A DNA stretch of 64,000 nucleotides from positions 324,270 through 388,269 of the forward strand of contig NZ_JACHBZ010000003.1 of NCBI RefSeq assembly GCF_014200575.1, given 5' to 3'. This DNA comes from Mucilaginibacter saanensis. Lineage in GTDB: Bacteria; Bacteroidota; Bacteroidia; Sphingobacteriales; Sphingobacteriaceae. Below, piece after piece: positions 1 to 64,000 of this stretch (the first letter of the stretch is position 1; every line of letters starts with the position of its first letter). Made by a program: the position numbers and the translations under genes. The notes under the pieces were generated by a model, which had not been told where the DNA came from, searched no databases, and saw only the letters and a program-made list of their open reading frames with translations.

Positions 1-530
1 TTTATTGCAGATGTAAAAGTGCTGAGCCTCTTTTCCATATTTAAGAAATCCGGAATGGTATCAACAAGTATTCCCGGGTCAAGATCAGCTAACAAACCCT
101 GAAAACGGCCAAATGCCACACCTCCCTGATAAGCCTGCTTGGCGGTAGAAACGACATCATAACTTTTAGTATGATGCAGAAAGTTACTCATTCGCCAATA
201 CTCGCCCTGATCATCTTTATAATAATATTTGCCATTTGAGCATTCCACAAATGTTAGTACTTCCTTTTGCGCATCGCCGGTTTGAGCTACTTTTTGCTTT
301 AAGTGATTAGTGACAAACAACATATTGTTCATCAAACCATCTATATCTTTAAAAACAAAGTGATTTATTTTCTGAAGCAGGTAGTCCTCTCCCGCCACTG
401 CCGATGATTTAATAAGATAAGTGTCATTAATATGGCCAGAGCCAAAAGGCTTTATTTCAAAACTATTTGTCCCGATTTTGAACTGAGCTATAATGTCCGT
501 GAAATTATAAATCATTGCTTCTTTATTCAT
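1..530 (-). CDS. Phosphotransferase of the APH/NahK (N-acetylhexosamine kinase-like) family, 3' end outside window
   Basis: Only the first 176 codons are visible; the gene runs off the left edge. It starts at an ATG whose complement is at 528-530. The reading frame stays open to base 1 and reads FGSGHINDTYLI at residues 29-40, a nucleotide-binding-loop signature of the aminoglycoside phosphotransferase fold, followed by YLLQKINHFVFKD. This combination is typical of the family containing N-acetylhexosamine 1-kinase (NahK), which phosphorylates GlcNAc/GalNAc at C1. The catalytic HxD motif would lie outside the window, so activity cannot be confirmed. The protein has no signal peptide and should be cytoplasmic. 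Its neighbours (sugar permease, DUF5009 acyltransferase, CBM9-like protein) fit amino-sugar salvage. A -7 box and a palindromic operator lie 64-94 bases upstream. Family: fairly sure; substrate: inference. Confidence 0.75.
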   Translation of the reverse strand, partial: MNKEAMIYNFTDIIAQFKIGTNSFEIKPFGSGHINDTYLIKSSAVAGEDYLLQKINHFVFKDIDGLMNNMLFVTNHLKQKVAQTGDAQKEVLTFVECSNGKYYYKDDQGEYWRMSNFLHHTKSYDVVSTAKQAYQGGVAFGRFQGLLADLDPGILVDTIPDFLNMEKRLSTFTSAI

Positions 531-593
531 ATAAATTTAAACCTAATACCTCATTAAAAGAAATACCTGCCCGCCATTATTAAATATGACATG

Positions 594-623
594 CAAATAT
601 AATACATTTGCGTGTGCGCACAC
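594..623 (-). promoter_or_regulatory. Promoter and operator of the NahK-like kinase
   Basis: On the minus strand TATATTTG (594-601) matches the Bacteroidota -7 consensus TAnnTTTG. Ten bases further upstream is a perfect 12-bp palindrome, GTGTGCGCACAC (612-623). The same arrangement recurs before the DUF5009 gene (2040-2072). A repressor bound here would block initiation; the regulator is not in the window. Confidence 0.6.
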
Positions 624-728
624 ATTATAATTTTATTAATTTTTTCATAATATAATGCCATACCGACCGCAAAACAGCCATCAATATAAATAATCAACTA
701 ACCAAACAGATTAATTCAATAAAGAGGT

Positions 729-1841
729 TTATATTTTGATGAATATTTTATGTTTACTTAACCAGTAACATAGCCCCCACTCTGCAAACAAGGCAACCAA
801 TGCGGCAAGCAGGGCGGTTAGTTTTGAACCGATGCCGGCAAAATCTGCAATACCTTTTACAAAAATGCCTACGACTCCATTAAACCATTGGCTCCCTACT
901 GTTTCAAAAAAAATGTAGATGAAAATAGCATTCATACCTACCACTATAAATATCCAGGCGTATTTATTTACTTGCTTTACATCAATCAGCCAATATAAAA
1001 ATGCAACCATGAGCAACACCCAGCCCCCCGAAGCCAACACAAATGAACTTGTACTGATCCTTTTTATAATAGGTGTAATATGAGCCCAATCAAGACCGAA
1101 CCCTAAAACTAGTCCAGCTAAGCCAGCTACAACCAAACAGGCAACCTTTTTATTTGCAGGCATGGCTGTTATTAGTAACCTACCGGCAAGTACACCCCAT
1201 ATAGTATGAGCGGCAGTGGGTATAATATTAATAGCTACCCATCCGTCTTTGTTTATTTTTCCCATTAACAGGGTGTCAACATAAGCACCAAAGTTGTGAA
1301 GCTCAACAAAAGGCTGGTCAAATCCCGGCATCAGGATTGTACGGTATAAAATCTCGGTGATAAGTAATAGTAATAATGAAAATATGACTTGAAACCAAAA
1401 GGAACAGTTAATAATGAGATAAGCAATGATACTGGTAAAAGCCAACTGGGTTAACACATTCCAGAGTTCCCAAACCATTTTGCCCGAATAAATACAATGC
1501 AATCCCGTGCCCAGTAAAAACAACTTTAACGATCGGATAAGTATATGCTTAAAATTTTGTTCCCAGCTTATCCCCTTTTTTAATTTTGACTGGTACGAAA
1601 TACACATGGCTGCACCCGCCATGAGCATAAAGGCAGGCTGCACAAGATCCCAAAGGTGCAGACCATGCCATTGATGATGGAAAAACTGTTCAATAATCAC
1701 ATCAGCTCCCGCTCCAAGATGCATGTTTCTTAACGCCTCATATACAAGGCAGCTTTCGCCGGCCAGTAATATCATGATAAGGCCACGCATTACATCTAAT
1801 GACACCAGGCGATTTGATGGGGATTTGATACTGTTATCCAT
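729..1841 (-). CDS. DUF5009 / HGSNAT-like multi-pass membrane acyltransferase
   Basis: A 370-residue, strongly hydrophobic protein with roughly ten predicted membrane segments. The N-terminal motif SLDVMRGLIMILL (14-26) and the loop HHQWHGLHLWDLVQPAF (55-71) are hallmarks of the DUF5009 family, related to heparan-alpha-glucosaminide N-acetyltransferase. Members are thought to pass an acetyl group from acetyl-CoA across the inner membrane onto a sugar; in Bacteroidota they commonly sit in glycan loci. The histidines in the first loops fit that role but the active site is not proven here. It is a separate transcription unit: the permease operon upstream ends in a terminator at 2145-2184 and this gene has its own promoter/operator at 2040-2072, giving a leader of nearly 200 nt. 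Acyl acceptor unknown. Confidence 0.75.
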   Translation of the reverse strand: MDNSIKSPSNRLVSLDVMRGLIMILLAGESCLVYEALRNMHLGAGADVIIEQFFHHQWHGLHLWDLVQPAFMLMAGAAMCISYQSKLKKGISWEQNFKHILIRSLKLFLLGTGLHCIYSGKMVWELWNVLTQLAFTSIIAYLIINCSFWFQVIFSLLLLLITEILYRTILMPGFDQPFVELHNFGAYVDTLLMGKINKDGWVAINIIPTAAHTIWGVLAGRLLITAMPANKKVACLVVAGLAGLVLGFGLDWAHITPIIKRISTSSFVLASGGWVLLMVAFLYWLIDVKQVNKYAWIFIVVGMNAIFIYIFFETVGSQWFNGVVGIFVKGIADFAGIGSKLTALLAALVALFAEWGLCYWLSKHKIFIKI

Positions 1842-2039
1842 TGCTTAATCAAACTAAATATGTTATTAATATATACTTTAACCTGCCAGAAACTACAAGT
1901 AGCATTCTGCATTATAGAATATCAATCAAAATAAACTTCACTGTTTAATGGTCTATAAACTATTGCGGCTTACTATAGTAGTGAATAAACGGCTTATAAC
2001 TAAGTCGTAATGCCCAAATAAAAATCACATGGTATTAAT

Positions 2040-2072
2040 CAAATATATAAAATTTTGCGTGTGCGTGCACAC
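2040..2072 (-). promoter_or_regulatory. Promoter and operator of the DUF5009 gene
   Basis: The minus strand carries TATATTTG at 2040-2047 (a -7 box fitting TAnnTTTG) and, 11 bases upstream, GTGTGC-GT-GCACAC at 2059-2072. Both this site and 612-623 are embedded in TTTGCGTGTGCG...CACACATT on the plus strand; this copy differs by a 2-base insertion in the centre. This site and the stem-loop at 2145-2184 account for the 364-base gap 1842-2205; I see nothing else in it. Confidence 0.55.
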
Positions 2073-2144
2073 ATTTGCAAATATTTATTATTGGGAAACA
2101 ACAGGATCTCTGAAGTAACTACAGAAAAAAATACACAAATAAAA

Positions 2145-2184
2145 AAGCTGTAGTTTAATCAACAATCGATTAAAACTACAGCTT
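2145..2184 (-). terminator. Intrinsic terminator after the permease gene
   Basis: The arms AAGCTGTAGTTTAATC (2145-2160) and its near-perfect complement (2168-2184, one bulged base) form a stem of about 16 bp with a 7-base loop. On the minus strand it is followed by a T-run (complement of 2141-2146). It separates the CBM9-permease unit from the DUF5009 gene. A-runs on the other side make it potentially bidirectional. Confidence 0.75.
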
Positions 2185-2205
2185 AAAAAACGACTATATT
2201 ACTAT

Positions 2206-3489
2206 TTACTTCCTTTTTTTATACCCGGATGTTGAGTAATAAAGGATAAACAAATAGATAGGAATTAATATAATATAAGCCTTCTGTGCCGAAAAAACAT
2301 CTACCAGCCTTCCGTACAACAATGGAATCAGCGCTCCGCCGGCAATACCCATAACCAGTAGCGAGGCTCCTATTTTAGTAAATCGTCCCAAACCCGCAAG
2401 CGCCAATGGCCATATAGCAGGCCACATCAGTGAGTTAGCTAACCCTAAAAGGGCAATACATAATACTGATGAGTACCCACTGGTAACCAAGGCACCTATG
2501 GAGAGTATAACTCCCAATATTGCTGATATAACAAGTGCCTTTTGCTGGGTAATATATTTAGGTATACAAATGATACCGATAATGTACCCTACTATCATAG
2601 AAACTAAAGTACAGGTAGTAAAGAATTTGGCCGTTGAAAGTGCAATATGTTGTGATGATCCGTAACTGATAATGGAATCGCCGGCTAATACTTCTGCCCC
2701 AACGTATAAAAATAAAGTAACAACTCCAAGGATAAGATGAGGAAATTGAACAATGCTGGTTTTATTGGTATTAGCCAACGCTACTTTTTCGTCCTCATGC
2801 TCCGTGTTAATTTCTGGCAATGATGAAAAATAGATCAGTACCGCTAAAATCACCAATACTACTACTATAATGATATAAGGCAGTATCACTCTTGCAGCCA
2901 ATACGTCAAGCTCTGCGGCCTTTTCTACTGCGCCCAACTTACTTATTTTGACTTTAAGGGAGTCAATATCTTTTAACGCGATAACACCAAGTGCAATTGG
3001 GGCTATAGCTCCGGCAAGCTTATTACATATCCCCATAATACTAATGCGCTTTGCAGCCCCTTCTGGCGGGCCCAAAATAGTAATATAAGGGTTAGAGGCG
3101 GTTTGCAATATGGTAAGGCCGGTACCTTGAATAAATAATCCGGTTAAAAAGAATGTATACGTGCGCGTCAGAGCTGCAGGAATAAAAATAATAGCTCCAA
3201 CAGCCATAATCAGTAGCCCAACAGACATACCATTTTTAAAACCAAACTTTTTAAGCACACTTGCAGCCGGTATCCCCATTACCAAAAAAGCAATGTAAAA
3301 AGTAAAGGCAACTAAATAAGATTCCAGATTGTTTAATTCGCAGGCTATTTTTAAATAAGGTATCAGTACGGAGTTCATCCAGGTTACGAAACCAAAAATA
3401 AAAAACAATGCGCCAATAATAGCTATTGGACTTATTACGGATTTTTTTGATGGTGTTACATCTGTAGTGGGACTTGATAAAATTGCCAT
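2206..3489 (-). CDS. Sugar permease of the FHS family (FucP/GluP/NagP type), MFS
   Basis: A 427-residue, 12-helix major facilitator protein. The first helix region FIFGFVTWMNSVLIPYLK (30-47) followed by IACELNN is the signature of the fucose/galactose/glucose:H+ symporter family, which in Bacteroidota also includes N-acetylglucosamine permeases. It should import a monosaccharide across the inner membrane with protons. Length is normal for the family. It lies 32 bases downstream of the CBM9-like gene and probably shares its promoter; a strong stem-loop follows at 2145-2184. With a NahK-like kinase and an acyltransferase alongside, an amino sugar is the likeliest substrate, but glucose, galactose or fucose cannot be excluded from sequence alone. 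Confidence 0.85.
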   Translation of the reverse strand: MAILSSPTTDVTPSKKSVISPIAIIGALFFIFGFVTWMNSVLIPYLKIACELNNLESYLVAFTFYIAFLVMGIPAASVLKKFGFKNGMSVGLLIMAVGAIIFIPAALTRTYTFFLTGLFIQGTGLTILQTASNPYITILGPPEGAAKRISIMGICNKLAGAIAPIALGVIALKDIDSLKVKISKLGAVEKAAELDVLAARVILPYIIIVVVLVILAVLIYFSSLPEINTEHEDEKVALANTNKTSIVQFPHLILGVVTLFLYVGAEVLAGDSIISYGSSQHIALSTAKFFTTCTLVSMIVGYIIGIICIPKYITQQKALVISAILGVILSIGALVTSGYSSVLCIALLGLANSLMWPAIWPLALAGLGRFTKIGASLLVMGIAGGALIPLLYGRLVDVFSAQKAYIILIPIYLFILYYSTSGYKKRK

Positions 3490-3521
3490 TAATTAGAGAC
3501 TATTAAATGATAAATTGATAC

Positions 3522-4172
3522 TTATACAAAACTTACTTTCCCAAAAAATTCAGGTAAATGAAAATTGGGCTCATGATTAACAATATTGTTCCAGCTTAAA
3601 AAATGGGGCTCGGGTAACTCATCACCACATTTGTAAAAATTCACCCAGCATTGTTCATCTTTTAATGAACTGATTGGGTGGTGTATAAAAACCTCAAAAG
3701 GTATTTTTAAGGTAAGCTCCCAGGTTGCAAAACTCCCCGCATCAGTGGTTGGAAGCTGCATAGTGCTGTAACTCTTAATTTTCTTAATAGCGTCATCAGG
3801 CACATCTACACGATCATGTTTACCTGAACCGTATCCAACTAATGCAGTCCCTAAACTGTTAAACTCCAGATTATAATAATTTTTATCGCCAGCCATAGCA
3901 ATAAAAAACTCCACACAACTATCATTATAAACAGGATCGTTTATGTTTTTATAAAAAGCCCTTGTGTATTGTTCCTGTACAAAATACTTTAAAAGTATAT
4001 GGCTTTGAGTATAGGCCATACTAAAGCTAACTTCTGGAAAATAGCCTTTATCGCTCCATAAAAGGTTACTAATAGTTTGTTTTTGCTGCCCGTTAAGCCA
4101 CAGCGACACCTCCTGAATATCGAAATCCATTAAAACATCAGAAACGAAGGATGCTTTAAACTCTTTTATCAT
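3522..4172 (-). CDS. CBM9-like carbohydrate-binding protein without a signal peptide
   Basis: A 216-residue protein matching the CBM9_2-type family: VYNDSCVEFFIAM (101-113) and the C-terminal block EPHFLSWNNI...PNFHLPEFFG are typical of these beta-sandwich proteins. The N-terminus MIKEFKASFVSDVLMDFD has no hydrophobic core, so no Sec signal is visible and the protein would stay in the cytoplasm, unusual for a glycan-binding module. It is the first gene of a two-gene unit with the sugar permease and has a TGTG...CACA operator-like site 55 bases upstream. A role in sensing or handling the imported sugar is possible; no enzymatic activity is indicated. Family good; function unknown. Confidence 0.7.
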   Translation of the reverse strand: MIKEFKASFVSDVLMDFDIQEVSLWLNGQQKQTISNLLWSDKGYFPEVSFSMAYTQSHILLKYFVQEQYTRAFYKNINDPVYNDSCVEFFIAMAGDKNYYNLEFNSLGTALVGYGSGKHDRVDVPDDAIKKIKSYSTMQLPTTDAGSFATWELTLKIPFEVFIHHPISSLKDEQCWVNFYKCGDELPEPHFLSWNNIVNHEPNFHLPEFFGKVSFV

Positions 4173-4226
4173 ATAAATAGCCGTAAATTTTAAAACAATA
4201 ACACAACATTTATAAAAATCAAAACA

Positions 4227-4240
4227 TGTGCTCGTACACA
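4227..4240 (-). promoter_or_regulatory. Operator-like imperfect palindrome before the CBM9-permease unit
   Basis: TGTGCTCGTACACA is an imperfect inverted repeat (outer arms TGTG/CACA) 55 bases upstream of the CBM9-like start. It resembles the better palindromes at 612-623 and 2059-2072. The spacing of the arms differs, so membership in the same regulon is tentative. The rest of the 574-base gap 4173-4746 holds TTAAC repeats near its right end (4583-4635) and a short open stretch that I do not call a gene. Confidence 0.4.
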
Positions 4241-4582
4241 GCTTTAAAACTACTAACTAAATATCATATTCATTAATAAAAAGAATAAAATTTACTTAAA
4301 TATCCATAAAAACCAACTCATTGTGCTCTAAAAAGCACTCTCTGTTCTTTTTAACTACAATACCAAACGGAAGATATTTAATGATAGGAATCTTTTTTAA
4401 AACACCAGATGAGCCCCTGCTGTAAAGTACTCCGTAACCTGTTTTTGACTGATCAAAAAGCTGATAACTCCCTTATTGGTTGGTGAAGATTAGGAGGAAA
4501 AAGTCATAACCTATAATTTTAATGTGGCAGATATGCTTTGTTCAAGATGCTTAGATTACGCCTGTTTCATATTACCTAAACA

Positions 4583-4635
4583 TTAACAACAAGACAAACC
4601 AACTATCAATTACTTAACATTAACATCACATTAAA
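4583..4635 (+). promoter_or_regulatory. TTAAC-type repeats upstream of the TPR regulator
   Basis: TTAAC occurs at 4583, 4614 and 4620, with TTAAA at 4631 exactly 11 bases after the last. Eleven-base spaced direct repeats are the form of PhoB binding sites (PHO boxes). A similar array precedes the TonB receptor at 6411. The match is visual; the Bacteroidota PHO box is less well defined than that of Escherichia coli. Confidence 0.35.
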
Positions 4636-4746
4636 GTACTTCTTTTGCCCAATACACAATCAGTCTGTTTTGTTATTTAATTGGCCGCCTGCACATTGTT
4701 TTCAAACGGCATTAAATTCATTTGATCCCATATTATCCTGCAATAT

Positions 4747-6396
4747 ATGACCATCATCCCTGCCAAACCTACCCTCTTTTTATCGGCCCTGCTTATTTTT
4801 CTATTGATTTTGAAAACAGTGGTTTTGGCACAGCCAAACAAAGAGAATCAGTTTCAACAATTGCAATTACTTGGGCAGCAGCACCCGGATTCAGCCCTGA
4901 TTATTCTTAAAAAAATACATAGTAAAGCAGTTCAGGATAATGAAAACCTTGTTGCAGGTATCAGTTTACAGCAAATGGGACAGATATGCTATAACCAGGG
5001 GCATTATGCACAGGCATTGGATTTTTATTTACACGCCGATAAAATATTCGGACAGGAAAACAACAAGAACCTGCTTGCTGAAAACATGAGTAAAATGGGT
5101 ATACTCTATTACTATAATAAGCAAGCGGATAAAGCTAATCAATTATATAAAAAAGCACTCACACTTTACAAAACAACAGGTAATAAAACTGGTCAGGCTG
5201 AAATTTTTGGTGCCATTGGGCATTTATATGAAAAACGCCATCAATATGATAGTTCCTTTTATTATCAGCATTTAGCACTCAGCACTTATAATCAAATCAA
5301 GGATAAACGCGGCGTGGCCAAAATTTATGAAAACTTAGGAAGCATTTATGAAGATCTTGCTCGGTATGACTCATCTTACACTTGCTTTAAAAAGTCGCTG
5401 GAACTTTACCGGCAAGACCATAATGAAGTGGCCAGCATTGAAGTAATTAATAATATCGGCGACATTTTACGCAAAACAGGTAAGTATGAACCCGGCATAC
5501 AACAATCACGCCTTGCCTATACCCTATCGTTGCAAACCAACAATTTATACCAGCTTGCGGCTTCATGCCGCGACCTGGGTAAAGGTTACCAACTTTTACG
5601 CCAGATGGATAGCGCATATCACTACCTTGAACTTAGCAGAAAGTATTCGCTTGAGGTGTATTCCAAAGAGAGTTTAAACCAAACCGCATTTTTACAGGTG
5701 TTATACGATATGGATAAAAAGAGCGATGAAATTATCCGGCTTAATAACATCAGGAAAACAAATCAGATTGTTACCATATCGGTGATTACCATTGTTGTAT
5801 TATTGATTGTTCTGGGCTTGGTTACTTTTAGCAGGCAACGATTGAAAATTAAGGATCAGCGGGTATTATCTGAGCAAAACCAGGCAATTTTTGAGGCCCA
5901 GCACGGGTTAATGGAACTTGAATTAAAAAACAAGCAGTTAGAGGAAGAAAGCCTGAAACAACAACTGGAGCTAAAAAGTAAAGAACTATCCGCACATACC
6001 CTTAACCTGATAAAAAACAATCAGCTACTTGAAAGCATGCGCAATACGTTGCAGGATATGGTTAAGGAAGATAAGCGGGATCAGAAAAAACAAATGCAGC
6101 AGATAGTTCATCAAATTAACCAGAGTTTTAACCACGAACAACACTGGAAAGAATTTACAATTGCTTTTGAACAGGTGCACCAACGTTTTTTTGACAAACT
6201 GAAACAACACACCAATGATCTGACCTCAACAGATATCAGGCTGATCTCCCTGCTTAAAGTTAACCTTGATTCAAAAGATATAGCCAGCTTACTGGGCATA
6301 TCGAGTGATAGCTTACGGGTGGCCCGTTACCGGTTAAGAAAAAAACTCAATATTCAGCAAGGCGAAAATCTATCCACTTTTATACAAGCTTTATAA
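4747..6396 (+). CDS. TPR-repeat membrane regulator with C-terminal LuxR/GerE-like helix-turn-helix
   Basis: A 549-residue protein: N-terminal signal or anchor (residues 8-27), a run of about five to six TPR repeats (about 40-320; for example YNQGHYAQALDFYLHADKIF), one membrane helix at about 338-361, a long coiled coil (about 365-460) and a C-terminal helix-turn-helix (about 493-545, LTSTDIRLISLLKVNLDSKD). This layout is common in Bacteroidota: TPRs outside the inner membrane, DNA-binding domain in the cytoplasm. Ligand and targets are unknown. It directly precedes the receptor-phytase genes on the same strand, making it a candidate regulator of them, and both promoters carry TTAAC-type repeats. 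The start at 4747 is followed by a plausible signal sequence; an overlapping frame at 4722-4910 looks non-coding. Confidence 0.8.
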   Translation: MTIIPAKPTLFLSALLIFLLILKTVVLAQPNKENQFQQLQLLGQQHPDSALIILKKIHSKAVQDNENLVAGISLQQMGQICYNQGHYAQALDFYLHADKIFGQENNKNLLAENMSKMGILYYYNKQADKANQLYKKALTLYKTTGNKTGQAEIFGAIGHLYEKRHQYDSSFYYQHLALSTYNQIKDKRGVAKIYENLGSIYEDLARYDSSYTCFKKSLELYRQDHNEVASIEVINNIGDILRKTGKYEPGIQQSRLAYTLSLQTNNLYQLAASCRDLGKGYQLLRQMDSAYHYLELSRKYSLEVYSKESLNQTAFLQVLYDMDKKSDEIIRLNNIRKTNQIVTISVITIVVLLIVLGLVTFSRQRLKIKDQRVLSEQNQAIFEAQHGLMELELKNKQLEEESLKQQLELKSKELSAHTLNLIKNNQLLESMRNTLQDMVKEDKRDQKKQMQQIVHQINQSFNHEQHWKEFTIAFEQVHQRFFDKLKQHTNDLTSTDIRLISLLKVNLDSKDIASLLGISSDSLRVARYRLRKKLNIQQGENLSTFIQAL

Positions 6397-6410
6397 ACCC
6401 CAAAAAAGCC

Positions 6411-6437
6411 TTAACATTTACTTAATGTAACGCTAAC
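6411..6437 (+). promoter_or_regulatory. Three TTAAC-like repeats at 11-base spacing (possible PHO box)
   Basis: TTAAC (6411), TTAAT (6422) and CTAAC (6433) are spaced exactly 11 bases apart just after the regulator stop codon and about 200 bases before the TonB receptor start. The spacing is what PhoB-type regulators bind, and the downstream locus ends in a phytase, so phosphate-starvation control is a reasonable inference. Confidence 0.4.
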
Positions 6438-6632
6438 TAAATGATAATGGAGGTTTTAATAAAACACAAATATTTAATAATCAAATAATTATAAAAACAT
6501 GTTGCTATTGAATATACGCAACTGGTAACGCTGTTTCCTTTTTGTAACGGCAAATATTCCTGATGAACTGTTGTGTTTAAACATTTTTGCGCCATCAAAA
6601 AACAACTCACAATTGTATTAATCGTTCAAAAA

Positions 6633-9401
6633 ATGAATAAATATTTACAGACCTTACTATTCCTGCTCCTATGCGTTACGGCAGCAAACGCAACCAAACT
6701 TAAGGGGCATGTTTACGACCGAAAGACCGGCGAACCAATAGTTGGCGCCACAGTTAGCATCGATAAAACCAGCAAAGCAACAACAACCGGGTTAGATGGT
6801 TCCTTTGAATTAAAGGATATACCCAAGGGCACCTTTATGTTACGTGTTTCCTATATCATGTATAAAACGGTACTGCAGGAAATTGATATCACGAAAGAAG
6901 ATAACCCTCATTTAAAAATATACCTGGACGCCGCAGGTAAAGACCTACAGGAGGTATCGGTAGTATCACAGAAAAACGGAGGTTCTGAACGTACGGCCCG
7001 CCGTATTGAACAACAGGCCACCCAGGTCATGAACGTTGTATCGGGCAAGGCAATTGAAATATCGCCCGATTTAACGGTGGCCAACGTTATTGCACGCGTT
7101 TCTGGTGTATCTGTTGAACGGAACAGCAATGGCGATGGGCAATATGCCATACTTCGGGGTATGGACAAACGCTATAATTACACCTTGGTTAATGGGGTTA
7201 AAATCCCGAGCCCCGATAATAAATACCGTTATGTTCCTCTTGATATATTTCCGGCCGATCTGTTAGAAAGGCTTGAAGTTTATAAAACACTTACACCTAA
7301 CCTTGAGGGCGATGCCGTGGGAGGGGTTGTAAACATGGTAATGAAGGATGCGCCTGAGCGGTTTGAGGTAAACGCCAACATTGCCGGAGGATATAGCCAG
7401 TTATTTCTTAATCGTAAATTTATGAGTTACGATTACGGCTCTGTAAATCACAGGTCGCCTTCTGAAATAAACGGCAAGGCATATCAGGCCACCCAGGCAG
7501 ATTTTTCAAAAGGAACTTTAATTATTCTTTAAAAAATCCTGCGCCAAATGTTGTGGGTAGCCTAACGTTAGGGCAACGCTTTTTTGATAACAAACTGGGT
7601 GTGCTTATTGCCGGTAGTTACCAAAACACTTACCGGGGCAGCAACAGCATATTTTACAGCTCTAAGGTTGTTCCAACAGCGCAGTATGCTGCTATTACCA
7701 GCAAAAGCGACAGGGAATATTCTGAGCAGCAAAAACGTTATGGCTTGTTCTCAAAGGTTGATTATGTAATTGACAGCCGCAACAAACTAAGCCTGTTTAG
7801 TACCTACGTTAACCTCACCAACATACAGGTTCGCGACGAAGTTTCAACCAACTTCTCTACCGATTATGATCCCGATGCCGGTAAGGCTCAGTTAGGTTAT
7901 TCAACCCGCAGCCGTTTAACCGAGCAACAGATTTACAACGGTATGTTACGAGGCGACCATAAGCTGTTTGACGATAAATTAAAAGTACAGTGGTCGGCAG
8001 TTTATTCCTCGGCAGAGAATGATGTACCCGACAATACTACCATCAGCCTTAACGGTGTGCGCGATAACTTTGTTGACAATCGTACATTGCTTACCAATGG
8101 TACACCGCTTACCCACCGCTGGGAACGCAATACAGATGAGGATAAGGCAGGTTATCTTGACCTTACCTATACCGCCCCGGTTGCCGGTGTTAAATGTTGA
8201 TTTTTCTGCCGGTGGTTTATATCGAGATAAAGAACGGAGTAGTTTTTATAATAATTATGCTCTTACACCTGTTAATCCAGGAGCAGTATACGGCACCGAC
8301 TTTCAAAATTATACCGATTTAGCGTTTACGGTAACCAACCCGGGCGGTGCTGTAAACAATCCGTTAACTTATGATGCTTCTGAAAAGATAGGCGCTGGAT
8401 ACGGTATGTTTAAATTCACTACCAAAACAATACAGGTAGTAGGTGGCGCACGTGTAGAACATACAGATCAGGGGTACCGTATGCTTTTCCCTGCCGGCGA
8501 AACCCGCCCTTCAGGCAATCAGCTATATACGGATATATTGCCAAGCTTAACCCTTAAATATTTCTTAACGGATAAACAGCAATTACATGCGTCCTATTTC
8601 AAATCTATTAACCGCCCGGGATTTTATGAAATTGTTCCGAGTAAAGTGGTAAATGAAGAATACCAGGAACGTGGCAATCCTGATTTGAAACGTGCCATAG
8701 CCGATAACTATGATTTAAGATACGAACTTTTCCCCGATGCAGGTACGCAATTACTGGCAGGCGCATTCTTCAAAAATATCAAAAATCCCATCGAGTATAT
8801 TTTTCAGGCCGATGCCACACGCGGACAAGATACTTATTATACTCCTGGTAATTTTGGTACAGCGCACAACTACGGGCTCGAACTCGATTTCATCAAGTTC
8901 TTTAATAAGTTTGGTGTAAAAGCCAATTACACCTATACGCATTCCCGCATCACCACTCCAAAAGACACTTACATTACTGATGCCAGTGGTGATACCCGCA
9001 AAATATCAGTAAACCAGTCAAGGCCACTGTACGGGCAGTCTGAACATATAGCCAACCTGTCCTTTTTATATAAAGACACTAAAAAAGGCTGGGATGCACA
9101 GGTATCCGCCGCTTATACCGGCCCCCGTATCAACACCGTATCGCAATTTTTAAATAACGACTTATGGCAGCAGGGCTTTATCCAGATGGATGCCTCGGCC
9201 GAAAAAAGGTTCAAAAACAAGTTAAGCGTATTTGTAAAAGCGGGCAATCTGCTTAACACGCCAAGTAAATTGTTCATAAAAGGCACAAACCCTACCAATA
9301 CAGCATTAAAGGATGATGCCATAGAATCAAACGGTCATACTTTAATCCGCAGCGATTATTACAAACAGACATACCTTATAGGTGTGCGCTATAAGCTTTA
9401 A
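6633..9401 (+). pseudogene. TonB-dependent outer-membrane receptor interrupted by two frameshifts
   Basis: Read across three segments this is one receptor of about 920 residues. The ATG at 6633 begins a signal peptide (MNKYLQTLLFLLLCVTAANA); a GTG at 6573 would spoil it. A CarboxypepD_reg-like domain follows (about 20-105), then a plug domain with LRGMDKRYNYTLVNGVKIPS and a beta-barrel ending in YLIGVRYKL. Segment one stops at 7532, but the expected continuation GNFNYSLKNPAPNVVGSLTL reads in another frame from about 7513, implying one missing base. That frame stops at 8200, while LNVDFSAGGLYRDKERS continues in the original frame from about 8190, implying one extra or two missing bases. The net frame is restored and all segments look protein-like, so either the disruption is recent or these are sequence errors. 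Intact, it would import the substrate made available by the two following genes. Confidence 0.8.
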
Positions 9402-9429
9402 AATATTAATCATTAGTAATTAAAACAAA

Positions 9430-10683
9430 ATGAACTTAAAACAAACATTTACGATACTGCTATTATCGGCTATAGCCTTTACCGGTTGTAAAAAAGCCAA
9501 CCTTGATGTAGATACCAGTTCTGCCAATGGCTCGGCCAGCGGTGAAGTATCCGGAGTTTGGGCCAAGGGCAGCACCCAGATAATTAAAGGCGATGTCATT
9601 ATTCCCGCAGGCAAATCCCTCACTATTGAAGAAGGTGTAACCGTATTGATGGATATCCTTGCCAAGCCCGAATTTATAGTAAAAGGTAACCTGTACTCGA
9701 TGGGTACTGCTGAAAACCCTGTTAAATTTACTGTAAGCGAGCAATACAGAACCGACGCCAAAAAATTCGGAAAAATGTGGGGAGGTATACTTGCAGCCCC
9801 AAGCTGTGCCGAACTTGTACTTGACCATACTATTTTAGAGTATGGTGGCTCAACCACTTCCGATGCATCAACATCGGTAAAACAGGGTTTATATAAGGCC
9901 GTTGCCGGCGAAAACCTGCCTGCACTATGGTTCTCCAACGTTAATGGAAAACTGATCGTCATAAACTCTATCGTACGTAATTTCCAGGAAGATTGCACCT
10001 ATATTGAAGGCGGTAACATCATTTTTGCCAACAATACTTTTTATACTACCGGTGTAACCGGCGGCGAAGCCATGAACTTCAAGTCGGGCTGCCTGGCTGA
10101 TGTAGCGTTTAATTTGGTTTACAGCGCCAATACAAATGCACTAAAACTATCAAACTCCGGCGACCGCAACCCGCAGGCATATATTATAGCTTATAACAAT
10201 ACCATGGTTAACACGGGCTGGCGCAGACCATCAGCCAAAGGTGGTTCCATCTGGCTCGAAAACAATGTGCATGCCGATATTCATAATAACCTGTTTGCCA
10301 ATACGCGTTTTGGGATTAAAAGAGATACTAAATCTACCGAAGACAAGCGTACAGTGATCAGCAATAACCTTTATTATGGCTATGATCAAACTACGGTGAA
10401 TCAATTTCAACCATCAAAAGACATCATTGGCGGCACAGATGACATTTTAAGTAAAACCGCTGGCGACAATGACCCCAAATTTGTGAACTACCCGGAGTCG
10501 ACCCCTGTTTTAAATGCAGTTTTCGATATCAACTGGGATTTTCATCTTAAAGCCGGCTCACCTGCCTTAAACAAAGGCATCACCAACTTTACAAGGCACC
10601 ATGCAAACGGGATTACCGTGAATGGGGTAGTTTATACATCACCAGCCCCAGCCACCTATATAGGTGCATTTGGAACAAAATAA
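9430..10683 (+). CDS. Beta-helix lipoprotein of the receptor-phytase locus
   Basis: A 417-residue protein with a lipoprotein signal (AIAFTGC, lipidated Cys at about residue 20). The body has the short hydrophobic/asparagine-rich rungs of a right-handed parallel beta-helix: GDVIIPAGKSLTIEEGVTVL, then repeated segments such as GNIIFANNTFY and NVHADIHNNLFANTRFGIK. Such folds occur in polysaccharide lyases and in surface binding proteins. No lyase catalytic motif is obvious to me, so binding or an unknown activity is possible. It lies 28 bases after the receptor and about 50 before the phytase; the three are probably one transcript. Presumably it is membrane-anchored and helps capture phytate or a related substrate; that role is inference. 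Confidence 0.7.
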   Translation: MNLKQTFTILLLSAIAFTGCKKANLDVDTSSANGSASGEVSGVWAKGSTQIIKGDVIIPAGKSLTIEEGVTVLMDILAKPEFIVKGNLYSMGTAENPVKFTVSEQYRTDAKKFGKMWGGILAAPSCAELVLDHTILEYGGSTTSDASTSVKQGLYKAVAGENLPALWFSNVNGKLIVINSIVRNFQEDCTYIEGGNIIFANNTFYTTGVTGGEAMNFKSGCLADVAFNLVYSANTNALKLSNSGDRNPQAYIIAYNNTMVNTGWRRPSAKGGSIWLENNVHADIHNNLFANTRFGIKRDTKSTEDKRTVISNNLYYGYDQTTVNQFQPSKDIIGGTDDILSKTAGDNDPKFVNYPESTPVLNAVFDINWDFHLKAGSPALNKGITNFTRHHANGITVNGVVYTSPAPATYIGAFGTK

Positions 10684-10736
10684 CAACAGCAAATTCAAAC
10701 TTCTGAGTGGTTTTTCACTCACTTAAAATATTATTA

Positions 10737-11852
10737 ATGAACAAACTACGCATTTCACTTCTTTTACCATTTATCACAGTTCTCTTGAATACCGCCTGCG
10801 GTCAAAGCCAGGTTAATCACAGCAAGTCAATCATTACACCCGGAAGTACATCCCCGGCCATAAAGCCCGTTATTATTACCGAACCTGTGCAGTATGACAC
10901 TGATGATCCGGCTATTTGGGTAAATCCTGAAGACCCGGCTAAAAGTTTAGTAATTGGCACCGATAAAAACAGCGATGGCGCCTTGTATACGTTTGATCTG
11001 GAGGGCAAAATCATTAAGGATAAAATTGTAAAAGGTTTAAAAAGGCCAAACAATGTTGATATAGCTTATGGCTTAATGCTAAATGGTAAACCTACCGATC
11101 TGGCTATTACCACTGAGCGTATGACCCACAAACTGCGTATATTTTCGCTGCCCGATATGAAACCTATTGACAATGGCGGAATTGAGGTATTCGTCGGCGA
11201 AACTGGTTTTGAATATCGTGACCTGATGGGCATAGGGATTTACACTTCCAAAGCCGGAAAAATGTATGCTGTTGTGGGCCGTAAAAATGGACCTAAAGAC
11301 GGTGGCTATTTATGGCAGTATCTACTGGAGGATGATGGTACCGGCAACGTGAAGACCAGCCTGGTACGTAAGTTTGGGAAATACAGCGGTAAAAAGGAAA
11401 TTGAAGCTATAGCAGTCGACAATGAATTAGGCTATATTTACTATTCTGACGAACAAACAGGTGTCCGCCAATATTACGCCGATCCGGAAAAAGGGGATAA
11501 AGAACTGGCTATGTTTGCCACTACAGGCTTTAAAGCCGATCATGAAGGCATTTCTATTTACAAGCTGACCGATACAACCGGATATATACTGATATCAGAC
11601 CAGGGAGCCAACCGTTTTCAGATTTTTAGCAGAGAGGGCACCAAAAAAGCCCCGTTTAACCACAAGCTTTTAAAAATTGCTAATGTAGCTGCTCAGGAAA
11701 GTGATGGCTCAGAGGTGATAACCACCCCGCTTAACGCCACTTTTAAGCATGGAATTTTTGTGGTAATGAGTAATGATAAAACTTTTCATTACTACCGCTG
11801 GGAAGATATTGCCGGCAAGGAGTTAAAAATTAAGGCCACCGACGGCAAGTAA
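10737..11852 (+). CDS. Beta-propeller phytase (3-phytase type) lipoprotein
   Basis: The chosen start is the ATG at 10737; a GTG 30 bases upstream adds residues before the signal sequence. The N-terminus is a lipoprotein signal ending LLNTACGQ. The mature part carries beta-propeller phytase signatures: DTDDPAIWVNPEDPAKSLVI, KGLKRPNNVDIAYG, KEIEAIAVDNELGYIYYSDE, DHEGISIYK and GYILISDQGANRFQIF, whose acidic residues bind the calcium ions needed for catalysis. These enzymes release phosphate from phytate (EC 3.1.3.8) outside the cytoplasm. About 371 residues is normal for the family. It is the last gene of the receptor/beta-helix/phytase set and is followed by a strong terminator. Function: high confidence. 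Confidence 0.9.
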   Translation: MNKLRISLLLPFITVLLNTACGQSQVNHSKSIITPGSTSPAIKPVIITEPVQYDTDDPAIWVNPEDPAKSLVIGTDKNSDGALYTFDLEGKIIKDKIVKGLKRPNNVDIAYGLMLNGKPTDLAITTERMTHKLRIFSLPDMKPIDNGGIEVFVGETGFEYRDLMGIGIYTSKAGKMYAVVGRKNGPKDGGYLWQYLLEDDGTGNVKTSLVRKFGKYSGKKEIEAIAVDNELGYIYYSDEQTGVRQYYADPEKGDKELAMFATTGFKADHEGISIYKLTDTTGYILISDQGANRFQIFSREGTKKAPFNHKLLKIANVAAQESDGSEVITTPLNATFKHGIFVVMSNDKTFHYYRWEDIAGKELKIKATDGK

Positions 11853-11870
11853 TAGTTTGGCTGGTTATCT

Positions 11871-11925
11871 ATTACCCATCATCAATGCAATCTGATTCTG
11901 GCAGCGTTGATGATGGGTAATTTTT
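11871..11925 (+). terminator. Intrinsic terminator after the phytase gene
   Basis: A perfect 15-bp inverted repeat (ATTACCCATCATCAA at 11871-11885, complement at 11907-11921) with a 21-base loop, followed by TTTTTG. It lies 18 bases after the phytase stop and between converging genes. Confidence 0.8.
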
Positions 11926-11953
11926 GTGGTAAGAAATATTTAAACAGCGGTTA

Positions 11954-12355
11954 CTAAACCTTTAAACCGCCGAATATACTGAAAAGCATAACGCACAAAA
12001 CAATAAGCGTTATAAATACATATAGCTTGTCGCGCTCCATTATAAAAGCTACCAATGAGAAAGCTATACGCATAATGGGTGTTGCAATTAGTACCAGTAC
12101 CCCCAATTGTATTACATCTTTAGCATTTAAACCCATTGCACCATTAATAATGCCTTTAAAAGTGGTATAGCTGGCCCCCTCGCCAACAAATACACGGTAT
12201 GCAGGCACACCTGTACCACCATGTTGATACAGGTAAAATGCACCCCCAAAAAACACAACAATACTGGCTGTTATAACACCGTAACGCAACAGCTCTCCTA
12301 TCAATTGTTCAATATCCTGATCAACCCAAAAATCTTTTGACAATACTTTTTTCAT
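11954..12355 (-). CDS. DUF1634 small membrane protein, partner of the TauE-like carrier
   Basis: A 133-residue protein with three predicted membrane helices (about 30-45, 88-108 and 113-131). The conserved stretch VLVLIATPIMRIAFSLVAF followed by MERDKLYVFIT is characteristic of DUF1634, whose genes usually lie next to TauE/SafE carriers. Here it is 16 bases downstream of such a carrier in the same operon, so a subunit or accessory role in transport is likely. No enzymatic motif is seen. It is the last gene of a three-gene operon headed by a FadR-type regulator. Confidence 0.8.
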   Translation of the reverse strand: MKKVLSKDFWVDQDIEQLIGELLRYGVITASIVVFFGGAFYLYQHGGTGVPAYRVFVGEGASYTTFKGIINGAMGLNAKDVIQLGVLVLIATPIMRIAFSLVAFIMERDKLYVFITLIVLCVMLFSIFGGLKV

Positions 12356-12371
12356 GATAAATTATTAAAAA

Positions 12372-13205
12372 TTAAAATTTATGGTTGTAGCCATTGTACA
12401 TCATTTCAACAGCAACAAATGTAATGGCCAAACAAAATATAATCCGCAAAACCTTAGGATCCATGCGGATAAGTAGTTTTGAACCAGTAAATGCACCACC
12501 AAGCACACCCAATATTACCGGGAAGGCAATACCCGGATCCATATAACCGCGTTGCAGGTATACAACCGCACTTGCCGCTGCAGTTACCCCTATCATAAAA
12601 TTACTGGTTGTTGTACTAACTTTAAATGGTATATGCATGGCAGTATCCATTGCCAATACTTTTAATGCCCCTGAGCCAATACCTAATAAACCTGAAACTA
12701 TACCTGCAATGGTCATCATGGAAAACCCCGCCCCTACATTTTTTAACTTATATGCCACCTCGCCGTTTTTTGTAGGATAACTGCTGTTCAATTTTAAAAG
12801 ATAGGATAGCTTACTACCTTCTGTAAGGGCTTCCTGGTTCTTTTTCCTTAACGTCATAGCAGCCGAAAAAATCAGGATACCGCCAAATAGCATAGCAATA
12901 GTATTGGTGGGCGTGTATACGGCAATTAAAGCACCCAAAACAGCACCTATAGTTGTGGCTATTTCTAAAAACATGCCCAACCGGATATTCGTGATCCCTT
13001 CTTTTACGTAAGCGCTTGCGGCACCAGATGAGGTAGCGATAGAAGCCAATAACGCCGCACCGATAGCGTACCTGATATCGACGTGAAATACTAAGGTCAG
13101 TAAGGGGATAACAACCACCCCGCCCCCAAGCCCTGTCAAAGAGCCTACCAGGCCGGCAAGGTAAGCCCCCGCCAGTAAGATTAAACAAAATGTTAATGTA
13201 GTCAT
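12372..13205 (-). CDS. TauE/SafE-family anion exporter or permease
   Basis: A 277-residue protein with about eight membrane helices in two related halves. Each half begins with the family's glycine motif: GLVGSLTGLGGGVVVIPLL (19-37) and GIVSGLLGIGSGALKVLAMD in the second half. The family moves small anions such as sulfite, sulfoacetate or organic acids across the inner membrane. The gene is sandwiched between a FadR-type regulator (11 bases upstream) and DUF1634 (16 bases downstream), so its substrate is probably the regulator's effector. FadR-type proteins usually sense small carboxylates, favouring an organic acid over sulfite; that is inference. Confidence 0.8.
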   Translation of the reverse strand: MTTLTFCLILLAGAYLAGLVGSLTGLGGGVVVIPLLTLVFHVDIRYAIGAALLASIATSSGAASAYVKEGITNIRLGMFLEIATTIGAVLGALIAVYTPTNTIAMLFGGILIFSAAMTLRKKNQEALTEGSKLSYLLKLNSSYPTKNGEVAYKLKNVGAGFSMMTIAGIVSGLLGIGSGALKVLAMDTAMHIPFKVSTTTSNFMIGVTAAASAVVYLQRGYMDPGIAFPVILGVLGGAFTGSKLLIRMDPKVLRIIFCLAITFVAVEMMYNGYNHKF

Positions 13206-13216
13206 GGTATTATAAG

Positions 13217-13870
13217 TTAATAGTTATTTTCAAGTATGGTATTTAGCACTTGTTGGGCTTGCTTCTCCTTTTTTGCTCTTATAGCCTCAAACAATTGTTC
13301 ATGCAGGTGATGGCTCATAGCAAAACGGGCAATGCCCTTAACCTCTCTTTTTGAAAAGGATTCGCGGATAATTGAGGTAAAACTCTTATACAGATCATCC
13401 ATTACGCTATTGGCCGAAGCATGAGCGATGGCAATGTGAAAGGCGATATCTGCATCAATACATGCCTTCAATTGATCTGCATTGATGGCTTGCTTACGAT
13501 CTTCAAGGCATCTTTTCATTTCTGCTATATCCGGGGCGGTATAATTTAATGAAGCAAGCCTCACTATTTCATTTTCAAGTAATCGTCTAACTGCATTGAT
13601 TTCGTCAAACCCTGCCCTTCGTAATTTTTGGTCAATGGTTTCATCCTGTTGGTGATCACATACAAAAGTTCCGGAACCTTGTTGTACCGTTAATACCCCT
13701 ACCATGGCTAACTTTTTAATCGCTTCACGAATAGAAGAACGTCCAACTTCATACAGTTTCATTAATTCCGGCTCAGCAGGAATTTTCTCATTTACCTTAT
13801 ATTTTTTTTGAACAATGTCCTGCCTTATTCTATCGGCAATCTGATCGCTGAGTTTTTCTGAAGTTTTCAT
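13217..13870 (-). CDS. GntR-family transcriptional regulator, FadR/FCD subfamily
   Basis: A 217-residue regulator. The N-terminal winged helix (about 5-70) contains IPAEPELMKLYEVGRSSIRE and VLTVQQGSGTFV, standard for GntR proteins. The C-terminal all-helical FCD domain holds ACIDADIAFHIAIAHAS and MSHHLHEQLFEAI, which supply the Asp/His residues that usually bind a metal and thereby a carboxylate effector. It is the first gene of the operon with the TauE-like carrier and DUF1634. A double palindrome overlaps its own -7 box (13885-13930), so it is very probably autoregulated. The effector is unknown. Confidence 0.85.
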   Translation of the reverse strand: MKTSEKLSDQIADRIRQDIVQKKYKVNEKIPAEPELMKLYEVGRSSIREAIKKLAMVGVLTVQQGSGTFVCDHQQDETIDQKLRRAGFDEINAVRRLLENEIVRLASLNYTAPDIAEMKRCLEDRKQAINADQLKACIDADIAFHIAIAHASANSVMDDLYKSFTSIIRESFSKREVKGIARFAMSHHLHEQLFEAIRAKKEKQAQQVLNTILENNY

Positions 13871-13884
13871 ATTGATTTTAAAAA

Positions 13885-13930
13885 CAATACAAACATACGA
13901 TGTTTATTTAAACATCAGATGTTTGTATTG
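13885..13930 (-). promoter_or_regulatory. Autoregulatory twin operator over the FadR-type regulator promoter
   Basis: A 46-base imperfect palindrome centred at 13907.5. Each half is itself a palindrome of the form AAACATnnnATGTTT: ACATACGATGT at 13893-13903 and ACATCAGATGT at 13912-13922, centres 19 bases apart. A minus-strand -7 box TATGTTTG (13890-13897) overlaps the first site. Two dimers bound side by side would cover the promoter. The remainder of the gap 13871-14153 holds only this and the terminator at 14013-14073. Confidence 0.65.
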
Positions 13931-14012
13931 TAATAATATTGTTTCTTTTATAACAATAGCGCTAATATTCTGCGACTGGTTATGCATAGTCTGCTACTAT
14001 GCTAACAATTAT

Positions 14013-14073
14013 AAAAAGCAAATTCCCTTTACCCCTGCCTTAAGTAAATAAGCATCAGGTATAAAGGGAATTT
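14013..14073 (-). terminator. Terminator at the end of the fructan operon
   Basis: Arms AAATTCCCTTT (14020-14030) and AAAGGGAATTT (14063-14073) enclose a long loop. On the minus strand a run of five T (complement of 14013-14017) follows two bases after the stem. It lies about 80 bases after the last GH32 stop codon. Confidence 0.55.
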
Positions 14074-14153
14074 ATTATTTTGAACACAACGTAAGCGTAC
14101 TCAAAGTTCTATGTCATCTTGAAACATCAGGAAACCTGCCTACGCAGGCATAT

Positions 14154-15683
14154 CTATTTACTCATATCCCATATTTTCATTGACATTTCGCTTCCCTTAC
14201 CAAATACAGCTGCGCCCGTGCCCAATACCTCAGGATATATTTGCGTAGTTATTACCTGCTCGCCATCATTACCAAAAACTTCAACAGACGATCTGTCAAC
14301 GAGTAATTGAATTTTCACCTTACCGTTTACAGGTTTTAATGGCATACGTTGAATAAGGTTGGCAGCCGACTTGTTATTTTTTTCGGCTTTAGTACAATCA
14401 ATATACAATTCCTGCTTTTCGCTATCATATCCTACAGTGATGTCATTATCAGGCTTTAGTTTGTTTTGTACTATCTTAAATCCAGCGTTTTTAGCTGCCT
14501 TCAATAATACCTCTGCCTCTATCCAATAAGAATTGGAGTTTCCGACACCAGAAATTGGCGAGTCTGATTCGTCTAATACTTTATTTTTAACAACAGTTAC
14601 GCCGGCAGAAATTTCACCCAGGTTGCTTTTTACCACAGCCGCAGGTTGCTGAATTAATCGGATACCATCGGCAGTTGTTTTTAACGACAGATCTCTCGGG
14701 ATAGACATTTGCCCTTCCCATGGATAGGTTTCCTGTCTGCCATTTTGTATCCAGCCTAAAAGTGTGTTTTTATTTCTGGGAGCGTCGCGCCAGGCTATAG
14801 CGGCATAAAACGCGTCGCCATAATCAACAGTTAATATCTTACTGGCATCGTTACTGTTTTTGAAGGTTATTCCGTCAAAGTCGCCTACATAGTATTGCAT
14901 TAACGGGCCGTGGTCGCCTCCCGAGGATACCAAAAGTACCCATTTGATATTTGCAGGGCTACCATCAACAATTAATGGCAATAACGAAGGGCATTCCCAA
15001 CCATTTTTGGTGTAACCGGCGGGGCCGAAATCGCTCAGCTTTGTCCATGCTTTTAAATCTTTTGATCCGTATAGCCTAACCATGTGCTCATCAACCATGG
15101 CAACCGTCATGATCCATTGTTTTGTTGGCTCGTACCAAAATACGTTGGGGTCTCTAAAATCCTTCTTGTTAAGATCAATAACCGGGTTTCCGGAATACTG
15201 GGTGTAAGTTAAGCCTCCATCATTACTATAAGCAATAAATTGCGATTCCTTTTTTTGTGTAGGCTGATCTGCAGTAAAAATGGCCACAATTGGAGCCTTT
15301 CCGTTTTTACCAAAACCGCTCGTGTTATTTTTATCAAGCACTGCAGAGCCCGAATAAATCCAGGTGGTGGTATCTTTCGTGATTATCTCCGGAATAGCAA
15401 CCGGCAGATTTTTCCAATGTACCAGATCGGTACTGGTGGCATGTCCCCAGCTCATGTGCCCCCATTTGTTTTCAAACGGATTGTGCTGATAGTATAGCTG
15501 ATATTCGCCGTTTAAATACAGGAGGCCATTGGGGTCGTTTGTCCAGTTTTTGGGTGGCGTAAAATGATACGCAGGCCTCCACTGCGGTGTTGGCGTTGTG
15601 GTTTGTGCATCGGCACTGACGGCGGTAACTACCAAAAGCAGTAAGTTATACAGGAAGGTTCTTTTTATTGGATAGTGTTTCAT
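14154..15683 (-). CDS. GH32 fructan hydrolase (exo-levanase/inulinase/invertase type), secreted
   Basis: A 509-residue enzyme with a Sec signal peptide (about 1-26, ending AVSADAQ) and no lipobox, so probably periplasmic. The GH32 five-blade propeller carries the family residues: WTNDPNG with nucleophile Asp50 (Thr replaces the usual Met/Ile of W-M/I-N-D), the FRDP triad at 176-179 and WECPS with acid/base Glu230. A C-terminal beta-sandwich ends with VDRSSVEVFG. It should release fructose from fructans, fructo-oligosaccharides or sucrose. It is the last gene of the MFS-fructokinase-SusC-SusD-GH32-GH32 operon, 18 bases after the other GH32. Exo- versus endo-action and linkage preference cannot be read from sequence; the paralogue may cover a different linkage. 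Confidence 0.9.
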   Translation of the reverse strand: MKHYPIKRTFLYNLLLLVVTAVSADAQTTTPTPQWRPAYHFTPPKNWTNDPNGLLYLNGEYQLYYQHNPFENKWGHMSWGHATSTDLVHWKNLPVAIPEIITKDTTTWIYSGSAVLDKNNTSGFGKNGKAPIVAIFTADQPTQKKESQFIAYSNDGGLTYTQYSGNPVIDLNKKDFRDPNVFWYEPTKQWIMTVAMVDEHMVRLYGSKDLKAWTKLSDFGPAGYTKNGWECPSLLPLIVDGSPANIKWVLLVSSGGDHGPLMQYYVGDFDGITFKNSNDASKILTVDYGDAFYAAIAWRDAPRNKNTLLGWIQNGRQETYPWEGQMSIPRDLSLKTTADGIRLIQQPAAVVKSNLGEISAGVTVVKNKVLDESDSPISGVGNSNSYWIEAEVLLKAAKNAGFKIVQNKLKPDNDITVGYDSEKQELYIDCTKAEKNNKSAANLIQRMPLKPVNGKVKIQLLVDRSSVEVFGNDGEQVITTQIYPEVLGTGAAVFGKGSEMSMKIWDMSK

Positions 15684-15701
15684 AAGGTTCTGTTTTGTGG
15701 T

Positions 15702-17231
15702 TTATTTCCAGATAGATTGAAGCCCGGTTAAGGCAAGGCCACTGATGTTTAATTTATCTGTGGATGTAATAGACAGATCACTCAAATCGGCATTAGGGAA
15801 ATAAATGGCGGTCATGGTGCTTAAACCACCATCGGCAAATACCTCTACAGATGCCTTATCAATCACCAATGTAATATCTGATGATTTAGCAGTGGATAAT
15901 CGCGGAGCAGTAAATCTGCCTGCAAAATTCTTTTGAAAATCAGTTTTACCCGCTTTAGTACGATCAATAAAATACTCCCCTTTGGCTGCATTATAACCTA
16001 TTAGTAATTCCTCTGCTCTTTTATTTGATAATTTAATGGTATAGCCTTTTAATTGGACCATATTCAATTTCAAAATGTATTGTCCCTTAAATCCATTAAC
16101 CTTTGGCGATAGATCAAGCGTTTTATTAACCTGCACATTTTTAAGAAGCACATTTTGCGTGTGTATACCACTCAGTTCCTTTACCGGCGTTGATGCTATT
16201 ACAATACCACTTTTAACTTGCTTTAAGCTAAGCTCACGCGGTATGGTCATGGCATTGCGCCATTTTTCTGTTGGTACCTGGTTTGCATATTCCCAATTGC
16301 TCATCCAGCCTAAAAATATTTTGCGGTTTCCGGTGTTACCCCAGGTAATACCCGCATATTCATCGGGGCCGTAATCAAGCCAGCGGGTTTGTGTATCCAT
16401 TGGGGTGAACTTGCTTCCGTTAAACTGCCCAATAAAATATTGTGTGGCCGAACCACCATTTGGACCACCGGGGTTAAGGTTCACTATCAAGACCCAATAA
16501 GTTTTACCGTTCAGCTTTAAAGGGAATAGATCCGGACACTCCCAAACACCGCCATGTGCACCTTCGGTTAAACCAAATTCGCTTTCTTTTTTCCAGTTTT
16601 TAAGGTCAGTGGCCGAGTAAAAAGTGATATGATCTTTTGTAGCGAGTGTCATCACCCATTTTTTTTGCCTGGCATACCACATTACTTTAGGATCGCGAAA
16701 ATCCTTGATACCTGGGTTTTTCAACACAGGATTCCCACTGTATTTAGTCCACGTAGTACCATTATCCAGGCTGTAAGCCAAACTTTCATTTTGAAAATTA
16801 TCCTTACCCTCTTTTTCGCCCTTTGGATCATGATGGGTAAAAATTGCCACCAAAGGAATTTTACCTTTTTTGCCAAAGCCTGATGTGTTATTGGAGTCGA
16901 CAACGGCACTGCCCGAAAATATGTAACCCAAACTATCCGGATATAAGGCTATAGGCAATTGTTTCCAGTGAATAAGGTCCTTACTTTCGGCATGGCCCCA
17001 GTGCATCGGCCCCCAAACAATATCTTTGGGGTAATACTGAAAAAACAAATGGTAGGTATGGTTAAAATACACCATACCGTTAGGGTCATTTATCCAATGT
17101 TGCTTGGGCGAAAAATGTACCTGCGGGCGATATTGCTCCTGGTATTCTTTATTGCCCTGAGCTTGTGTCGAAACGGTTGCACTTATGGTTATAAATGCCA
17201 GGCCAAGGAGATATTTAAAATTTCTTTTCAT
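15702..17231 (-). CDS. GH32 fructan hydrolase, secreted
   Basis: A 509-residue GH32 enzyme with a Sec signal peptide (about 1-25, ending STQAQG) and no lipobox. Catalytic residues are all present: WINDPNG with nucleophile Asp49, FRDP at 178-181 (transition-state stabiliser Asp180) and WECPD with acid/base Glu231. A C-terminal beta-sandwich contains VIDKASVEVFADGG. It hydrolyses beta-fructosyl linkages, releasing fructose for the operon's transporter and kinase. It is the first enzyme gene after SusD, separated from it by a stem-loop (17270-17294) that may lower its expression relative to SusCD. Although equal in length to the downstream GH32, the two sequences are clearly diverged, implying different specificities. 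Confidence 0.9.
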   Translation of the reverse strand: MKRNFKYLLGLAFITISATVSTQAQGNKEYQEQYRPQVHFSPKQHWINDPNGMVYFNHTYHLFFQYYPKDIVWGPMHWGHAESKDLIHWKQLPIALYPDSLGYIFSGSAVVDSNNTSGFGKKGKIPLVAIFTHHDPKGEKEGKDNFQNESLAYSLDNGTTWTKYSGNPVLKNPGIKDFRDPKVMWYARQKKWVMTLATKDHITFYSATDLKNWKKESEFGLTEGAHGGVWECPDLFPLKLNGKTYWVLIVNLNPGGPNGGSATQYFIGQFNGSKFTPMDTQTRWLDYGPDEYAGITWGNTGNRKIFLGWMSNWEYANQVPTEKWRNAMTIPRELSLKQVKSGIVIASTPVKELSGIHTQNVLLKNVQVNKTLDLSPKVNGFKGQYILKLNMVQLKGYTIKLSNKRAEELLIGYNAAKGEYFIDRTKAGKTDFQKNFAGRFTAPRLSTAKSSDITLVIDKASVEVFADGGLSTMTAIYFPNADLSDLSITSTDKLNISGLALTGLQSIWK

Positions 17232-17269
17232 AGTCAGGTTTAATAAGGTATTCTAATTTAAACAAGAAT

Positions 17270-17294
17270 ACAGGCAAAGCGGGGCTTTGCCTGT
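17270..17294 (-). promoter_or_regulatory. Intra-operon stem-loop between susD and GH32
   Basis: A perfect 11-bp stem (ACAGGCAAAGC at 17270-17280, complement at 17284-17294) with a 3-base loop. No real T-run follows on the minus strand, so it looks more like an mRNA-stabilising or processing element than a full terminator. Comparable stem-loops follow susD in the other two PULs. Confidence 0.55.
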
Positions 17295-17303
17295 AAAATT
17301 AAA

Positions 17304-19022
17304 TTACCATCCGGTATTTTGTTTGTATAATCCTTTACTAAAATTAATCTGGTTTAGCGGAATCGGCATGTACTCATCCCGGTTCTTTTTAAACACGGCA
17401 TCCTGCAAATGCGATTTCCTGGTTTTCTCAACGGTAAAATAGCTGTTCATATAGTCTGCAGCAATACCCCAGCGCACCAGGTCAAAAAAGCGGTAGCCTT
17501 CCATAGCAAACTCCAGGCGGCGTTCAAAACGCAAAGCCTGTCTTGCATAATCCTGCGACCATGTGCAGTTAACTCCCGGCTTGTAAGTATCAATTTTATA
17601 ATTAGATATATTGCTGCCGTTTGCCTGTTTAAGTAATGATTCGCTATTGGCAGCACGCTGGCGTACCTGATTTATCAATGGTACAGCTTCCAGTTGCCTG
17701 CCTAACTCAATCAAAGCCTCTGCTTTAAACAAAAGCACATCGGCGTAGCGAATAATGGCCCAGTTTTTACCGCTTGACATAAATGGCGGGAATTTTTTAA
17801 AGGTAGCATCACCAGGTAACACGGTTTCTTTCATACTTAAATGAGGGCCGTAAACCTGAGGTGCTCTTGCCCACGAAGTTTGAAATATAAAATTTGAATC
17901 GTACTTATACGGATGTCCCGGAGTTGCCACCGTATGATCAATACGCGGATCAAAAGAATTGGCCTGATAATTACCGGTAGGTTCCACATCAGTATTATTA
18001 AAAGTACCAAACATTGGTAAACCGGTATTATCTGTTTTAAATGCATTGATCAGGTTATTGCTGGGTACATGAAACCCGCAGCAGCCATATTCCTGGTTCA
18101 TTGGGTAGTCAAGCTCATGACCAAAATCCTCACGACCTTGCGGCGTACCATCATTTATAGAATATTGAATGGCGAAGACAGATTCCTTACCATTTTCAAA
18201 TTGCGATAAAAAGTTATTGGCAAAATCAGTGCTCAAAGCATAAGAACCGGAATTGATCACATCATCGCACAGGCTATTAACTTCGGTAAGTTTTGTTTGA
18301 TCAATAGAGGTCACATTGTTGTTATCATCCTGGGTATAGGCATGGTATAATAATGCTTTGGCCAGGTACGCTTCTGCAGCAAACTTATTGGCCCGGCCTA
18401 CATCAGATTGGGTATTGGGTAAATTGGCTACCCCAGCACGAAAATCATCTTCAATTTTTTTCCATAAAGCATCATCGGTCAAGGCGCGGTTTGAGATGGT
18501 TGGATAGGCCGTTTTCGCTATTGTTTCATCAATATAAGGCACATACTTAAACAATATTTTCAACAGAAAATAAAAATGTCCCCGCAGAAATCTCAATTCA
18601 CCCTGCCTCACAGCTTTATTAGGAAAATCAGCTGCCGAAATTGCATCAACGCGACTTAGTGCATCATTAACCCTGCCGATGCCTACATATATCCGAAACC
18701 AAAGCGCATCTGTTGGCCCATAATCTACACGGTTTAATGAAAATGTTTCATAGCCATGAAACTCGCTGATATCACCGGGACCATCGCCGCCTTTATAAGC
18801 ATCGCCGCTCCTGATGCTGCCATAGGGCCACATACTGCTGTAGGGAGTCATATACTCATCATTACCTAAGGCCGAGTAAGCTGCAATTACCATTTTATCA
18901 ACATTGGCTGGCGTATTTAAATCTGTACTTGCCGCGGTACCTTGAGGCACTGTGTCCAAAGTTTTTTTACAGGATAATAAGCAAACACAAATGAAGGCTG
19001 CTATACATATTTTACTTTTCAT
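17304..19022 (-). CDS. SusD/RagB-family surface glycan-binding lipoprotein (fructan PUL)
   Basis: A 572-residue SusD homologue with a lipoprotein signal (ICVCLLSC, lipidated Cys18) followed by KKTLDTVPQG, the usual SusD start. The body contains the family's helical TPR-like scaffold and ends with FERRLEFAMEGYRFFDLVRW and EYMPIPLNQINFSKGLYKQN, conserved C-terminal blocks. It sits on the outer surface as the lid of the SusC transporter and binds the glycan. The susC gene is 19 bases upstream; GH32 genes follow. From context the ligand is a fructan or fructo-oligosaccharide. Confidence 0.9.
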   Translation of the reverse strand: MKSKICIAAFICVCLLSCKKTLDTVPQGTAASTDLNTPANVDKMVIAAYSALGNDEYMTPYSSMWPYGSIRSGDAYKGGDGPGDISEFHGYETFSLNRVDYGPTDALWFRIYVGIGRVNDALSRVDAISAADFPNKAVRQGELRFLRGHFYFLLKILFKYVPYIDETIAKTAYPTISNRALTDDALWKKIEDDFRAGVANLPNTQSDVGRANKFAAEAYLAKALLYHAYTQDDNNNVTSIDQTKLTEVNSLCDDVINSGSYALSTDFANNFLSQFENGKESVFAIQYSINDGTPQGREDFGHELDYPMNQEYGCCGFHVPSNNLINAFKTDNTGLPMFGTFNNTDVEPTGNYQANSFDPRIDHTVATPGHPYKYDSNFIFQTSWARAPQVYGPHLSMKETVLPGDATFKKFPPFMSSGKNWAIIRYADVLLFKAEALIELGRQLEAVPLINQVRQRAANSESLLKQANGSNISNYKIDTYKPGVNCTWSQDYARQALRFERRLEFAMEGYRFFDLVRWGIAADYMNSYFTVEKTRKSHLQDAVFKKNRDEYMPIPLNQINFSKGLYKQNTGW

Positions 19023-19041
19023 GTCTTTGTTTTCTAAATAT

Positions 19042-22000
19042 TTAAAAGGAAAGGTTTACACCCAGGGTAGCAATAACCGGGATAGGATAAATGTTATTCG
19101 GGTTTTCCGGATCTGTTGCGGTATATGATTTGCTCTTAACCGTAAACAGATTACTGGCCTGCACAAATACACGTGCAGTTTTAACATTTATGCTTCTGAG
19201 TGCACTTTTAAGGTTATATCCCAGCTGAATATTCCTTAATTTTAAATAGGAACCATTCTCAATATAATAGGTAGATGACCGTCCCTCGTTGTTCCTGTCA
19301 ACAGTAGTTAATGCGGGGATAGTTGAATTAGGATTTTTAGGTGTCCAGGCGCTCAGCGTTCTTACACCCCAGTTAGCTCCAGGTGCTATTGATGAAAAAT
19401 CAGTTAAGCCTTTGTAAGTATTATACTCCATTACGCCCTGCACTCCCTGAAAAAAGAATACCAGGTCAAACTGCTTATAATTAATTGTTGTGTTTAAACC
19501 GTAAGTAAAATTAGGGTCAGTGTTACCTATAAATTTCTGGTCTTTACTATCAATAACACCATCGCCATTCAAATCCTGATATCTGATACGGCCCAGGCCT
19601 TTTCCAGGCTGTGCCGGCGAATTATCTACCTGCGCCTGTGTGGTAAACAAACCATCGGCCACGTAGCCATATATCGAGTTTACCGATCTGCCTAAGATAG
19701 TTTGATCGGTACCATTACCCGGGTACGATGCAATAGCATCTTCGGGCAAACTGGTAATCTTGCTGCGGTATGCAGCTATATTTCCTGTCAAAGAAAAAGA
19801 AAGATCATCTGACACCCTGCCATTGTAGTTTAACAAAAACTCAAAACCAGTGTTGCGTACCGAAGCAGCATTAATGGTGCGGTTACCTGCTTCGCCTAAA
19901 ACTGCCAGGTATGCCGGTGTCAATAATATATCTTTAGTGTTTTTAATAAAGTAATCTGCAGATCCTGTTATGGTATTATTAAACAGGCCAAAATCCAATC
20001 CAAAATTTGACTGGGTGGTAGTTTCCCATTTTAAATTATCATTACCCTGTTGTATTTGCGTAAAACCAGATGGCAACTGGCCTGTGCCAGCTCCTGAAAT
20101 ATCATAAGCTGATCCCGTTTCGTAACCAAAAATGTGGTTTACGCCATAAATAGCGGAGTACAGCGTATAAGGAGCGTAATAAGGACTTGCCTGGTTTCCG
20201 GTTTGACCATAAGAATATCTTAGTTTCAGATCAGATATGGCAGAAATATTGTCCTTGATAAAATTTTCCTGACTCAAACGCCAGCCCGCAGAAACAGCTG
20301 GAAATACACCATACCTGTTGTTTGAACCAAACCTTGATGAGCCATCTCTCCTGATAGTTAATGATAGCAGGTATTTGTCATCATAAGAATAATTGGCTTT
20401 ACCAAAGTATGATAACAATGAATAGGTTGCGCCAGAACCGCCGTTATCAATATTGGTTGATCCGGAACTCAGGTATGCATAATCTATATTTTCTTCACCT
20501 ACACCTTGTCTTGTTCCGTAAAAGGATTGGTTAATATATTTAAGTTCCTCCTGGCCAGCCAATACATCCAGTTTATGTTTTCCTTTATTTAAATTGTAGG
20601 TAAGTGTGTTGGTAAATATCCAGTTACCTTCATAATTGGCATTTTGATTTACCAGATTTGTAGGATCAGACAGGAAGCCGGAAACGTATGATTTGCGCAG
20701 GGTACGGGCATAGTTGCCATTATAATCTGCAGATATGCTGGTGCGGAAGTTTAAACCTTTAATAATATTTAATTCGGCATAGGCGTTACCCAGTATGCGG
20801 CCGAAATTGTTTTTATTTTGTTTGTTATCCTCTATCAGCCTTACCGGATTCTGCCTGTCGGCCATGCCCGGACCCGGACCTCCCCAACCTACCCCGTCAA
20901 CAGTATGTACCGGCACGGCAGGCTCTTCAATTTGCGAAAGACTGGTAACATCCTGAAAGGGAATCAACACATCCTTCATATAGGTACCTGTAAAGGTTTC
21001 GCCTATTTTTAAGCGGTTGTTGAAGAAATTGTACTCAGAATTGAACCTTGCAGTGATCTTTTGATCTTGCGTTTCTTTAATAATGCCCTTGTTATCCAAA
21101 TAACTTACAGAGAACAACGAATTTCCTTTTTCATTGCCGTTAGCTACCGATAAATTGTATGACTGAATAACAGATGTTTGGCTTATTTCATTAAACCAAT
21201 CAGTATTGGCAGGCTTCATGGTTTTAGCAGCATCCAAAAAATCTGGCAAGATCACTTTGTTTAACACCGGGTTGTTGTAATCATTATTCCAGTCATACTG
21301 ATAAGTTTGATTCAGATTAGGGTCAAGCTTATCATTTACTGATGCCTGCCAGTAAGCCGCTCCGCGCTGTTGAGTATTTAGCGTTTTTAACTTGGTAGTG
21401 TAAAACTGCATAGACGTAGAAGCATCAAAGTTGATACGGCTAAACCCAGCTTTCGCTTTCTTGGTGGTAACAATAATAACACCTGCGGCAGCGCGTGAAC
21501 CGTAAATAGAAGCAGAAGCAGCATCTTTCAGGATCTGTATCGACTCAATATCGCTCTGGTTTATCTCCTGTAGCCCCCGTTGGGTTTGCACACCATCAAT
21601 AATGTACAGCGGATCGTTACCCGGAAGCCCTGGCAGTGGCAGCGTGGTATTACCACGCACCCTTACTGTTGCAGATCCGTTTGGCTGCCCATCTGCATTG
21701 ATGAATAAACCCGGTACACGCCCCTGTAAGGCTTTGATTGGATTACCTACCGGTATATCCTTGATCTCGCTAACATTTACCACAGCAACGGCTCCGGTAA
21801 TATCCTTTTTCCGCTCTTTTTGATAACCGGTAACAACCACCTCATTAAGGTTAGAGTTACCTTCCAATACAATTTGCAGATTTGCCGATGCCGAAGTAAT
21901 TTTTAACGTTTGTGAGGTTAAGCCAACGTAAGAAAATCTTAAGGTTTGTCCGTTAGCGATCTGTATGCTAAACTTCCCCTCTTTATCGGTAAGAGTTGAT

Positions 22001-22146
22001 TTTTGTGTTTCCACAACGGCTACAGTAACAGCCTCAAGCGCAACGGATGACTTGTCTGTCACCCTCCCGCTAATGTTCCGGCTCTGCCCGAAACTTCGTA
22101 GAGCTATAAATAGCATTACGCAGGCAAGAAGTAATAGTTTTCTCAT
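19042..22146 (-). CDS. SusC/RagA-family TonB-dependent transporter (fructan PUL)
   Basis: A 1034-residue outer-membrane transporter. After the signal peptide (1-20, ending RSFGQ) come a CarboxypepD_reg-like domain (about 22-98), a TonB-box region (LNEVVVTGYQKERKK), a plug domain with GVIIVTTKKAKAGFSRINFD at its end, and a beta-barrel closing in the terminal aromatic LGVNLSF. It imports fructan oligomers with energy from TonB/ExbBD. The fructokinase ends 18 bases upstream and SusD starts 19 bases downstream, so it is central in a six-gene operon. Length and domain order are normal. Confidence 0.92.
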   Translation of the reverse strand: MRKLLLLACVMLFIALRSFGQSRNISGRVTDKSSVALEAVTVAVVETQKSTLTDKEGKFSIQIANGQTLRFSYVGLTSQTLKITSASANLQIVLEGNSNLNEVVVTGYQKERKKDITGAVAVVNVSEIKDIPVGNPIKALQGRVPGLFINADGQPNGSATVRVRGNTTLPLPGLPGNDPLYIIDGVQTQRGLQEINQSDIESIQILKDAASASIYGSRAAAGVIIVTTKKAKAGFSRINFDASTSMQFYTTKLKTLNTQQRGAAYWQASVNDKLDPNLNQTYQYDWNNDYNNPVLNKVILPDFLDAAKTMKPANTDWFNEISQTSVIQSYNLSVANGNEKGNSLFSVSYLDNKGIIKETQDQKITARFNSEYNFFNNRLKIGETFTGTYMKDVLIPFQDVTSLSQIEEPAVPVHTVDGVGWGGPGPGMADRQNPVRLIEDNKQNKNNFGRILGNAYAELNIIKGLNFRTSISADYNGNYARTLRKSYVSGFLSDPTNLVNQNANYEGNWIFTNTLTYNLNKGKHKLDVLAGQEELKYINQSFYGTRQGVGEENIDYAYLSSGSTNIDNGGSGATYSLLSYFGKANYSYDDKYLLSLTIRRDGSSRFGSNNRYGVFPAVSAGWRLSQENFIKDNISAISDLKLRYSYGQTGNQASPYYAPYTLYSAIYGVNHIFGYETGSAYDISGAGTGQLPSGFTQIQQGNDNLKWETTTQSNFGLDFGLFNNTITGSADYFIKNTKDILLTPAYLAVLGEAGNRTINAASVRNTGFEFLLNYNGRVSDDLSFSLTGNIAAYRSKITSLPEDAIASYPGNGTDQTILGRSVNSIYGYVADGLFTTQAQVDNSPAQPGKGLGRIRYQDLNGDGVIDSKDQKFIGNTDPNFTYGLNTTINYKQFDLVFFFQGVQGVMEYNTYKGLTDFSSIAPGANWGVRTLSAWTPKNPNSTIPALTTVDRNNEGRSSTYYIENGSYLKLRNIQLGYNLKSALRSINVKTARVFVQASNLFTVKSKSYTATDPENPNNIYPIPVIATLGVNLSF

Positions 22147-22164
22147 AATAGTGGTTTATTTGGT

Positions 22165-23082
22165 TTAAAATATTTGATTTTTAAAATTCAGATACTCTTC
22201 TAATTGATATTCAGGACATCCGCCCTTTTTTGTTGCAATAAAGCCGCCCATCGCTATTGCATTTTTCAATAAAGTTTGTGGTGGTTCGCCACGGTAATGG
22301 TTGGCTATAAAAGCAGCCAAAAAAGAATCGCCGCTGCCAATGGTATCATTAACCTTTACCTCGCGGCCGGCAACGTGGTATGCTTTATCATGTTTGTAAT
22401 AGGATGCACCAAACTCGCCTTTGGTCACAATAATTTCAGGCACGTTAAAATGATCCTGAATAAATTTGATCTGTTCGGCCTCTTTCCAGAATGAACCTCT
22501 GAAAAACCCTTGTACCATCTCCAGCTCGGCCTGATTAAACTTTACAATGTCAGCCTTAGTCAATAGCTCACCAAGCAAATCCCTGCTGATAAATGGCGGC
22601 CTTATGTTTATATCAAACACCTTGATGGCATCCGTCTGCAGCAGCTCAAACAGCGTATTCCGGGAAACATCATTCCTGGAGGCAAGGCTGCCAAAAACAA
22701 AATAGGTTGAAGGTTTTAACTCATTCAGAATAGTTTGGCTTTCGCTTATAAAATCCCAGGCAACCGGAAAAACAATCTCGTATGACACCTCGTTCCCGTT
22801 ATTCATCCTGGCCAATACCTGGCTGGTGGGATGCTCATGATCTACCTGTAACAGGTGCTTTTTAATACCCCAGTTATCAAGCAGCTTTTCCAGCTTTTGG
22901 CCGTTGGCATCATCACCTATTTTGCTTACCAGGCTTGTTGCCATGCCCAGTTTATTTAAATGATAAGCTACATTAAGCGGGGCACCGCCCGGCTGCGGAC
23001 CATCTGGCAATACATCCCATAATATTTCGCCGTAACAAATGGCCGGGGTAACAGGATTGGCAGTTATGTTATTCATAGTCAT
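22165..23082 (-). CDS. Fructokinase, PfkB family
   Basis: A 305-residue cytoplasmic kinase of the ribokinase/PfkB family. The substrate-binding signature PGGAPLNVAYHLNKLG (31-46) and the C-terminal signature DTIGSGDSFLAAF (246-258, catalytic base Asp252) are intact. It phosphorylates fructose with ATP, giving fructose 6-phosphate for glycolysis. The preceding gene is a sugar transporter (6 bases apart) and SusC follows, an order close to the Bacteroides thetaiotaomicron levan PUL. The start may instead be the second Met (23076). Fructose as substrate is inferred from GH32 context plus family. Confidence 0.88.
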   Translation of the reverse strand: MTMNNITANPVTPAICYGEILWDVLPDGPQPGGAPLNVAYHLNKLGMATSLVSKIGDDANGQKLEKLLDNWGIKKHLLQVDHEHPTSQVLARMNNGNEVSYEIVFPVAWDFISESQTILNELKPSTYFVFGSLASRNDVSRNTLFELLQTDAIKVFDINIRPPFISRDLLGELLTKADIVKFNQAELEMVQGFFRGSFWKEAEQIKFIQDHFNVPEIIVTKGEFGASYYKHDKAYHVAGREVKVNDTIGSGDSFLAAFIANHYRGEPPQTLLKNAIAMGGFIATKKGGCPEYQLEEYLNFKNQIF

Positions 23083-23088
23083 CAGTTT

Positions 23089-24414
23089 TTAATGCATTAC
23101 CATATTTGTTTCAATTTGCTCCAGAGATTTCCCTTTTGTCTCGGGCATAAACTTCCAGACAAACACCAGCTGGCAAACCATCATCGTCCCAAAAAACGAA
23201 AAAGTAACTGCCCCGCCCAGGGTTTCGGCCAGGTAAGGGAAGCAAAAAGCGATGATTGCGGCCATTACCCAATGCGTTGAGCTACCCAGAGTTTGCCCCT
23301 TTGCACGCACCTGATTGGGAAATATCTCTGATATAAAAACCCAGATAACAGCGCCCTGTGAAAAGGCAAAAAAGGCAATGAACACCATCATATAAAGCGG
23401 AATGGCAAAACCATTAAAATGACCTGTATAAAAGGTAAATGCCACCAGAAATAAGGAAATAATAAGCCCTGCTGAGCCTATCAACATCAGTATACGACGG
23501 CCTACCTTATCAATCACATTAATGGCCAGCAGGGTAAATATAAAATTGATTACCCCCAGCCCTACTGTTGATAACAGGGAGGAATGCGCACCGAGTCCGG
23601 CCATTTCAAATATCCTTGGGGCATAATAAATAATGGCATTAATACCCGACACCTGATTAAAAAAGGCAAACAGCACTGCCAATACTACCGGCGTTTTGTA
23701 CTGGCCCGAAAAAAGGTTATCGCTTGTGCTGCCATCATGCAGGTTTGAATTTTTTATTGACTCCAGCTCCTGCTCGCAGTTAAGCGGATTTATCACGCGC
23801 AATATTTCAAGCGCTCTGCCGGTTTCTCCTTTTTTAAGAATAAGCCATCTGGGGCTTTCGGGTATAAAATAAATCAACACCAAAAACAATAGTGATGGAA
23901 AAGCCTGTACACCCAGCATCCAACGCCAGGAAGTTTCGCCGCCCTGGCTAATGAGATAGTTTGACAGATAGGAAATCAATATTCCCAGTACCACGTTAAA
24001 CTGGAACAAACCTACCAGCCTGCCGCGGCGGTCGGCAGGTGAAACTTCTGATATATAAATGGGTGCTGTTACTGATGATATACCTACCCCCAGACCACCT
24101 AATAACCTGAATGTTAAAAACAGGTACCAGTTGTCGGCGAGCGCAGTCCCCACTGATGATAACAGGTATGCCGCAGCTACAAAGTACAGCGTGTTTTTAC
24201 GGCCGAACAGATCTGAAGGCCGGGCTCCAAATAAGGAACCTATAACTGTACCTATTAACGCTATAGATATGGTTAACCCGTGCTCAAATACAGAGAGGTG
24301 CCAAAACTGCTGAATAGATTTTTCGGCGCCTGATATCACTGCGGTATCAAACCCGAATAAAAAGCCGCCAAGGGCTACGACCATGGACCAAGCCAGGACG
24401 GAGTGTTTTCTCAT
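23089..24414 (-). CDS. MFS sugar porter (SP family), probable fructose importer
   Basis: A 441-residue, 12-helix sugar porter. Family signatures are clear: GFLFGFDTAVISGAEKS in helix 1, DLFGRKNTLYF in loop 2-3, PESPRWLILKKGE in the central loop, FNQVSGINAIIYYAPRIFEM in helix 7 and PETKGKSLEQIE at the end. It should import a hexose with protons across the inner membrane. It is the first gene of the fructan operon, directly before fructokinase, so fructose is the likely substrate. The divergent hybrid sensor lies 354 bases away. No clean -7 box was found for this operon; TACTTTG at about 24452-24458 (minus) is one base short of the consensus. Confidence 0.88.
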   Translation of the reverse strand: MRKHSVLAWSMVVALGGFLFGFDTAVISGAEKSIQQFWHLSVFEHGLTISIALIGTVIGSLFGARPSDLFGRKNTLYFVAAAYLLSSVGTALADNWYLFLTFRLLGGLGVGISSVTAPIYISEVSPADRRGRLVGLFQFNVVLGILISYLSNYLISQGGETSWRWMLGVQAFPSLLFLVLIYFIPESPRWLILKKGETGRALEILRVINPLNCEQELESIKNSNLHDGSTSDNLFSGQYKTPVVLAVLFAFFNQVSGINAIIYYAPRIFEMAGLGAHSSLLSTVGLGVINFIFTLLAINVIDKVGRRILMLIGSAGLIISLFLVAFTFYTGHFNGFAIPLYMMVFIAFFAFSQGAVIWVFISEIFPNQVRAKGQTLGSSTHWVMAAIIAFCFPYLAETLGGAVTFSFFGTMMVCQLVFVWKFMPETKGKSLEQIETNMVMH

Positions 24415-24652
24415 AAAATTTAATAAAGGTGTTATTGGATTTACTGTCGCAAAGTAGGCGCATTTGCCGGGTGGCAGTTATTGATTTTATATCAAAAGAG
24501 TATAAAAATTAAAACTATCATAAATAATTGATTTACAGATAAATAAAATCGCACAAGCAAAAAAAAGCGTCAAAGTCTTTGTTTATGTTACCAGCTTATT
24601 TCAATTTTGATACATCATGATACCAAAACAAACCCGTTCTGCAGGGGGCATA

Positions 24653-24685
24653 TTTGTATAGTAAAAGCTTTTATTAATACCTTTG
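24653..24685 (+). promoter_or_regulatory. Promoter of the fructan hybrid sensor gene
   Basis: TTTG (24653-24656), a 21-base spacer and TACCTTTG (24678-24685) fit the Bacteroidota -33/-7 promoter pattern (TTTG, about 20 bases, TAnnTTTG). The gene starts 83 bases downstream. The rest of the 354-base divergent region 24415-24768 is AT-rich and probably holds sensor-binding sites that I cannot define. Confidence 0.55.
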
Positions 24686-24768
24686 ATAAGACGCACCTGA
24701 AAGATTAAGCCTTCAACCAATAAAACCGCAATAACATTTTTCATTCATTATATTACCAATTAAGGCGC

Positions 24769-27531
24769 ATGGCTTTGTATAGTAAATTACGTGGCATACT
24801 TTTGTTACCTATATTATTGTTCCTGTTTTCTGGTTGTAAAAAGGCCGATAAAACATCACAATACACTATTGGCTTTTCGCAATGCATAGGCTCTGACCTA
24901 TGGCGCAGCAACATGCTGGATGAAATGAAAATGGAGCTTTCATTACATCCGGATGCCAAATTCATTTATGCTGATGCCAATGGAAACAGTAAAAAGCAAG
25001 TGGAGCAGGTTAAAAAAATGCTTGATGATGGTGTCGACCTCCTGATCATATCCCCTAATGAAGCCCAACCGCTTACAGATATAGTAGAGCAAACCTATAA
25101 TAAAGGTATCCCGGTTATTGTTATTGACCGTAAAACATCGTCAGAACTCTATACCGCCTATGTGGGCGCCGATAATTACCAGCTTGGCAAAATGGCCGGT
25201 GAATACATTGGAAACGCCCTTCAGGGCAAAGGCAATATAGTTGAAGTAATGGGCCTGCCCGGCTCCTCGCCAGCCATTGAAAGGCAAAGGGGCTTTAGTA
25301 ACGCCCTGGCGAAGTTTAATAATATACACATTACAGCACAGGTTTATGGCGATTGGCTAAAAGACAATGCCCAAAAGCAACTCACATTAATACAGCCTGC
25401 TTTAAAAAACGCCAGCGCAGTGTTTGCCCATAATGATGTGATGGCTCTTGGCTCAAGGGGCGTACTTAACAAGTTACATATTCAACATCATGTTAAAGTA
25501 TTAGGAGTTGATGCCCTGCCGGGCAGCGGCGGAGGTCTGCAAATGGTTTCATCAAAAACCATTGATGCCAGCCTGCTTTATCCAACAGGTGGTAAAGAGG
25601 CCATTATGACCGCTTTCAGGATATTGAATAAAGAGCCTTTTTCAAAAGAGAATATATTACAGTCATTGGTGATAGACTCTACCAATGTGCAGTTGATGAA
25701 GCTGCAATGGAACAAGATCAACAGCCAGCAAAAAGACATTGAAAGACAACAATCGTTATTAGCAGAGCAGCGGGAAATTTATAACAGTCAGCAAATGATT
25801 TTAAACATCATAGTGATAACGCTGGTGCTGGCTATCGTATTCGGAGGTCTTGCCTTTTACTCGCTGATGGAAAACCGTAAGATTAATAAGAGTCTTGAAG
25901 CCAAAAACAACGAAATATTGTTACAGCGTAATCAGCTGCTCGAAATGTCGGCGCGGGCCGAAGCAGCTACCGAGGCCAAACTAAATTTCTTCACCAATAT
26001 ATCGCATGAGTTCCGCACGCCCTTAACCCTCATCCTATCGCCGGTTGAGGATATGATGCGAAATGAAAAACTGAACATTGTTGCCGGTAAAAGCTTAAAA
26101 CTGATCCATAAAAATGTATTCAGGCTGTTAAGGTTGGTTAACCAATTGATAGATTACCGTAAAATAGAGTATGATAAACAACAAATAAATGCGTCGCCCA
26201 ATAATGTGGTTGCCTTTGTGAGGGATATATTGGATAGCTTTCAGCACAATGCCCAAAAAAGGAATATCAGTTTGAGCTTAATATCAACCGAACCCAATAT
26301 CACGGTTTGGTTTGATGTAAACATGCTCGACAAGGTTTTCTTTAATCTTATATCTAACTCTCTCAAATTCACTAAGGATAACGGGCGAATACAAGTATCA
26401 TTTACTAAAAATGAAAATACTATTGATATTGCCATACAGGATAGCGGCATAGGTATGGAACCAGCCGAGGCCGAACATGTATTTAATCAGTTTTACCAGG
26501 CCGACAACGGCAATGCCAAGGGCTCAGGACTGGGTCTTTCCTTGTCAAAAGAAATTATTACAATTCACCAGGGAAGCATCAGCGTTAGCAGCAAAAAATG
26601 GCAGGGCACTACTTTTATTATTACGCTACCGCTGGGTAACCAGCATATTAATAATACCGATGTACAACAAATACCCTCGCAACCATTAGCAATTAGTGAG
26701 CGTGCCCTGATTTACACAACCGATCTGGAGCAAACAGAAATCAATGACAATGCTGATTCATTAGCCACACCTAAAGAGCAATCAATACTTATTATTGAAG
26801 ATAATACAGATTTGCTTAATTACCTGACCGAGAAATTAAGCACCGATTATGAAATATTTACTGCAGATAATGGCACCCAAGGATTAACAGAGGCTTTTGA
26901 AAAGGTACCGGACCTGATTTTATCTGATGTTGTACTACCCGGTATATCTGGTAAAGTAATTACTGAAAACATTAAAACAGATATCCGCACATCGCATATA
27001 CCGGTTATATTGCTCACTGCGCAGGCCAGTGTTGAACAGCAAATTGATGGCATTCATAGCATGGCAGATGTTTACATGGTTAAACCGTTTAATTATGATC
27101 ATTTACTGGCAACGGTAAAAAACCTGATTAAAAACAGGGTGATACTGAAAGAACATTTTACCAGTGATGTCAGCCATGGCAAAATGCCGGTATCTAAAAC
27201 GCTGGATAAAAAATTCCTGAATGATTTTGCCGGCATTGTTGAACAAAACCTGGCCAATGAAAGCTTCAATGTAGAAGATATTTGTAAAACAATAGGCATT
27301 TCACGTGTGCAGCTTTACCGCAAAGTAAAGGCCCTACTGGGTTGTAGCATAACCGATTATATTTTAAACCGACGGCTAAAAAAGGCAAAATACCTGTTAA
27401 TTAATGAGGCCTATTCTATAGCAGAAATCACTTACCAGGTGGGTTTTTCTACCCCAAATTACTTTTCAACAGTATTTAAGGCAAAGTATGGTTGTACTCC
27501 AAGTGAGTTTAAACGTAAGCAGCATTCATAA
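24769..27531 (+). CDS. Hybrid two-component sensor/regulator with periplasmic-binding-protein sensor domain (fructose type)
   Basis: A 920-residue protein combining sensor, kinase and regulator. Order: N-terminal hydrophobic segment with a lipobox-like LFSGC; LacI/ribose-binding-protein-like domain (about 30-310, for example QVKKMLDDGVDLLIISPNEA and GKGNIVEVMGLPGSSPAIER); coiled coil; membrane helix (about 342-365); histidine kinase with NISHEFRTP (His413); HATPase domain ending GSGLGLSLSKEI; receiver domain (about 672-790, phospho-acceptor Asp720 in LILSDVVLPG); AraC-type DNA-binding domain (about 820-918). This is the layout of B. thetaiotaomicron BT1754, which binds free fructose. It is divergent from the fructan operon and is very likely its activator. 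Sugar specificity is inferred from context. Confidence 0.9.
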   Translation: MALYSKLRGILLLPILLFLFSGCKKADKTSQYTIGFSQCIGSDLWRSNMLDEMKMELSLHPDAKFIYADANGNSKKQVEQVKKMLDDGVDLLIISPNEAQPLTDIVEQTYNKGIPVIVIDRKTSSELYTAYVGADNYQLGKMAGEYIGNALQGKGNIVEVMGLPGSSPAIERQRGFSNALAKFNNIHITAQVYGDWLKDNAQKQLTLIQPALKNASAVFAHNDVMALGSRGVLNKLHIQHHVKVLGVDALPGSGGGLQMVSSKTIDASLLYPTGGKEAIMTAFRILNKEPFSKENILQSLVIDSTNVQLMKLQWNKINSQQKDIERQQSLLAEQREIYNSQQMILNIIVITLVLAIVFGGLAFYSLMENRKINKSLEAKNNEILLQRNQLLEMSARAEAATEAKLNFFTNISHEFRTPLTLILSPVEDMMRNEKLNIVAGKSLKLIHKNVFRLLRLVNQLIDYRKIEYDKQQINASPNNVVAFVRDILDSFQHNAQKRNISLSLISTEPNITVWFDVNMLDKVFFNLISNSLKFTKDNGRIQVSFTKNENTIDIAIQDSGIGMEPAEAEHVFNQFYQADNGNAKGSGLGLSLSKEIITIHQGSISVSSKKWQGTTFIITLPLGNQHINNTDVQQIPSQPLAISERALIYTTDLEQTEINDNADSLATPKEQSILIIEDNTDLLNYLTEKLSTDYEIFTADNGTQGLTEAFEKVPDLILSDVVLPGISGKVITENIKTDIRTSHIPVILLTAQASVEQQIDGIHSMADVYMVKPFNYDHLLATVKNLIKNRVILKEHFTSDVSHGKMPVSKTLDKKFLNDFAGIVEQNLANESFNVEDICKTIGISRVQLYRKVKALLGCSITDYILNRRLKKAKYLLINEAYSIAEITYQVGFSTPNYFSTVFKAKYGCTPSEFKRKQHS

Positions 27532-27621
27532 AAATTCACCTACCGATTATGCTTCGCTATACCTCACATATCTATTATTCTTATGATATTTAGCTTTTAA
27601 TTCAATAAAGGGATAGTACGG

Positions 27622-30600
27622 GTGAGTAAGCAAAGTAATGAACAGCATAGCAATTCTGATAGTCACAGTTTTATTTTCAGGGATATTACCTTAGCTGTTT
27701 TAACTGAAAGCGAAATCATTAAGAACACATCAGGAAGTATACACACTGATCAGCAATCGTACCGCTATATTTCACCAAACTATATTGAAATTAATCATGG
27801 TGCTTTTGTTAACCTGCATACAGGTATTGCTTTTCCCGAAGTGATTATTACGCAGCACGACAATTTGATATCTGCTTCATGTGATTGCGATTCTGAACCC
27901 GGCAAACTATGCCAGCATGAGGCACAGGTACTAAATGCCATTATTAAAAGAGACGAGCTGCGTGTATTTTTTGACAACGGGTTGCGTCAGGAGATGCTTA
28001 AAAAAATTGCTGTTGACTATGGCATGGAACAGGAACCCAACCTGGATAATTTCTTTGATTTAGTTTATCTGAATAAAAAAGTTCAGTTTAACCCCAAATC
28101 ACCGGGATTGATGCAGGTAACCAAGGAGAGTTTAAATACACTAAACAGCACCATCCACGCACATGCCACTCCAAGTCAACAGGCTATAAAAACCGACGAG
28201 CAAACCGTTTGCGTATTATTAAAGGAGCATAAATACTACAAGTATCTTTTTATTGAACTATTTAAGGCCCCTACCACCAAAGATGGCAAAATTAAAAACC
28301 CGCTAACGCCCATCCCTCCCCTGGAGCCGATGTGGGAAACCGATGATGCACAACAACTCAAGTTTTTTACTGGTATCAATAAATTTCAAAACCATTTAAA
28401 CGCTAACAAAACCGAGGCCGACCTGATAGCATTACGGGCCATTTTAAAAAACCCGCTGGACTATAAGTTTTACTATCATGATACCAAGGTTTCAGATAAC
28501 GCAACTGCGAGTTCTGTTATTCCTATAAAAGTAAGCGTATTACCCAATCATTTTAAACTGACGGTAAACCCGGGCCAGGATCTTTTTGAGCTGACTGCAA
28601 CCCTCAATTTAAATGGGTATAATTACGAGCTAAAAGAGCTAAACATCCTGTTTACCTATTTTATTTTAGCAAACGATACGCTTTACCTGGTAGACAATTT
28701 ACAGGTGCTGCATATTATGGACCTGTTAAAGAAAAAGCAAAACAATATCTTAATCCACCCCTCTAAATTTCAAGAGTTTAAAACCCAGTTTTTAACCAAG
28801 CTGGAAGAAAAGATTGATATTGATTATAAACATATTAAACCAGCTACCTCTGCGCAGTTAGAACAGCATGGTTTCAATAGCGAAACCGAGAAGATCATTT
28901 ACTTATCTGATTTTGGAACCCATGTCATGATTATCCCGGTTATGCGCTATGGCGAGGTTGAAATATCCATACGCACCAAGAAGCAGATATACGGAATTGA
29001 TGCAAAGGGTAACGAGTTTTTAGTAAAACGTAAAGACGACGAAGAGATTGACTTTACGGCACTGCTGTTAAAGCAACACCCATACATGGAGGAGCAGCTA
29101 GAGAATGATCTTCACTACTTTTACCTTCATAAAAAGCACTTTTTGGATGAAGAATGGTTTTTAACCGCTTTTGAGGAATGGCAACACCACCAGATTACCG
29201 TATTAGGCTTTAATGAATTAGAAGGGAATAAGCTTAATCCGCATAAGGTTAAAATTACCATCAAGGTACTTAGCGGCATTAATTGGTTTAATACACAGGT
29301 TAATGTGAGATTCGGCAAAACCAGAGCGGCCCTAAAACAGGTTTACCGGGCCGTCAAAAACAAGAGCAAGTATATCAAACTGGATGACGGGACATCGGGA
29401 ATATTGCCGGAGGAATGGATAGAAAAGTTTGAGGGCTATTTTAATTCGGGCGAAATTGCTGACGATGATAGCATTCGCATTCCAAAAATCAACTTTACCG
29501 CCATTGAACAGCTTTATGATGCGGAAATGCTTGACGACGGTGTAAAGGATGAGCTAAACATATATCATCAAAAACTGGCCGACTTTGACTCCGTAAAACA
29601 AATCGAGATACCCGAGTCGCTAAATGCTACCCTGCGTCCTTATCAAAAACAAGGCTTAAACTGGTTAAACTTTTTAGACGATTTTAATTTTGGCGGCTGC
29701 CTGGCCGACGACATGGGATTGGGAAAGTCCATTCAGGTTATTGCATTTATTCTTTCGCAACGAGAAAAAAACAGCCATAATACCAACCTTATTGTTGTAC
29801 CCACGTCCCTTATTTTTAACTGGCAGCAGGAGCTCGCAAAGTTTGCCCCTTCAATTAAACTCCACACCATATACGGGGCCGACCGTATAAAAAACATTGA
29901 CGATTTTGACCAGTATGAAGTTATACTTACCTCTTACGGTACCCTGTTATCTGACATTGTATTTCTTAAAAACTATCACTTCAACTACGTTTTTCTGGAT
30001 GAATCACAAAATATAAAAAATCCAGAATCACAACGGTACCGGGCGGTAAGGCTGTTAAAATCACGCAATAAAATTACCATCACCGGCACCCCTATTGAAA
30101 ACAATACGTTTGACCTCTACGGCCAGCTTTCATTTGCGTGCCCGGGATTATTAGGGAGCAAGCAGTATTTTAAAGACATCTACTCCTCGCCTATTGATAA
30201 ATTTAAAAGCAGCAAAAGAGCAGTCGAGCTCCAAAACAAAATCAGGCCATTTATTCTAAGGCGTACCAAGCAACAGGTGGCTACCGATCTTCCGGAAAAA
30301 ACTGAAATGGTTTTGTATTGTGAAATGGGCCAGCAGCAGCGTAACATTTATAACACTTATGAAAAGGAGTTCAGGGAGTTTATTTCGGCCACAACCAGCG
30401 AGGTATTGAAAAAAACACCCATGAATGTTTTAAAGGGAATTACAAAACTAAGGCAAATCTGCGATTCTCCTTTACTGCTTACCGGCGAAAAAATGCCCGG
30501 AGATGCATCGGCCAAGATTGATACCCTGATAGAGCAGATTGAAGGCAAAATGGCGCAGCATAAGATCCTGGTATTTTCGCAGTTTGTTACCATGCTTGAT

Positions 30601-31011
30601 CTGATCAGGAAAAAACTAACCGGCAAGGGCATAGCATTTACCTACCTTACCGGGCAAACCAGAAACCGGGAGGCCGTAGTAAATGAGTTTCAGAACAATC
30701 CGGAAGTGCGCGTATTTTTAATCAGTTTAAAGGCAGGCGGAACGGGTTTAAACCTAACCGAAGCCGATTATGTTTATCTTGTTGACCCCTGGTGGAACCC
30801 TGCCGTTGAAAATCAGGCTATAGATCGATGCCACCGCATAGGCCAGGACAAAAAGATAGTAGCAGTAAGACTAATTTGCCCGGGAACGGTTGAAGAAAAG
30901 ATCATGTTGATGCAGCAAAACAAAAAAGCGCTGGCAAATGAGCTGATACAAACAGATAGTTCCTTTGTTAAATCACTATCAAAACAGGATTTGTTAAACT
31001 TATTGAAATAG
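27622..31011 (+). CDS. SNF2-family DNA-dependent ATPase/helicase with SWIM zinc finger
   Basis: A 1129-residue Swi2/Snf2 protein. A SWIM-type zinc motif CxC-x7-CxH is at residues 87-99 (CDCDSEPGKLCQH). Several hundred residues without recognised motifs follow. The ATPase core has ADDMGLGKSIQV (Walker A, about 690), DESQNIKN (Walker B, DESQ rather than DEAH), TGTPIENNTFDLYGQLSFA, GGTGLNLTEADYVYLVDPWW and DRCHRIGQ (motif VI). Such proteins remodel or translocate along DNA-protein complexes in bacteria; no specific role is established for this one. The start is a GTG at 27622; no in-frame ATG lies nearby and AAAGGGA stands about 8 bases before it. It lies between two sensor genes but has no evident link to sugar use. 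Confidence 0.85.
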   Translation: MSKQSNEQHSNSDSHSFIFRDITLAVLTESEIIKNTSGSIHTDQQSYRYISPNYIEINHGAFVNLHTGIAFPEVIITQHDNLISASCDCDSEPGKLCQHEAQVLNAIIKRDELRVFFDNGLRQEMLKKIAVDYGMEQEPNLDNFFDLVYLNKKVQFNPKSPGLMQVTKESLNTLNSTIHAHATPSQQAIKTDEQTVCVLLKEHKYYKYLFIELFKAPTTKDGKIKNPLTPIPPLEPMWETDDAQQLKFFTGINKFQNHLNANKTEADLIALRAILKNPLDYKFYYHDTKVSDNATASSVIPIKVSVLPNHFKLTVNPGQDLFELTATLNLNGYNYELKELNILFTYFILANDTLYLVDNLQVLHIMDLLKKKQNNILIHPSKFQEFKTQFLTKLEEKIDIDYKHIKPATSAQLEQHGFNSETEKIIYLSDFGTHVMIIPVMRYGEVEISIRTKKQIYGIDAKGNEFLVKRKDDEEIDFTALLLKQHPYMEEQLENDLHYFYLHKKHFLDEEWFLTAFEEWQHHQITVLGFNELEGNKLNPHKVKITIKVLSGINWFNTQVNVRFGKTRAALKQVYRAVKNKSKYIKLDDGTSGILPEEWIEKFEGYFNSGEIADDDSIRIPKINFTAIEQLYDAEMLDDGVKDELNIYHQKLADFDSVKQIEIPESLNATLRPYQKQGLNWLNFLDDFNFGGCLADDMGLGKSIQVIAFILSQREKNSHNTNLIVVPTSLIFNWQQELAKFAPSIKLHTIYGADRIKNIDDFDQYEVILTSYGTLLSDIVFLKNYHFNYVFLDESQNIKNPESQRYRAVRLLKSRNKITITGTPIENNTFDLYGQLSFACPGLLGSKQYFKDIYSSPIDKFKSSKRAVELQNKIRPFILRRTKQQVATDLPEKTEMVLYCEMGQQQRNIYNTYEKEFREFISATTSEVLKKTPMNVLKGITKLRQICDSPLLLTGEKMPGDASAKIDTLIEQIEGKMAQHKILVFSQFVTMLDLIRKKLTGKGIAFTYLTGQTRNREAVVNEFQNNPEVRVFLISLKAGGTGLNLTEADYVYLVDPWWNPAVENQAIDRCHRIGQDKKIVAVRLICPGTVEEKIMLMQQNKKALANELIQTDSSFVKSLSKQDLLNLLK

Positions 31012-31032
31012 CCAAAAACTAATTATAAAACT

Positions 31033-31040
31033 TAACTTTG
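31033..31040 (+). promoter_or_regulatory. Possible -7 box of the galactoside hybrid sensor gene
   Basis: TAACTTTG fits TAnnTTTG and lies 87 bases before the sensor start codon, just after the SNF2 stop. No well-spaced -33 element is evident, so support is moderate. Confidence 0.35.
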
Positions 31041-31127
31041 TTTATCCAATACGCCTGCTGAGGGCAAATCTGAGCTATTGTGGCCCGCAACAACCAATAG
31101 CTTAAAATTACCGATCACAACCATCCG

Positions 31128-34100
31128 ATGAAAAAAACCTGCACGTTATTTTTTTCGCTACTATTTATTTCTTTAGGTTATGCTCAATCTCCTATTAAAA
31201 ATAAGGTACTAAAGTACTCTTTAAAAGACGGCCTTTCTTTTGATATCGTAAACAGTATAACCCAAGACAATAAAGGTTTCATGTGGTTTGCCACAAACGA
31301 TGGGCTTAATCGTTTTGACGGTACCACATTTAAAACATTTAAATCAAAACAAGACAATTCATCATCGCTGGCCAGCAACTATGTACAAAAAATATTTGCC
31401 GGCGCCGATGGCTCAATTTGGGTATCGTCCAGAAACGGGCTTAGCAGGCTCAATACCCGGACTGAAAAATTCACTCATTATAAATTCGGCACCGACAAAA
31501 CCATTAAAAATGATGTAAGTAATATTGTACAAAGTGGTGATGGTAACTTATGGATATCATCATACGGCTTAGGTTTTTCATATTTTAATACACAAACCAC
31601 CAAATACATTAGCTATAACCGCAAAGTGCTGCCGCAGTTATCCAATGACAGGGTGATAGCTATTTACCAGGATTCAAACAGCTTACTATGGTTAGGCATG
31701 CAGGACGGCAGTATTAATGTATTCCGGGTAAAAAATGGTGTGGTTACAGGCAAAATTGATTTTAGCCCACAATTAAAAGGCCTCCCCGCTGCACGTATCA
31801 ATAATATTTATGAAGATCATTTTCACAATATATGGATTGCTACCGGTAACGGACTTATTTATTACAACAGGCACAACAATCGGTTTTCGCTACTGCAAAG
31901 CACACAGGCCGCTGTAAAAAACAAACGCTATATTTCATTAATTGAGGATAGTAACCAGCAATTGCTGGTTGGCCTGCAGGATGGCGGGTTATATAAAGTT
32001 GATTTAGGAGCCACAACCGACTATGATACCAGAAATTTCATGCTTGAACCCGTTACCGGCGACGATGGATATGATGTAACCCAACGCTCGGTACAAACGC
32101 TTTATCTGGATAAAGATAAAAATATATGGGTGGGCACCTATGGTGATGGTATCTACATGATCAGCAGCATTAAAGAAAAGTTTGCCAAAATTATCAAGAA
32201 AACGTTTACCCCAGGTGGAGAGAGCCTGGTAAGATTTTACGGTATGTGCCAGGATAATGAGGGCTATTTATGGATTGGGACTGATGGAGATGGTATTTTT
32301 AAAACAAAACCAGATGGCAGCCTTGTAAAACAATATAAAGCCGATGGCCGGCCAGGTAGCCTTACCGATAACGCCATTTTATGTGCCTATACAGATAGCT
32401 ATAATAACACCTGGCTGGGCACTTATGCCAAAGGGCTGTTCCTGTATAATAAAACATCAGAATCATTTACAAATTTTAGCCATAACCCGGCCAATGGCAA
32501 AAGCTTAGGTGCAAATGATGTAAGGGTAATTTATCAGGATAGCCGTAAAGATCTGTGGATTGGCACCAATGGCGGCGGCTTAAGCAGGCTTAATAGTGAT
32601 CATCAAACATTCAGCAACTATACCCCGGCCAACAGCGGCATAAGCTCATACGATGTGCGGGCTTTAGCCGAGGACAAAAAGGGCAATTTGTGGATAGGCA
32701 CCTATGGTGGCGGGATTGTTTATTACAATCTCAATCAAAAAAAATTCTCGAGGCTTTTTAATACGGCCGACGAGAAATTACACATGCCCAGCCAGGTAGT
32801 GTTTTCCATATATCCTGATCAGCAAAACCAGCTTTGGATAGGTACCGAGGGCGATGGTCTTATCATTTATAACTTAAAAACCAGAACCTTTAAAAAATTA
32901 AACGAAAAAAACGGACTGGCTAACAACACGGTTTACGCTATAAAAGAAGCTAACAATGGCATTATATGGCTCAGTACCAACAAAGGCCTCTCAAGTATTG
33001 ACACCCACACGGGTAAAATCCTGAACTTTGACCAGTCGGACGGATTACAGGCAGGCCAATTTAATGTTGGCTCGGTAGTTTTTGATACCCGCAATAAGCT
33101 CATGTATTTTGGGGGAACAAAAGGGCTTAATATTTTTGATCCGCAAAAGGTAAGTCAAAGTAATTATAAGCCCAAAGTAATGATAACCGGCTTACAAATT
33201 TTTGGCAAACAGATTGAAGTTGGCGCGCAGGACAAAAACGGCACCATATTACCCCAGGCAATTAATGAAACCAGTCAGCTTGTGCTACAACCAGATCAGT
33301 CTGTATTTTCCATTCAGTACGTATCCCTTAATTATGCCTATCCACAAAAAGGAGATTTTGCCTATAAACTTGAAGGCCTTGATAAATCATGGAATTACGT
33401 AGGTAACCAACGCTCAGCAACATACCGGTATCTTGAACCAGGCGATTATGTTTTCAAAGTTAAAGCATCCAATCAGGATAATATATGGTTTGATGACTAT
33501 GTAACTTTAAAAATTAAGATAATGCCGCCATGGTACAAAACATGGTGGGCCTATTTGTGCTATATGGCCTTAATCATTATGATAGCCTATTACTACATGC
33601 AATACCGGGCTAACCAGTCAAGGCTTAAATACGATATAAGAATTGCCCAGCTCTCTGCCGAAAAAGATAAAGAGCTAAATGAGCGTAAACTTTCATTTTT
33701 CACCAATATATCGCATGAGTTCCGTACGCCGTTAACGTTGATTATTAATCCCGTTAAGGACATGCTGTTTGGCCCTGCCGAAAAAACTACAGATGCAGGC
33801 AATCTGAATATTGTATACCGTAATGCACGCCGTTTGTTAAGCCTTGTTGATCAGTTATTGCTATTCAGAAAAGCCGAGAACGATACCGATAAGCTTAAAA
33901 TAGTTAAGCTGAATATTGTAAGCCTATATCGTGAGGTTTTTTTATGTTTTAATCACCAGGCCCGCTCTAAAAATATCCAATTTGATTTTTTTAGCGAGGC
34001 AGAAGTGATAGAAATACTTGCCGACCGGGAAAAAATAGAGATTGCCCTATTTAATCTGATATCAAACGCGCTCAAATTCACACCCGAACATGGTACTGTA

Positions 34101-35312
34101 ACATGCACAATTATCAATGAAACGGAGAATGTAAATATTGAAATAAAAGACACTGGCTGTGGCATAACCGAAGGTACAGGCGACCAACTATTTAACAAGT
34201 TCTATCAAATTCAAAATACGGCACCAATGGCGGGCGGTTTTGGGATTGGTCTTTATCTTGTTAAAGTTTTCATTGAAAACCACAAAGGCCGAATAACCTA
34301 TACCAGCAAACCACATCATGGCACAACTTTTAAAGTTACTTTATTAAAAGGGAAAGAGCATTTTGGACAGCAATTTGTGTTTGAGGATATTGCCGAAACC
34401 TCTGTATTTTTAGATGAACTTATTGATCACGGGGATGAATTAGTTTTACAGCCCGAGATCATAAATCAGGAAATAGCCAAAAATACTGAACTGCTCAGTT
34501 CCGACACCAAAACTATGCTGCTCATTGAAGATAACCAGCAGATCCGTGAATATTTAAAGCAGATATTTATAAATGATTTTGAAGTTTTTGAAGCCGATAA
34601 CGGAACCGATGGCCTTGACCTGGTTTATCATCTGGTGCCTGACATTGTTATCAGCGATGTAATGATGCAGGGTTTAAGTGGTATTGAACTTTGTAGCCGC
34701 GTTAAAGAAGACCCTGTTTTGAATCACATACCCGTGATATTGCTTACAGCAAGTTCATCGCCCGAGATAAAGCTGAAGGGTATTGAAGGTGGTGCTGATG
34801 ATTATATCAGCAAGCCTTTTGAAAAAGAGATCCTGATTGCACGGGTCAACGGCATATTAAAAAGCCGGAATAATCTGCAAAAGTACTTTTATAACGAAAT
34901 TACCTTAAAATCAAATGATCTGAAAATATCACAAGAGTACAAGGATTTTCTGGAGAAGTGTCTTAAAATTATCGAACAACATTTAGCCGATCCCGATTTT
35001 AACATCAAAACGCTGGCAGCCGAAATCGGCATGAGTCACTCCAATCTCTATAAAAAGATAAGATCCATTTCCGGGCAGTCAGCCAATAGTTTTATCCGCT
35101 TTATCAGGTTACGAAAAGCAGCCGAAATATTTTTAACAACCGACAGTACCGTTTATGAAACGGCCTATAAAGTGGGCTTAAATGACCTTAAATATTTCAG
35201 GGAACAATTCAATAAGCTTTTTGGCTTAAACCCGTCAGACTATATCAAAAAATACCGCAGGCCCTTTCATAACAATTACAACGTAAATCGTGATGTAATA
35301 AAAGAAAACTGA
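31128..35312 (+). CDS. Hybrid two-component system with two-component-regulator propeller sensor (galactoside PUL)
   Basis: A 1394-residue HTCS of classic Bacteroidota type. After the signal peptide (MKKTCTLFFSLLFISLGYAQ) come about fourteen Reg_prop repeats forming two beta-propellers (for example QDNKGFMWFATNDGLNRFDG, KKGNLWIGTYGGGI), a Y_Y_Y domain (about 715-795), a membrane helix (about 804-823), a histidine kinase with NISHEFRTP (His863), HATPase with GGFGIGLYLVK, receiver (about 1125-1245, LLIEDNQQIRE and IVISDVMMQG) and an AraC domain (about 1280-1385). It senses an oligosaccharide in the periplasm and activates the adjacent PUL. SusC, SusD, GH2 and GH35 follow on the same strand, so a beta-galactoside fragment is the likely cue. 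It is separated from susC by a terminator. Confidence 0.92.
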   Translation: MKKTCTLFFSLLFISLGYAQSPIKNKVLKYSLKDGLSFDIVNSITQDNKGFMWFATNDGLNRFDGTTFKTFKSKQDNSSSLASNYVQKIFAGADGSIWVSSRNGLSRLNTRTEKFTHYKFGTDKTIKNDVSNIVQSGDGNLWISSYGLGFSYFNTQTTKYISYNRKVLPQLSNDRVIAIYQDSNSLLWLGMQDGSINVFRVKNGVVTGKIDFSPQLKGLPAARINNIYEDHFHNIWIATGNGLIYYNRHNNRFSLLQSTQAAVKNKRYISLIEDSNQQLLVGLQDGGLYKVDLGATTDYDTRNFMLEPVTGDDGYDVTQRSVQTLYLDKDKNIWVGTYGDGIYMISSIKEKFAKIIKKTFTPGGESLVRFYGMCQDNEGYLWIGTDGDGIFKTKPDGSLVKQYKADGRPGSLTDNAILCAYTDSYNNTWLGTYAKGLFLYNKTSESFTNFSHNPANGKSLGANDVRVIYQDSRKDLWIGTNGGGLSRLNSDHQTFSNYTPANSGISSYDVRALAEDKKGNLWIGTYGGGIVYYNLNQKKFSRLFNTADEKLHMPSQVVFSIYPDQQNQLWIGTEGDGLIIYNLKTRTFKKLNEKNGLANNTVYAIKEANNGIIWLSTNKGLSSIDTHTGKILNFDQSDGLQAGQFNVGSVVFDTRNKLMYFGGTKGLNIFDPQKVSQSNYKPKVMITGLQIFGKQIEVGAQDKNGTILPQAINETSQLVLQPDQSVFSIQYVSLNYAYPQKGDFAYKLEGLDKSWNYVGNQRSATYRYLEPGDYVFKVKASNQDNIWFDDYVTLKIKIMPPWYKTWWAYLCYMALIIMIAYYYMQYRANQSRLKYDIRIAQLSAEKDKELNERKLSFFTNISHEFRTPLTLIINPVKDMLFGPAEKTTDAGNLNIVYRNARRLLSLVDQLLLFRKAENDTDKLKIVKLNIVSLYREVFLCFNHQARSKNIQFDFFSEAEVIEILADREKIEIALFNLISNALKFTPEHGTVTCTIINETENVNIEIKDTGCGITEGTGDQLFNKFYQIQNTAPMAGGFGIGLYLVKVFIENHKGRITYTSKPHHGTTFKVTLLKGKEHFGQQFVFEDIAETSVFLDELIDHGDELVLQPEIINQEIAKNTELLSSDTKTMLLIEDNQQIREYLKQIFINDFEVFEADNGTDGLDLVYHLVPDIVISDVMMQGLSGIELCSRVKEDPVLNHIPVILLTASSSPEIKLKGIEGGADDYISKPFEKEILIARVNGILKSRNNLQKYFYNEITLKSNDLKISQEYKDFLEKCLKIIEQHLADPDFNIKTLAAEIGMSHSNLYKKIRSISGQSANSFIRFIRLRKAAEIFLTTDSTVYETAYKVGLNDLKYFREQFNKLFGLNPSDYIKKYRRPFHNNYNVNRDVIKEN

Positions 35313-35334
35313 TTTATTATTTTACCCCCTATAC

Positions 35335-35370
35335 AAAAAGCCGTCAAAACATTCAATTTGGCGGCTTTTT
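35335..35370 (+). terminator. Intrinsic terminator after the galactoside sensor
   Basis: AAAAAGCCGTCAAA (35335-35348) pairs with TTTGGCGGCTTTTT (35357-35370) with one mismatch; the stem ends in five T. It separates the sensor gene from the susC promoter region (35371-35591), in which I see no clear TAnnTTTG box. Confidence 0.8.
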
Positions 35371-35591
35371 GATGAAATCCCCCCTTCATAAATCAGAGTT
35401 TACCCCCTACTGATTTTTTGAATTACCATCAATTTAGGCCCACCCATAACCAGGTATAAATCGTCATTACGTATTAACGCGCTATCAAAGCAACACTGTA
35501 ATAAAGTAAATCCATGCGTTTACTCAACTTATAGTTGTGCTAAAATAGGCTTGTATAAATGCGGTGAAAGCCTATTAAACCAATAAATTAT

Positions 35592-38500
35592 ATGAAATCA
35601 AATTTACATGTTAAGTATCCCCCCTGCAGGAAAAAATCGCCCCGTTTTTTCCGTTTAATTACCAGCATGGTAATTGCTTGTTTCATTACCGGCCAGCTGC
35701 CTGTTTCTGCTGCAGCCGCCAGGAACATCACAATCAATCCGCAGGATGTAAGGGTAAGCGGTAAAGTTACCGACGAAAAAGGCGAAACCCTGCCCGGGGT
35801 TAGCGTAGCTATAAAGGGCACAACATCAGGTATTGTTACTGATGTAAACGGAAAGTTTTCACTCAATGTTCCTAATGCTTCAGCAACGCTGGTATTCACC
35901 TACATAGGCTTTGTTACCCAGGAAGTATCTTTAAAAGGCCAGACGACTGTTAATGTAACCCTACAGGCCGAATCAAAAGCATTAAATGAAGTAGTAGTTG
36001 TAGGTTACGGCACACAAAAAAAGGCAACCTTGACCGGATCTATATCTGTGGTAAAAGGTTCTGATCTGGTAAAAAGTCCGCAGCCCAATCTTTCCAACTC
36101 ATTGGCAGGCCGCATGTCGGGTGTAATTGTGAATAACACCAGTGGCGAACCAGGTTATGATGGATCAGGTATAACAGTACGCGGTTTAGCTACCACCGGC
36201 AAAAATGATGTGCTTGTGGTTGTTGATGGCGTACCTGGCCAGGTTGGCGGTCTGGAGCGTTTGGATCCGAACGATATTGAAAGCATGTCGGTACTTAAAG
36301 ATGCATCTGCTGCTATTTATGGTAACCGCGCAGCCAATGGCGTTATTTTAGTAACCACCAAACGTGGAAAAACAGGTAAACCTGTTATCTCATACAGCTA
36401 CAATCAAGGATTTAGTTCGCCAACCCGCTTGCCTAAACTGGCTGACGCAGCCACCTACGCGCAGTTGATGAATGAAATTAACTATTACACCAGTCCGTCC
36501 GGAGGTTTAAACCAGGCTTATACTACAGATCAGATACAAAAATTTAAAGATGGCTCCGATCCTATAAGCTACCCAAACACCAACTGGGAAAAAACCGTAC
36601 TTAAAAGTGTAGCGCTGCAAAGCCAGCAAAGCTTATCAGTTAATGGCGGTACCGATGATGTAAAATACTTTGTATCATTAGGTAATATTAACCAAAATGG
36701 CATTTATGTAAATGGCGCTACCAAATACAAGCAATATAACTTTCGTTCAAATATTGACGCTAATGTAACCAAACGGCTAAAAGTTAGTTTATTACTTTCT
36801 GGTCGCGAAGAGGATCGCACCTTCCCTATTTCGGGTGCCGGAGATCTTTTCAGGTCAATATACCGGGCCAAACCAATTGTTGGGGCATTTTATCCAAACG
36901 GATTACCTACAACAGGTATCGAGAATAATAACCCGGCGGTACAGGTTACGAGCCTGGGTGGTACAACAAAAAATCCAACATCTACCTTTAACGGAATCTT
37001 AAAGGGAAGTTATGCTATTCCGGGTATAGAAGGCTTATCTCTGGATGGCTTTTTCTCCGTTGATAAGGCCTATACATTTAACAAAAGTTTCAGCACCCCT
37101 TACGTGCTTTACACTTACAATACCAATACAAAAAATTACGACAGAACAGTTGCCGGCGGATCAGCAGGTGCAGCCACACTTAATGAGTCGCAAAAAAATG
37201 AATACCTGATAACTTCAAACATTAAGTTGAACTTTGCAAGGCAGTATGGCCAGCACAATATCAATGCTTTTGTTGGTTATGAGCAAAGTCACAACAACGT
37301 TGAATATTTTAGTGCATCCAGAATAAACTTCCCTACAGCATTAACTCCCGAATTATCGCAGGGAGGCACTGCCGCAACTGATATTGGCAATACAGGTTAC
37401 AGCACCAACTATTACCGCCGCAGCATCATCAGCCGAGTAGCTTACAATTACAACGAAAAATATTTAGTTGAAGGCCAGATGCGTATTGATGGTTCATCTA
37501 TTTTCCCATCGGGCCACCTGTATGGCTATTTCCCTTCTATATCTGCTGGTTGGCGCATATCAAAAGAAAAATGGTTTAATATAAGTTTCATTAACGATTT
37601 AAAGCTACGCGGATCATATGGCTTGCTGGGTAATGATAATGTTAACCCTTTCCAATACTTTGATAATTACAGCTTTAACAACTACGTGGTATTAGGCTCA
37701 CAAAGCGGTTATAGTATAAAACCAGGTCTTGACCTTACCAAACTTGCCAATCCTTTGATTACCTGGGAGGTAGCCAAAAAGACTGACATAGGTATTAATG
37801 CCACTTTCCTGAATAACTTCACCCTTGAATTTATTTATTTCAGACAAAAAAGATCTGATATATTGGCCGCCCGTAACGCCTCATTACCAGGCTCGTCAGG
37901 TATAGTAAACCCTTACAATAACGGAAGCGATACCTATAACCCGTTGGTACCATCTGAAAACATTGGTAAAGTAAACAATAATGGTTTTGAAACTACGCTG
38001 GGTTATAATCACAGCGGCCCATTCAATTGGGGTGTATCCGGTAATTTTACCTATGCAAAAAGCAAGATCATATTTATTGACGAAGCACCAGGCGCGTTAA
38101 GCTATCAAAGACAAACCGGCGGTCCGTTAAGAAACTACCTGTTGTATAACGCAGTCGGCATTTTCCGTACGCAGGCGCAGCTGGATGCCACACCCCATGT
38201 TACCGGTGCACAGATTGGCGATTTAATTTATGAGGATTACAACAAAGACGGTAAAATAACAGCTGATGACCAGGTACGCAGCAAATACGGTAACATCCCC
38301 GAGATCACTTACGGATTTAACTTATATGCCGGATATAAAAACTTTGATATCTCGGTATTATTTGCCGGCCAAACCCATGTTAGCCAGTACGTATTACCTG
38401 AATCAGGTAGTGTAGGTAATTTTTACAGCAGCTGGGCCGATAACCGTTTTAGCCCAACCAATACCAATGGCAGCTATCCGCACGTGTCTGACCGTGCTTC

Positions 38501-38768
38501 GAGTGCTGTGAGCGGTGGGCAATTCCCGAATACCTTCTGGCTAAACGATGCTTCGTTTCTCCGTTTAAAAAATGTCGAGATAGGCTATACTTTCCCTTCA
38601 CAGATGTTGTCAAACCTCCGCATTTCGGGCCTGCGTGTATATGCCAATGCCTTTAACTTGTTCACGATAACAAAAGTTAAAGATTATGACCCTGAAGGTA
38701 CCAGCAACAGCGGACAATTCTATCCGCAGCAGCGCATTATCAACTTAGGTGCAAGTGTTAAGTTTTAA
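35592..38768 (+). CDS. SusC/RagA-family TonB-dependent transporter (galactoside PUL)
   Basis: A 1058-residue transporter. A long basic N-terminus (KYPPCRKKSPRFFR) precedes the signal hydrophobic core (about 20-42, ending AAAAR). A CarboxypepD_reg-like domain (about 53-130), a TonB-box region (NEVVVVGYGTQKKATLTG), a plug domain with DASAAIYGNRAANGVILVTT and a barrel ending NLGASVKF follow in normal order. It imports oligosaccharides handed over by the SusD encoded 14 bases downstream. The substrate is probably a galactosylated glycan, inferred from the GH2 and GH35 genes that follow. Confidence 0.92.
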   Translation: MKSNLHVKYPPCRKKSPRFFRLITSMVIACFITGQLPVSAAAARNITINPQDVRVSGKVTDEKGETLPGVSVAIKGTTSGIVTDVNGKFSLNVPNASATLVFTYIGFVTQEVSLKGQTTVNVTLQAESKALNEVVVVGYGTQKKATLTGSISVVKGSDLVKSPQPNLSNSLAGRMSGVIVNNTSGEPGYDGSGITVRGLATTGKNDVLVVVDGVPGQVGGLERLDPNDIESMSVLKDASAAIYGNRAANGVILVTTKRGKTGKPVISYSYNQGFSSPTRLPKLADAATYAQLMNEINYYTSPSGGLNQAYTTDQIQKFKDGSDPISYPNTNWEKTVLKSVALQSQQSLSVNGGTDDVKYFVSLGNINQNGIYVNGATKYKQYNFRSNIDANVTKRLKVSLLLSGREEDRTFPISGAGDLFRSIYRAKPIVGAFYPNGLPTTGIENNNPAVQVTSLGGTTKNPTSTFNGILKGSYAIPGIEGLSLDGFFSVDKAYTFNKSFSTPYVLYTYNTNTKNYDRTVAGGSAGAATLNESQKNEYLITSNIKLNFARQYGQHNINAFVGYEQSHNNVEYFSASRINFPTALTPELSQGGTAATDIGNTGYSTNYYRRSIISRVAYNYNEKYLVEGQMRIDGSSIFPSGHLYGYFPSISAGWRISKEKWFNISFINDLKLRGSYGLLGNDNVNPFQYFDNYSFNNYVVLGSQSGYSIKPGLDLTKLANPLITWEVAKKTDIGINATFLNNFTLEFIYFRQKRSDILAARNASLPGSSGIVNPYNNGSDTYNPLVPSENIGKVNNNGFETTLGYNHSGPFNWGVSGNFTYAKSKIIFIDEAPGALSYQRQTGGPLRNYLLYNAVGIFRTQAQLDATPHVTGAQIGDLIYEDYNKDGKITADDQVRSKYGNIPEITYGFNLYAGYKNFDISVLFAGQTHVSQYVLPESGSVGNFYSSWADNRFSPTNTNGSYPHVSDRASSAVSGGQFPNTFWLNDASFLRLKNVEIGYTFPSQMLSNLRISGLRVYANAFNLFTITKVKDYDPEGTSNSGQFYPQQRIINLGASVKF

Positions 38769-38782
38769 GCTTTAAAATATTG

Positions 38783-40468
38783 ATGAATATGAAACTGAAA
38801 AATATTAAGCCATTTTGCTTTTTAATAAGTGGGCTTTTACTAATAGTATCTTGTAAAAAAGATTTTCTGAGCGTAACACCAACAGACCGTGTTCCGGAAA
38901 CGGCCATTAAAGGCGATTCCAGCCTGTTTGAAAGTTTTGTAACTAACCGCTATTTAGGGGCTATATTACAAAATAAAGAAGGTGAAGGTAGTCCTCCGGG
39001 GTTTGGTCGTGGGTTTGAATACAGCATGTGGAGCTCTATTACAAACGAATCCATTTACAACAACGATGATGATACCTGGATGATACAAAGAGGTTCCCTT
39101 GCACCAGAAAACCTGGGTTTTGCAGGTGTACTTTGGGGACGCAGCTACCGCAGCATACGTGAATGTAATTATGCGCTGGCCAATATTACTGCGCTTAACA
39201 TGAGCCAGGGGCATAAGGACCTCCTCATTGCCGAACTTAAATTTATCAGGGCCTTTAGGTACCATGATCTGATCCGGAATTATGGCGGCGTGGTATTAAT
39301 GGGTGATAAGGTAACCGGTTTAACTGATAATCTTGCCGATCCGTCATTATTTACTAAGGCTTCCATCAAGGAATGTATAGATTATGTAAGTGCAGAACTT
39401 GATGCTGCTGCACAAAAACTCCCCTTGAATAATGGCAGCAACTGGCAATTGGGCCGTGCCACCAAAGGTGCTGCATTAGCACTTAAATCGCGTTTGCTAT
39501 TATATGCTGCAAGCCCGTTATATGGTGGCGTGGTTACCTGGCAACAAGCCGCCGACGCGGCAAAGGCCGTTATGGATTTAAATAAATACAGCATTTACCA
39601 GGGTGGTTATAACAAACTATTTTTAACTCCGGATAATGGAGAGATAATTTTTGAACGTTTGTACGCCCGTAATGCCCGCCACGTATGTTTAGAAATTGCC
39701 AACGGTCCCAATGGTTATAACGCCTGGGGTGGTAACTTACCCCTGCAAAATCTTGTTGACAATTATGAGATGGATAATGGTAAGCCCATCACCGACCCTT
39801 CATCTGGTTATGATCCTAAAAACCCTTATGTAAACCGCGACCCGCGTTTTGCCGCAACTGTTTTGTATAACGGCGCAACCTACAGAGGCAGCACTATAGA
39901 AACATTTACACCCGGTGGTAAGGATAGCAAGGATGGCCCGTCAAACTGGAATACATCAAAATCTGGTTATTACCTTAAAAAGTTTATGGATGATACCAAC
40001 CCTATTGACAACCCCTGGGACATTGCCGGCTTACAACCCTGGATATATTTCCGTTATGCAGAAATATTGCTAAATTATGCCGAAGCTAAGAATGAGGTAT
40101 CAGGGCCTGACGCATCTGTTTACGCTGCTATTAATAGTATCCGTAGCCGTGCATCAGTAAATATGCCTGCAGTTAGCGGTTTATCACAGGGAGATATGCG
40201 TTTGGTTATACGTAATGAACGCCAAATTGAACTTGCATTTGAGGAACACAGATATTATGATGTACGACGCTGGAAAATTGCGGAAATTACAGAAAATGTT
40301 CCTGCATATGGTGTTGAAATTAATAAGGATGCAAATGGTAAATTTACCTATAAACAAAAGATAGCTTTAGATGGGCGCCACTTTGAAACCAAACATTACT
40401 GGCTACCTATACCACGAACAGAAATTCAGGCCTCAAACGGGCTATTAAAACAAAACACAGGTTATTAA
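38783..40468 (+). CDS. SusD/RagB-family lipoprotein (galactoside PUL)
   Basis: A SusD homologue of about 561 residues. I chose the ATG at 38783 (a TTG three bases earlier is in frame; the second ATG at 38789 is also possible). The lipoprotein signal ends GLLLIVSC, followed by KKDFLSVTPTDRVPE, a typical SusD start. The C-terminal region has NERQIELAFEEHRYYDVRRW and HYWLPIPRTEIQASNGLLKQ, conserved in the family. It is surface-anchored and pairs with the preceding SusC. A GC-rich stem-loop follows the stop codon. Confidence 0.9.
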   Translation: MNMKLKNIKPFCFLISGLLLIVSCKKDFLSVTPTDRVPETAIKGDSSLFESFVTNRYLGAILQNKEGEGSPPGFGRGFEYSMWSSITNESIYNNDDDTWMIQRGSLAPENLGFAGVLWGRSYRSIRECNYALANITALNMSQGHKDLLIAELKFIRAFRYHDLIRNYGGVVLMGDKVTGLTDNLADPSLFTKASIKECIDYVSAELDAAAQKLPLNNGSNWQLGRATKGAALALKSRLLLYAASPLYGGVVTWQQAADAAKAVMDLNKYSIYQGGYNKLFLTPDNGEIIFERLYARNARHVCLEIANGPNGYNAWGGNLPLQNLVDNYEMDNGKPITDPSSGYDPKNPYVNRDPRFAATVLYNGATYRGSTIETFTPGGKDSKDGPSNWNTSKSGYYLKKFMDDTNPIDNPWDIAGLQPWIYFRYAEILLNYAEAKNEVSGPDASVYAAINSIRSRASVNMPAVSGLSQGDMRLVIRNERQIELAFEEHRYYDVRRWKIAEITENVPAYGVEINKDANGKFTYKQKIALDGRHFETKHYWLPIPRTEIQASNGLLKQNTGY

Positions 40469-40478
40469 CTGTAAAAAG

Positions 40479-40500
40479 GGGGAGAGCTGCCTCTCTCCCC
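40479..40500 (+). promoter_or_regulatory. Intra-operon stem-loop between susD and GH2
   Basis: GGGGAGAG (40479-40486) pairs with CTCTCCCC (40493-40500) around a 6-base loop. No long T-run follows (TCTCTATAAT), so partial attenuation or 3'-end protection of the susCD message is more likely than full termination. Confidence 0.5.
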
Positions 40501-40528
40501 TCTCTATAATATAACTATAATACCATCA

Positions 40529-42961
40529 ATGAAAATAAAAAACTACCTCTACTTAAGCCTATTTGCCTGTTTGTTATCTTCGCATACTACATACGCGCAG
40601 GATATATCCAGGCCTGCATTGTTTAATGATAACTGGGCTTTTCATAAAGGCGACATTGCCAATGGCAACACCGGCGGCCCGCTTAATACCCAGTGGAAAA
40701 CCATTAGTTTACCGCATGACTGGAGTATCGAAAGCCCCTTTAGCGAAGAATGGGCAAGTGCCACTGGCTACTTACCAGGGGGCATAGGCTGGTACAAAAA
40801 ATCATTTACTGCAGATGCTAAATGGAAAACCAAACAAGTTTATATTTATTTTGATGGTGTTTATAAAAACAGCGAAGTCTGGATAAACGGGCATTTCTTA
40901 GGTAAAAGACCCAATGGCTTTATCTCGTTTGAATATGAGTTGTCCAAATACCTTAACTATGCCGGAAAAAATACGATCACGGTTAAGGCCGATCACAGCG
41001 AATTTGCCGATTCAAGATGGTATACAGGTTCCGGAATATATCGCAACGTTTACCTGATAGTTAAAAACCCTGTCCACATAGGGTTATGGGACGTAGCCTT
41101 TTCAACCCCTGAAGTATCAGCAAACAAAGCTGACTTTAAGGTGAAAGTCAATTTAACCAACAGCAATGCATCCGCTGCAAAAATTGCAGTTAAGGTAAAC
41201 CTGCTTACAGATGCTGGGAAAATTGCTGCTACTATTCAAAAACAACTGACCGTAAAGCCCGGGCAGCACGAAACTGAGTTTTCTTCACAGATAACATCTC
41301 CGCAATTGTGGGATGTTAATGATCCAAAACTTTACCAGTTACAGGTTTTACTGATCCAGAACGGTAAACAAATTGACCACGTAAACCAACAGGTAGGTAT
41401 CCGCAGTATCAGGTTTGATAAGGATAAAGGATTTTTCCTGAATGAAAAAAGCACTAAGCTAAAGGGTGTATGTATCCATGATGATGCGGGCGCTTTGGGC
41501 GTTGCCGTACCACAGGAAGTTTGGGTACGCCGTTTAAAAACATTGAAAGAAGCAGGCGTAAATTCACTTAGGCTTAGCCATAATCCCCATGCCGATTATT
41601 TATATGATTTGTGCGACAGAATGGGATTTATGGTAATGGACGAGGCTTTTGACGAATGGGAGCTTGGTAAAAACAAATGGGTTAAAGGCTGGAATGTAGG
41701 TACACCTGCAAAAAATGGGTATCACGAATATTTTAAAGAATGGGCCGACCGCGATTTAAGCGATATGGTTTTAAGAGCACGTAATCATCCATCTATTATA
41801 TTATGGAGTATCGGTAACGAAATTGATTATCCGAATGATCCATACAGTCATGAAGTACTCAATTCAGGTAAAAACCCACAAATATATGGTAAGGGTTATC
41901 AGGCAGATCATCCGCCTGCAAGTCAGCTCACAGTAATTGCTAAACAACTGGTTAAAACTGTTAAACAAATTGATGAAACCCGGCCAGTTACCGCGGCTTT
42001 GGCCGGTGTAGTAATGTCAAACGAGGTGAATTACCCGGAGGTACTTGATGTAGTGGGTTATAATTACCAGGAATACCGCTATGCCGAAGATCATCAGAAA
42101 TACCCTAACCGTATTATCTACGGCAGTGAAAACGGCATGCAAAAATCGGCCTGGAATGCCGTTGACAGCAATGAATATATATCGGGACAATACCTGTGGA
42201 CCGGGATAGATTACCTGGGCGAGGCCGGCAAATGGCCTCAAAGAAGTAATGGTGCAGGACTTATTGACCTGGCTGGTTTTAAGAAACCGGAATACTTTTA
42301 CCGACAAAGCCTGTGGGCCGATAAACCTATGGTTTATATAGGTACCAAAGCAATAACCCAGGCCGAGGATAATGGCATCTGGAGCCACAAGGCTGTTGAA
42401 CCTGTATGGAACTGGCAGGAAGGCAGCAAAACCAGGGTTGATTGTTTTACAAATTGCCCCGAGGTTGAGCTTTTTTTAAATGGTAAATCGCTCGGTAAAA
42501 AATTAACGGATATAGCCAAAGGACATATACCTTCATGGGAGGTAAATTATGAACCTGGCGAATTACTTGTAAAAGGATATAATAACGGTATTGAAGTAAG
42601 CAATTTTGTTATAAAAACCGCTGCTGCACCGGCATTTATTGCGGCAGTTGCCGATGGTAAAGTATTCAGTAAGCAAACTAAAGGACTAAGCCAGGTTGAA
42701 ATACAGATAACCGATAAAAACGGCAACCCGGTTTACACAGCGGATAACGAAATCAGTGTTCAAATTCAAGGGCCTGCAAAATTGCTTGGCTTAGAAAGTG
42801 GCAGCGCAACAAGTCATGAAAATTACCAGTCAAATCAACGGCAGGCACTTCATGGCCGGCTAATAGCCTATATACAAACCCAAGGCAAAACAGGCACTAT
42901 AAACGTTACATTGAGTGCCGATAATCTTAAGTCAAAAACAATAACTTTAACCGTAAAATAG
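40529..42961 (+). CDS. GH2 beta-galactosidase-type glycosidase, secreted
   Basis: An 810-residue enzyme with a Sec signal peptide (ending SSHTTYAQ). Domains in order: sugar-binding jelly roll (about 25-180, GGIGWYKKSF), Ig-like domain (about 185-285), TIM barrel (about 290-600) with LKGVCIHDDAGALG and acid/base Glu431 in IGNEIDYPND, a probable nucleophile Glu534 in YGSENGMQ, then a DUF4982 domain (about 615-690) and an Ig-like C-terminal domain. GH2 with DUF4982 is frequent in Bacteroidota and includes beta-galactosidases; beta-glucuronidase or beta-mannosidase is less likely given the GH35 neighbour. No lipobox is seen, so it is probably periplasmic. It lies 60 bases after SusD in the same operon. 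Confidence 0.85.
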   Translation: MKIKNYLYLSLFACLLSSHTTYAQDISRPALFNDNWAFHKGDIANGNTGGPLNTQWKTISLPHDWSIESPFSEEWASATGYLPGGIGWYKKSFTADAKWKTKQVYIYFDGVYKNSEVWINGHFLGKRPNGFISFEYELSKYLNYAGKNTITVKADHSEFADSRWYTGSGIYRNVYLIVKNPVHIGLWDVAFSTPEVSANKADFKVKVNLTNSNASAAKIAVKVNLLTDAGKIAATIQKQLTVKPGQHETEFSSQITSPQLWDVNDPKLYQLQVLLIQNGKQIDHVNQQVGIRSIRFDKDKGFFLNEKSTKLKGVCIHDDAGALGVAVPQEVWVRRLKTLKEAGVNSLRLSHNPHADYLYDLCDRMGFMVMDEAFDEWELGKNKWVKGWNVGTPAKNGYHEYFKEWADRDLSDMVLRARNHPSIILWSIGNEIDYPNDPYSHEVLNSGKNPQIYGKGYQADHPPASQLTVIAKQLVKTVKQIDETRPVTAALAGVVMSNEVNYPEVLDVVGYNYQEYRYAEDHQKYPNRIIYGSENGMQKSAWNAVDSNEYISGQYLWTGIDYLGEAGKWPQRSNGAGLIDLAGFKKPEYFYRQSLWADKPMVYIGTKAITQAEDNGIWSHKAVEPVWNWQEGSKTRVDCFTNCPEVELFLNGKSLGKKLTDIAKGHIPSWEVNYEPGELLVKGYNNGIEVSNFVIKTAAAPAFIAAVADGKVFSKQTKGLSQVEIQITDKNGNPVYTADNEISVQIQGPAKLLGLESGSATSHENYQSNQRQALHGRLIAYIQTQGKTGTINVTLSADNLKSKTITLTVK

Positions 42962-43010
42962 CTGCTATTGAGGCGCTTTAAAAAACAATTATATCCGGTA
43001 TTCACAATTT

Positions 43011-44843
43011 ATGAAGCATTTTAAAATTTTAATTCTATCGGTTCTTTTACTTTCGGGCTTAACCCTTAAGGCACAAACCACCACCAAACACACTTTTGCA
43101 CTGGGTGATTCTACTTTTTTACTGGACGGCAAGCCGTTGCAAATTATATCCGGCGAGATGCACTATACCCGGGTACCCCGCGAAGCCTGGCGGCAACGGA
43201 TGAAAATGGCTAAAGCCATGGGCTTAAATACCATTGGCACGTATGTTTTCTGGAATGTTCATGAACCTCAAAAAGGACACTATGACTTTACCGGCAATAA
43301 TGATATTGCAGCATTTGTTAAAATTGCGCAGGAAGAAGGACTATGGGTTATTTTACGCCCCAGCCCCTATGTTTGTGCTGAATGGGAATTTGGTGGTTAC
43401 CCCTATTGGCTTGAAAAAGAAAAGGGCCTTGTGGTGCGCAGTAAAGAACCTCAATACTTAGCGGCATACAAAAAATACCTGATGCAGGTAGGTAAACAAT
43501 TAGCTCCGCTACAGGTAAACCACGGTGGCAACGTATTGATGGTACAGGTTGAAAATGAATATGGATCTTACTCCAATGATAAGGACTACCTGGATATTAA
43601 CCGTAAAATGTTTATTGAAGCTGGCTTCGATGGCTTGCTATATACCTGCGATCCGGAAGCTGCTATTAAGGATGGCCATTTGCCGGGTTTGTTGCCTGGT
43701 ATTAACGGGATTGACAATGTAGATAAAGTAAAGAAACTGATAAAAGAAAATCATCAGGGCAAAGGACCTTTCTTTATTGCGGAATGGTACCCGGCATGGT
43801 TTGATTGGTGGGGAACTAAACACCATACTGTTCCGGCAGAAAAATATGTATCTAAGCTCGACTCCGTGTTAGCAGCGGGCATTTCAATTAACATGTACAT
43901 GTTTCATGGCGGTACTACCCGTGCTTTTATGAATGGTGCCAACTATAACGATACCAATCCTTATGAACCACAGATCAGCAGCTATGATTATGATGCTCCG
44001 CTTGATGAGGCAGGTAACGCTACTGATAAGTTTATGAAATTCAGGGAGGTTATCAAAAAGCATTTACCCGAGGGCCAAACATTGCCCGAAGTACCGGCTG
44101 CCAAACCAGTAATTGATATTCCTGCTATTGAACTTAACCAGTCTGTAAATTTGTTTAATATACTCCCGGCAGCAAAAATCAACAGCACTCCCCTAACCTT
44201 TGAAGACCTTAACCAGGCTTATGGTTTTGTGCTGTATCGTACTACGTTAAATGGTGCAAAATCAGCAATACTTAAAATTCAAGACCTCCGCGACTATGGC
44301 ATTATATACATTAATGGTAAAAAGGCCGGTATTTTAGACAGAAGGCTTAATCAGGACAGTTTAATGGTAACGCTGCCAAAAGGTAAAGTAACCCTTGATA
44401 TTTTAGTTGAAAATCTTGGTCGTATCAATTTTGGCCCGTACCTGCTTAAAAACACCAAAGGCATCACTGATAAGGTAACGTTAGGACAAACAGAACTTAA
44501 AAACTGGCAGATGTACAGCCTTCCTTTTGATGACATTAATAAAGTTGTATTTAAAGGTGGTAAAATCCTATCAGCAACTCCGCAGCTAAAAAAAGGTTCT
44601 TTTAACCTGAGCAAAGTAGCTGATACTTATTTTGATATGAGCAAATGGGGTAAAGGAACAGTTTGGGTGAACGGTCACAACCTTGGCCGTTACTGGAATG
44701 TTGGGCCGCAGCAAACACTATATGTGCCTGCCGAATGGTTAATAAAAGGGCACAATGAGGTGGTTGTTCTTGAGTTAATTAAAACGGAACAAAGCACGCT
44801 AAATGCAGTTAAAATACCTGTATTGAACGCTATACCGCAATAA
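43011..44843 (+). CDS. GH35 beta-galactosidase, secreted
   Basis: A 610-residue GH35 enzyme with a signal peptide (about 1-21, ending LTLKAQ). The TIM barrel contains GEMHYTRVPREAWRQRMKMA, GTYVFWNVHEPQKGHYDF, RPSPYVCAEWEFGGYPYWL, QVENEYGSY (acid/base Glu183) and IAEWYPAWFDWWG (nucleophile Glu258). C-terminal beta-sandwich domains include WGKGTVWVNGHNLGRYWNVG. The family removes terminal beta-galactose residues. It follows GH2 by 49 bases and ends the operon. Having two beta-galactosidases of different families suggests different linkages in one substrate. Confidence 0.9.
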   Translation: MKHFKILILSVLLLSGLTLKAQTTTKHTFALGDSTFLLDGKPLQIISGEMHYTRVPREAWRQRMKMAKAMGLNTIGTYVFWNVHEPQKGHYDFTGNNDIAAFVKIAQEEGLWVILRPSPYVCAEWEFGGYPYWLEKEKGLVVRSKEPQYLAAYKKYLMQVGKQLAPLQVNHGGNVLMVQVENEYGSYSNDKDYLDINRKMFIEAGFDGLLYTCDPEAAIKDGHLPGLLPGINGIDNVDKVKKLIKENHQGKGPFFIAEWYPAWFDWWGTKHHTVPAEKYVSKLDSVLAAGISINMYMFHGGTTRAFMNGANYNDTNPYEPQISSYDYDAPLDEAGNATDKFMKFREVIKKHLPEGQTLPEVPAAKPVIDIPAIELNQSVNLFNILPAAKINSTPLTFEDLNQAYGFVLYRTTLNGAKSAILKIQDLRDYGIIYINGKKAGILDRRLNQDSLMVTLPKGKVTLDILVENLGRINFGPYLLKNTKGITDKVTLGQTELKNWQMYSLPFDDINKVVFKGGKILSATPQLKKGSFNLSKVADTYFDMSKWGKGTVWVNGHNLGRYWNVGPQQTLYVPAEWLIKGHNEVVVLELIKTEQSTLNAVKIPVLNAIPQ

Positions 44844-44861
44844 TTATTAATTACTATTTAT

Positions 44862-44900
44862 AACAACGGGTGTTTTAACATAGTTAAAACACCCGTTGTT
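44862..44900 (+). terminator. Strong terminator between converging GH35 and AhpD-like genes
   Basis: A perfect 18-bp stem (44862-44879 with 44883-44900) and a 3-base loop, followed by ATTTTC. The symmetry would let it act on both strands. Confidence 0.85.
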
Positions 44901-44971
44901 ATTTTCATTCTTCTACAAAGCTACCACCTTCTGCAGGATATACATTGCTGTTTATCTTCCTTAACTTATCG

Positions 44972-45448
44972 TTATTTACTTACGGCGTGTGCCCCAGGCG
45001 TATAAGTACCAACTATGGCAGGTGCCGGAAAAGCAATATTAACACGGTTGTAACCATTAATGGTTATAATGGCCAACGTTAAGTCAATCAGTTCCTGTTC
45101 TGTGAATTGATTACGTGCCTCGTTGTAAATTTCGTCAGGTACCTGCCCGCCTGAAATTTTTGTGAGGGCCTCGGCCCAGGCAAGTCCGGCGCGTTCGCGG
45201 TCAGAATAAAAGGGAGCTTCGCGCCAGGCATTTAAAACATAGAGGCGATGTTCACTTTCGCCGCCGGCACGCAAATCCTTAGAGTGCATATCAAGGCAAT
45301 AAGCGCATCCGTTAATTTGCGATACACGGAAGTAAATTAAATGTAAAAGTGATTGTTCAACAGGCGACTTGGCCAGATATGTTCCTAAACCATACAATGC
45401 CCTCATTGCACCCTGACCCTTTTCGAAAACATTAATTCGTTGTTCCAT
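44972..45448 (-). CDS. AhpD-like carboxymuconolactone decarboxylase-family protein
   Basis: A 158-residue single-domain protein. The redox motif GCAYCLDMHSKDLR (Cys48 and Cys51, His55) followed by YVLNAWREAPFYSDRERAGLAWAEALT marks the alkylhydroperoxidase AhpD subfamily of the carboxymuconolactone decarboxylase fold. Such proteins reduce peroxides or partner proteins with their CxxC pair. It is cytoplasmic and stands alone between convergent terminators (44862-44900 and 45557-45600); no peroxidase partner is nearby. The exact substrate is unknown. Confidence 0.85.
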   Translation of the reverse strand: MEQRINVFEKGQGAMRALYGLGTYLAKSPVEQSLLHLIYFRVSQINGCAYCLDMHSKDLRAGGESEHRLYVLNAWREAPFYSDRERAGLAWAEALTKISGGQVPDEIYNEARNQFTEQELIDLTLAIITINGYNRVNIAFPAPAIVGTYTPGAHAVSK

Positions 45449-45556
45449 TTTGTTTTGATCTTATTTGTTATTCAATATTTGATTTATACTACAATAATGA
45501 ATGAGATCATCGGAATTGGACATTACGGTAATTTTTTTCTAAAATTATTTAGCTAA

Positions 45557-45600
45557 AAACAAAAACAGCCTTAACTATATCGTTAAAGCCGTTTTTGTTT
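45557..45600 (-). terminator. Terminator after the GH43 gene
   Basis: Arms of 19 bases (45557-45575 and 45582-45600) pair with one mismatch and one G-U around a 6-base loop. On the minus strand the stem ends in GTTTTTGTTT. It lies 47 bases after the GH43 stop. Confidence 0.75.
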
Positions 45601-45646
45601 AAAACTCCCGCTTGGTAATATAACTCAGAAAAAGATTGATGAACTA

Positions 45647-46735
45647 CTATTTGCCGGGTGCTAAAGGATCAATCAACTTAATGGAGCCATCCGGGTTATG
45701 GGTTAATGTGGTAACTTTTATATTTCTTAAATGAGTTTTCCCTGACAGCTGGGTATCATGATAAAAGATATACCATTTGCCTTTAAACTCTATTATAGAG
45801 TGGTGTGTGGTCCAGCCTTGTACGGGTTTCATAAATATGCCCTTGTACGTAAAAGGTCCCCATGGATTATTCCCGATAGCATAGGCTAAAAAGTGTGTAT
45901 CGCCGGTTGAATAGGTAAAATAATATTTGCCATGATATTTATGCATCCATGATCCTTCAAAAAAACGACGGTTATGATCCTTAGTTTTTAAAGGCTTGCC
46001 TGCACTATCTACAATCAGTACGTTTCTTACTTTTCCATCAAACTCAAGCATATTATTTTTGAGTTTAACTACTTTACAGCTTAAGGCAGGCTCATCGTCA
46101 TGCATCAAATCGGTTTTTGAGCCGTTAACCTCATATTTCCCTGTAGCCCAGCGCTGTAACTGTCCGCCCCAAATGCCGCCAAAATACATATAAGTGCTGC
46201 CGTCTGTATCGGTAAATACAGCAGGATCAATACTAAAACTACCAGCCATTGGATTTGGCTGTGCCTTAAACGGCCCTGCAGGGTTCTTTGAGGTGGCCAC
46301 CCCTATCCTAAAAACATCCTGCTTATCCTTAACCGGAAAGTACAGATAATACGTTCCGTTTTTATAAGCTGCATCCGGTGCCCACAACTGCCTGCCCGCC
46401 CAGGGAATATCCTTAATATCCAGGGCCACACCGTGATCAGTTACTTTACTGTTGATATTATCCATTGATAAAATATGGTAATCCCTCATGGCAAAATGAT
46501 CGCCATTATCGTTTTCGGGGATACCGGCATTGATATCATGCGACGGATAGATGTATATTTTACCGTTAAAAACATGCGCCGAGGGATCAGCTGTGTAAAT
46601 AGAACTGATAAGCGGCGCCGAAAGATACTTTTGTTTTGCCGCCGAACCTGTTGCCGTTTGCGCCTTTACCTGAACCGCACACAAGGCAATCAGCAAGGTA
46701 TTGAAAAGCTTTTTTGAAATAGTGTTGCTATACAT
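45647..46735 (-). CDS. GH43 beta-xylosidase/alpha-L-arabinofuranosidase-type enzyme, secreted
   Basis: A 362-residue single-domain GH43 enzyme with a signal peptide (ending VQVKAQ). The five-blade propeller contains the family triad: YTADPSAHVFNGKIYIYPSH (base Asp50), SFSIDPAVFTDTDGSTYMYF (pKa-modulating Asp) and RRFFEGSWMHKYHGKYYF (acid Glu). In a xylan setting such enzymes remove xylose or arabinose from oligosaccharides. It is monocistronic, but a LacI-type operator lies 102 bases upstream, tying it to the xylan regulon. Specificity within GH43 cannot be read from the sequence without subfamily assignment. Confidence 0.85.
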   Translation of the reverse strand: MYSNTISKKLFNTLLIALCAVQVKAQTATGSAAKQKYLSAPLISSIYTADPSAHVFNGKIYIYPSHDINAGIPENDNGDHFAMRDYHILSMDNINSKVTDHGVALDIKDIPWAGRQLWAPDAAYKNGTYYLYFPVKDKQDVFRIGVATSKNPAGPFKAQPNPMAGSFSIDPAVFTDTDGSTYMYFGGIWGGQLQRWATGKYEVNGSKTDLMHDDEPALSCKVVKLKNNMLEFDGKVRNVLIVDSAGKPLKTKDHNRRFFEGSWMHKYHGKYYFTYSTGDTHFLAYAIGNNPWGPFTYKGIFMKPVQGWTTHHSIIEFKGKWYIFYHDTQLSGKTHLRNIKVTTLTHNPDGSIKLIDPLAPGK

Positions 46736-46836
46736 AATTGAGTAAAATTGGTATTCATTATTAACGCCCGATAGTTTGTCGGTAAGTATCTGATTCAGTA
46801 AATTTTAAAGACGAAACCGGGTTCATGTCGGCCAAA

Positions 46837-46850
46837 TGCAATCGATTGTA
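46837..46850 (-). promoter_or_regulatory. LacI-type operator before GH43
   Basis: TGCAATCGATTGTA, a 14-base palindrome with one mismatched pair, 102 bases upstream of the GH43 start. It shares the core CAATCGATTG with the sites at 48192, 61112, 61186 and 63600. No clean -7 box is seen next to it. Confidence 0.7.
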
Positions 46851-46917
46851 AATATAAAAAGCTTTATCACTTTTTCAAACCCAATTCATTAATATTTAAC
46901 CTCGAATAACATTATTT

Positions 46918-48114
46918 TTATTGATCAGTCAGTGTCCTTTTAATTCCCATTTCGAGCCCTCTAAGCTCCGCCAATCCTTTTAATCTGCCGATGGCCGAAT
47001 ACCCCGGATAGGTGTCGTACTGATAATCATCCAAAATTTTATGCCCATGATCCGGGCGCATCGGTATAGCTAAGTCTTCCCTGCCTGCCTTTTTTCTTTT
47101 CAGCTGCTCATTTATAATGCTTTTCATTACCTCGTACATATCCGTACTTCCGGCTAAATGTTCCGCTTCATAAAAACTGCCGTCGGTTTCACGTTTAACA
47201 TTTCTGAAATGTAAAAAATGAATGTGCTGCCCCAACCGTGAAATTATACCCGGAATATCATTATCCTCCCGGGCACCCAATGAACCTGTACACAACGTTA
47301 TCCCGTTGCTTACAGACGGACAGGCATTTACAATACCCGCCAGATCGCTCTCCGTTGAGGCCACCCTTGGTAAACCAAGTATAGGAAATGGCGGGTCATC
47401 CGGGTGGATACACATCTTAACCCCTATTTCTTCGGCAACAGGAATAATCGCCCGAAGAAAATAGTACAGGTTATTTTTTAAGCTATCGCTATCTGTTTGG
47501 CTATACTTTTTTAAGTACTCTTTAAATTGCTCAATGGTAAAAACCTCATCGGTACCGGGTAAGCCGGCCAAAATGGTATTGGCTAATAATTCCTTTTCGC
47601 TGGCGCTTAAACTATCCAGATATTTTTTTGCTGCCGATTGCTGGCTGTGGGAAAATTCATCAAAAGCAGCCGCGCGCTCTAAGATATAAAGATCAAAAGC
47701 TGCTACGGCCGATGCTTCATATCTTAATGCCGAAGCACCATTGACCAGTCTGTAATCTAAATGAGTACGTGTCCAATCTAATACCGGCATAAAATTGTAG
47801 CAAATGGTGCCAATGCCGATGTGGGCAACATTTTTTAGGGTATCAATATAATTGTCAATGTATTTATCCCTTTCGGCCCCACCTAATTTAATGCTTTCAT
47901 GAATATTTACACTTTCAATAACCGACCATTTAAACCCAGCGTTTTTTATTACATTATTGCGGGCTGTTAACTCTGCAACACTCCATACTTCGCCGCAAGG
48001 TATGTGATGAAGCGCTGATACGATGCCACTGGCTCCTGTTTGCTTAATGGCTGGCAAGGTAACCGGATCTGACGGGCCAAACCACCGGAAAGTTTGTTCT
48101 AAATCGGGAATCAT
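46918..48114 (-). CDS. uxuA: Mannonate dehydratase UxuA
   Basis: A 398-residue enzyme converting D-mannonate to 2-keto-3-deoxy-D-gluconate (EC 4.2.1.8) in glucuronate catabolism. The N-terminus has the UxuA signature: FRWFGPSDPVTLPAIKQTGA, then GIVSALHHIPCGEVW. Later blocks include KMCIHPDDPPFPILGLPRV and FLHFRNVKRETDGSFYEAEH, with the His, Cys and Asp residues that bind the metal. Length is normal and no signal peptide is present. It is divergent from the lacI-SDR pair and has a LacI-type operator 8 bases upstream of its -7 box. With GH115 alpha-glucuronidase in the same window it completes the route for glucuronic acid released from xylan. High confidence. Confidence 0.95.
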   Translation of the reverse strand: MIPDLEQTFRWFGPSDPVTLPAIKQTGASGIVSALHHIPCGEVWSVAELTARNNVIKNAGFKWSVIESVNIHESIKLGGAERDKYIDNYIDTLKNVAHIGIGTICYNFMPVLDWTRTHLDYRLVNGASALRYEASAVAAFDLYILERAAAFDEFSHSQQSAAKKYLDSLSASEKELLANTILAGLPGTDEVFTIEQFKEYLKKYSQTDSDSLKNNLYYFLRAIIPVAEEIGVKMCIHPDDPPFPILGLPRVASTESDLAGIVNACPSVSNGITLCTGSLGAREDNDIPGIISRLGQHIHFLHFRNVKRETDGSFYEAEHLAGSTDMYEVMKSIINEQLKRKKAGREDLAIPMRPDHGHKILDDYQYDTYPGYSAIGRLKGLAELRGLEMGIKRTLTDQ

Positions 48115-48175
48115 AAATTTAAATTTCTATTACGTTTATTGGTTCATTTTATCCTGCTATGGCAGTATTATAAAA

Positions 48176-48205
48176 CAAATGTAAAGATTTGTGCAATCGA
48201 TTGTT
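48176..48205 (-). promoter_or_regulatory. uxuA promoter with LacI-type operator (divergent lacI/uxuA region)
   Basis: Minus-strand TACATTTG (48176-48183) fits the -7 consensus; the operator TGCAATCGATTGTT (48192-48205) lies 8 bases upstream of it, where it would block RNA polymerase. The site is also 70 bases before the lacI start, and a weak -7-like TATATTTA (48236-48243) serves the lacI side, so one site may control both directions. Confidence 0.7.
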
Positions 48206-48275
48206 TAAATATTTTAATAGCACCACATTAATTTTTATATTTATCCATCTTTACTAATAAACATAACAGCACACC

Positions 48276-49307
48276 ATGAACGGCGGCGAAAAAGAAATAA
48301 CAATTTATGATATAGCCGATAAGCTTCATATATCTGCGGCCACTGTTAGCAGGGCCCTTCAGGATCATCCGAGGGTGAGCAAAAAAACTAAGAAACTGGT
48401 TATTAAAACTGCCGGCGATATGGGTTATCGCTCCAATTCATTTGCCAGTAACCTGCGTAAAAAAAGCAGCAATATTATTGGCCTTATTGTGCCAAGGCTC
48501 AACAGTAATTTTATGGCCGATGTAATTGCCGGCATTGAAAAGGTTTTGAATAACAATAATTACAACCTGATCATCAGCCAGTCGTTAGAAACCATGCAAA
48601 AGGAAATTAATAATGCCAACGCCATGTTAGTTAACCGGGTTGATGGCTTACTGGTTTCACTTGCTTATGATACAACAAATGTTGACCATTTTGAGCCGTT
48701 TATAAAAAGGAATATACCGGTAATATTCTTCGACAGGGTTTTTGACCACGACGGATGCCCTCAAATCTACATTGATAACTATAAGGCGGCCTATGAAATT
48801 ACCTCGCATTTAATTAAACAGGGTTGCAAACGGATAGTGCATATCACCGCCAGCCAGCTGCGTAAAGTATATGCCGAAAGATATGCAGGCTATCAAAAAG
48901 CACTGGAAGACAATAATATAAAACTGGATACAAACCTGGTGATCATTAATGACCTGAGCAGCGAGGCCGGGATTACGGCAGCTCATCAGCTTTTAAAGAT
49001 GTCGCCCCTACCCGATGGCGTTTTTTCGGCCAATGACAATTGCGCCATAAGCTGCATGCAAACATTAAAAAAGGCAGGCATCCGGATCCCTGCCGATATT
49101 GCTTTTGCGGGATTTAATAATGATCCCTCCTCATGCGTGGTAGAACCTAATCTTACAACCGTAAATTATAAAGGATACGAAATGGGCGAAGTGGCCGCTA
49201 AATTAATGATCGATAACCTGATCAATAAGGATGAGTTTCATCCGGCTCATAGCCTTGTGTTAAGATCAGAGCTTATTGTTCGTGAATCTTCTCTGCGGGT
49301 TATATAA
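48276..49307 (+). CDS. LacI-family transcriptional regulator of the glucuronoxylan regulon
   Basis: A 343-residue LacI/GalR regulator. The N-terminal helix-turn-helix is ITIYDIADKLHISAATVSRA (8-27), followed by the hinge region MGYRSNSFASNLRKKSSNII. The rest is a periplasmic-binding-protein-like effector domain (about 60-340), with ALLxxG-type blocks such as VDGLLVSLAYDT and PDGVFSANDNCAIS. It is cytoplasmic. It is divergent from uxuA and 22 bases before an SDR gene, and palindromes of LacI type (core CAATCGATTG) precede uxuA/lacI, GH43, the xylan susC and the esterase. It is the obvious candidate to bind them. The effector is probably a glucuronate-pathway or xylo-oligosaccharide intermediate; that is inference. 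Confidence 0.9.
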   Translation: MNGGEKEITIYDIADKLHISAATVSRALQDHPRVSKKTKKLVIKTAGDMGYRSNSFASNLRKKSSNIIGLIVPRLNSNFMADVIAGIEKVLNNNNYNLIISQSLETMQKEINNANAMLVNRVDGLLVSLAYDTTNVDHFEPFIKRNIPVIFFDRVFDHDGCPQIYIDNYKAAYEITSHLIKQGCKRIVHITASQLRKVYAERYAGYQKALEDNNIKLDTNLVIINDLSSEAGITAAHQLLKMSPLPDGVFSANDNCAISCMQTLKKAGIRIPADIAFAGFNNDPSSCVVEPNLTTVNYKGYEMGEVAAKLMIDNLINKDEFHPAHSLVLRSELIVRESSLRVI

Positions 49308-49329
49308 ACCCTATATATAATAAAAGTTA

Positions 49330-50076
49330 ATGGAAACAAAATCTAAGATAGCAATAGTTACAGGCGGCGCCTCTGGCCTGGGGTTAGCCATCACTAAAAA
49401 ATTTACTGAGCACAATATTAAAACAATCATCATTGGCCGCGATGAAAAAAAGCTGCAAACCGCAGCTGATACTTTCGGGCCGCTTTGCAATTATAAAGCC
49501 TGCGATCTTAGCAATATTGCAACCATACCTGCACTAATTGAAGAGATTACCTCAGAGTTTGGCACACCGGATATCCTGGTGAATAATGCTGGCATTAATA
49601 TGAAAAAATCATTCACTGAGGTTACCGACGAGGATTTTCAGAATATTATACAAACCAACCTGACAGCTGTATTTGTAATGAGCCGCGAGGTTAGCAAAAA
49701 AATGATCGGTGCGGGTACTGGTGCTATTGTAAACATCAGTTCTATGGCATCACAATATGGCATCCCCTATGTAATTGCCTATACTGCCAGTAAGGCTGCT
49801 ATTGAGGGGATGACAAGAGCCATGGCTACAGAGCTATCCCCCATAGGGATACGCATAAATTGCGTAGCACCGGGATTTATAGCAACTGATATGTCGGCAA
49901 AGGCCCTTAATAATGATCCGGAAAGAAAAAACAAGGTATTATCACGCACCCCTATGGGCAAATTAGGAGATCCTGATGATATTGCCGAGGCGGTATTATA
50001 CCTGTCCTCAGATGCTTCACGTTACGTTACAGGTGTTATTTTACCTGTCGACGGCGGAAACTCCATCGGCTTTTAA
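49330..50076 (+). CDS. Short-chain dehydrogenase, probable fructuronate (mannonate) oxidoreductase
   Basis: A 248-residue classical SDR. It has the cofactor motif VTGGASGLGLAITKKF (TGxxxGxG), NNAG, and the catalytic Ser-Tyr-Lys set in NISSMASQYGIPYVIAYTAS (YxxxK). C-terminal VAPGFIATDM and GVILPVDGG are standard. Adjacent lacI and uxuA suggest it supplies mannonate by reducing fructuronate, replacing the unrelated long-chain enzyme UxuB, which is not in this window. Gluconate 5-dehydrogenase-type or 3-oxoacyl-ACP reductase-type activity is an alternative, because SDR specificity is hard to predict. It is cotranscribed with lacI and ends at a terminator. Confidence 0.7.
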   Translation: METKSKIAIVTGGASGLGLAITKKFTEHNIKTIIIGRDEKKLQTAADTFGPLCNYKACDLSNIATIPALIEEITSEFGTPDILVNNAGINMKKSFTEVTDEDFQNIIQTNLTAVFVMSREVSKKMIGAGTGAIVNISSMASQYGIPYVIAYTASKAAIEGMTRAMATELSPIGIRINCVAPGFIATDMSAKALNNDPERKNKVLSRTPMGKLGDPDDIAEAVLYLSSDASRYVTGVILPVDGGNSIGF

Positions 50077-50095
50077 ATAAATTCCGTCGAAATAG

Positions 50096-50139
50096 AAAAG
50101 GGCGATAAACACTGACAGCCAGTGTATATCGCCCTTTTT
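50096..50139 (+). terminator. Bidirectional terminator between SDR and GH115 genes
   Basis: The arms around AAAAGGGCGATA...CACTG (from 50096) and CAGTGTATATCGCCC (50120-50134) pair over about 18 bp with a short loop and are followed by TTTTT. It lies 20 bases both from the SDR stop and from the GH115 stop on the other strand. Confidence 0.8.
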
Positions 50140-50159
50140 GATGAATAAAGCAATATCCG

Positions 50160-53006
50160 TTATAATCCCGGTGGCCCAAGATAGCTTTCTTTTAGTCCGC
50201 CTGCATTAATAACCAATTTTTGCAAAACCACACCTGCATCAACCATCCAATATTTTAATAAGTGTTTCCCTGGCTTGGTGATATGATGCTGGGTCATCAT
50301 TTTTTTCATATTGTTACTTACATCATTTCTCCAGCTTTGTTCAGATGTGTTTTTATTAATATTAACTATCTGAGGTTGTTCATCATCAACAGAAACTGCA
50401 TAGCATAAGCCACCTTGGTTTTTAAAATCTAATGTCGGGGATATATATGCTGTTACCGATACCATGCCCGTATCTTTTAAACTGATATTATACTCCAAAT
50501 GAGGACTATTACCACCTGGCTTAATTTTCCCGGCAGTTACAGGCAACGGAGTTATACCCGATAAAGTACTGCCGTATTCGGGAATAGTTTCCCAGTTAAT
50601 TGCAGGGGTTTTAGCAAATTTGCTATAATGTGCGGCTTCAATAGCTATATAGCCATTGTTCTCTTTAAATAAAGAGGCGCTGCTGGTTCCCTGATTATTA
50701 ATCGTCAGATTGATAGTTACATTTCCCTGCGGTCCTTTAATAATTAACGGAACATGACTTATGCCCTGTGGCGCTTTCATCCAGTTAACGTTAAGTTCAA
50801 TCCGCTGCTGCTCATTAACCACACCTGCCTTTGGCCGAATGCTTACGTAAGTTGCTGCACAGTCAACCGAATAATTAAAGGCCGTTTCACCACGATTATA
50901 AATTTCAATATAACTTCCATCCTTTTCCCACGAGTAAAATCCGGGCATTTCGGTTATTATTGCCGTTCCTGACCATGAATTGGGTAACCCCGGTATAGAT
51001 ACTCCCATTTGTCCGTCTTTAGGTAAGGTAAGGGTTTTCACGCGGGGCATTTTATTTGAATCGGGCTGTTGCCAGTAGGTATAACCAATATGGGTTTGAT
51101 CCATCATGTGGTTCCACTTTCCGTTGGCCAGTATAGTGTTGTAATGGTGAGATATTTCTTTATCCCTGGCGTAAAGAGCGTTCACTTTTGCAGCTGTACT
51201 ATTGGTGGCAGCCCTTCCCTGCTCTGCATACCATTGGTTTTTGGCCGTTTCATAATACATTTCGTTCAAATTAGCACAGGCCTGCACCGGATGCAATACC
51301 AACTCATAAAATGCATCTTTATAGTTTGATGGCATTTTAGCATACAACTTTTCCGCATCAAGTTTCAATTGATTATAATACTTTACCACGTTTTCAAACT
51401 CGCTGTAATTGGTAAGACTGTAAGTATCCTGGTTAAGTAATTCAGGCTTTCTTCTGCCATTATATTTCGTATAAAGCGTTAATATACGGGCTATCTCTTT
51501 TGCATATTGTGCACCAAATTGTTGTTTTGCCCAATCAATGGTGTAGGTATTTAAATTATCAGCCTTCCATTTATCAGGAGCCCAGGCATAGTCCAGGAAA
51601 AAGCTGATGGGGAACTCCATGGGTTTAAGATCGCCTACATTAACAATCCAGATCTGCCGGGCGTTGTATTCATAAGCCAGGCGCATTTGCTCCCATGTTT
51701 TTGAAATAGGATTGGTATTAAGCCATTTATAATTACGGGGATCGCCTACATAATCAAAATGATAATAGATGCCATATCCTCCTTTACGCGGGTGCTCTCC
51801 TAATTTGGGCAATTTGCGAATGTTACCCCAATTATCATCACACAACAGTAAGGTAATATCATCAGGTACACGCATGCCTTTATCATAGTAATCCTGTACT
51901 TCTTTATAAAGTGCCCACATTTGCGGCGTTTGCGATGCATCCTTCCCGGTTACATCGGTTATAACTTTCCGCTGATCACGTACAATATTCTCCAGCAGTG
52001 TAATGTTGCTACCTTCTGTCATCGGCATATCGCCGTCACCACGCATACCAACAGTAACAATGGTTTCTTTGTTACCCATGTTCTGGATGCCTTTGCGCCA
52101 AAAACTTTGTAATACAGTTTTGTTGGTTTCATAATTCCAGGCACCCGTTCCGTAGCGCTTCCATTCCTGCTGTGCCCTATCCATTGGTTCATGATGCGAT
52201 GTTCCCATTACCACGCCATACTCATCTGCCAGCACCGGATTTAGCTTATCATCATCGTTAAAAGCATTACCCCACATAGCGGGCCAAAGATAATTCCCCT
52301 TTAAACGCAGAATAAGCTCAAACATCTTTTCATATACATGATGGTTTAACCCGCCGAATTTCTCTTTTGCCCACCCCGAAAAAGCAGGAGCTTCGTCATT
52401 GATAAAAATACCCCTGTATTTTACGGCCGGTTCACCATCAGTATAGCTACCAGGCATTACGTACAAGCTTTTATGTTCCTTTACAGGCACATCGGCCCAC
52501 CAGTACCAGGGTGAAACCCCTATTTGCGATGAAACATCATAAATACCAAATATGGTTCCCCGCTTATCACTGCCCGCAATTACCAAAGCCTGATCTACCC
52601 CGGGAAATGGTTTTTGTACTACCTTTATCAAATAGGTTTCCCATTTGCCCGCAACGGCAGATACGTTGAGCTTTTTTTGCTCCACCAACTGGTCTATCTT
52701 ATCATTTTTGCCTAAAGTACCAATGAGTACTACTTGTTTACTTCCTTTCAGTTCGGGCAATAATTCAGGTATGTTTTTAGTTACTGCCTGCACATCGCCC
52801 ATAAAACTTTTGATAGCACGTTTTACACCTGGGTATTCATCTGTGCCTGTGTAAACCGGTGCAGCCTTGCTGTTCGCCGCTAATGCAAAGTACCCTGCCC
52901 CATTGGCATAGGAGATATACGATTTGCGCCCAGGCGACTGGCCATATATAAGTACCGGAAAAAATATGGCAATTATAAAAAGGATGTTTTTTTTGATAAA
53001 CTTCAT
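50160..53006 (-). CDS. GH115 xylan alpha-1,2-glucuronidase, secreted
   Basis: A 948-residue enzyme with a Sec signal peptide (MKFIKKNILFIIAIFFPVLI, cleaved near YGQ). Conserved GH115 blocks are present: GTIFGIYDVSSQIGVSPWYW, KGNYLWPAMWGNAFNDDDKL, GVVMGTSHHEPMDRAQQEW and LLCDDNWGNIRKLP. GH115 removes (4-O-methyl-)glucuronic acid from internal and terminal xylose residues, unlike GH67, which acts on ends only. A C-terminal beta-sandwich domain (about 790-945) may bind glycan. It is the last gene of the susC-susD-GH10-GH10-GH115 operon, 12 bases after the second xylanase. Its product feeds the UxuA pathway encoded next door. Confidence 0.93.
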   Translation of the reverse strand: MKFIKKNILFIIAIFFPVLIYGQSPGRKSYISYANGAGYFALAANSKAAPVYTGTDEYPGVKRAIKSFMGDVQAVTKNIPELLPELKGSKQVVLIGTLGKNDKIDQLVEQKKLNVSAVAGKWETYLIKVVQKPFPGVDQALVIAGSDKRGTIFGIYDVSSQIGVSPWYWWADVPVKEHKSLYVMPGSYTDGEPAVKYRGIFINDEAPAFSGWAKEKFGGLNHHVYEKMFELILRLKGNYLWPAMWGNAFNDDDKLNPVLADEYGVVMGTSHHEPMDRAQQEWKRYGTGAWNYETNKTVLQSFWRKGIQNMGNKETIVTVGMRGDGDMPMTEGSNITLLENIVRDQRKVITDVTGKDASQTPQMWALYKEVQDYYDKGMRVPDDITLLLCDDNWGNIRKLPKLGEHPRKGGYGIYYHFDYVGDPRNYKWLNTNPISKTWEQMRLAYEYNARQIWIVNVGDLKPMEFPISFFLDYAWAPDKWKADNLNTYTIDWAKQQFGAQYAKEIARILTLYTKYNGRRKPELLNQDTYSLTNYSEFENVVKYYNQLKLDAEKLYAKMPSNYKDAFYELVLHPVQACANLNEMYYETAKNQWYAEQGRAATNSTAAKVNALYARDKEISHHYNTILANGKWNHMMDQTHIGYTYWQQPDSNKMPRVKTLTLPKDGQMGVSIPGLPNSWSGTAIITEMPGFYSWEKDGSYIEIYNRGETAFNYSVDCAATYVSIRPKAGVVNEQQRIELNVNWMKAPQGISHVPLIIKGPQGNVTINLTINNQGTSSASLFKENNGYIAIEAAHYSKFAKTPAINWETIPEYGSTLSGITPLPVTAGKIKPGGNSPHLEYNISLKDTGMVSVTAYISPTLDFKNQGGLCYAVSVDDEQPQIVNINKNTSEQSWRNDVSNNMKKMMTQHHITKPGKHLLKYWMVDAGVVLQKLVINAGGLKESYLGPPGL

Positions 53007-53018
53007 TGGTACCTTTTA

Positions 53019-54101
53019 TTAAAAATTTACTACACGCAGATATGCCTTTTTACGCTGCATGTTTTGATCAAACAATAAGGGATAATTTTTTCGGCCTTTT
53101 ACAGGATACTCGTCAAGCCATGTATGTTTGTCAGTTATATTCCAGAAAGTTACGCCAGAAATAACATCTTTATAATTACGAAAAACCTTAAATACCATGG
53201 CATATTCATCGGCCTGTTTTTGCTCAAGATCTGGCGTAAAGGTATCCTGTTCATTTGGTCTTAACGCACGCGGATTTTTCTCCCAGGGATAAACAGACAT
53301 ATCTAACTCGGTGATCTGAACCTTCAGGCCCAAAGAGGCAAATCTTTTAATAGTAGTTATCAAATCCTTTTGTGTTGGTTCATACACCGACCAATGGGCC
53401 TGTAAACCTACCCCATTAACCGGCACCTTAGCATCCTTCAGCTTTTTAAGTAAGCGATATACCCTTTCTCTTTTTTCGGGCCGTTCTGTATTATAGTCGT
53501 TATAAAAAAGTATCGCATTGGGATCTGCTTCGTGGGCATATTCAAAAGCTTTAAAAATAAAATCTTCTCCGCATATTTTATACCATAAAGAATTTCGCAA
53601 AAACTGGGTGCTGTCGTCGGCGATGGCTTCATTAACTACATCCCACGCATAAATTTTGCCCTTATAACGACCTACCACATTAAAAATATGATCCTTTAAC
53701 CGTTGTAATAGAACGGTTTTGTTAACCAGGTTACCCTGCTTATCATAAAACAACCATGACGGTGTTTGTTCATGCCAGCAAAGGTTATGCCCCCGCACTT
53801 TTATTTGATTGGCTTGAGCAAAGGCAACTATTGAATCAGCGTCCCGCCAGTTATACCTATCCTCTGCAGGATGAATAGGGCCCATTTTCATGGCATTCTC
53901 TGGCGTGATACTATTAAACTCACGCAGAATTAAGGCTGCTTCCTGCTTATCTTTAATGGAATATGGTGACACGGCGACACCGATTGGGAAATATTTGCCA
54001 TAATAATCCTTTAAGCCCTTTGTTGAAGAGATCTCCTGCCCTGCCGATGTTAGCCTCAGCAATATTAATAAAATGGGTAATAAGAGCCAGAGGCGCTTCA
54101 T
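53019..54101 (-). CDS. GH10 endo-beta-1,4-xylanase, secreted
   Basis: The ATG at 54101 gives a normal signal peptide (MKRLWLLLPILLILLRLTSA); a GTG at 54122 would extend it. The protein is 360 residues, a bare GH10 TIM barrel: NSITPENAMKMGPIHPAEDR, VRGHNLCWHEQTPSW, acid/base Glu158 in WDVVNEAI, nucleophile Glu265 in ITELDMSV, and GVTFWNITDKHTW. It cleaves internal beta-1,4-xylosidic bonds. No lipobox is seen, so it probably works in the periplasm on imported oligosaccharides, complementing the lipoprotein GH10 upstream. It lies directly before GH115, with a stem-loop between the two GH10 genes. Confidence 0.93.
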   Translation of the reverse strand: MKRLWLLLPILLILLRLTSAGQEISSTKGLKDYYGKYFPIGVAVSPYSIKDKQEAALILREFNSITPENAMKMGPIHPAEDRYNWRDADSIVAFAQANQIKVRGHNLCWHEQTPSWLFYDKQGNLVNKTVLLQRLKDHIFNVVGRYKGKIYAWDVVNEAIADDSTQFLRNSLWYKICGEDFIFKAFEYAHEADPNAILFYNDYNTERPEKRERVYRLLKKLKDAKVPVNGVGLQAHWSVYEPTQKDLITTIKRFASLGLKVQITELDMSVYPWEKNPRALRPNEQDTFTPDLEQKQADEYAMVFKVFRNYKDVISGVTFWNITDKHTWLDEYPVKGRKNYPLLFDQNMQRKKAYLRVVNF

Positions 54102-54187
54102 TGATAAAATAGTTGCTTTCACTTCATTAAAATTACTGACCTTTTAAATTTATTACGGGTTAAAAACCTCATATCGTCAATAAAAAG

Positions 54188-54213
54188 GAATAACCGGAGT
54201 AAGCCGGTTATCC
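54188..54213 (-). terminator. Stem-loop between the two GH10 genes
   Basis: ATAACCGG (54190-54197) pairs with CCGGTTAT (54204-54211), extendable with a bulge. On the minus strand TTCCTTTTTATTG follows the stem, so partial termination is likely. The stem core repeats that of the stem-loop at 55897-55918. Confidence 0.55.
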
Positions 54214-54238
54214 TTTCACTAACTATTATAATGAACAA

Positions 54239-55879
54239 TTATAGGGTTTTACCTTGTAAACCTTGTTTAAAGCCTACATAAGCAGCTTTTTTGGTAAAGT
54301 CGGCGTTAAACAGATCCGGTAGGTCAGATTTTTTCTGCGAAGTAATTATCCAGCTTGACGGATCATCTACTCCCCAAATTGTAATACCTGCGCGCTGCGC
54401 TGTGGGAACATATTTAAAATAAGACCAAACTACATATTTATACATCACAGCCTGATCTGCGGCAGTAAAAGGCGTAAGCGTAAAATTACCCTGATCACCC
54501 GGATTTGCCCTGATGTCCAGTTCAGATATCCGCACTTTTAAACCGGTGGCAGCCAGTGCAATAAACATGTTATCTATACCTGCTTTTGGTGTGCCTATGC
54601 TAATATGTAACTGCGTGCCTACACCTGTAATTGGCACACCGGCTGTTTTAAGATCATTAGCCAATTGTACAAAGGCGTTAAGCTTTGCTGTTGATGTTTC
54701 AAGATTATATTCATTCATGAACAGCTCAGCAGCCGGATCGGCCTGGTGAGCATAATTAAAGGCACTTGCCGCATAATTACGACCCAGGTAATTTTGCCAT
54801 ACAAATATGCCGCTGCCCGCAGGGGTATTGCTGTTATCGCGCAAAGCACCAGCATCGGTAAATGGTTCATTAATTACATCCCATTGTTTTATTTTACCTG
54901 CGTAATGGCCAACTACTGTTTGAATATGTGTTTTCATGGCATTATCAACCGTCGTTACCAGGGCATCGCCTGTAGGGGCAGATGCAGCTGCATTATCAAC
55001 CACTGATATATCATCAACCCAATAGGTATTGGCCTTTTGGCCCATATCCAGCAATATGCGGGTTTGCGGGTCTTTGGCTGTAAACGTCCAGGTATATTGA
55101 TTGTAGGTAGTGGTCACATCCTGATCGCCTTCATAAGATGAATTACCACCGGTTGAATTTTGGGTTGATAAACGTATAGCTCCGGTAGCATTAGCCGCTG
55201 CCTTAAGCCAAAAAGTTACTTTATAAACCTTACCCGATTCAGTGTTAAACAAAGGGCTTGCAAACTGTACGGTATACTGCTTACCCGGATTATCTGTAGC
55301 TACAACAACCTTGAGCGCCCTTGATCCGCCATGTACTTCGCCAGTTGTGGTAGTTGCGCTAAAAGAGCCTGAGCCGTTAAAAGCAGACCATCCGTCAAAA
55401 CTATTCCCTGAGCCTGTTTCAAAATCACCGTTGGTTAACAGGTTAGGTGCAGCTGTTGCCGATCCGCTACCAACTATGGTAGAATAGTATGTAGTATTTT
55501 GTTGGGAGTGCCAAACCAACGTATGACCATAAACCTGTAAGCCAGAGCTTGTAGCCAGGTTATAAAATGCATCGGCTGTAGTAAAATCATAAGTACCATT
55601 ATCTTTTAAAACTGAGGAATTTTTTAGTTCGTTACCAAAAGTAATAGCCGAAGCTTCTCTTTTCACCGTGGCCCAGTACCTGGTAGGAGCTGTAGCCAGT
55701 GCATATTCGGCCGCTAAGCCAATGGGGAAATTAGCTGCACTTTTTAACGTACCGGCTGTATCAGTAAAGTTGCCGTAATTGCCCACGCCAAGTACTTGGT
55801 TCTTTTTGCATGAGGTACCCAGCAATGCTATTATTGCAAGAGCGGCCCAATAGGAGTTTTGTAAATATTTTCTGTTCAT
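54239..55879 (-). CDS. GH10 endo-xylanase lipoprotein with a carbohydrate-binding module inserted in the barrel
   Basis: A 546-residue lipoprotein (LIALLGTSC type signal, here IIALLGTSC, Cys24). The GH10 barrel starts at about residue 45 (FPIGLAAEYAL, FGNELKNSSV, YGHTLVWHSQQN to 128). It is then interrupted by a beta-sandwich module of about 150 residues (about 146-296: LLTNGDFETGSGNSFDGW to TYWVDDISVV), resembling CBM4/9/22. The barrel resumes with acid/base Glu338 (WDVINEPF) and nucleophile Glu453 (ISELDIRANP). This inserted layout is known from Prevotella and Bacteroides surface xylanases. The usual TPENxMK block reads ITFGNELK here. It is the first enzyme gene after SusD and is likely the surface enzyme cutting polymeric xylan for import. 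Confidence 0.93.
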   Translation of the reverse strand: MNRKYLQNSYWAALAIIALLGTSCKKNQVLGVGNYGNFTDTAGTLKSAANFPIGLAAEYALATAPTRYWATVKREASAITFGNELKNSSVLKDNGTYDFTTADAFYNLATSSGLQVYGHTLVWHSQQNTTYYSTIVGSGSATAAPNLLTNGDFETGSGNSFDGWSAFNGSGSFSATTTTGEVHGGSRALKVVVATDNPGKQYTVQFASPLFNTESGKVYKVTFWLKAAANATGAIRLSTQNSTGGNSSYEGDQDVTTTYNQYTWTFTAKDPQTRILLDMGQKANTYWVDDISVVDNAAASAPTGDALVTTVDNAMKTHIQTVVGHYAGKIKQWDVINEPFTDAGALRDNSNTPAGSGIFVWQNYLGRNYAASAFNYAHQADPAAELFMNEYNLETSTAKLNAFVQLANDLKTAGVPITGVGTQLHISIGTPKAGIDNMFIALAATGLKVRISELDIRANPGDQGNFTLTPFTAADQAVMYKYVVWSYFKYVPTAQRAGITIWGVDDPSSWIITSQKKSDLPDLFNADFTKKAAYVGFKQGLQGKTL

Positions 55880-55896
55880 CTTTTTATTTGTTTGAA

Positions 55897-55918
55897 CCGG
55901 TTATGAAATCATAACCGG
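55897..55918 (-). promoter_or_regulatory. Intra-operon stem-loop between xylan susD and GH10
   Basis: CCGGTTATGA (55897-55906) pairs perfectly with TCATAACCGG (55909-55918). On the minus strand the sequence after the stem has only short T-runs. Position matches the stem-loops at 17270 and 40479 in the other PULs. Confidence 0.55.
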
Positions 55919-55946
55919 CTATAATCTTCAAATTTTTAATTACTAT

Positions 55947-57704
55947 TTAGTAGCCTGGGTTTTGTTCCATTTTTGGCCCTGTAGTAACCAGGTTAATTTC
56001 AGATGATGGTATAGGGCGTAATGAATAAGCATCGGCTGGGTTTGATTTTGAATAACCGCTGTATGCCTCGGTTGGGTTATAAGTCTGTAACCTCCTACCT
56101 AATGATTGCGTACGGGACAGATCCCACCAACGGGTGCATTCCTCATACATTTCGCGTGAGCGTTCGTCCAATATAAAATCAAGTGTAATTTGTTGTGACG
56201 TTATCTGCATAGCTGCTACAGCTGCGTTATTTTGATCAGGCGTATTGGTAGTTTTGTAAGCAGCCCTGGTTCTTAATACATTCAGCATGGCCGCAGCATT
56301 CTGAAGATCATTGGCTTTAAAATAAGCCTCGGCAGCTAATAAATAAACATCGGCAAACCTGGCCACTACAAATGGTCTTGTTGACGGATCATTAACACCG
56401 GTACGGTTAGGGTCATCATATTTCTTCATAGATGGGAAATATGTAGGTGTGTAAGCATTGGCCGTTGAGCCTGAAGTGATCAGTGATGGTGGTATCAAAA
56501 TAACTCCCTTAAATGAAGCGCGTTTGGCAGCACCCGGATCAAATGGAGGCATCCATATTGCAGTATCAACGCCTACGGTTAATGCCCCTCTTGGTGTTGT
56601 TACGCCTGCAGTATTGGCAATCCATGTAGTTTGGAAAGTTTTATCAAAACGGCTGTCGTTATTTCTTTCGGCAAATACATACAGCATATAGTCGGTATTT
56701 GGACGTATACGAATAAACGGACGACCATTTGCAATATCACGTGTCATGACCGGTGAACCGGTTGAAGATGGATAGCCTGATACTACTGTTGGATAATTGG
56801 GACGGAAAAAGAAGTTAGTAGCGTTATAATTACCGCCAGAACCACCCGCTTGGTAGTTACCATATTTGGTGTCGCTGCTTTCGTCTATTACAAAAAGTGT
56901 TTCCTTACCATAATCATTGCCCGGTTTAAAGGCATCGCCAAAGTCCTGCCAAAGATCAACCCCATAGGTACCTTTATTGGCAATCAGCGTATTAAAAGTT
57001 GTGGCAGCCGTTGCAAAATCACCGGTTTGTGCAGCTGATGACCATCCGCGGCTTAAGTACGCCTTACCCAAATAATACAAAGCTGCAGATTGTGTAGCAG
57101 CCTTACCACCAAAGGGAGTGCCGGGTGTTACCTGCAATTCTTTTGAAGCGTCTGTAAAATCCTTAATTACCTGTGCATATATATCTGCCAATGGAGCCCT
57201 TGTATCGGATGTTGTTGGCGATGTAATAAAAGTTGTATGTAAAGGAACCTTGCCAAAGGTAATAGCCAAATGGTAATACAAAAATGCACGTAAAAATTTA
57301 GCTTGAGCCAGGTATTGTGTGCGCTGGGTTACATCGGTAATGGCTGTTCCATATTGGAGCACCCCGTTTAAGGTGTTAATATCCTGATAGGCGATCTGGA
57401 AAATATACCTGAACTCATCTGTGCTGATATTGGTATAGGTAAACAAAGGGGTGCCACTGCCGCTGCCGCCAAGTAAAGTTTCATCAACCCCGCCTACTAC
57501 CTCGTTGGTAAAACCCTCGGTGCCCCAAAGGCTGCGTAAAGTACCGTAAACACCGGTAATACCACCTATTACGCCAACTGGCGAAGCAAAAGATTGCTGG
57601 GTTATATTGGTTCGTTGTGTTTCAACCAATGTTTTTTTACAGCCGCCTAAGCTTAAGGACGAAGCTGCTGCAATCATTATCGAAATCTTTTTATATTGTT
57701 TCAT
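55947..57704 (-). CDS. SusD/RagB-family lipoprotein (xylan PUL)
   Basis: A 585-residue SusD homologue with a lipoprotein signal (SSLSLGGC, Cys22). Conserved regions include AQAKFLRAFLYYHLAITFGK near residue 130, ARFADVYLLAAEAYFK, LDERSREMYEECTRWWDLSR and SLRPIPSSEINLVTTGPKME at the end. It is surface-anchored, binds xylan fragments and works with the SusC encoded 19 bases upstream. This PUL has no separate SusE/SusF-like binding protein; the CBM-bearing xylanase may partly serve that purpose. Confidence 0.9.
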   Translation of the reverse strand: MKQYKKISIMIAAASSLSLGGCKKTLVETQRTNITQQSFASPVGVIGGITGVYGTLRSLWGTEGFTNEVVGGVDETLLGGSGSGTPLFTYTNISTDEFRYIFQIAYQDINTLNGVLQYGTAITDVTQRTQYLAQAKFLRAFLYYHLAITFGKVPLHTTFITSPTTSDTRAPLADIYAQVIKDFTDASKELQVTPGTPFGGKAATQSAALYYLGKAYLSRGWSSAAQTGDFATAATTFNTLIANKGTYGVDLWQDFGDAFKPGNDYGKETLFVIDESSDTKYGNYQAGGSGGNYNATNFFFRPNYPTVVSGYPSSTGSPVMTRDIANGRPFIRIRPNTDYMLYVFAERNNDSRFDKTFQTTWIANTAGVTTPRGALTVGVDTAIWMPPFDPGAAKRASFKGVILIPPSLITSGSTANAYTPTYFPSMKKYDDPNRTGVNDPSTRPFVVARFADVYLLAAEAYFKANDLQNAAAMLNVLRTRAAYKTTNTPDQNNAAVAAMQITSQQITLDFILDERSREMYEECTRWWDLSRTQSLGRRLQTYNPTEAYSGYSKSNPADAYSLRPIPSSEINLVTTGPKMEQNPGY

Positions 57705-57723
57705 GTCTTCTGATGCTTAAATG

Positions 57724-60700
57724 TTAAAGTTTTACACTAACGCCTAACTGGAATGTGCGCGTTGGCGGGTTATTCAGATTTACTGTAATAGCACGGCTGC
57801 CTGTAGTACCGGCGCTGCCACCACCTGCCGTAGGGTAGCTTGGGTTTACTGTTGAAATTACGATACCGCCTGTTGCATTACCTTCTGGGTCAACGGCTAA
57901 ACCGCTTTTAACCAATGGCGAATAAATGATAAAAGGGTTATAGCAGGTAGCATATACTCTTAACGAGCTGATACCTGCTCTTTTTAAGAGTTTTGAAGGA
58001 ATGGTATAACCAAGGTTGATACTCCGCATTTTAACAAATGAGCCATCGCGGTAAGCCAGGGTTGACGCATATATCTGTTTATCATTTGCGGCATCAGGCG
58101 CAGGAAAATCATTGGTTGGGTTGGTTGGAGTCCAGTAGTTTACCTTCCATTGGTTAACGCGTCCGTTACCAAAAAACGGATATCCTTGTGCACTGCCGTC
58201 GGCGGTTAAATAAGGTACTATAACGGTTTGCCCGATACGATAATTAGCTACAAAATTCAGATCGAAGTTTTTATAGAAGAAGGTATTGGTAATACCACCG
58301 GTATACTTAGGCTGAAAGTTACCGATGATCTGTAAGTCGCTGGTATTGATCTTACCATCGTTATTCACGTCCTGAACTTTAATCTGGCCAGGTAATTGTC
58401 CGTAAACCGCTGCCTGGGCCGCCTCACTGGTTTGCCAGATACCTATCTTTTTCACATCATAAATAACATTGAAAGGTTGGCCTACAAACCAGTTGTTGCC
58501 TATATCCTGCGTTAATCCGTCGTGCAGGGCAACAATAGTATTCCTGTTAAAGGATATATTGAAGTCTGTAGTCCAGTTTAAACCATCTTGGCTTTTCAGG
58601 TTTTGTGAACTCAGGGTAATCTCTAAACCTTTACCCTGGGTTTTACCTATATTGGCGTAGTAAGATGTGGCACCATTACTATAAGGTAAATTTACCTGTT
58701 GTAATATCTTGTCGGTTTTTTGTTCGTAAACATCAACCGAACCTGTAATGCGATCCTTAAATAAACCAAAATCCAAACCAATGTTTATGCTGTTTGTAAA
58801 CTCCCATGTTAGGTTTTGATTGGCCAGCGTAGCTAAATAGTAGCCGTTTGCACCTGTTGAACCATAGTTGTAAAAATTACTTGACAATGGGCCTGATGAT
58901 GAATAAGCACCAACCGACTGGCTTGATGTTTTACCATAACCACCCCTTATTTTTAAAGCAGATACTACATCACTTGCACCTTTAAAAAAATCTTCCCTGT
59001 CAATATTCCAGGCAGCAGCAAACGCCGGGTATACGTAATATTTTTTGTTAGGGAATACAGATGAACCATCATCTCTGATAGTAGCAGTTACCGAATACTT
59101 TCCATTAAAAACATAGTTTAAACGGGCCATGTAGGAGATTAAACCATTTTCAGAAAAGCCTCCGGTATTGGCCGAAATGCTGTTGGCCTGAGCCAGGTTA
59201 TAATTCTGAATATAGTCAACCGGGATGCCTACACCTGCAAAACCATTATTCTGATAGTGGTCTTTTTCAACGCTATATACACCGGTAAACGTAAGGTGAT
59301 GTTTCTGGGCAAATACCTTGTCGTACGTTAAAATGTTATCAATGGTATAGCTATAGTTTTCGCTGGCGTTCACATTTTCGCTGGATTGCGCGTAAGAAGT
59401 ATTGGTATTGTAAAAGGTATTAGGTCCTGAATACATACCGCCGCCACTTGAATAATAACTGAAACCTAAATTGGCCCGGTACTTTAATCCGTCAATAATG
59501 TTTATTTCGGTATATAAAGTGTTGATAGAGCTTAATCTTCTGTTTTGGTCAGTATTGGTCGAGTTATCCCTTATAGTCAACGGGTTTACTACCGAAGCAT
59601 CAAGAGAACCGGCTTGTGGCAGCAGGTTCACGGAACCATCGGCATTGTACGGTGATACCAGCGGACTAAGCCTTACCACGCCCCCAACCGGATAACGGTT
59701 ACTTCCATTGGTAACTGCAAGGTTAGCTATGGTACTACCACCAACTTTTAAAAACTTGCTTACCTGGTGATCTAAAGTAGCGCGCATAGTGTAGCGGGTA
59801 TAATCCTGCCCGTAAACTATCCCTTTCTCATGGCGGTATCCTGTACCAAATGAAAATTGTGTATTCTCTGTACCGCCAGAAATATTTAAGCTTTGATCAT
59901 TGGTAAAACCTTGCCTGAATATAATTTTTTGCCAGTCGGTATTTGTTCCATTGGTAAGGCCTGTTTGCTCGGCAGCCGTTAAGTTATAGTTTGAGGTACC
60001 TGGGTTAACGCTATTCAGTACCCGTGCAGTTTCCTTAAATGCGGCATATTCCTGCCCGTTCATAAAATTATACTCACTTGTAGGGTTGCTTACACCCGCG
60101 TAGGCATTATAGTTAACAATAGTTTTACCTGCCTTACCGCGTTTGGTGGTTACTATGATTACACCACTTGCACCTCTTGAACCATAAATAGCTGTTGCAG
60201 AGGCATCTTTCAATACGTCAATTGAAGCAATATCATCTGGATTAATATCATTGATGCTTCCTCCAAAAAACGGAACGCCGTCTAATACAATCAGCGGGGA
60301 GTTTTGGTTATTATTCTGGGTGCCCGAAGCCCCTAATGACCGTTCGCCACGTATGCGTATTTGCCCCACGGCACCTGGCTGACCACTGTTATTCTGGATA
60401 TCAACACCGGCCAAACGGCCTTGCAATTGATTAACAACGTTGGTAGCAGGTACCTGTTGTAAAGTTGCAGCACTTATAGAACCGGTTGCTCCAGTAATAT
60501 CGCGTTTACGCTGCGTTCCGTACCCAACAACTACCACATCATTTAAGCTGTGACTACCCGGAACTAACTTAATGTGTAAATTTGAACTTTGTTCGGTTAT
60601 AGGAACTACCTGGTCAGTATAACCTATATAGGTTACCAATAACGATGTTTCATTGTCAGAAACATTAAGGGAGAATTTACCATTAAGATCTGTTAAAGTT

Positions 60701-60873
60701 GCCAGTTTACCTGACTTCAGCTTTACAGTTGCTCCAATAAGTGGATACCCTTTCTCATCCAGTACAGTACCATTAATCTTTTTGGATTGGGCATAAAGTG
60801 ATAAGGAAATTAAGCTCATACTTATCAGCATAAGCAATGCCCTCCAGCAGTTTTTCCGTATTTGTTTTTTCAT
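57724..60873 (-). CDS. SusC/RagA-family TonB-dependent transporter (xylan PUL)
   Basis: A 1049-residue transporter: signal peptide (ending LSLYAQ), CarboxypepD_reg-like domain (about 32-110, VLDEKGYPLIGATVKLKSG), TonB-box region (LNDVVVVGYGTQRKRDITGA), plug domain (DASATAIYGSRGASGVIIVT) and a barrel ending RTFQLGVSVKL. It takes up xylo-oligosaccharides through the outer membrane. It heads the susC-susD-GH10-GH10-GH115 operon. Its upstream region carries two LacI-type operators and a degenerate third; no hybrid sensor or sigma/anti-sigma pair is adjacent, so control probably rests with the LacI regulator at 48276. Confidence 0.92.
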   Translation of the reverse strand: MKKQIRKNCWRALLMLISMSLISLSLYAQSKKINGTVLDEKGYPLIGATVKLKSGKLATLTDLNGKFSLNVSDNETSLLVTYIGYTDQVVPITEQSSNLHIKLVPGSHSLNDVVVVGYGTQRKRDITGATGSISAATLQQVPATNVVNQLQGRLAGVDIQNNSGQPGAVGQIRIRGERSLGASGTQNNNQNSPLIVLDGVPFFGGSINDINPDDIASIDVLKDASATAIYGSRGASGVIIVTTKRGKAGKTIVNYNAYAGVSNPTSEYNFMNGQEYAAFKETARVLNSVNPGTSNYNLTAAEQTGLTNGTNTDWQKIIFRQGFTNDQSLNISGGTENTQFSFGTGYRHEKGIVYGQDYTRYTMRATLDHQVSKFLKVGGSTIANLAVTNGSNRYPVGGVVRLSPLVSPYNADGSVNLLPQAGSLDASVVNPLTIRDNSTNTDQNRRLSSINTLYTEINIIDGLKYRANLGFSYYSSGGGMYSGPNTFYNTNTSYAQSSENVNASENYSYTIDNILTYDKVFAQKHHLTFTGVYSVEKDHYQNNGFAGVGIPVDYIQNYNLAQANSISANTGGFSENGLISYMARLNYVFNGKYSVTATIRDDGSSVFPNKKYYVYPAFAAAWNIDREDFFKGASDVVSALKIRGGYGKTSSQSVGAYSSSGPLSSNFYNYGSTGANGYYLATLANQNLTWEFTNSINIGLDFGLFKDRITGSVDVYEQKTDKILQQVNLPYSNGATSYYANIGKTQGKGLEITLSSQNLKSQDGLNWTTDFNISFNRNTIVALHDGLTQDIGNNWFVGQPFNVIYDVKKIGIWQTSEAAQAAVYGQLPGQIKVQDVNNDGKINTSDLQIIGNFQPKYTGGITNTFFYKNFDLNFVANYRIGQTVIVPYLTADGSAQGYPFFGNGRVNQWKVNYWTPTNPTNDFPAPDAANDKQIYASTLAYRDGSFVKMRSINLGYTIPSKLLKRAGISSLRVYATCYNPFIIYSPLVKSGLAVDPEGNATGGIVISTVNPSYPTAGGGSAGTTGSRAITVNLNNPPTRTFQLGVSVKL

Positions 60874-61095
60874 AATTTATAATTTGAATTAAAGGCTTTA
60901 ATTGTTGAACATACTCCGTGTGTTTCCCAGGAAAATGATTAGTCATTAGGCAATGCGGCAAACACTTATAAGCGGTACATGAAGTAATTTTTTCTCATAG
61001 ATTTTAATTTAATAATGGTTTTAAACTGGTTTAATCAACAAATGGCTTTGTGGCCGGATAACTTTAACAGGTACAGTATTATAATTTGGCTGACG

Positions 61096-61125
61096 TAAAA
61101 CTATCATAAAATACAATCGATTGCA
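61096..61125 (-). promoter_or_regulatory. Promoter-proximal LacI-type operator before xylan susC
   Basis: The operator TACAATCGATTGCA (61112-61125) lies 8 bases upstream of TAGTTTTA (61096-61103), a -7-like box one base off TAnnTTTG. This is the same geometry as at uxuA (48176-48205). The predicted leader to the start codon is more than 200 nt. The 686-base gap 60874-61559 holds this site, the second operator at 61186 and a degenerate copy at 61432; I see no gene. Confidence 0.65.
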
Positions 61126-61185
61126 CAAATAAAATAAGTTTTATGGATATTTTTATTTTGAATGGATTTCATCAATAAAAATTTA

Positions 61186-61199
61186 AGCAATCGATTGTT
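61186..61199 (-). promoter_or_regulatory. Upstream LacI-type operator before xylan susC
   Basis: AGCAATCGATTGTT, centre 61192.5, exactly 74 bases from the centre of the proximal site (61118.5). That is close to seven DNA turns, so one tetramer or two dimers could loop the DNA. A half-conserved copy, TGCAATCGA, starts at 61432. Confidence 0.65.
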
Positions 61200-61559
61200 T
61201 TTTTGCTATATTCTATAGTAGATGAATAATTTATTCGAAAAATAGCAACCCGGAAAATTGTGTTTATATCAGGATTTGTTAAAAAATGTATAACAAATAA
61301 TCATTAACACTACTTTAACTTAAAAAGGTAGAAACTATACAGTTAGCAGAATATAATTTATTTAGTCTTTTTTTGCCAGGGAATTATTAGTAGATATATG
61401 GGGTTGAAGTTTTGAGCTAAAATAACATTTATGCAATCGAAGTACCACATAATTTAGCCCTGAATATGCATATATAAGTATTACCAAATAAAGCTTAAAT
61501 GGATAATTTACCATTAATACGAAAGGCTCATTCAATATTCCATATTTGGTAATTACATC

Positions 61560-63518
61560 CTATTGATCATCTGTTGTAAAAGGTGAAGCTGGTAACCCCT
61601 CTTTATTATACAGATTGGCATCTTCGGGATTGTCAGCCCAGGCATAACGAACATATAACGGAACCTGCACATCATCGCTCCAAACAACTACTTTATCCCC
61701 GTCAATACGGGCGTTAGCCCATACATATTTTTTGTCATTACCGGCTATTGCAAAATGCATTAACTCATCGCCATTTTTTGCGATCAATCCGCTGCCAGTA
61801 TTATCAAAACTGATAATGATTTTATTGCCAGCTATCTTAAATGATTGATATAACGGTCCTGATGCCACTATTTTAGTATCATGGTAAGCAATTTTCTCGG
61901 CAGCAAGAGCCAGCCGATCACCCACATCTTTTTTATCAAGCGGATGAATATCATTCCACTCCCCGGCATCAATAGTTACTGCCATCTCCGTATTAGGCAC
62001 GCTAAGTGACCTCAGTTCCCCTTCCCGAAGTTCGGCCCATTGACTTTCTGACGGCGAGTATTGTACTTCCATAAAACCCGGTAATTGTGCATATATAAAA
62101 GGAATATTGCCTAATTTCCATTTATTACGCCAGTCTGTAATAAGGGCAGGCAGCAGATTTTGGTATGCTTCCGGTTTAAATGTATTTGCTTCGCCCTGGT
62201 ACCACAAAATGCCTTTAATCTGATAGTTGATTGCAGGCGCAACCATTGTATTATAGAGGCCAGTGGGTTCATTTTGCATGGCGAATTTATTGACGTTACC
62301 ACTATTTACTCCGGGATCAATAACCTCCCCTACCTTATACAGCCAATCGCCCCGAAGATCAATTTTTTGATCACCTATCTGCAGATAATATGGTTTTTCA
62401 GGTACAAAGCCTCCCTTCCCAGCTGTATTAACAACTTTAACTACAATGATATTTTTACCTGGCTTAAGTATTCCATTTGGTAAATTGTACCTGCGTGGTG
62501 GGTATTGATAAGTGGTCTCTCCTACTAATACGCCGTTAATGTAAATTTTATCCGCATCAACTATGCGCCCCATGAAAAGTTTTGCCGGTTTACCCAAAAC
62601 TGCCGACGGGATTATAATCTCTTTATGGAACCAAACCGTGCCATTCAATCCTTTTATACCCTGGTCCGCCCAGTAGCCTGGAAGCCAGAAATTATGCCAG
62701 CGCACCGGATTATAAGTGGTATCATACCACTTAACTGATTCGGCCAGGCCTTTATCTATCGATACTTTTGCTGGTTGTTGCGCTGCGAGCAGAGGTTTCT
62801 TATTGATTAGCCCATTGATATAGGTAGTATCTTTAAAAATTAAAAGTTTATCCTGATACTCCCGAAATTGTTGAAGTCCCTGTTCGCTGATCCAGGCTTC
62901 AATTGGCGTTCCCCCAACACTGGAGTTTATTAAACCAATGGGTATGTGATATTTGAGATATATTTGTTTAGCAAAGAAGTAGGTAGCAGCACCAAAACCT
63001 AAAACGTTTTTCGGAGTAGCGGAGATCCACTTTCCCGGAGGCAGATCCTGATGTAACTTAGTAACATCGGCTACGGTTGGTATAAAAAAATTCCTGACCT
63101 GCGGAAAATCAGCATGCTCAATCTCTTTCGGATATTTTTCCTTAACCCGCTCCATGGGCAATACCATATTTGACTGGCCTGAGCAAAACCACACATCTCC
63201 AATTAAAATATCTTGAATCTGTAAATGATTATTAGCCACAATATCCATAATATATGGCCCTCCAGCTTTCATAGCAGGTAATAACATTATCCAATCACCA
63301 TTTTTATCTGTCATTGCCTTGCCGCTTCTGCCATTGAACTTTATTTCAACTTTTTCACCTGGTGCTCCCCATCCCCAAAGCTTAATTTTAACATCCCGCT
63401 GCAATACCATGCCATCGCTTACCAATTTGGGCAAACGTACATCGGCATTAGCTGACCCGGCAGCCATAAAAAGGCAGCTTACGAAAGCTGTTAAACAACA
63501 TTTTAAATTAAACTTCAT
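61560..63518 (-). CDS. SGNH-family carbohydrate acetylesterase (SASA/CE20-like) with inserted jelly-roll domain
   Basis: A 652-residue secreted esterase (signal peptide ending GSANA). The SGNH fold carries GDVWFCSGQSNMVLPM (nucleophile Ser116), SSVGGTPIEAWIS, GILWYQGEANTFKP and the distal NDIHPLDKKDVGDRLALAA with the catalytic Asp-x-x-His. Between about residues 270 and 400 a jelly-roll domain is inserted (IVDADKIYINGVLVGETTYQ). The family is annotated as sialate O-acetylesterase, but plant-glycan members such as CE20 have this inserted-domain layout and remove acetyl groups from xylan or xyloglucan. A LacI-type operator 82 bases upstream links it to the xylan regulon, favouring acetyl-xylan as substrate. 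It is a separate transcription unit upstream of susC. Confidence 0.85.
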   Translation of the reverse strand: MKFNLKCCLTAFVSCLFMAAGSANADVRLPKLVSDGMVLQRDVKIKLWGWGAPGEKVEIKFNGRSGKAMTDKNGDWIMLLPAMKAGGPYIMDIVANNHLQIQDILIGDVWFCSGQSNMVLPMERVKEKYPKEIEHADFPQVRNFFIPTVADVTKLHQDLPPGKWISATPKNVLGFGAATYFFAKQIYLKYHIPIGLINSSVGGTPIEAWISEQGLQQFREYQDKLLIFKDTTYINGLINKKPLLAAQQPAKVSIDKGLAESVKWYDTTYNPVRWHNFWLPGYWADQGIKGLNGTVWFHKEIIIPSAVLGKPAKLFMGRIVDADKIYINGVLVGETTYQYPPRRYNLPNGILKPGKNIIVVKVVNTAGKGGFVPEKPYYLQIGDQKIDLRGDWLYKVGEVIDPGVNSGNVNKFAMQNEPTGLYNTMVAPAINYQIKGILWYQGEANTFKPEAYQNLLPALITDWRNKWKLGNIPFIYAQLPGFMEVQYSPSESQWAELREGELRSLSVPNTEMAVTIDAGEWNDIHPLDKKDVGDRLALAAEKIAYHDTKIVASGPLYQSFKIAGNKIIISFDNTGSGLIAKNGDELMHFAIAGNDKKYVWANARIDGDKVVVWSDDVQVPLYVRYAWADNPEDANLYNKEGLPASPFTTDDQ

Positions 63519-63599
63519 AAACGGCTTCTTAGGTTAAAAAGAGGTAAAGTGCAGATTTTACACAATATTTAAACAAATATGAAGCATTTTTTTATTAAA

Positions 63600-63613
63600 A
63601 GCAATCGATTGCA
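63600..63613 (-). promoter_or_regulatory. LacI-type operator before the acetylesterase
   Basis: AGCAATCGATTGCA contains a perfect 12-bp palindrome, the best copy in the window, 82 bases upstream of the esterase start. A weak -7-like CATATTTG is at 63574-63581 (minus). The 433-base gap 63519-63951 otherwise holds only the repeats at 63821-63866 and the rRNA terminator. Confidence 0.7.
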
Positions 63614-63820
63614 CTATTATTAATATTGGAAAATATTGGTTATTCAGGTTAAATATTAGATGAAGTCGGTGCATTTTATCTCCCGCGACTCCATCATTAC
63701 TTAATATAAAAGATGATTCGATAGATTTTTGATCATTATTGCAATCCTTGCGTATGTCAGACTCCAATGGTGACAGTGTATTGTCAGTAAGGGAATATAG
63801 GTAAGCAGGTGATTACGAGG

Positions 63821-63866
63821 CGTTCAATGATGTTCATTCATGTTCATGGGAGCGTGAACGTGAACA
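63821..63866 (+). repeat. Three YGTTCA repeats at 10-base spacing plus two inverted copies
   Basis: CGTTCA (63821), TGTTCA (63831) and TGTTCA (63841) are exactly 10 bases apart; TGAACG (63855) and TGAACA (63861) are inverted copies. The central pair can form a hairpin of about 7 bp. The phase suggests protein binding on one DNA face; the binding protein is unknown. Confidence 0.4.
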
Positions 63867-63905
63867 GTGGCCAGGGGAAAGGAAGTAAGTTCAAGAGTTT
63901 GTTTC

Positions 63906-63940
63906 ACAAAAAAGCCCTTGACTGTTACCAGCAAGGGCTT
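63906..63940 (-). terminator. Intrinsic terminator of the rRNA operon
   Basis: AAGCCCTTG (63912-63920) and CAAGGGCTT (63932-63940) form a perfect 9-bp stem. On the minus strand it is followed by TTTT (complement of 63908-63911) after the last stem bases, giving GGGCTTTTTTGTG. It lies just downstream of the 5S rRNA gene. Confidence 0.85.
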
Positions 63941-63951
63941 GATTTAAGATT

Positions 63952-64000
63952 GGGCACCGACCTACTCTCCCACGTTTTACCGCAGTACCATCGGCTCTGG
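63952..64000 (-). rRNA. rrf: 5S ribosomal RNA, 3' part only
   Basis: The minus strand reads GCCGATGGTACTGCGGTAA then GTGGGAGAGTAGGTCGGTGC, the conserved 3' arm of bacterial 5S rRNA. About 49 of roughly 110-115 bases are present; the 5' part continues past the right edge. The exact 3' end (63952 or a few bases either side) is uncertain. Since 5S is normally last in the operon, 23S and 16S genes should lie further right on the same strand. Confidence 0.92.

Follow-up and report, generated by a model that had tools for sequence, protein, structure and literature searches.

According to passages of a 2024 review, hemicellulase genes are canonically controlled by hybrid two-component systems (HTCS), ECF sigma systems and catabolite repression (PMC10766802). 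LacI-type control has also been described: in Xanthomonas, the LacI-type repressor XylR governs the xylan CUT loci with their TonB-dependent transporters and is released by xylose or short xylo-oligosaccharides (PMC13282271), and the palindrome of the Caulobacter xylose regulon is also found ahead of Xanthomonas xylose genes (PMC1790865). In Caldicellulosiruptorales, the reach of the LacI protein XynR extends over xylulose kinase, xylosidase and xylan loci, with XynR and the ROK protein XylR together coordinating xylan use (PMC12285236). For Bacteroides, the LacI protein UxuR (BT1434) is the predicted regulator of glucuronate use, and xylose has been assigned to the NrtR-family XylR (BT0791); the passages cited, which we liken to our system by description, do not describe a joint xylan-xylose-glucuronate LacI regulon (PMC3878776, PMC4052901). 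Furthermore, a lacI gene is drawn in a xylan PUL figure of Gramella flava (PMC5306329), and three LacI genes near hemicellulase clusters of Roseithermus sacchariphilus go up on xylan, their products being interpreted by the authors as activators (PMC7409140); no operator is described in the cited passages of these two reports. Nor was a published description of a RCAATCGATTGY operator found in the open-licence PMC literature, as judged by titles or passages.

In this work, we analyzed a 64,000-nucleotide stretch of DNA from a soil Mucilaginibacter (the window), whose right edge is the end of the contig. Our analyses suggest that RCAATCGATTGY is probably the operator of a xylan/xylose/glucuronate regulon read by two paralogous LacI isorepressors, here designated W and X; the sites, their placement and conservation, their within-genus co-occurrence with both LacIs and the sister relationship of the latter were demonstrated in silico. 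Judged by description, the system resembles Xanthomonas XylR in the LacI-type control of xylan loci with TonB-dependent transporters, but that case involves one repressor in Proteobacteria, whereas Mucilaginibacter, a member of the Bacteroidota, has two paralogues and SusC/SusD uptake. It likewise differs from the XynR/XylR pair as described in the passages cited, where two families use different operators, since two LacI paralogues would here use one, and the activator reading advanced in the Roseithermus passages speaks against the simple repressor reading proposed for Mucilaginibacter.

The features of the locus are collected in Table 1. The core CAATCGATTG was found by window scan as exact matches starting at 46839, 48194, 61114, 61188 and 63602, in agreement with the five upstream regions of the earlier note, whose coordinates, given for 14-mers, were 2 bases lower; a partial match at 2163-2172 has one mismatch. 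The five copies of RCAATCGATTGY compare with a mean of 0.00 in 100 dinucleotide shuffles, none of which contained any, and all five (5/5) are intergenic, in line with the earlier note. One lies ahead of GH43, one between the divergent uxuA and lacI genes, two ahead of susC and one ahead of the SASA/SGNH-type esterase. Looping via helical phasing was considered and rejected, as the spacings of site pairs, inspected by hand, looked unphased, the window pair being 74 bp apart.

Table 1. Predicted genes, operators and candidate promoter elements of the window locus
Feature	Position	Strand	Basis or remark
GH43 glycosidase	45647..46735	-	domain scan
Operator 1, GCAATCGATTGT	46838..46849	.	upstream of GH43; exact match, shuffle test
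uxuA, D-mannonate dehydratase	46918..48114	-	profile matches
Candidate -7 element TACATTTG, uxuA promoter	48176..48183	-	candidate, from TAnnTTT scan
Operator 2, GCAATCGATTGT	48193..48204	.	between divergent uxuA and lacI; exact match, shuffle test
Candidate -7 element TATATTTA, lacI promoter	48236..48243	+	candidate, from TAnnTTT scan
LacI-family regulator, W-type	48276..49307	+	domain scan; relatives found
SDR oxidoreductase, behind lacI	49330..50076	+	candidate uronate-pathway reductase, inferred from context
GH115 (family of alpha-glucuronidases)	50160..53006	-	domain scan
GH10 xylanase	53019..54122	-	domain scan
CBM4_9 plus GH10 protein	54239..55879	-	domain scan
SusD-like protein	55947..57704	-	domain scan
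SusC-like TonB-dependent receptor	57724..60873	-	domain scan
Operator 3, ACAATCGATTGC	61113..61124	.	upstream of susC; exact match, shuffle test
Operator 4, GCAATCGATTGT	61187..61198	.	74 bp from operator 3, also ahead of susC; exact match, shuffle test
SASA/SGNH-type esterase with GH2 N-domain, candidate acetylxylan esterase	61560..63518	-	domain scan
Operator 5, GCAATCGATTGC	63601..63612	.	upstream of SASA/SGNH-type esterase; exact match, shuffle test

Genome-wide (6.24 Mb), the exact 10-mer occurs 15 times vs 6 for the reversed string, and the exact 12-mer 13 times vs 0 for its reversed control, which, together with the window shuffles, rules out chance as the source of the exact motif. For 12-mers with one mismatch, the count in this genome stays at background level (45 vs 39 reversed) and chance was not rejected, hence only the exact motif stands out genome-wide. 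Random placement, which according to the earlier note would speak against a regulon, was not observed: 159 of 171 sites from 22 genomes lay within -500..+100 of an ORF start, vs 34% of random positions. A test with 11 permuted palindromes, giving 4 matches in all vs 171, was biased because regions had been fetched around the motif, and whole-genome reversed-pattern counts were used instead. Copies inside xylB in L084/L106 and L321 most likely represent a divergent operator within an over-long ORF or start, and were left out of the intragenic count. The -7 promoter consensus is TAnnTTTG, and TAnnTTT was over-represented at distances of 8-31 bp downstream from the centre of the operator; by eye, CAAATRTA occupies the place of the uxuA -7 element in 5/19 named loci, and TATATTTAT that of lacI in 10/19.

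A single controlling LacI, as first supposed, could hardly be maintained, since this genome encodes a second, X-type protein at C4:154188, at the xylose operon and divergent from xylulokinase, with the same operator more strictly conserved. Both W-type and X-type combine an N-terminal LacI HTH with a periplasmic-binding-protein-like ligand domain, above Pfam cut-offs. In a tree of 44 LacIs, from which the Wtype_G035 row and the unparsed L026 and L027 of this genome are absent, the two types come out as sister clades (95/93). They share 49% identity in the binding domains and 32% in the ligand domains. Against the named LacI regulators of NCBIfam, W-type matched 18 models and X-type 20, all with scores below cut-off. 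A single recognition-helix residue setting the CAACCGATTG variant was rejected, as both helix forms have the variant.

Many orthologous loci retain the palindrome, although the conservation that the earlier note proposed to check is incomplete for the W-type. Upstream of W-type genes (L058, at 24% identity from Companilactobacillus, excluded), a site was found in 16/19 named loci (10 exact, 6 with one mismatch; absent in 3/19), in 16/18 further relatives including the window's own gene (10 exact, 6 with one core mismatch; no site in 2/18; L070 read as the first gene of a tandem pair) and in 16/24 family loci (2 exact, 14 with one mismatch; none in 8/24). The X-type site is conserved more strictly, with exact matches ahead of 23/23 parsed Mucilaginibacter genes (L111, L114 and L112 unparsed) and at 20/24 further loci (L337 unparsed). 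The background was 12/808 reversed stretches, and upstream of the remaining LacI genes parsed in this genome (n=9) nothing matched the 12-mer even with 1 mismatch allowed; L026, L027, L112, L081 and L077 were unparsed in the count of W-type relatives and own-genome LacIs.

Recurrent site-bearing targets include xylulokinase-xylA-symporter, uxuA, GH10/43/67/115, esterases and susC. For instance, a site ahead of a GH43 relative is also present in L040, L044, L045 and L049, and a SASA/SGNH-type esterase gene cluster bears one in 8 genomes, our own included. Accordingly, the proposal that a LacI-type palindrome marks a set joining glucuronate catabolism to the breakdown of xylan, its deacetylation and the removal of its side chains appears well founded in sequence, but "glucuronoxylan regulon" covers the xylan and glucuronate genes of a wider set, which extends to xylose catabolism and, in relatives, to transaldolase/transketolase. 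Genomes with a single LacI type connect either type to xylose genes as well as to xylan genes: W-only genomes G002, G032, G035 and G036 have a site ahead of xylulokinase (none was found there in W-only G007, G024 and G030), and X-only genomes have sites before GH67-GH43 (G013), GH115 (G022) and a window-type susC (G027). Many sites precede genes with no assigned label, as do the majority of the 12 sites of X-only genome G001.

As an alternative, another regulator (the AraC-type HTCS output domain, an ECF system or a global factor) might use the palindrome, the LacI genes being mere targets; we consider this improbable, though it is the rival that fares best. The earlier note expected a wiring other than HTCS, and no HTCS gene was found among the 11 ORFs scanned in the window PUL (44972-63518); a simple replacement is not what the genome displays, as two of its sites adjoin an HTCS gene, with a GH43-GH8-esterase operon on the other side in one case and a susC in the other. 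In favor of the rival count the own-genome sites next to HTCS/SusC and SusC/ECF genes (n=2). An HTCS gene is present in the second xylan locus of this genome, L017. Within the family outside the genus, no overall association was found: 39 genomes with W or X had a mean of 1.64 exact sites vs 1.62 in 127 without (p=0.17), 11/39 of the former having none. Genus g39 (34 genomes) is site-rich, with a mean of 4.1 sites (control 1.0), W-type in 3/34 and neither LacI detected in 31/34, and in two of its genomes the motif is flanked by SusC, ECF sigma/FecR, HTCS and other genes, with no xylan genes; on removing g39, the means become 1.56 (W or X) vs 0.78 (neither), p=0.0016. From the g39 and family counts, the bare motif was rejected as a family-wide marker of a xylan regulon, and this result outside the genus led us to give more weight to another regulator and slightly less to the two isorepressors. 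Against such a regulator, Mucilaginibacter sites nearly vanish where both LacIs are missing. In genus genomes at least 90% complete, those with either LacI (n=26) had 1-20 sites and those with neither (n=6) had 0, 0, 0, 0, 1 and 1, a difference with p=1e-4 where the reversed motif gave p=0.97, and in a second, partly overlapping sample the ranges were 0-17 (n=25) and 0-1 (n=10; p=9e-6); all p-values given here ignore the relatedness of genomes. Genomes with neither LacI may simply be without the pathway, and genus genome G230, with an X-type at 47% identity, has no exact site. Moreover, LacI-family operators are typically palindromes with a central CG, which this motif fits.

That X-type is the sole reader, W-type using another, unseen operator, is very improbable: the stricter conservation of its site favors it, but W-type genes keep the exact or one-mismatch sites counted above, and W-only genomes reach 15 (G035), 8 (G002) and 7 (G036) sites. 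Least probable of all is that the window's W-type alone reads every site, for although its gene sits amid the window sites, has one itself, and the 7 W-only genus genomes average 5.6 sites, X-type genes have the exact site throughout the parsed genus loci and X-only genomes (n=12) have a mean of 4.9 sites, which in some cases precede GH67, GH115 and susC.

Under the preferred reading of W and X as joint readers of the palindrome, W-type (beside uxuA) and X-type (divergent from xylulokinase) would both bind it and, when the sugar is absent, would sit on core promoters, repressing their own lacI genes along with the PUL, accessory glycosidases and esterases, and the operons for xylose and glucuronate. 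Ligands derived from xylan would then release both repressors, W presumably responding to a uronate-type signal and X to a xylose-type one. A possible, though rather doubtful, extension is an AND gate for glucuronoxylan, in which the two paralogues would occupy common operators and the genes would be fully derepressed only when a xylose-type signal (freeing X) coincides with a uronate-type one (freeing W); genomes with one paralogue would run a one-input version of the regulon. The Escherichia coli paralogues GalR and GalS, of the LacI/GalR family, have a common operator and answer to the same sugar class, whereas the ligand domains of W and X display 40 fixed differences.

Taken together, one short operator appears to join SusC/SusD uptake, xylanases, side-chain removal, deacetylation, and xylose and glucuronate catabolism, and to place them under cytoplasmic LacI proteins, which, as described for Xanthomonas, would respond to end products. 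As the paralogues apparently share this operator, and both, one or none occur per species, the genus may serve as a comparative system for isorepressor persistence as well as for a natural multi-input gate. The AND gate, if true, would be a natural counterpart of the synthetic LacI/GalR chimeras described as achieving AND logic with only one operator (PMC13056197).

All five exact copies of the palindrome core CAATCGATTG in the window are intergenic, and each lies upstream of a xylan-related unit, as the earlier note had claimed; with one base added on each side, all match the 12-mer RCAATCGATTGY, of which no copy occurred in 100 dinucleotide shuffles of the window. In the source genome (G000; 6.24 Mb, 46 contigs, with a contig end coinciding with the window end), exact 10-mers numbered 15 vs. 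6 for the reversed string and exact 12-mers 13 vs. 0; with one mismatch permitted, the counts were 45 vs. 39, thus only the exact motif is distinct from background in this genome. Genome-wide, 12 of the 13 12-mers (5 in the window, 8 outside) lie near a gene start. A further gene set of the window, 31128-44843, looks like a separate PUL.

Exact operator copies in the window and elsewhere in the source genome, and a separate window locus
Feature	Position	Context
CAATCGATTG, window	46839	GH43
CAATCGATTG, window	48194	divergent uxuA/lacI
CAATCGATTG, window	61114	susC
CAATCGATTG, window	61188	susC
CAATCGATTG, window	63602	SASA/SGNH-type esterase
12-mer, L016		convergent gap, no gene downstream of site
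12-mer, L017		between HTCS gene and GH43-GH8-esterase-SASA operon
12-mer, L018		between second LacI gene and xylulokinase-xylA-symporter; second uxuA farther along
12-mer, L019		preceding SusC/SusD pair
12-mer, L020		within first codons of longest ORF of GH31 gene
12-mer, L022		between HTCS gene and susC
12-mer, L023		preceding susC adjoining ECF sigma gene
12-mer, L025	L025 1931-5478; G000:C3:11503	between GMC oxidoreductase-ThuA pair and MOSC gene
Separate locus	window 31128-44843	1394-aa ORF (HTCS-sized), 1058-aa ORF, SusD, GH2 and GH35 genes

The earlier note had assigned the palindrome to a single LacI, the one encoded beside uxuA (W-type), whose link to the motif was supported by sequence; its exclusivity was not, since a paralogue at the xylose operon, divergent from xylulokinase (X-type; 36% identity to the W-type of the window), also has an exact site. 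Within the genus, CAATCGATTG lies 60-79 nt before the TIYDIA codons of the X-type gene in 23/23 parsed loci from 22 genomes (three more, unparsed, were left out), and among 24 further loci of the family sample 20 had an exact copy, 3 had none and 1 was unparsed. With the W-type query, 19 of 20 related loci were from named Mucilaginibacter (60-91% identity), the remaining one being a lactobacillus protein with 24% identity; on this basis the source genome was treated as Mucilaginibacter. Upstream copies were conserved in 16/19 of these named W-type loci (10 exact, 6 with one mismatch), in 16/18 loci of other relatives, the window's own among them (10 exact, 6 with one core mismatch; L070 is represented by the leading gene of a tandem pair), and in 16/24 family loci (2 exact, 14 with one mismatch), three sets that may share species; the background was 12/808 reversed 530-nt stretches. 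Thirteen of the 14 one-mismatch family copies correspond to the near-palindrome CAACCGATTG or its complement (L292, L294, L295, L300, L304-L307, L309, L311, L313-L315), a variant also found as the W-type operator in G007, G024, G030 and G050 (L072-L075), and occurring whether the recognition helix reads SPATVSR or SAATVSR.

A tree of 44 LacI proteins (17 W-type, 16 X-type, two G050 proteins and nine others of G000) resolved the two types as sister clades (support 95/93), with 49% identity between their binding domains and 32% between their ligand domains, where 40 of 47 fixed differences are located. Trimmed position 227, Leu in W and Trp in X, aligns with the ligand-stacking phenylalanine of PurR; these differences hint at distinct ligands for the two types. 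Both types can be neighbours: L329 (G108) carries, next to xylulokinase and an SDR, a tandem of an X-type and a second LacI (best match in the W/X set), and about 7 kb separates the two types in G016, G023 and G033.

Regulon content was assessed around 171 sites in 22 genomes, with all sites covered for most (exceptions: G017 2/20, G026 8/14, G050 1/2) and other site-bearing genomes, e.g., G005, G029 and G033, left out. In this sample, 159 sites lay within -500..+100 of an ORF start, a class holding 34% of random positions, 9 inside ORFs and 3 elsewhere. By number of genomes, the target clusters were LacI and xylulokinase (16 each), XylA (14), symporter (11), window-type SusC (10), GH115 (9), SASA esterase (8), GH10, UxuA, GH43, GH31 and a second SusC with SusD (7 each), transaldolase (5), transketolase, GH67, GH39 and GH3 (4 each), CE15-like and HTCS (3 each); XylA, symporter, SusD, transketolase and, in part, several others were counted as members behind the first gene. 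The kinds of target were alike in named species (uxuA, GH67, GH43, GH115, susC, esterase, xylulokinase, GH39, transaldolase). Among W-only genomes, a site precedes xylulokinase in G002, G032, G035 and G036, and none does in G007, G024 and G030; among X-only genomes, sites precede GH67-GH43 (G013), GH115 (G022) and window-type susC (G027). Many sites, e.g., in X-only G001, precede unlabelled genes.

Five genomes also have exact CAATCGATTG copies within their xylulokinase gene (L104 of G033, L149 of G005, L247 of G023; L137 of G024, L169 of G030), at two places in an alignment of 34 xylB entries, the protein being poorly conserved at the first. These could be auxiliary operators, comparable to lacO2 in lacZ. 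A GMC oxidoreductase gene follows a site in 5 genomes (together with ThuA in G000) and a 3-keto-disaccharide hydrolase cluster does so in 4, which hints at a 3-keto-glycoside route in the regulon (L025, L187, L190, L207, L262).

Downstream of the operator centre, a TAnnTTT element resembling the Bacteroidetes -7 consensus was enriched at 8-31 bp (92 matches in three 8-bp bins, vs. 5-16 in each distant bin), and upstream at 9-24 bp (47 matches in two bins), over 233 site-and-direction pairs, with orthologues and divergent pairs entering the count more than once. At uxuA/lacI, a single operator is flanked by two -7-like elements, kept, by eye, in 5/19 (uxuA) and 10/19 (lacI) named loci. This placement fits repression with autoregulation; LacI repression at the operators, its relief by sugars and the classes of ligand involved are our inference. 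Roseithermus has LacI genes close to hemicellulase clusters that are upregulated on xylan, and the authors interpret them as activators (PMC7409140).

Across 37 genus genomes, exact 12-mers averaged 13.3 with both LacIs (n = 10), 5.6 with W only (n = 7), 4.9 with X only (n = 12) and 0.9 with neither (n = 8). In those at least 90% complete, genomes with either LacI (n = 26) had 1-20 sites and those with neither (n = 6) 0, 0, 0, 0, 1 and 1 (p = 1e-4, vs. p = 0.97 for the reversed motif); a second sample, sharing genomes with the first (four of its ten members with neither LacI among them), gave 0-17 (n = 25) and 0-1 (n = 10; p = 9e-6), all p-values ignoring kinship. Loss of the whole pathway would give the same pattern.

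As a family-wide rule the association fails: outside the genus, genomes with W or X averaged 1.64 sites (n = 39) and those without 1.62 (n = 127; p = 0.17), and after removal of g39, another genus of the family, 1.56 vs. 0.78 (p = 0.0016). The 34 g39 genomes are rich in RCAATCGATTGY (mean 4.1 sites, control 1.0), with W-type in 3, X-type in none and neither detected in 31. Flanks in g39 include SusC, ECF sigma/FecR and HTCS genes (loci L341, L342, L346, L347, L351, L352, L355-L374 of G192 and G242; L343, L344, L348, L349, L353, L354 of G231 and G214). In 20 regions of G192 and G242, labelled flanks were SusC and HTCS relatives and one SDR, the only match to labelled xylose/xylan enzymes; six scanned proteins were typed as ECF sigma, FecR, sugar transferase, epimerase, redoxin-type and ROK. 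These flanks and the scarcity of W/X LacIs argue that the bare motif has another user in g39, to which sites of the source genome such as L022 and L023 could also belong.

For the two LacI paralogues on one operator that are proposed here for Mucilaginibacter, related systems have been described. The LacI-type XylR of Xanthomonas keeps xylan loci repressed until xylose or xylo-oligosaccharides release it (PMC13282271), and in B. thetaiotaomicron an NrtR-type XylR is assigned xylose and a LacI-type UxuR glucuronate (PMC3878776, PMC4052901). Caldicellulosiruptorales divide the work between LacI XynR and ROK XylR, whose operators differ (PMC12285236), unlike the single operator proposed for the two Mucilaginibacter paralogues; synthetic circuits achieve AND logic with two LacI/GalR proteins on one operator (PMC13056197). 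Searches of open-licence PMC found no paper on this operator, and what looks new is the combination, in Bacteroidota, of two LacI paralogues and one operator with a xylan-xylose-glucuronate gene set and SusC/SusD uptake.
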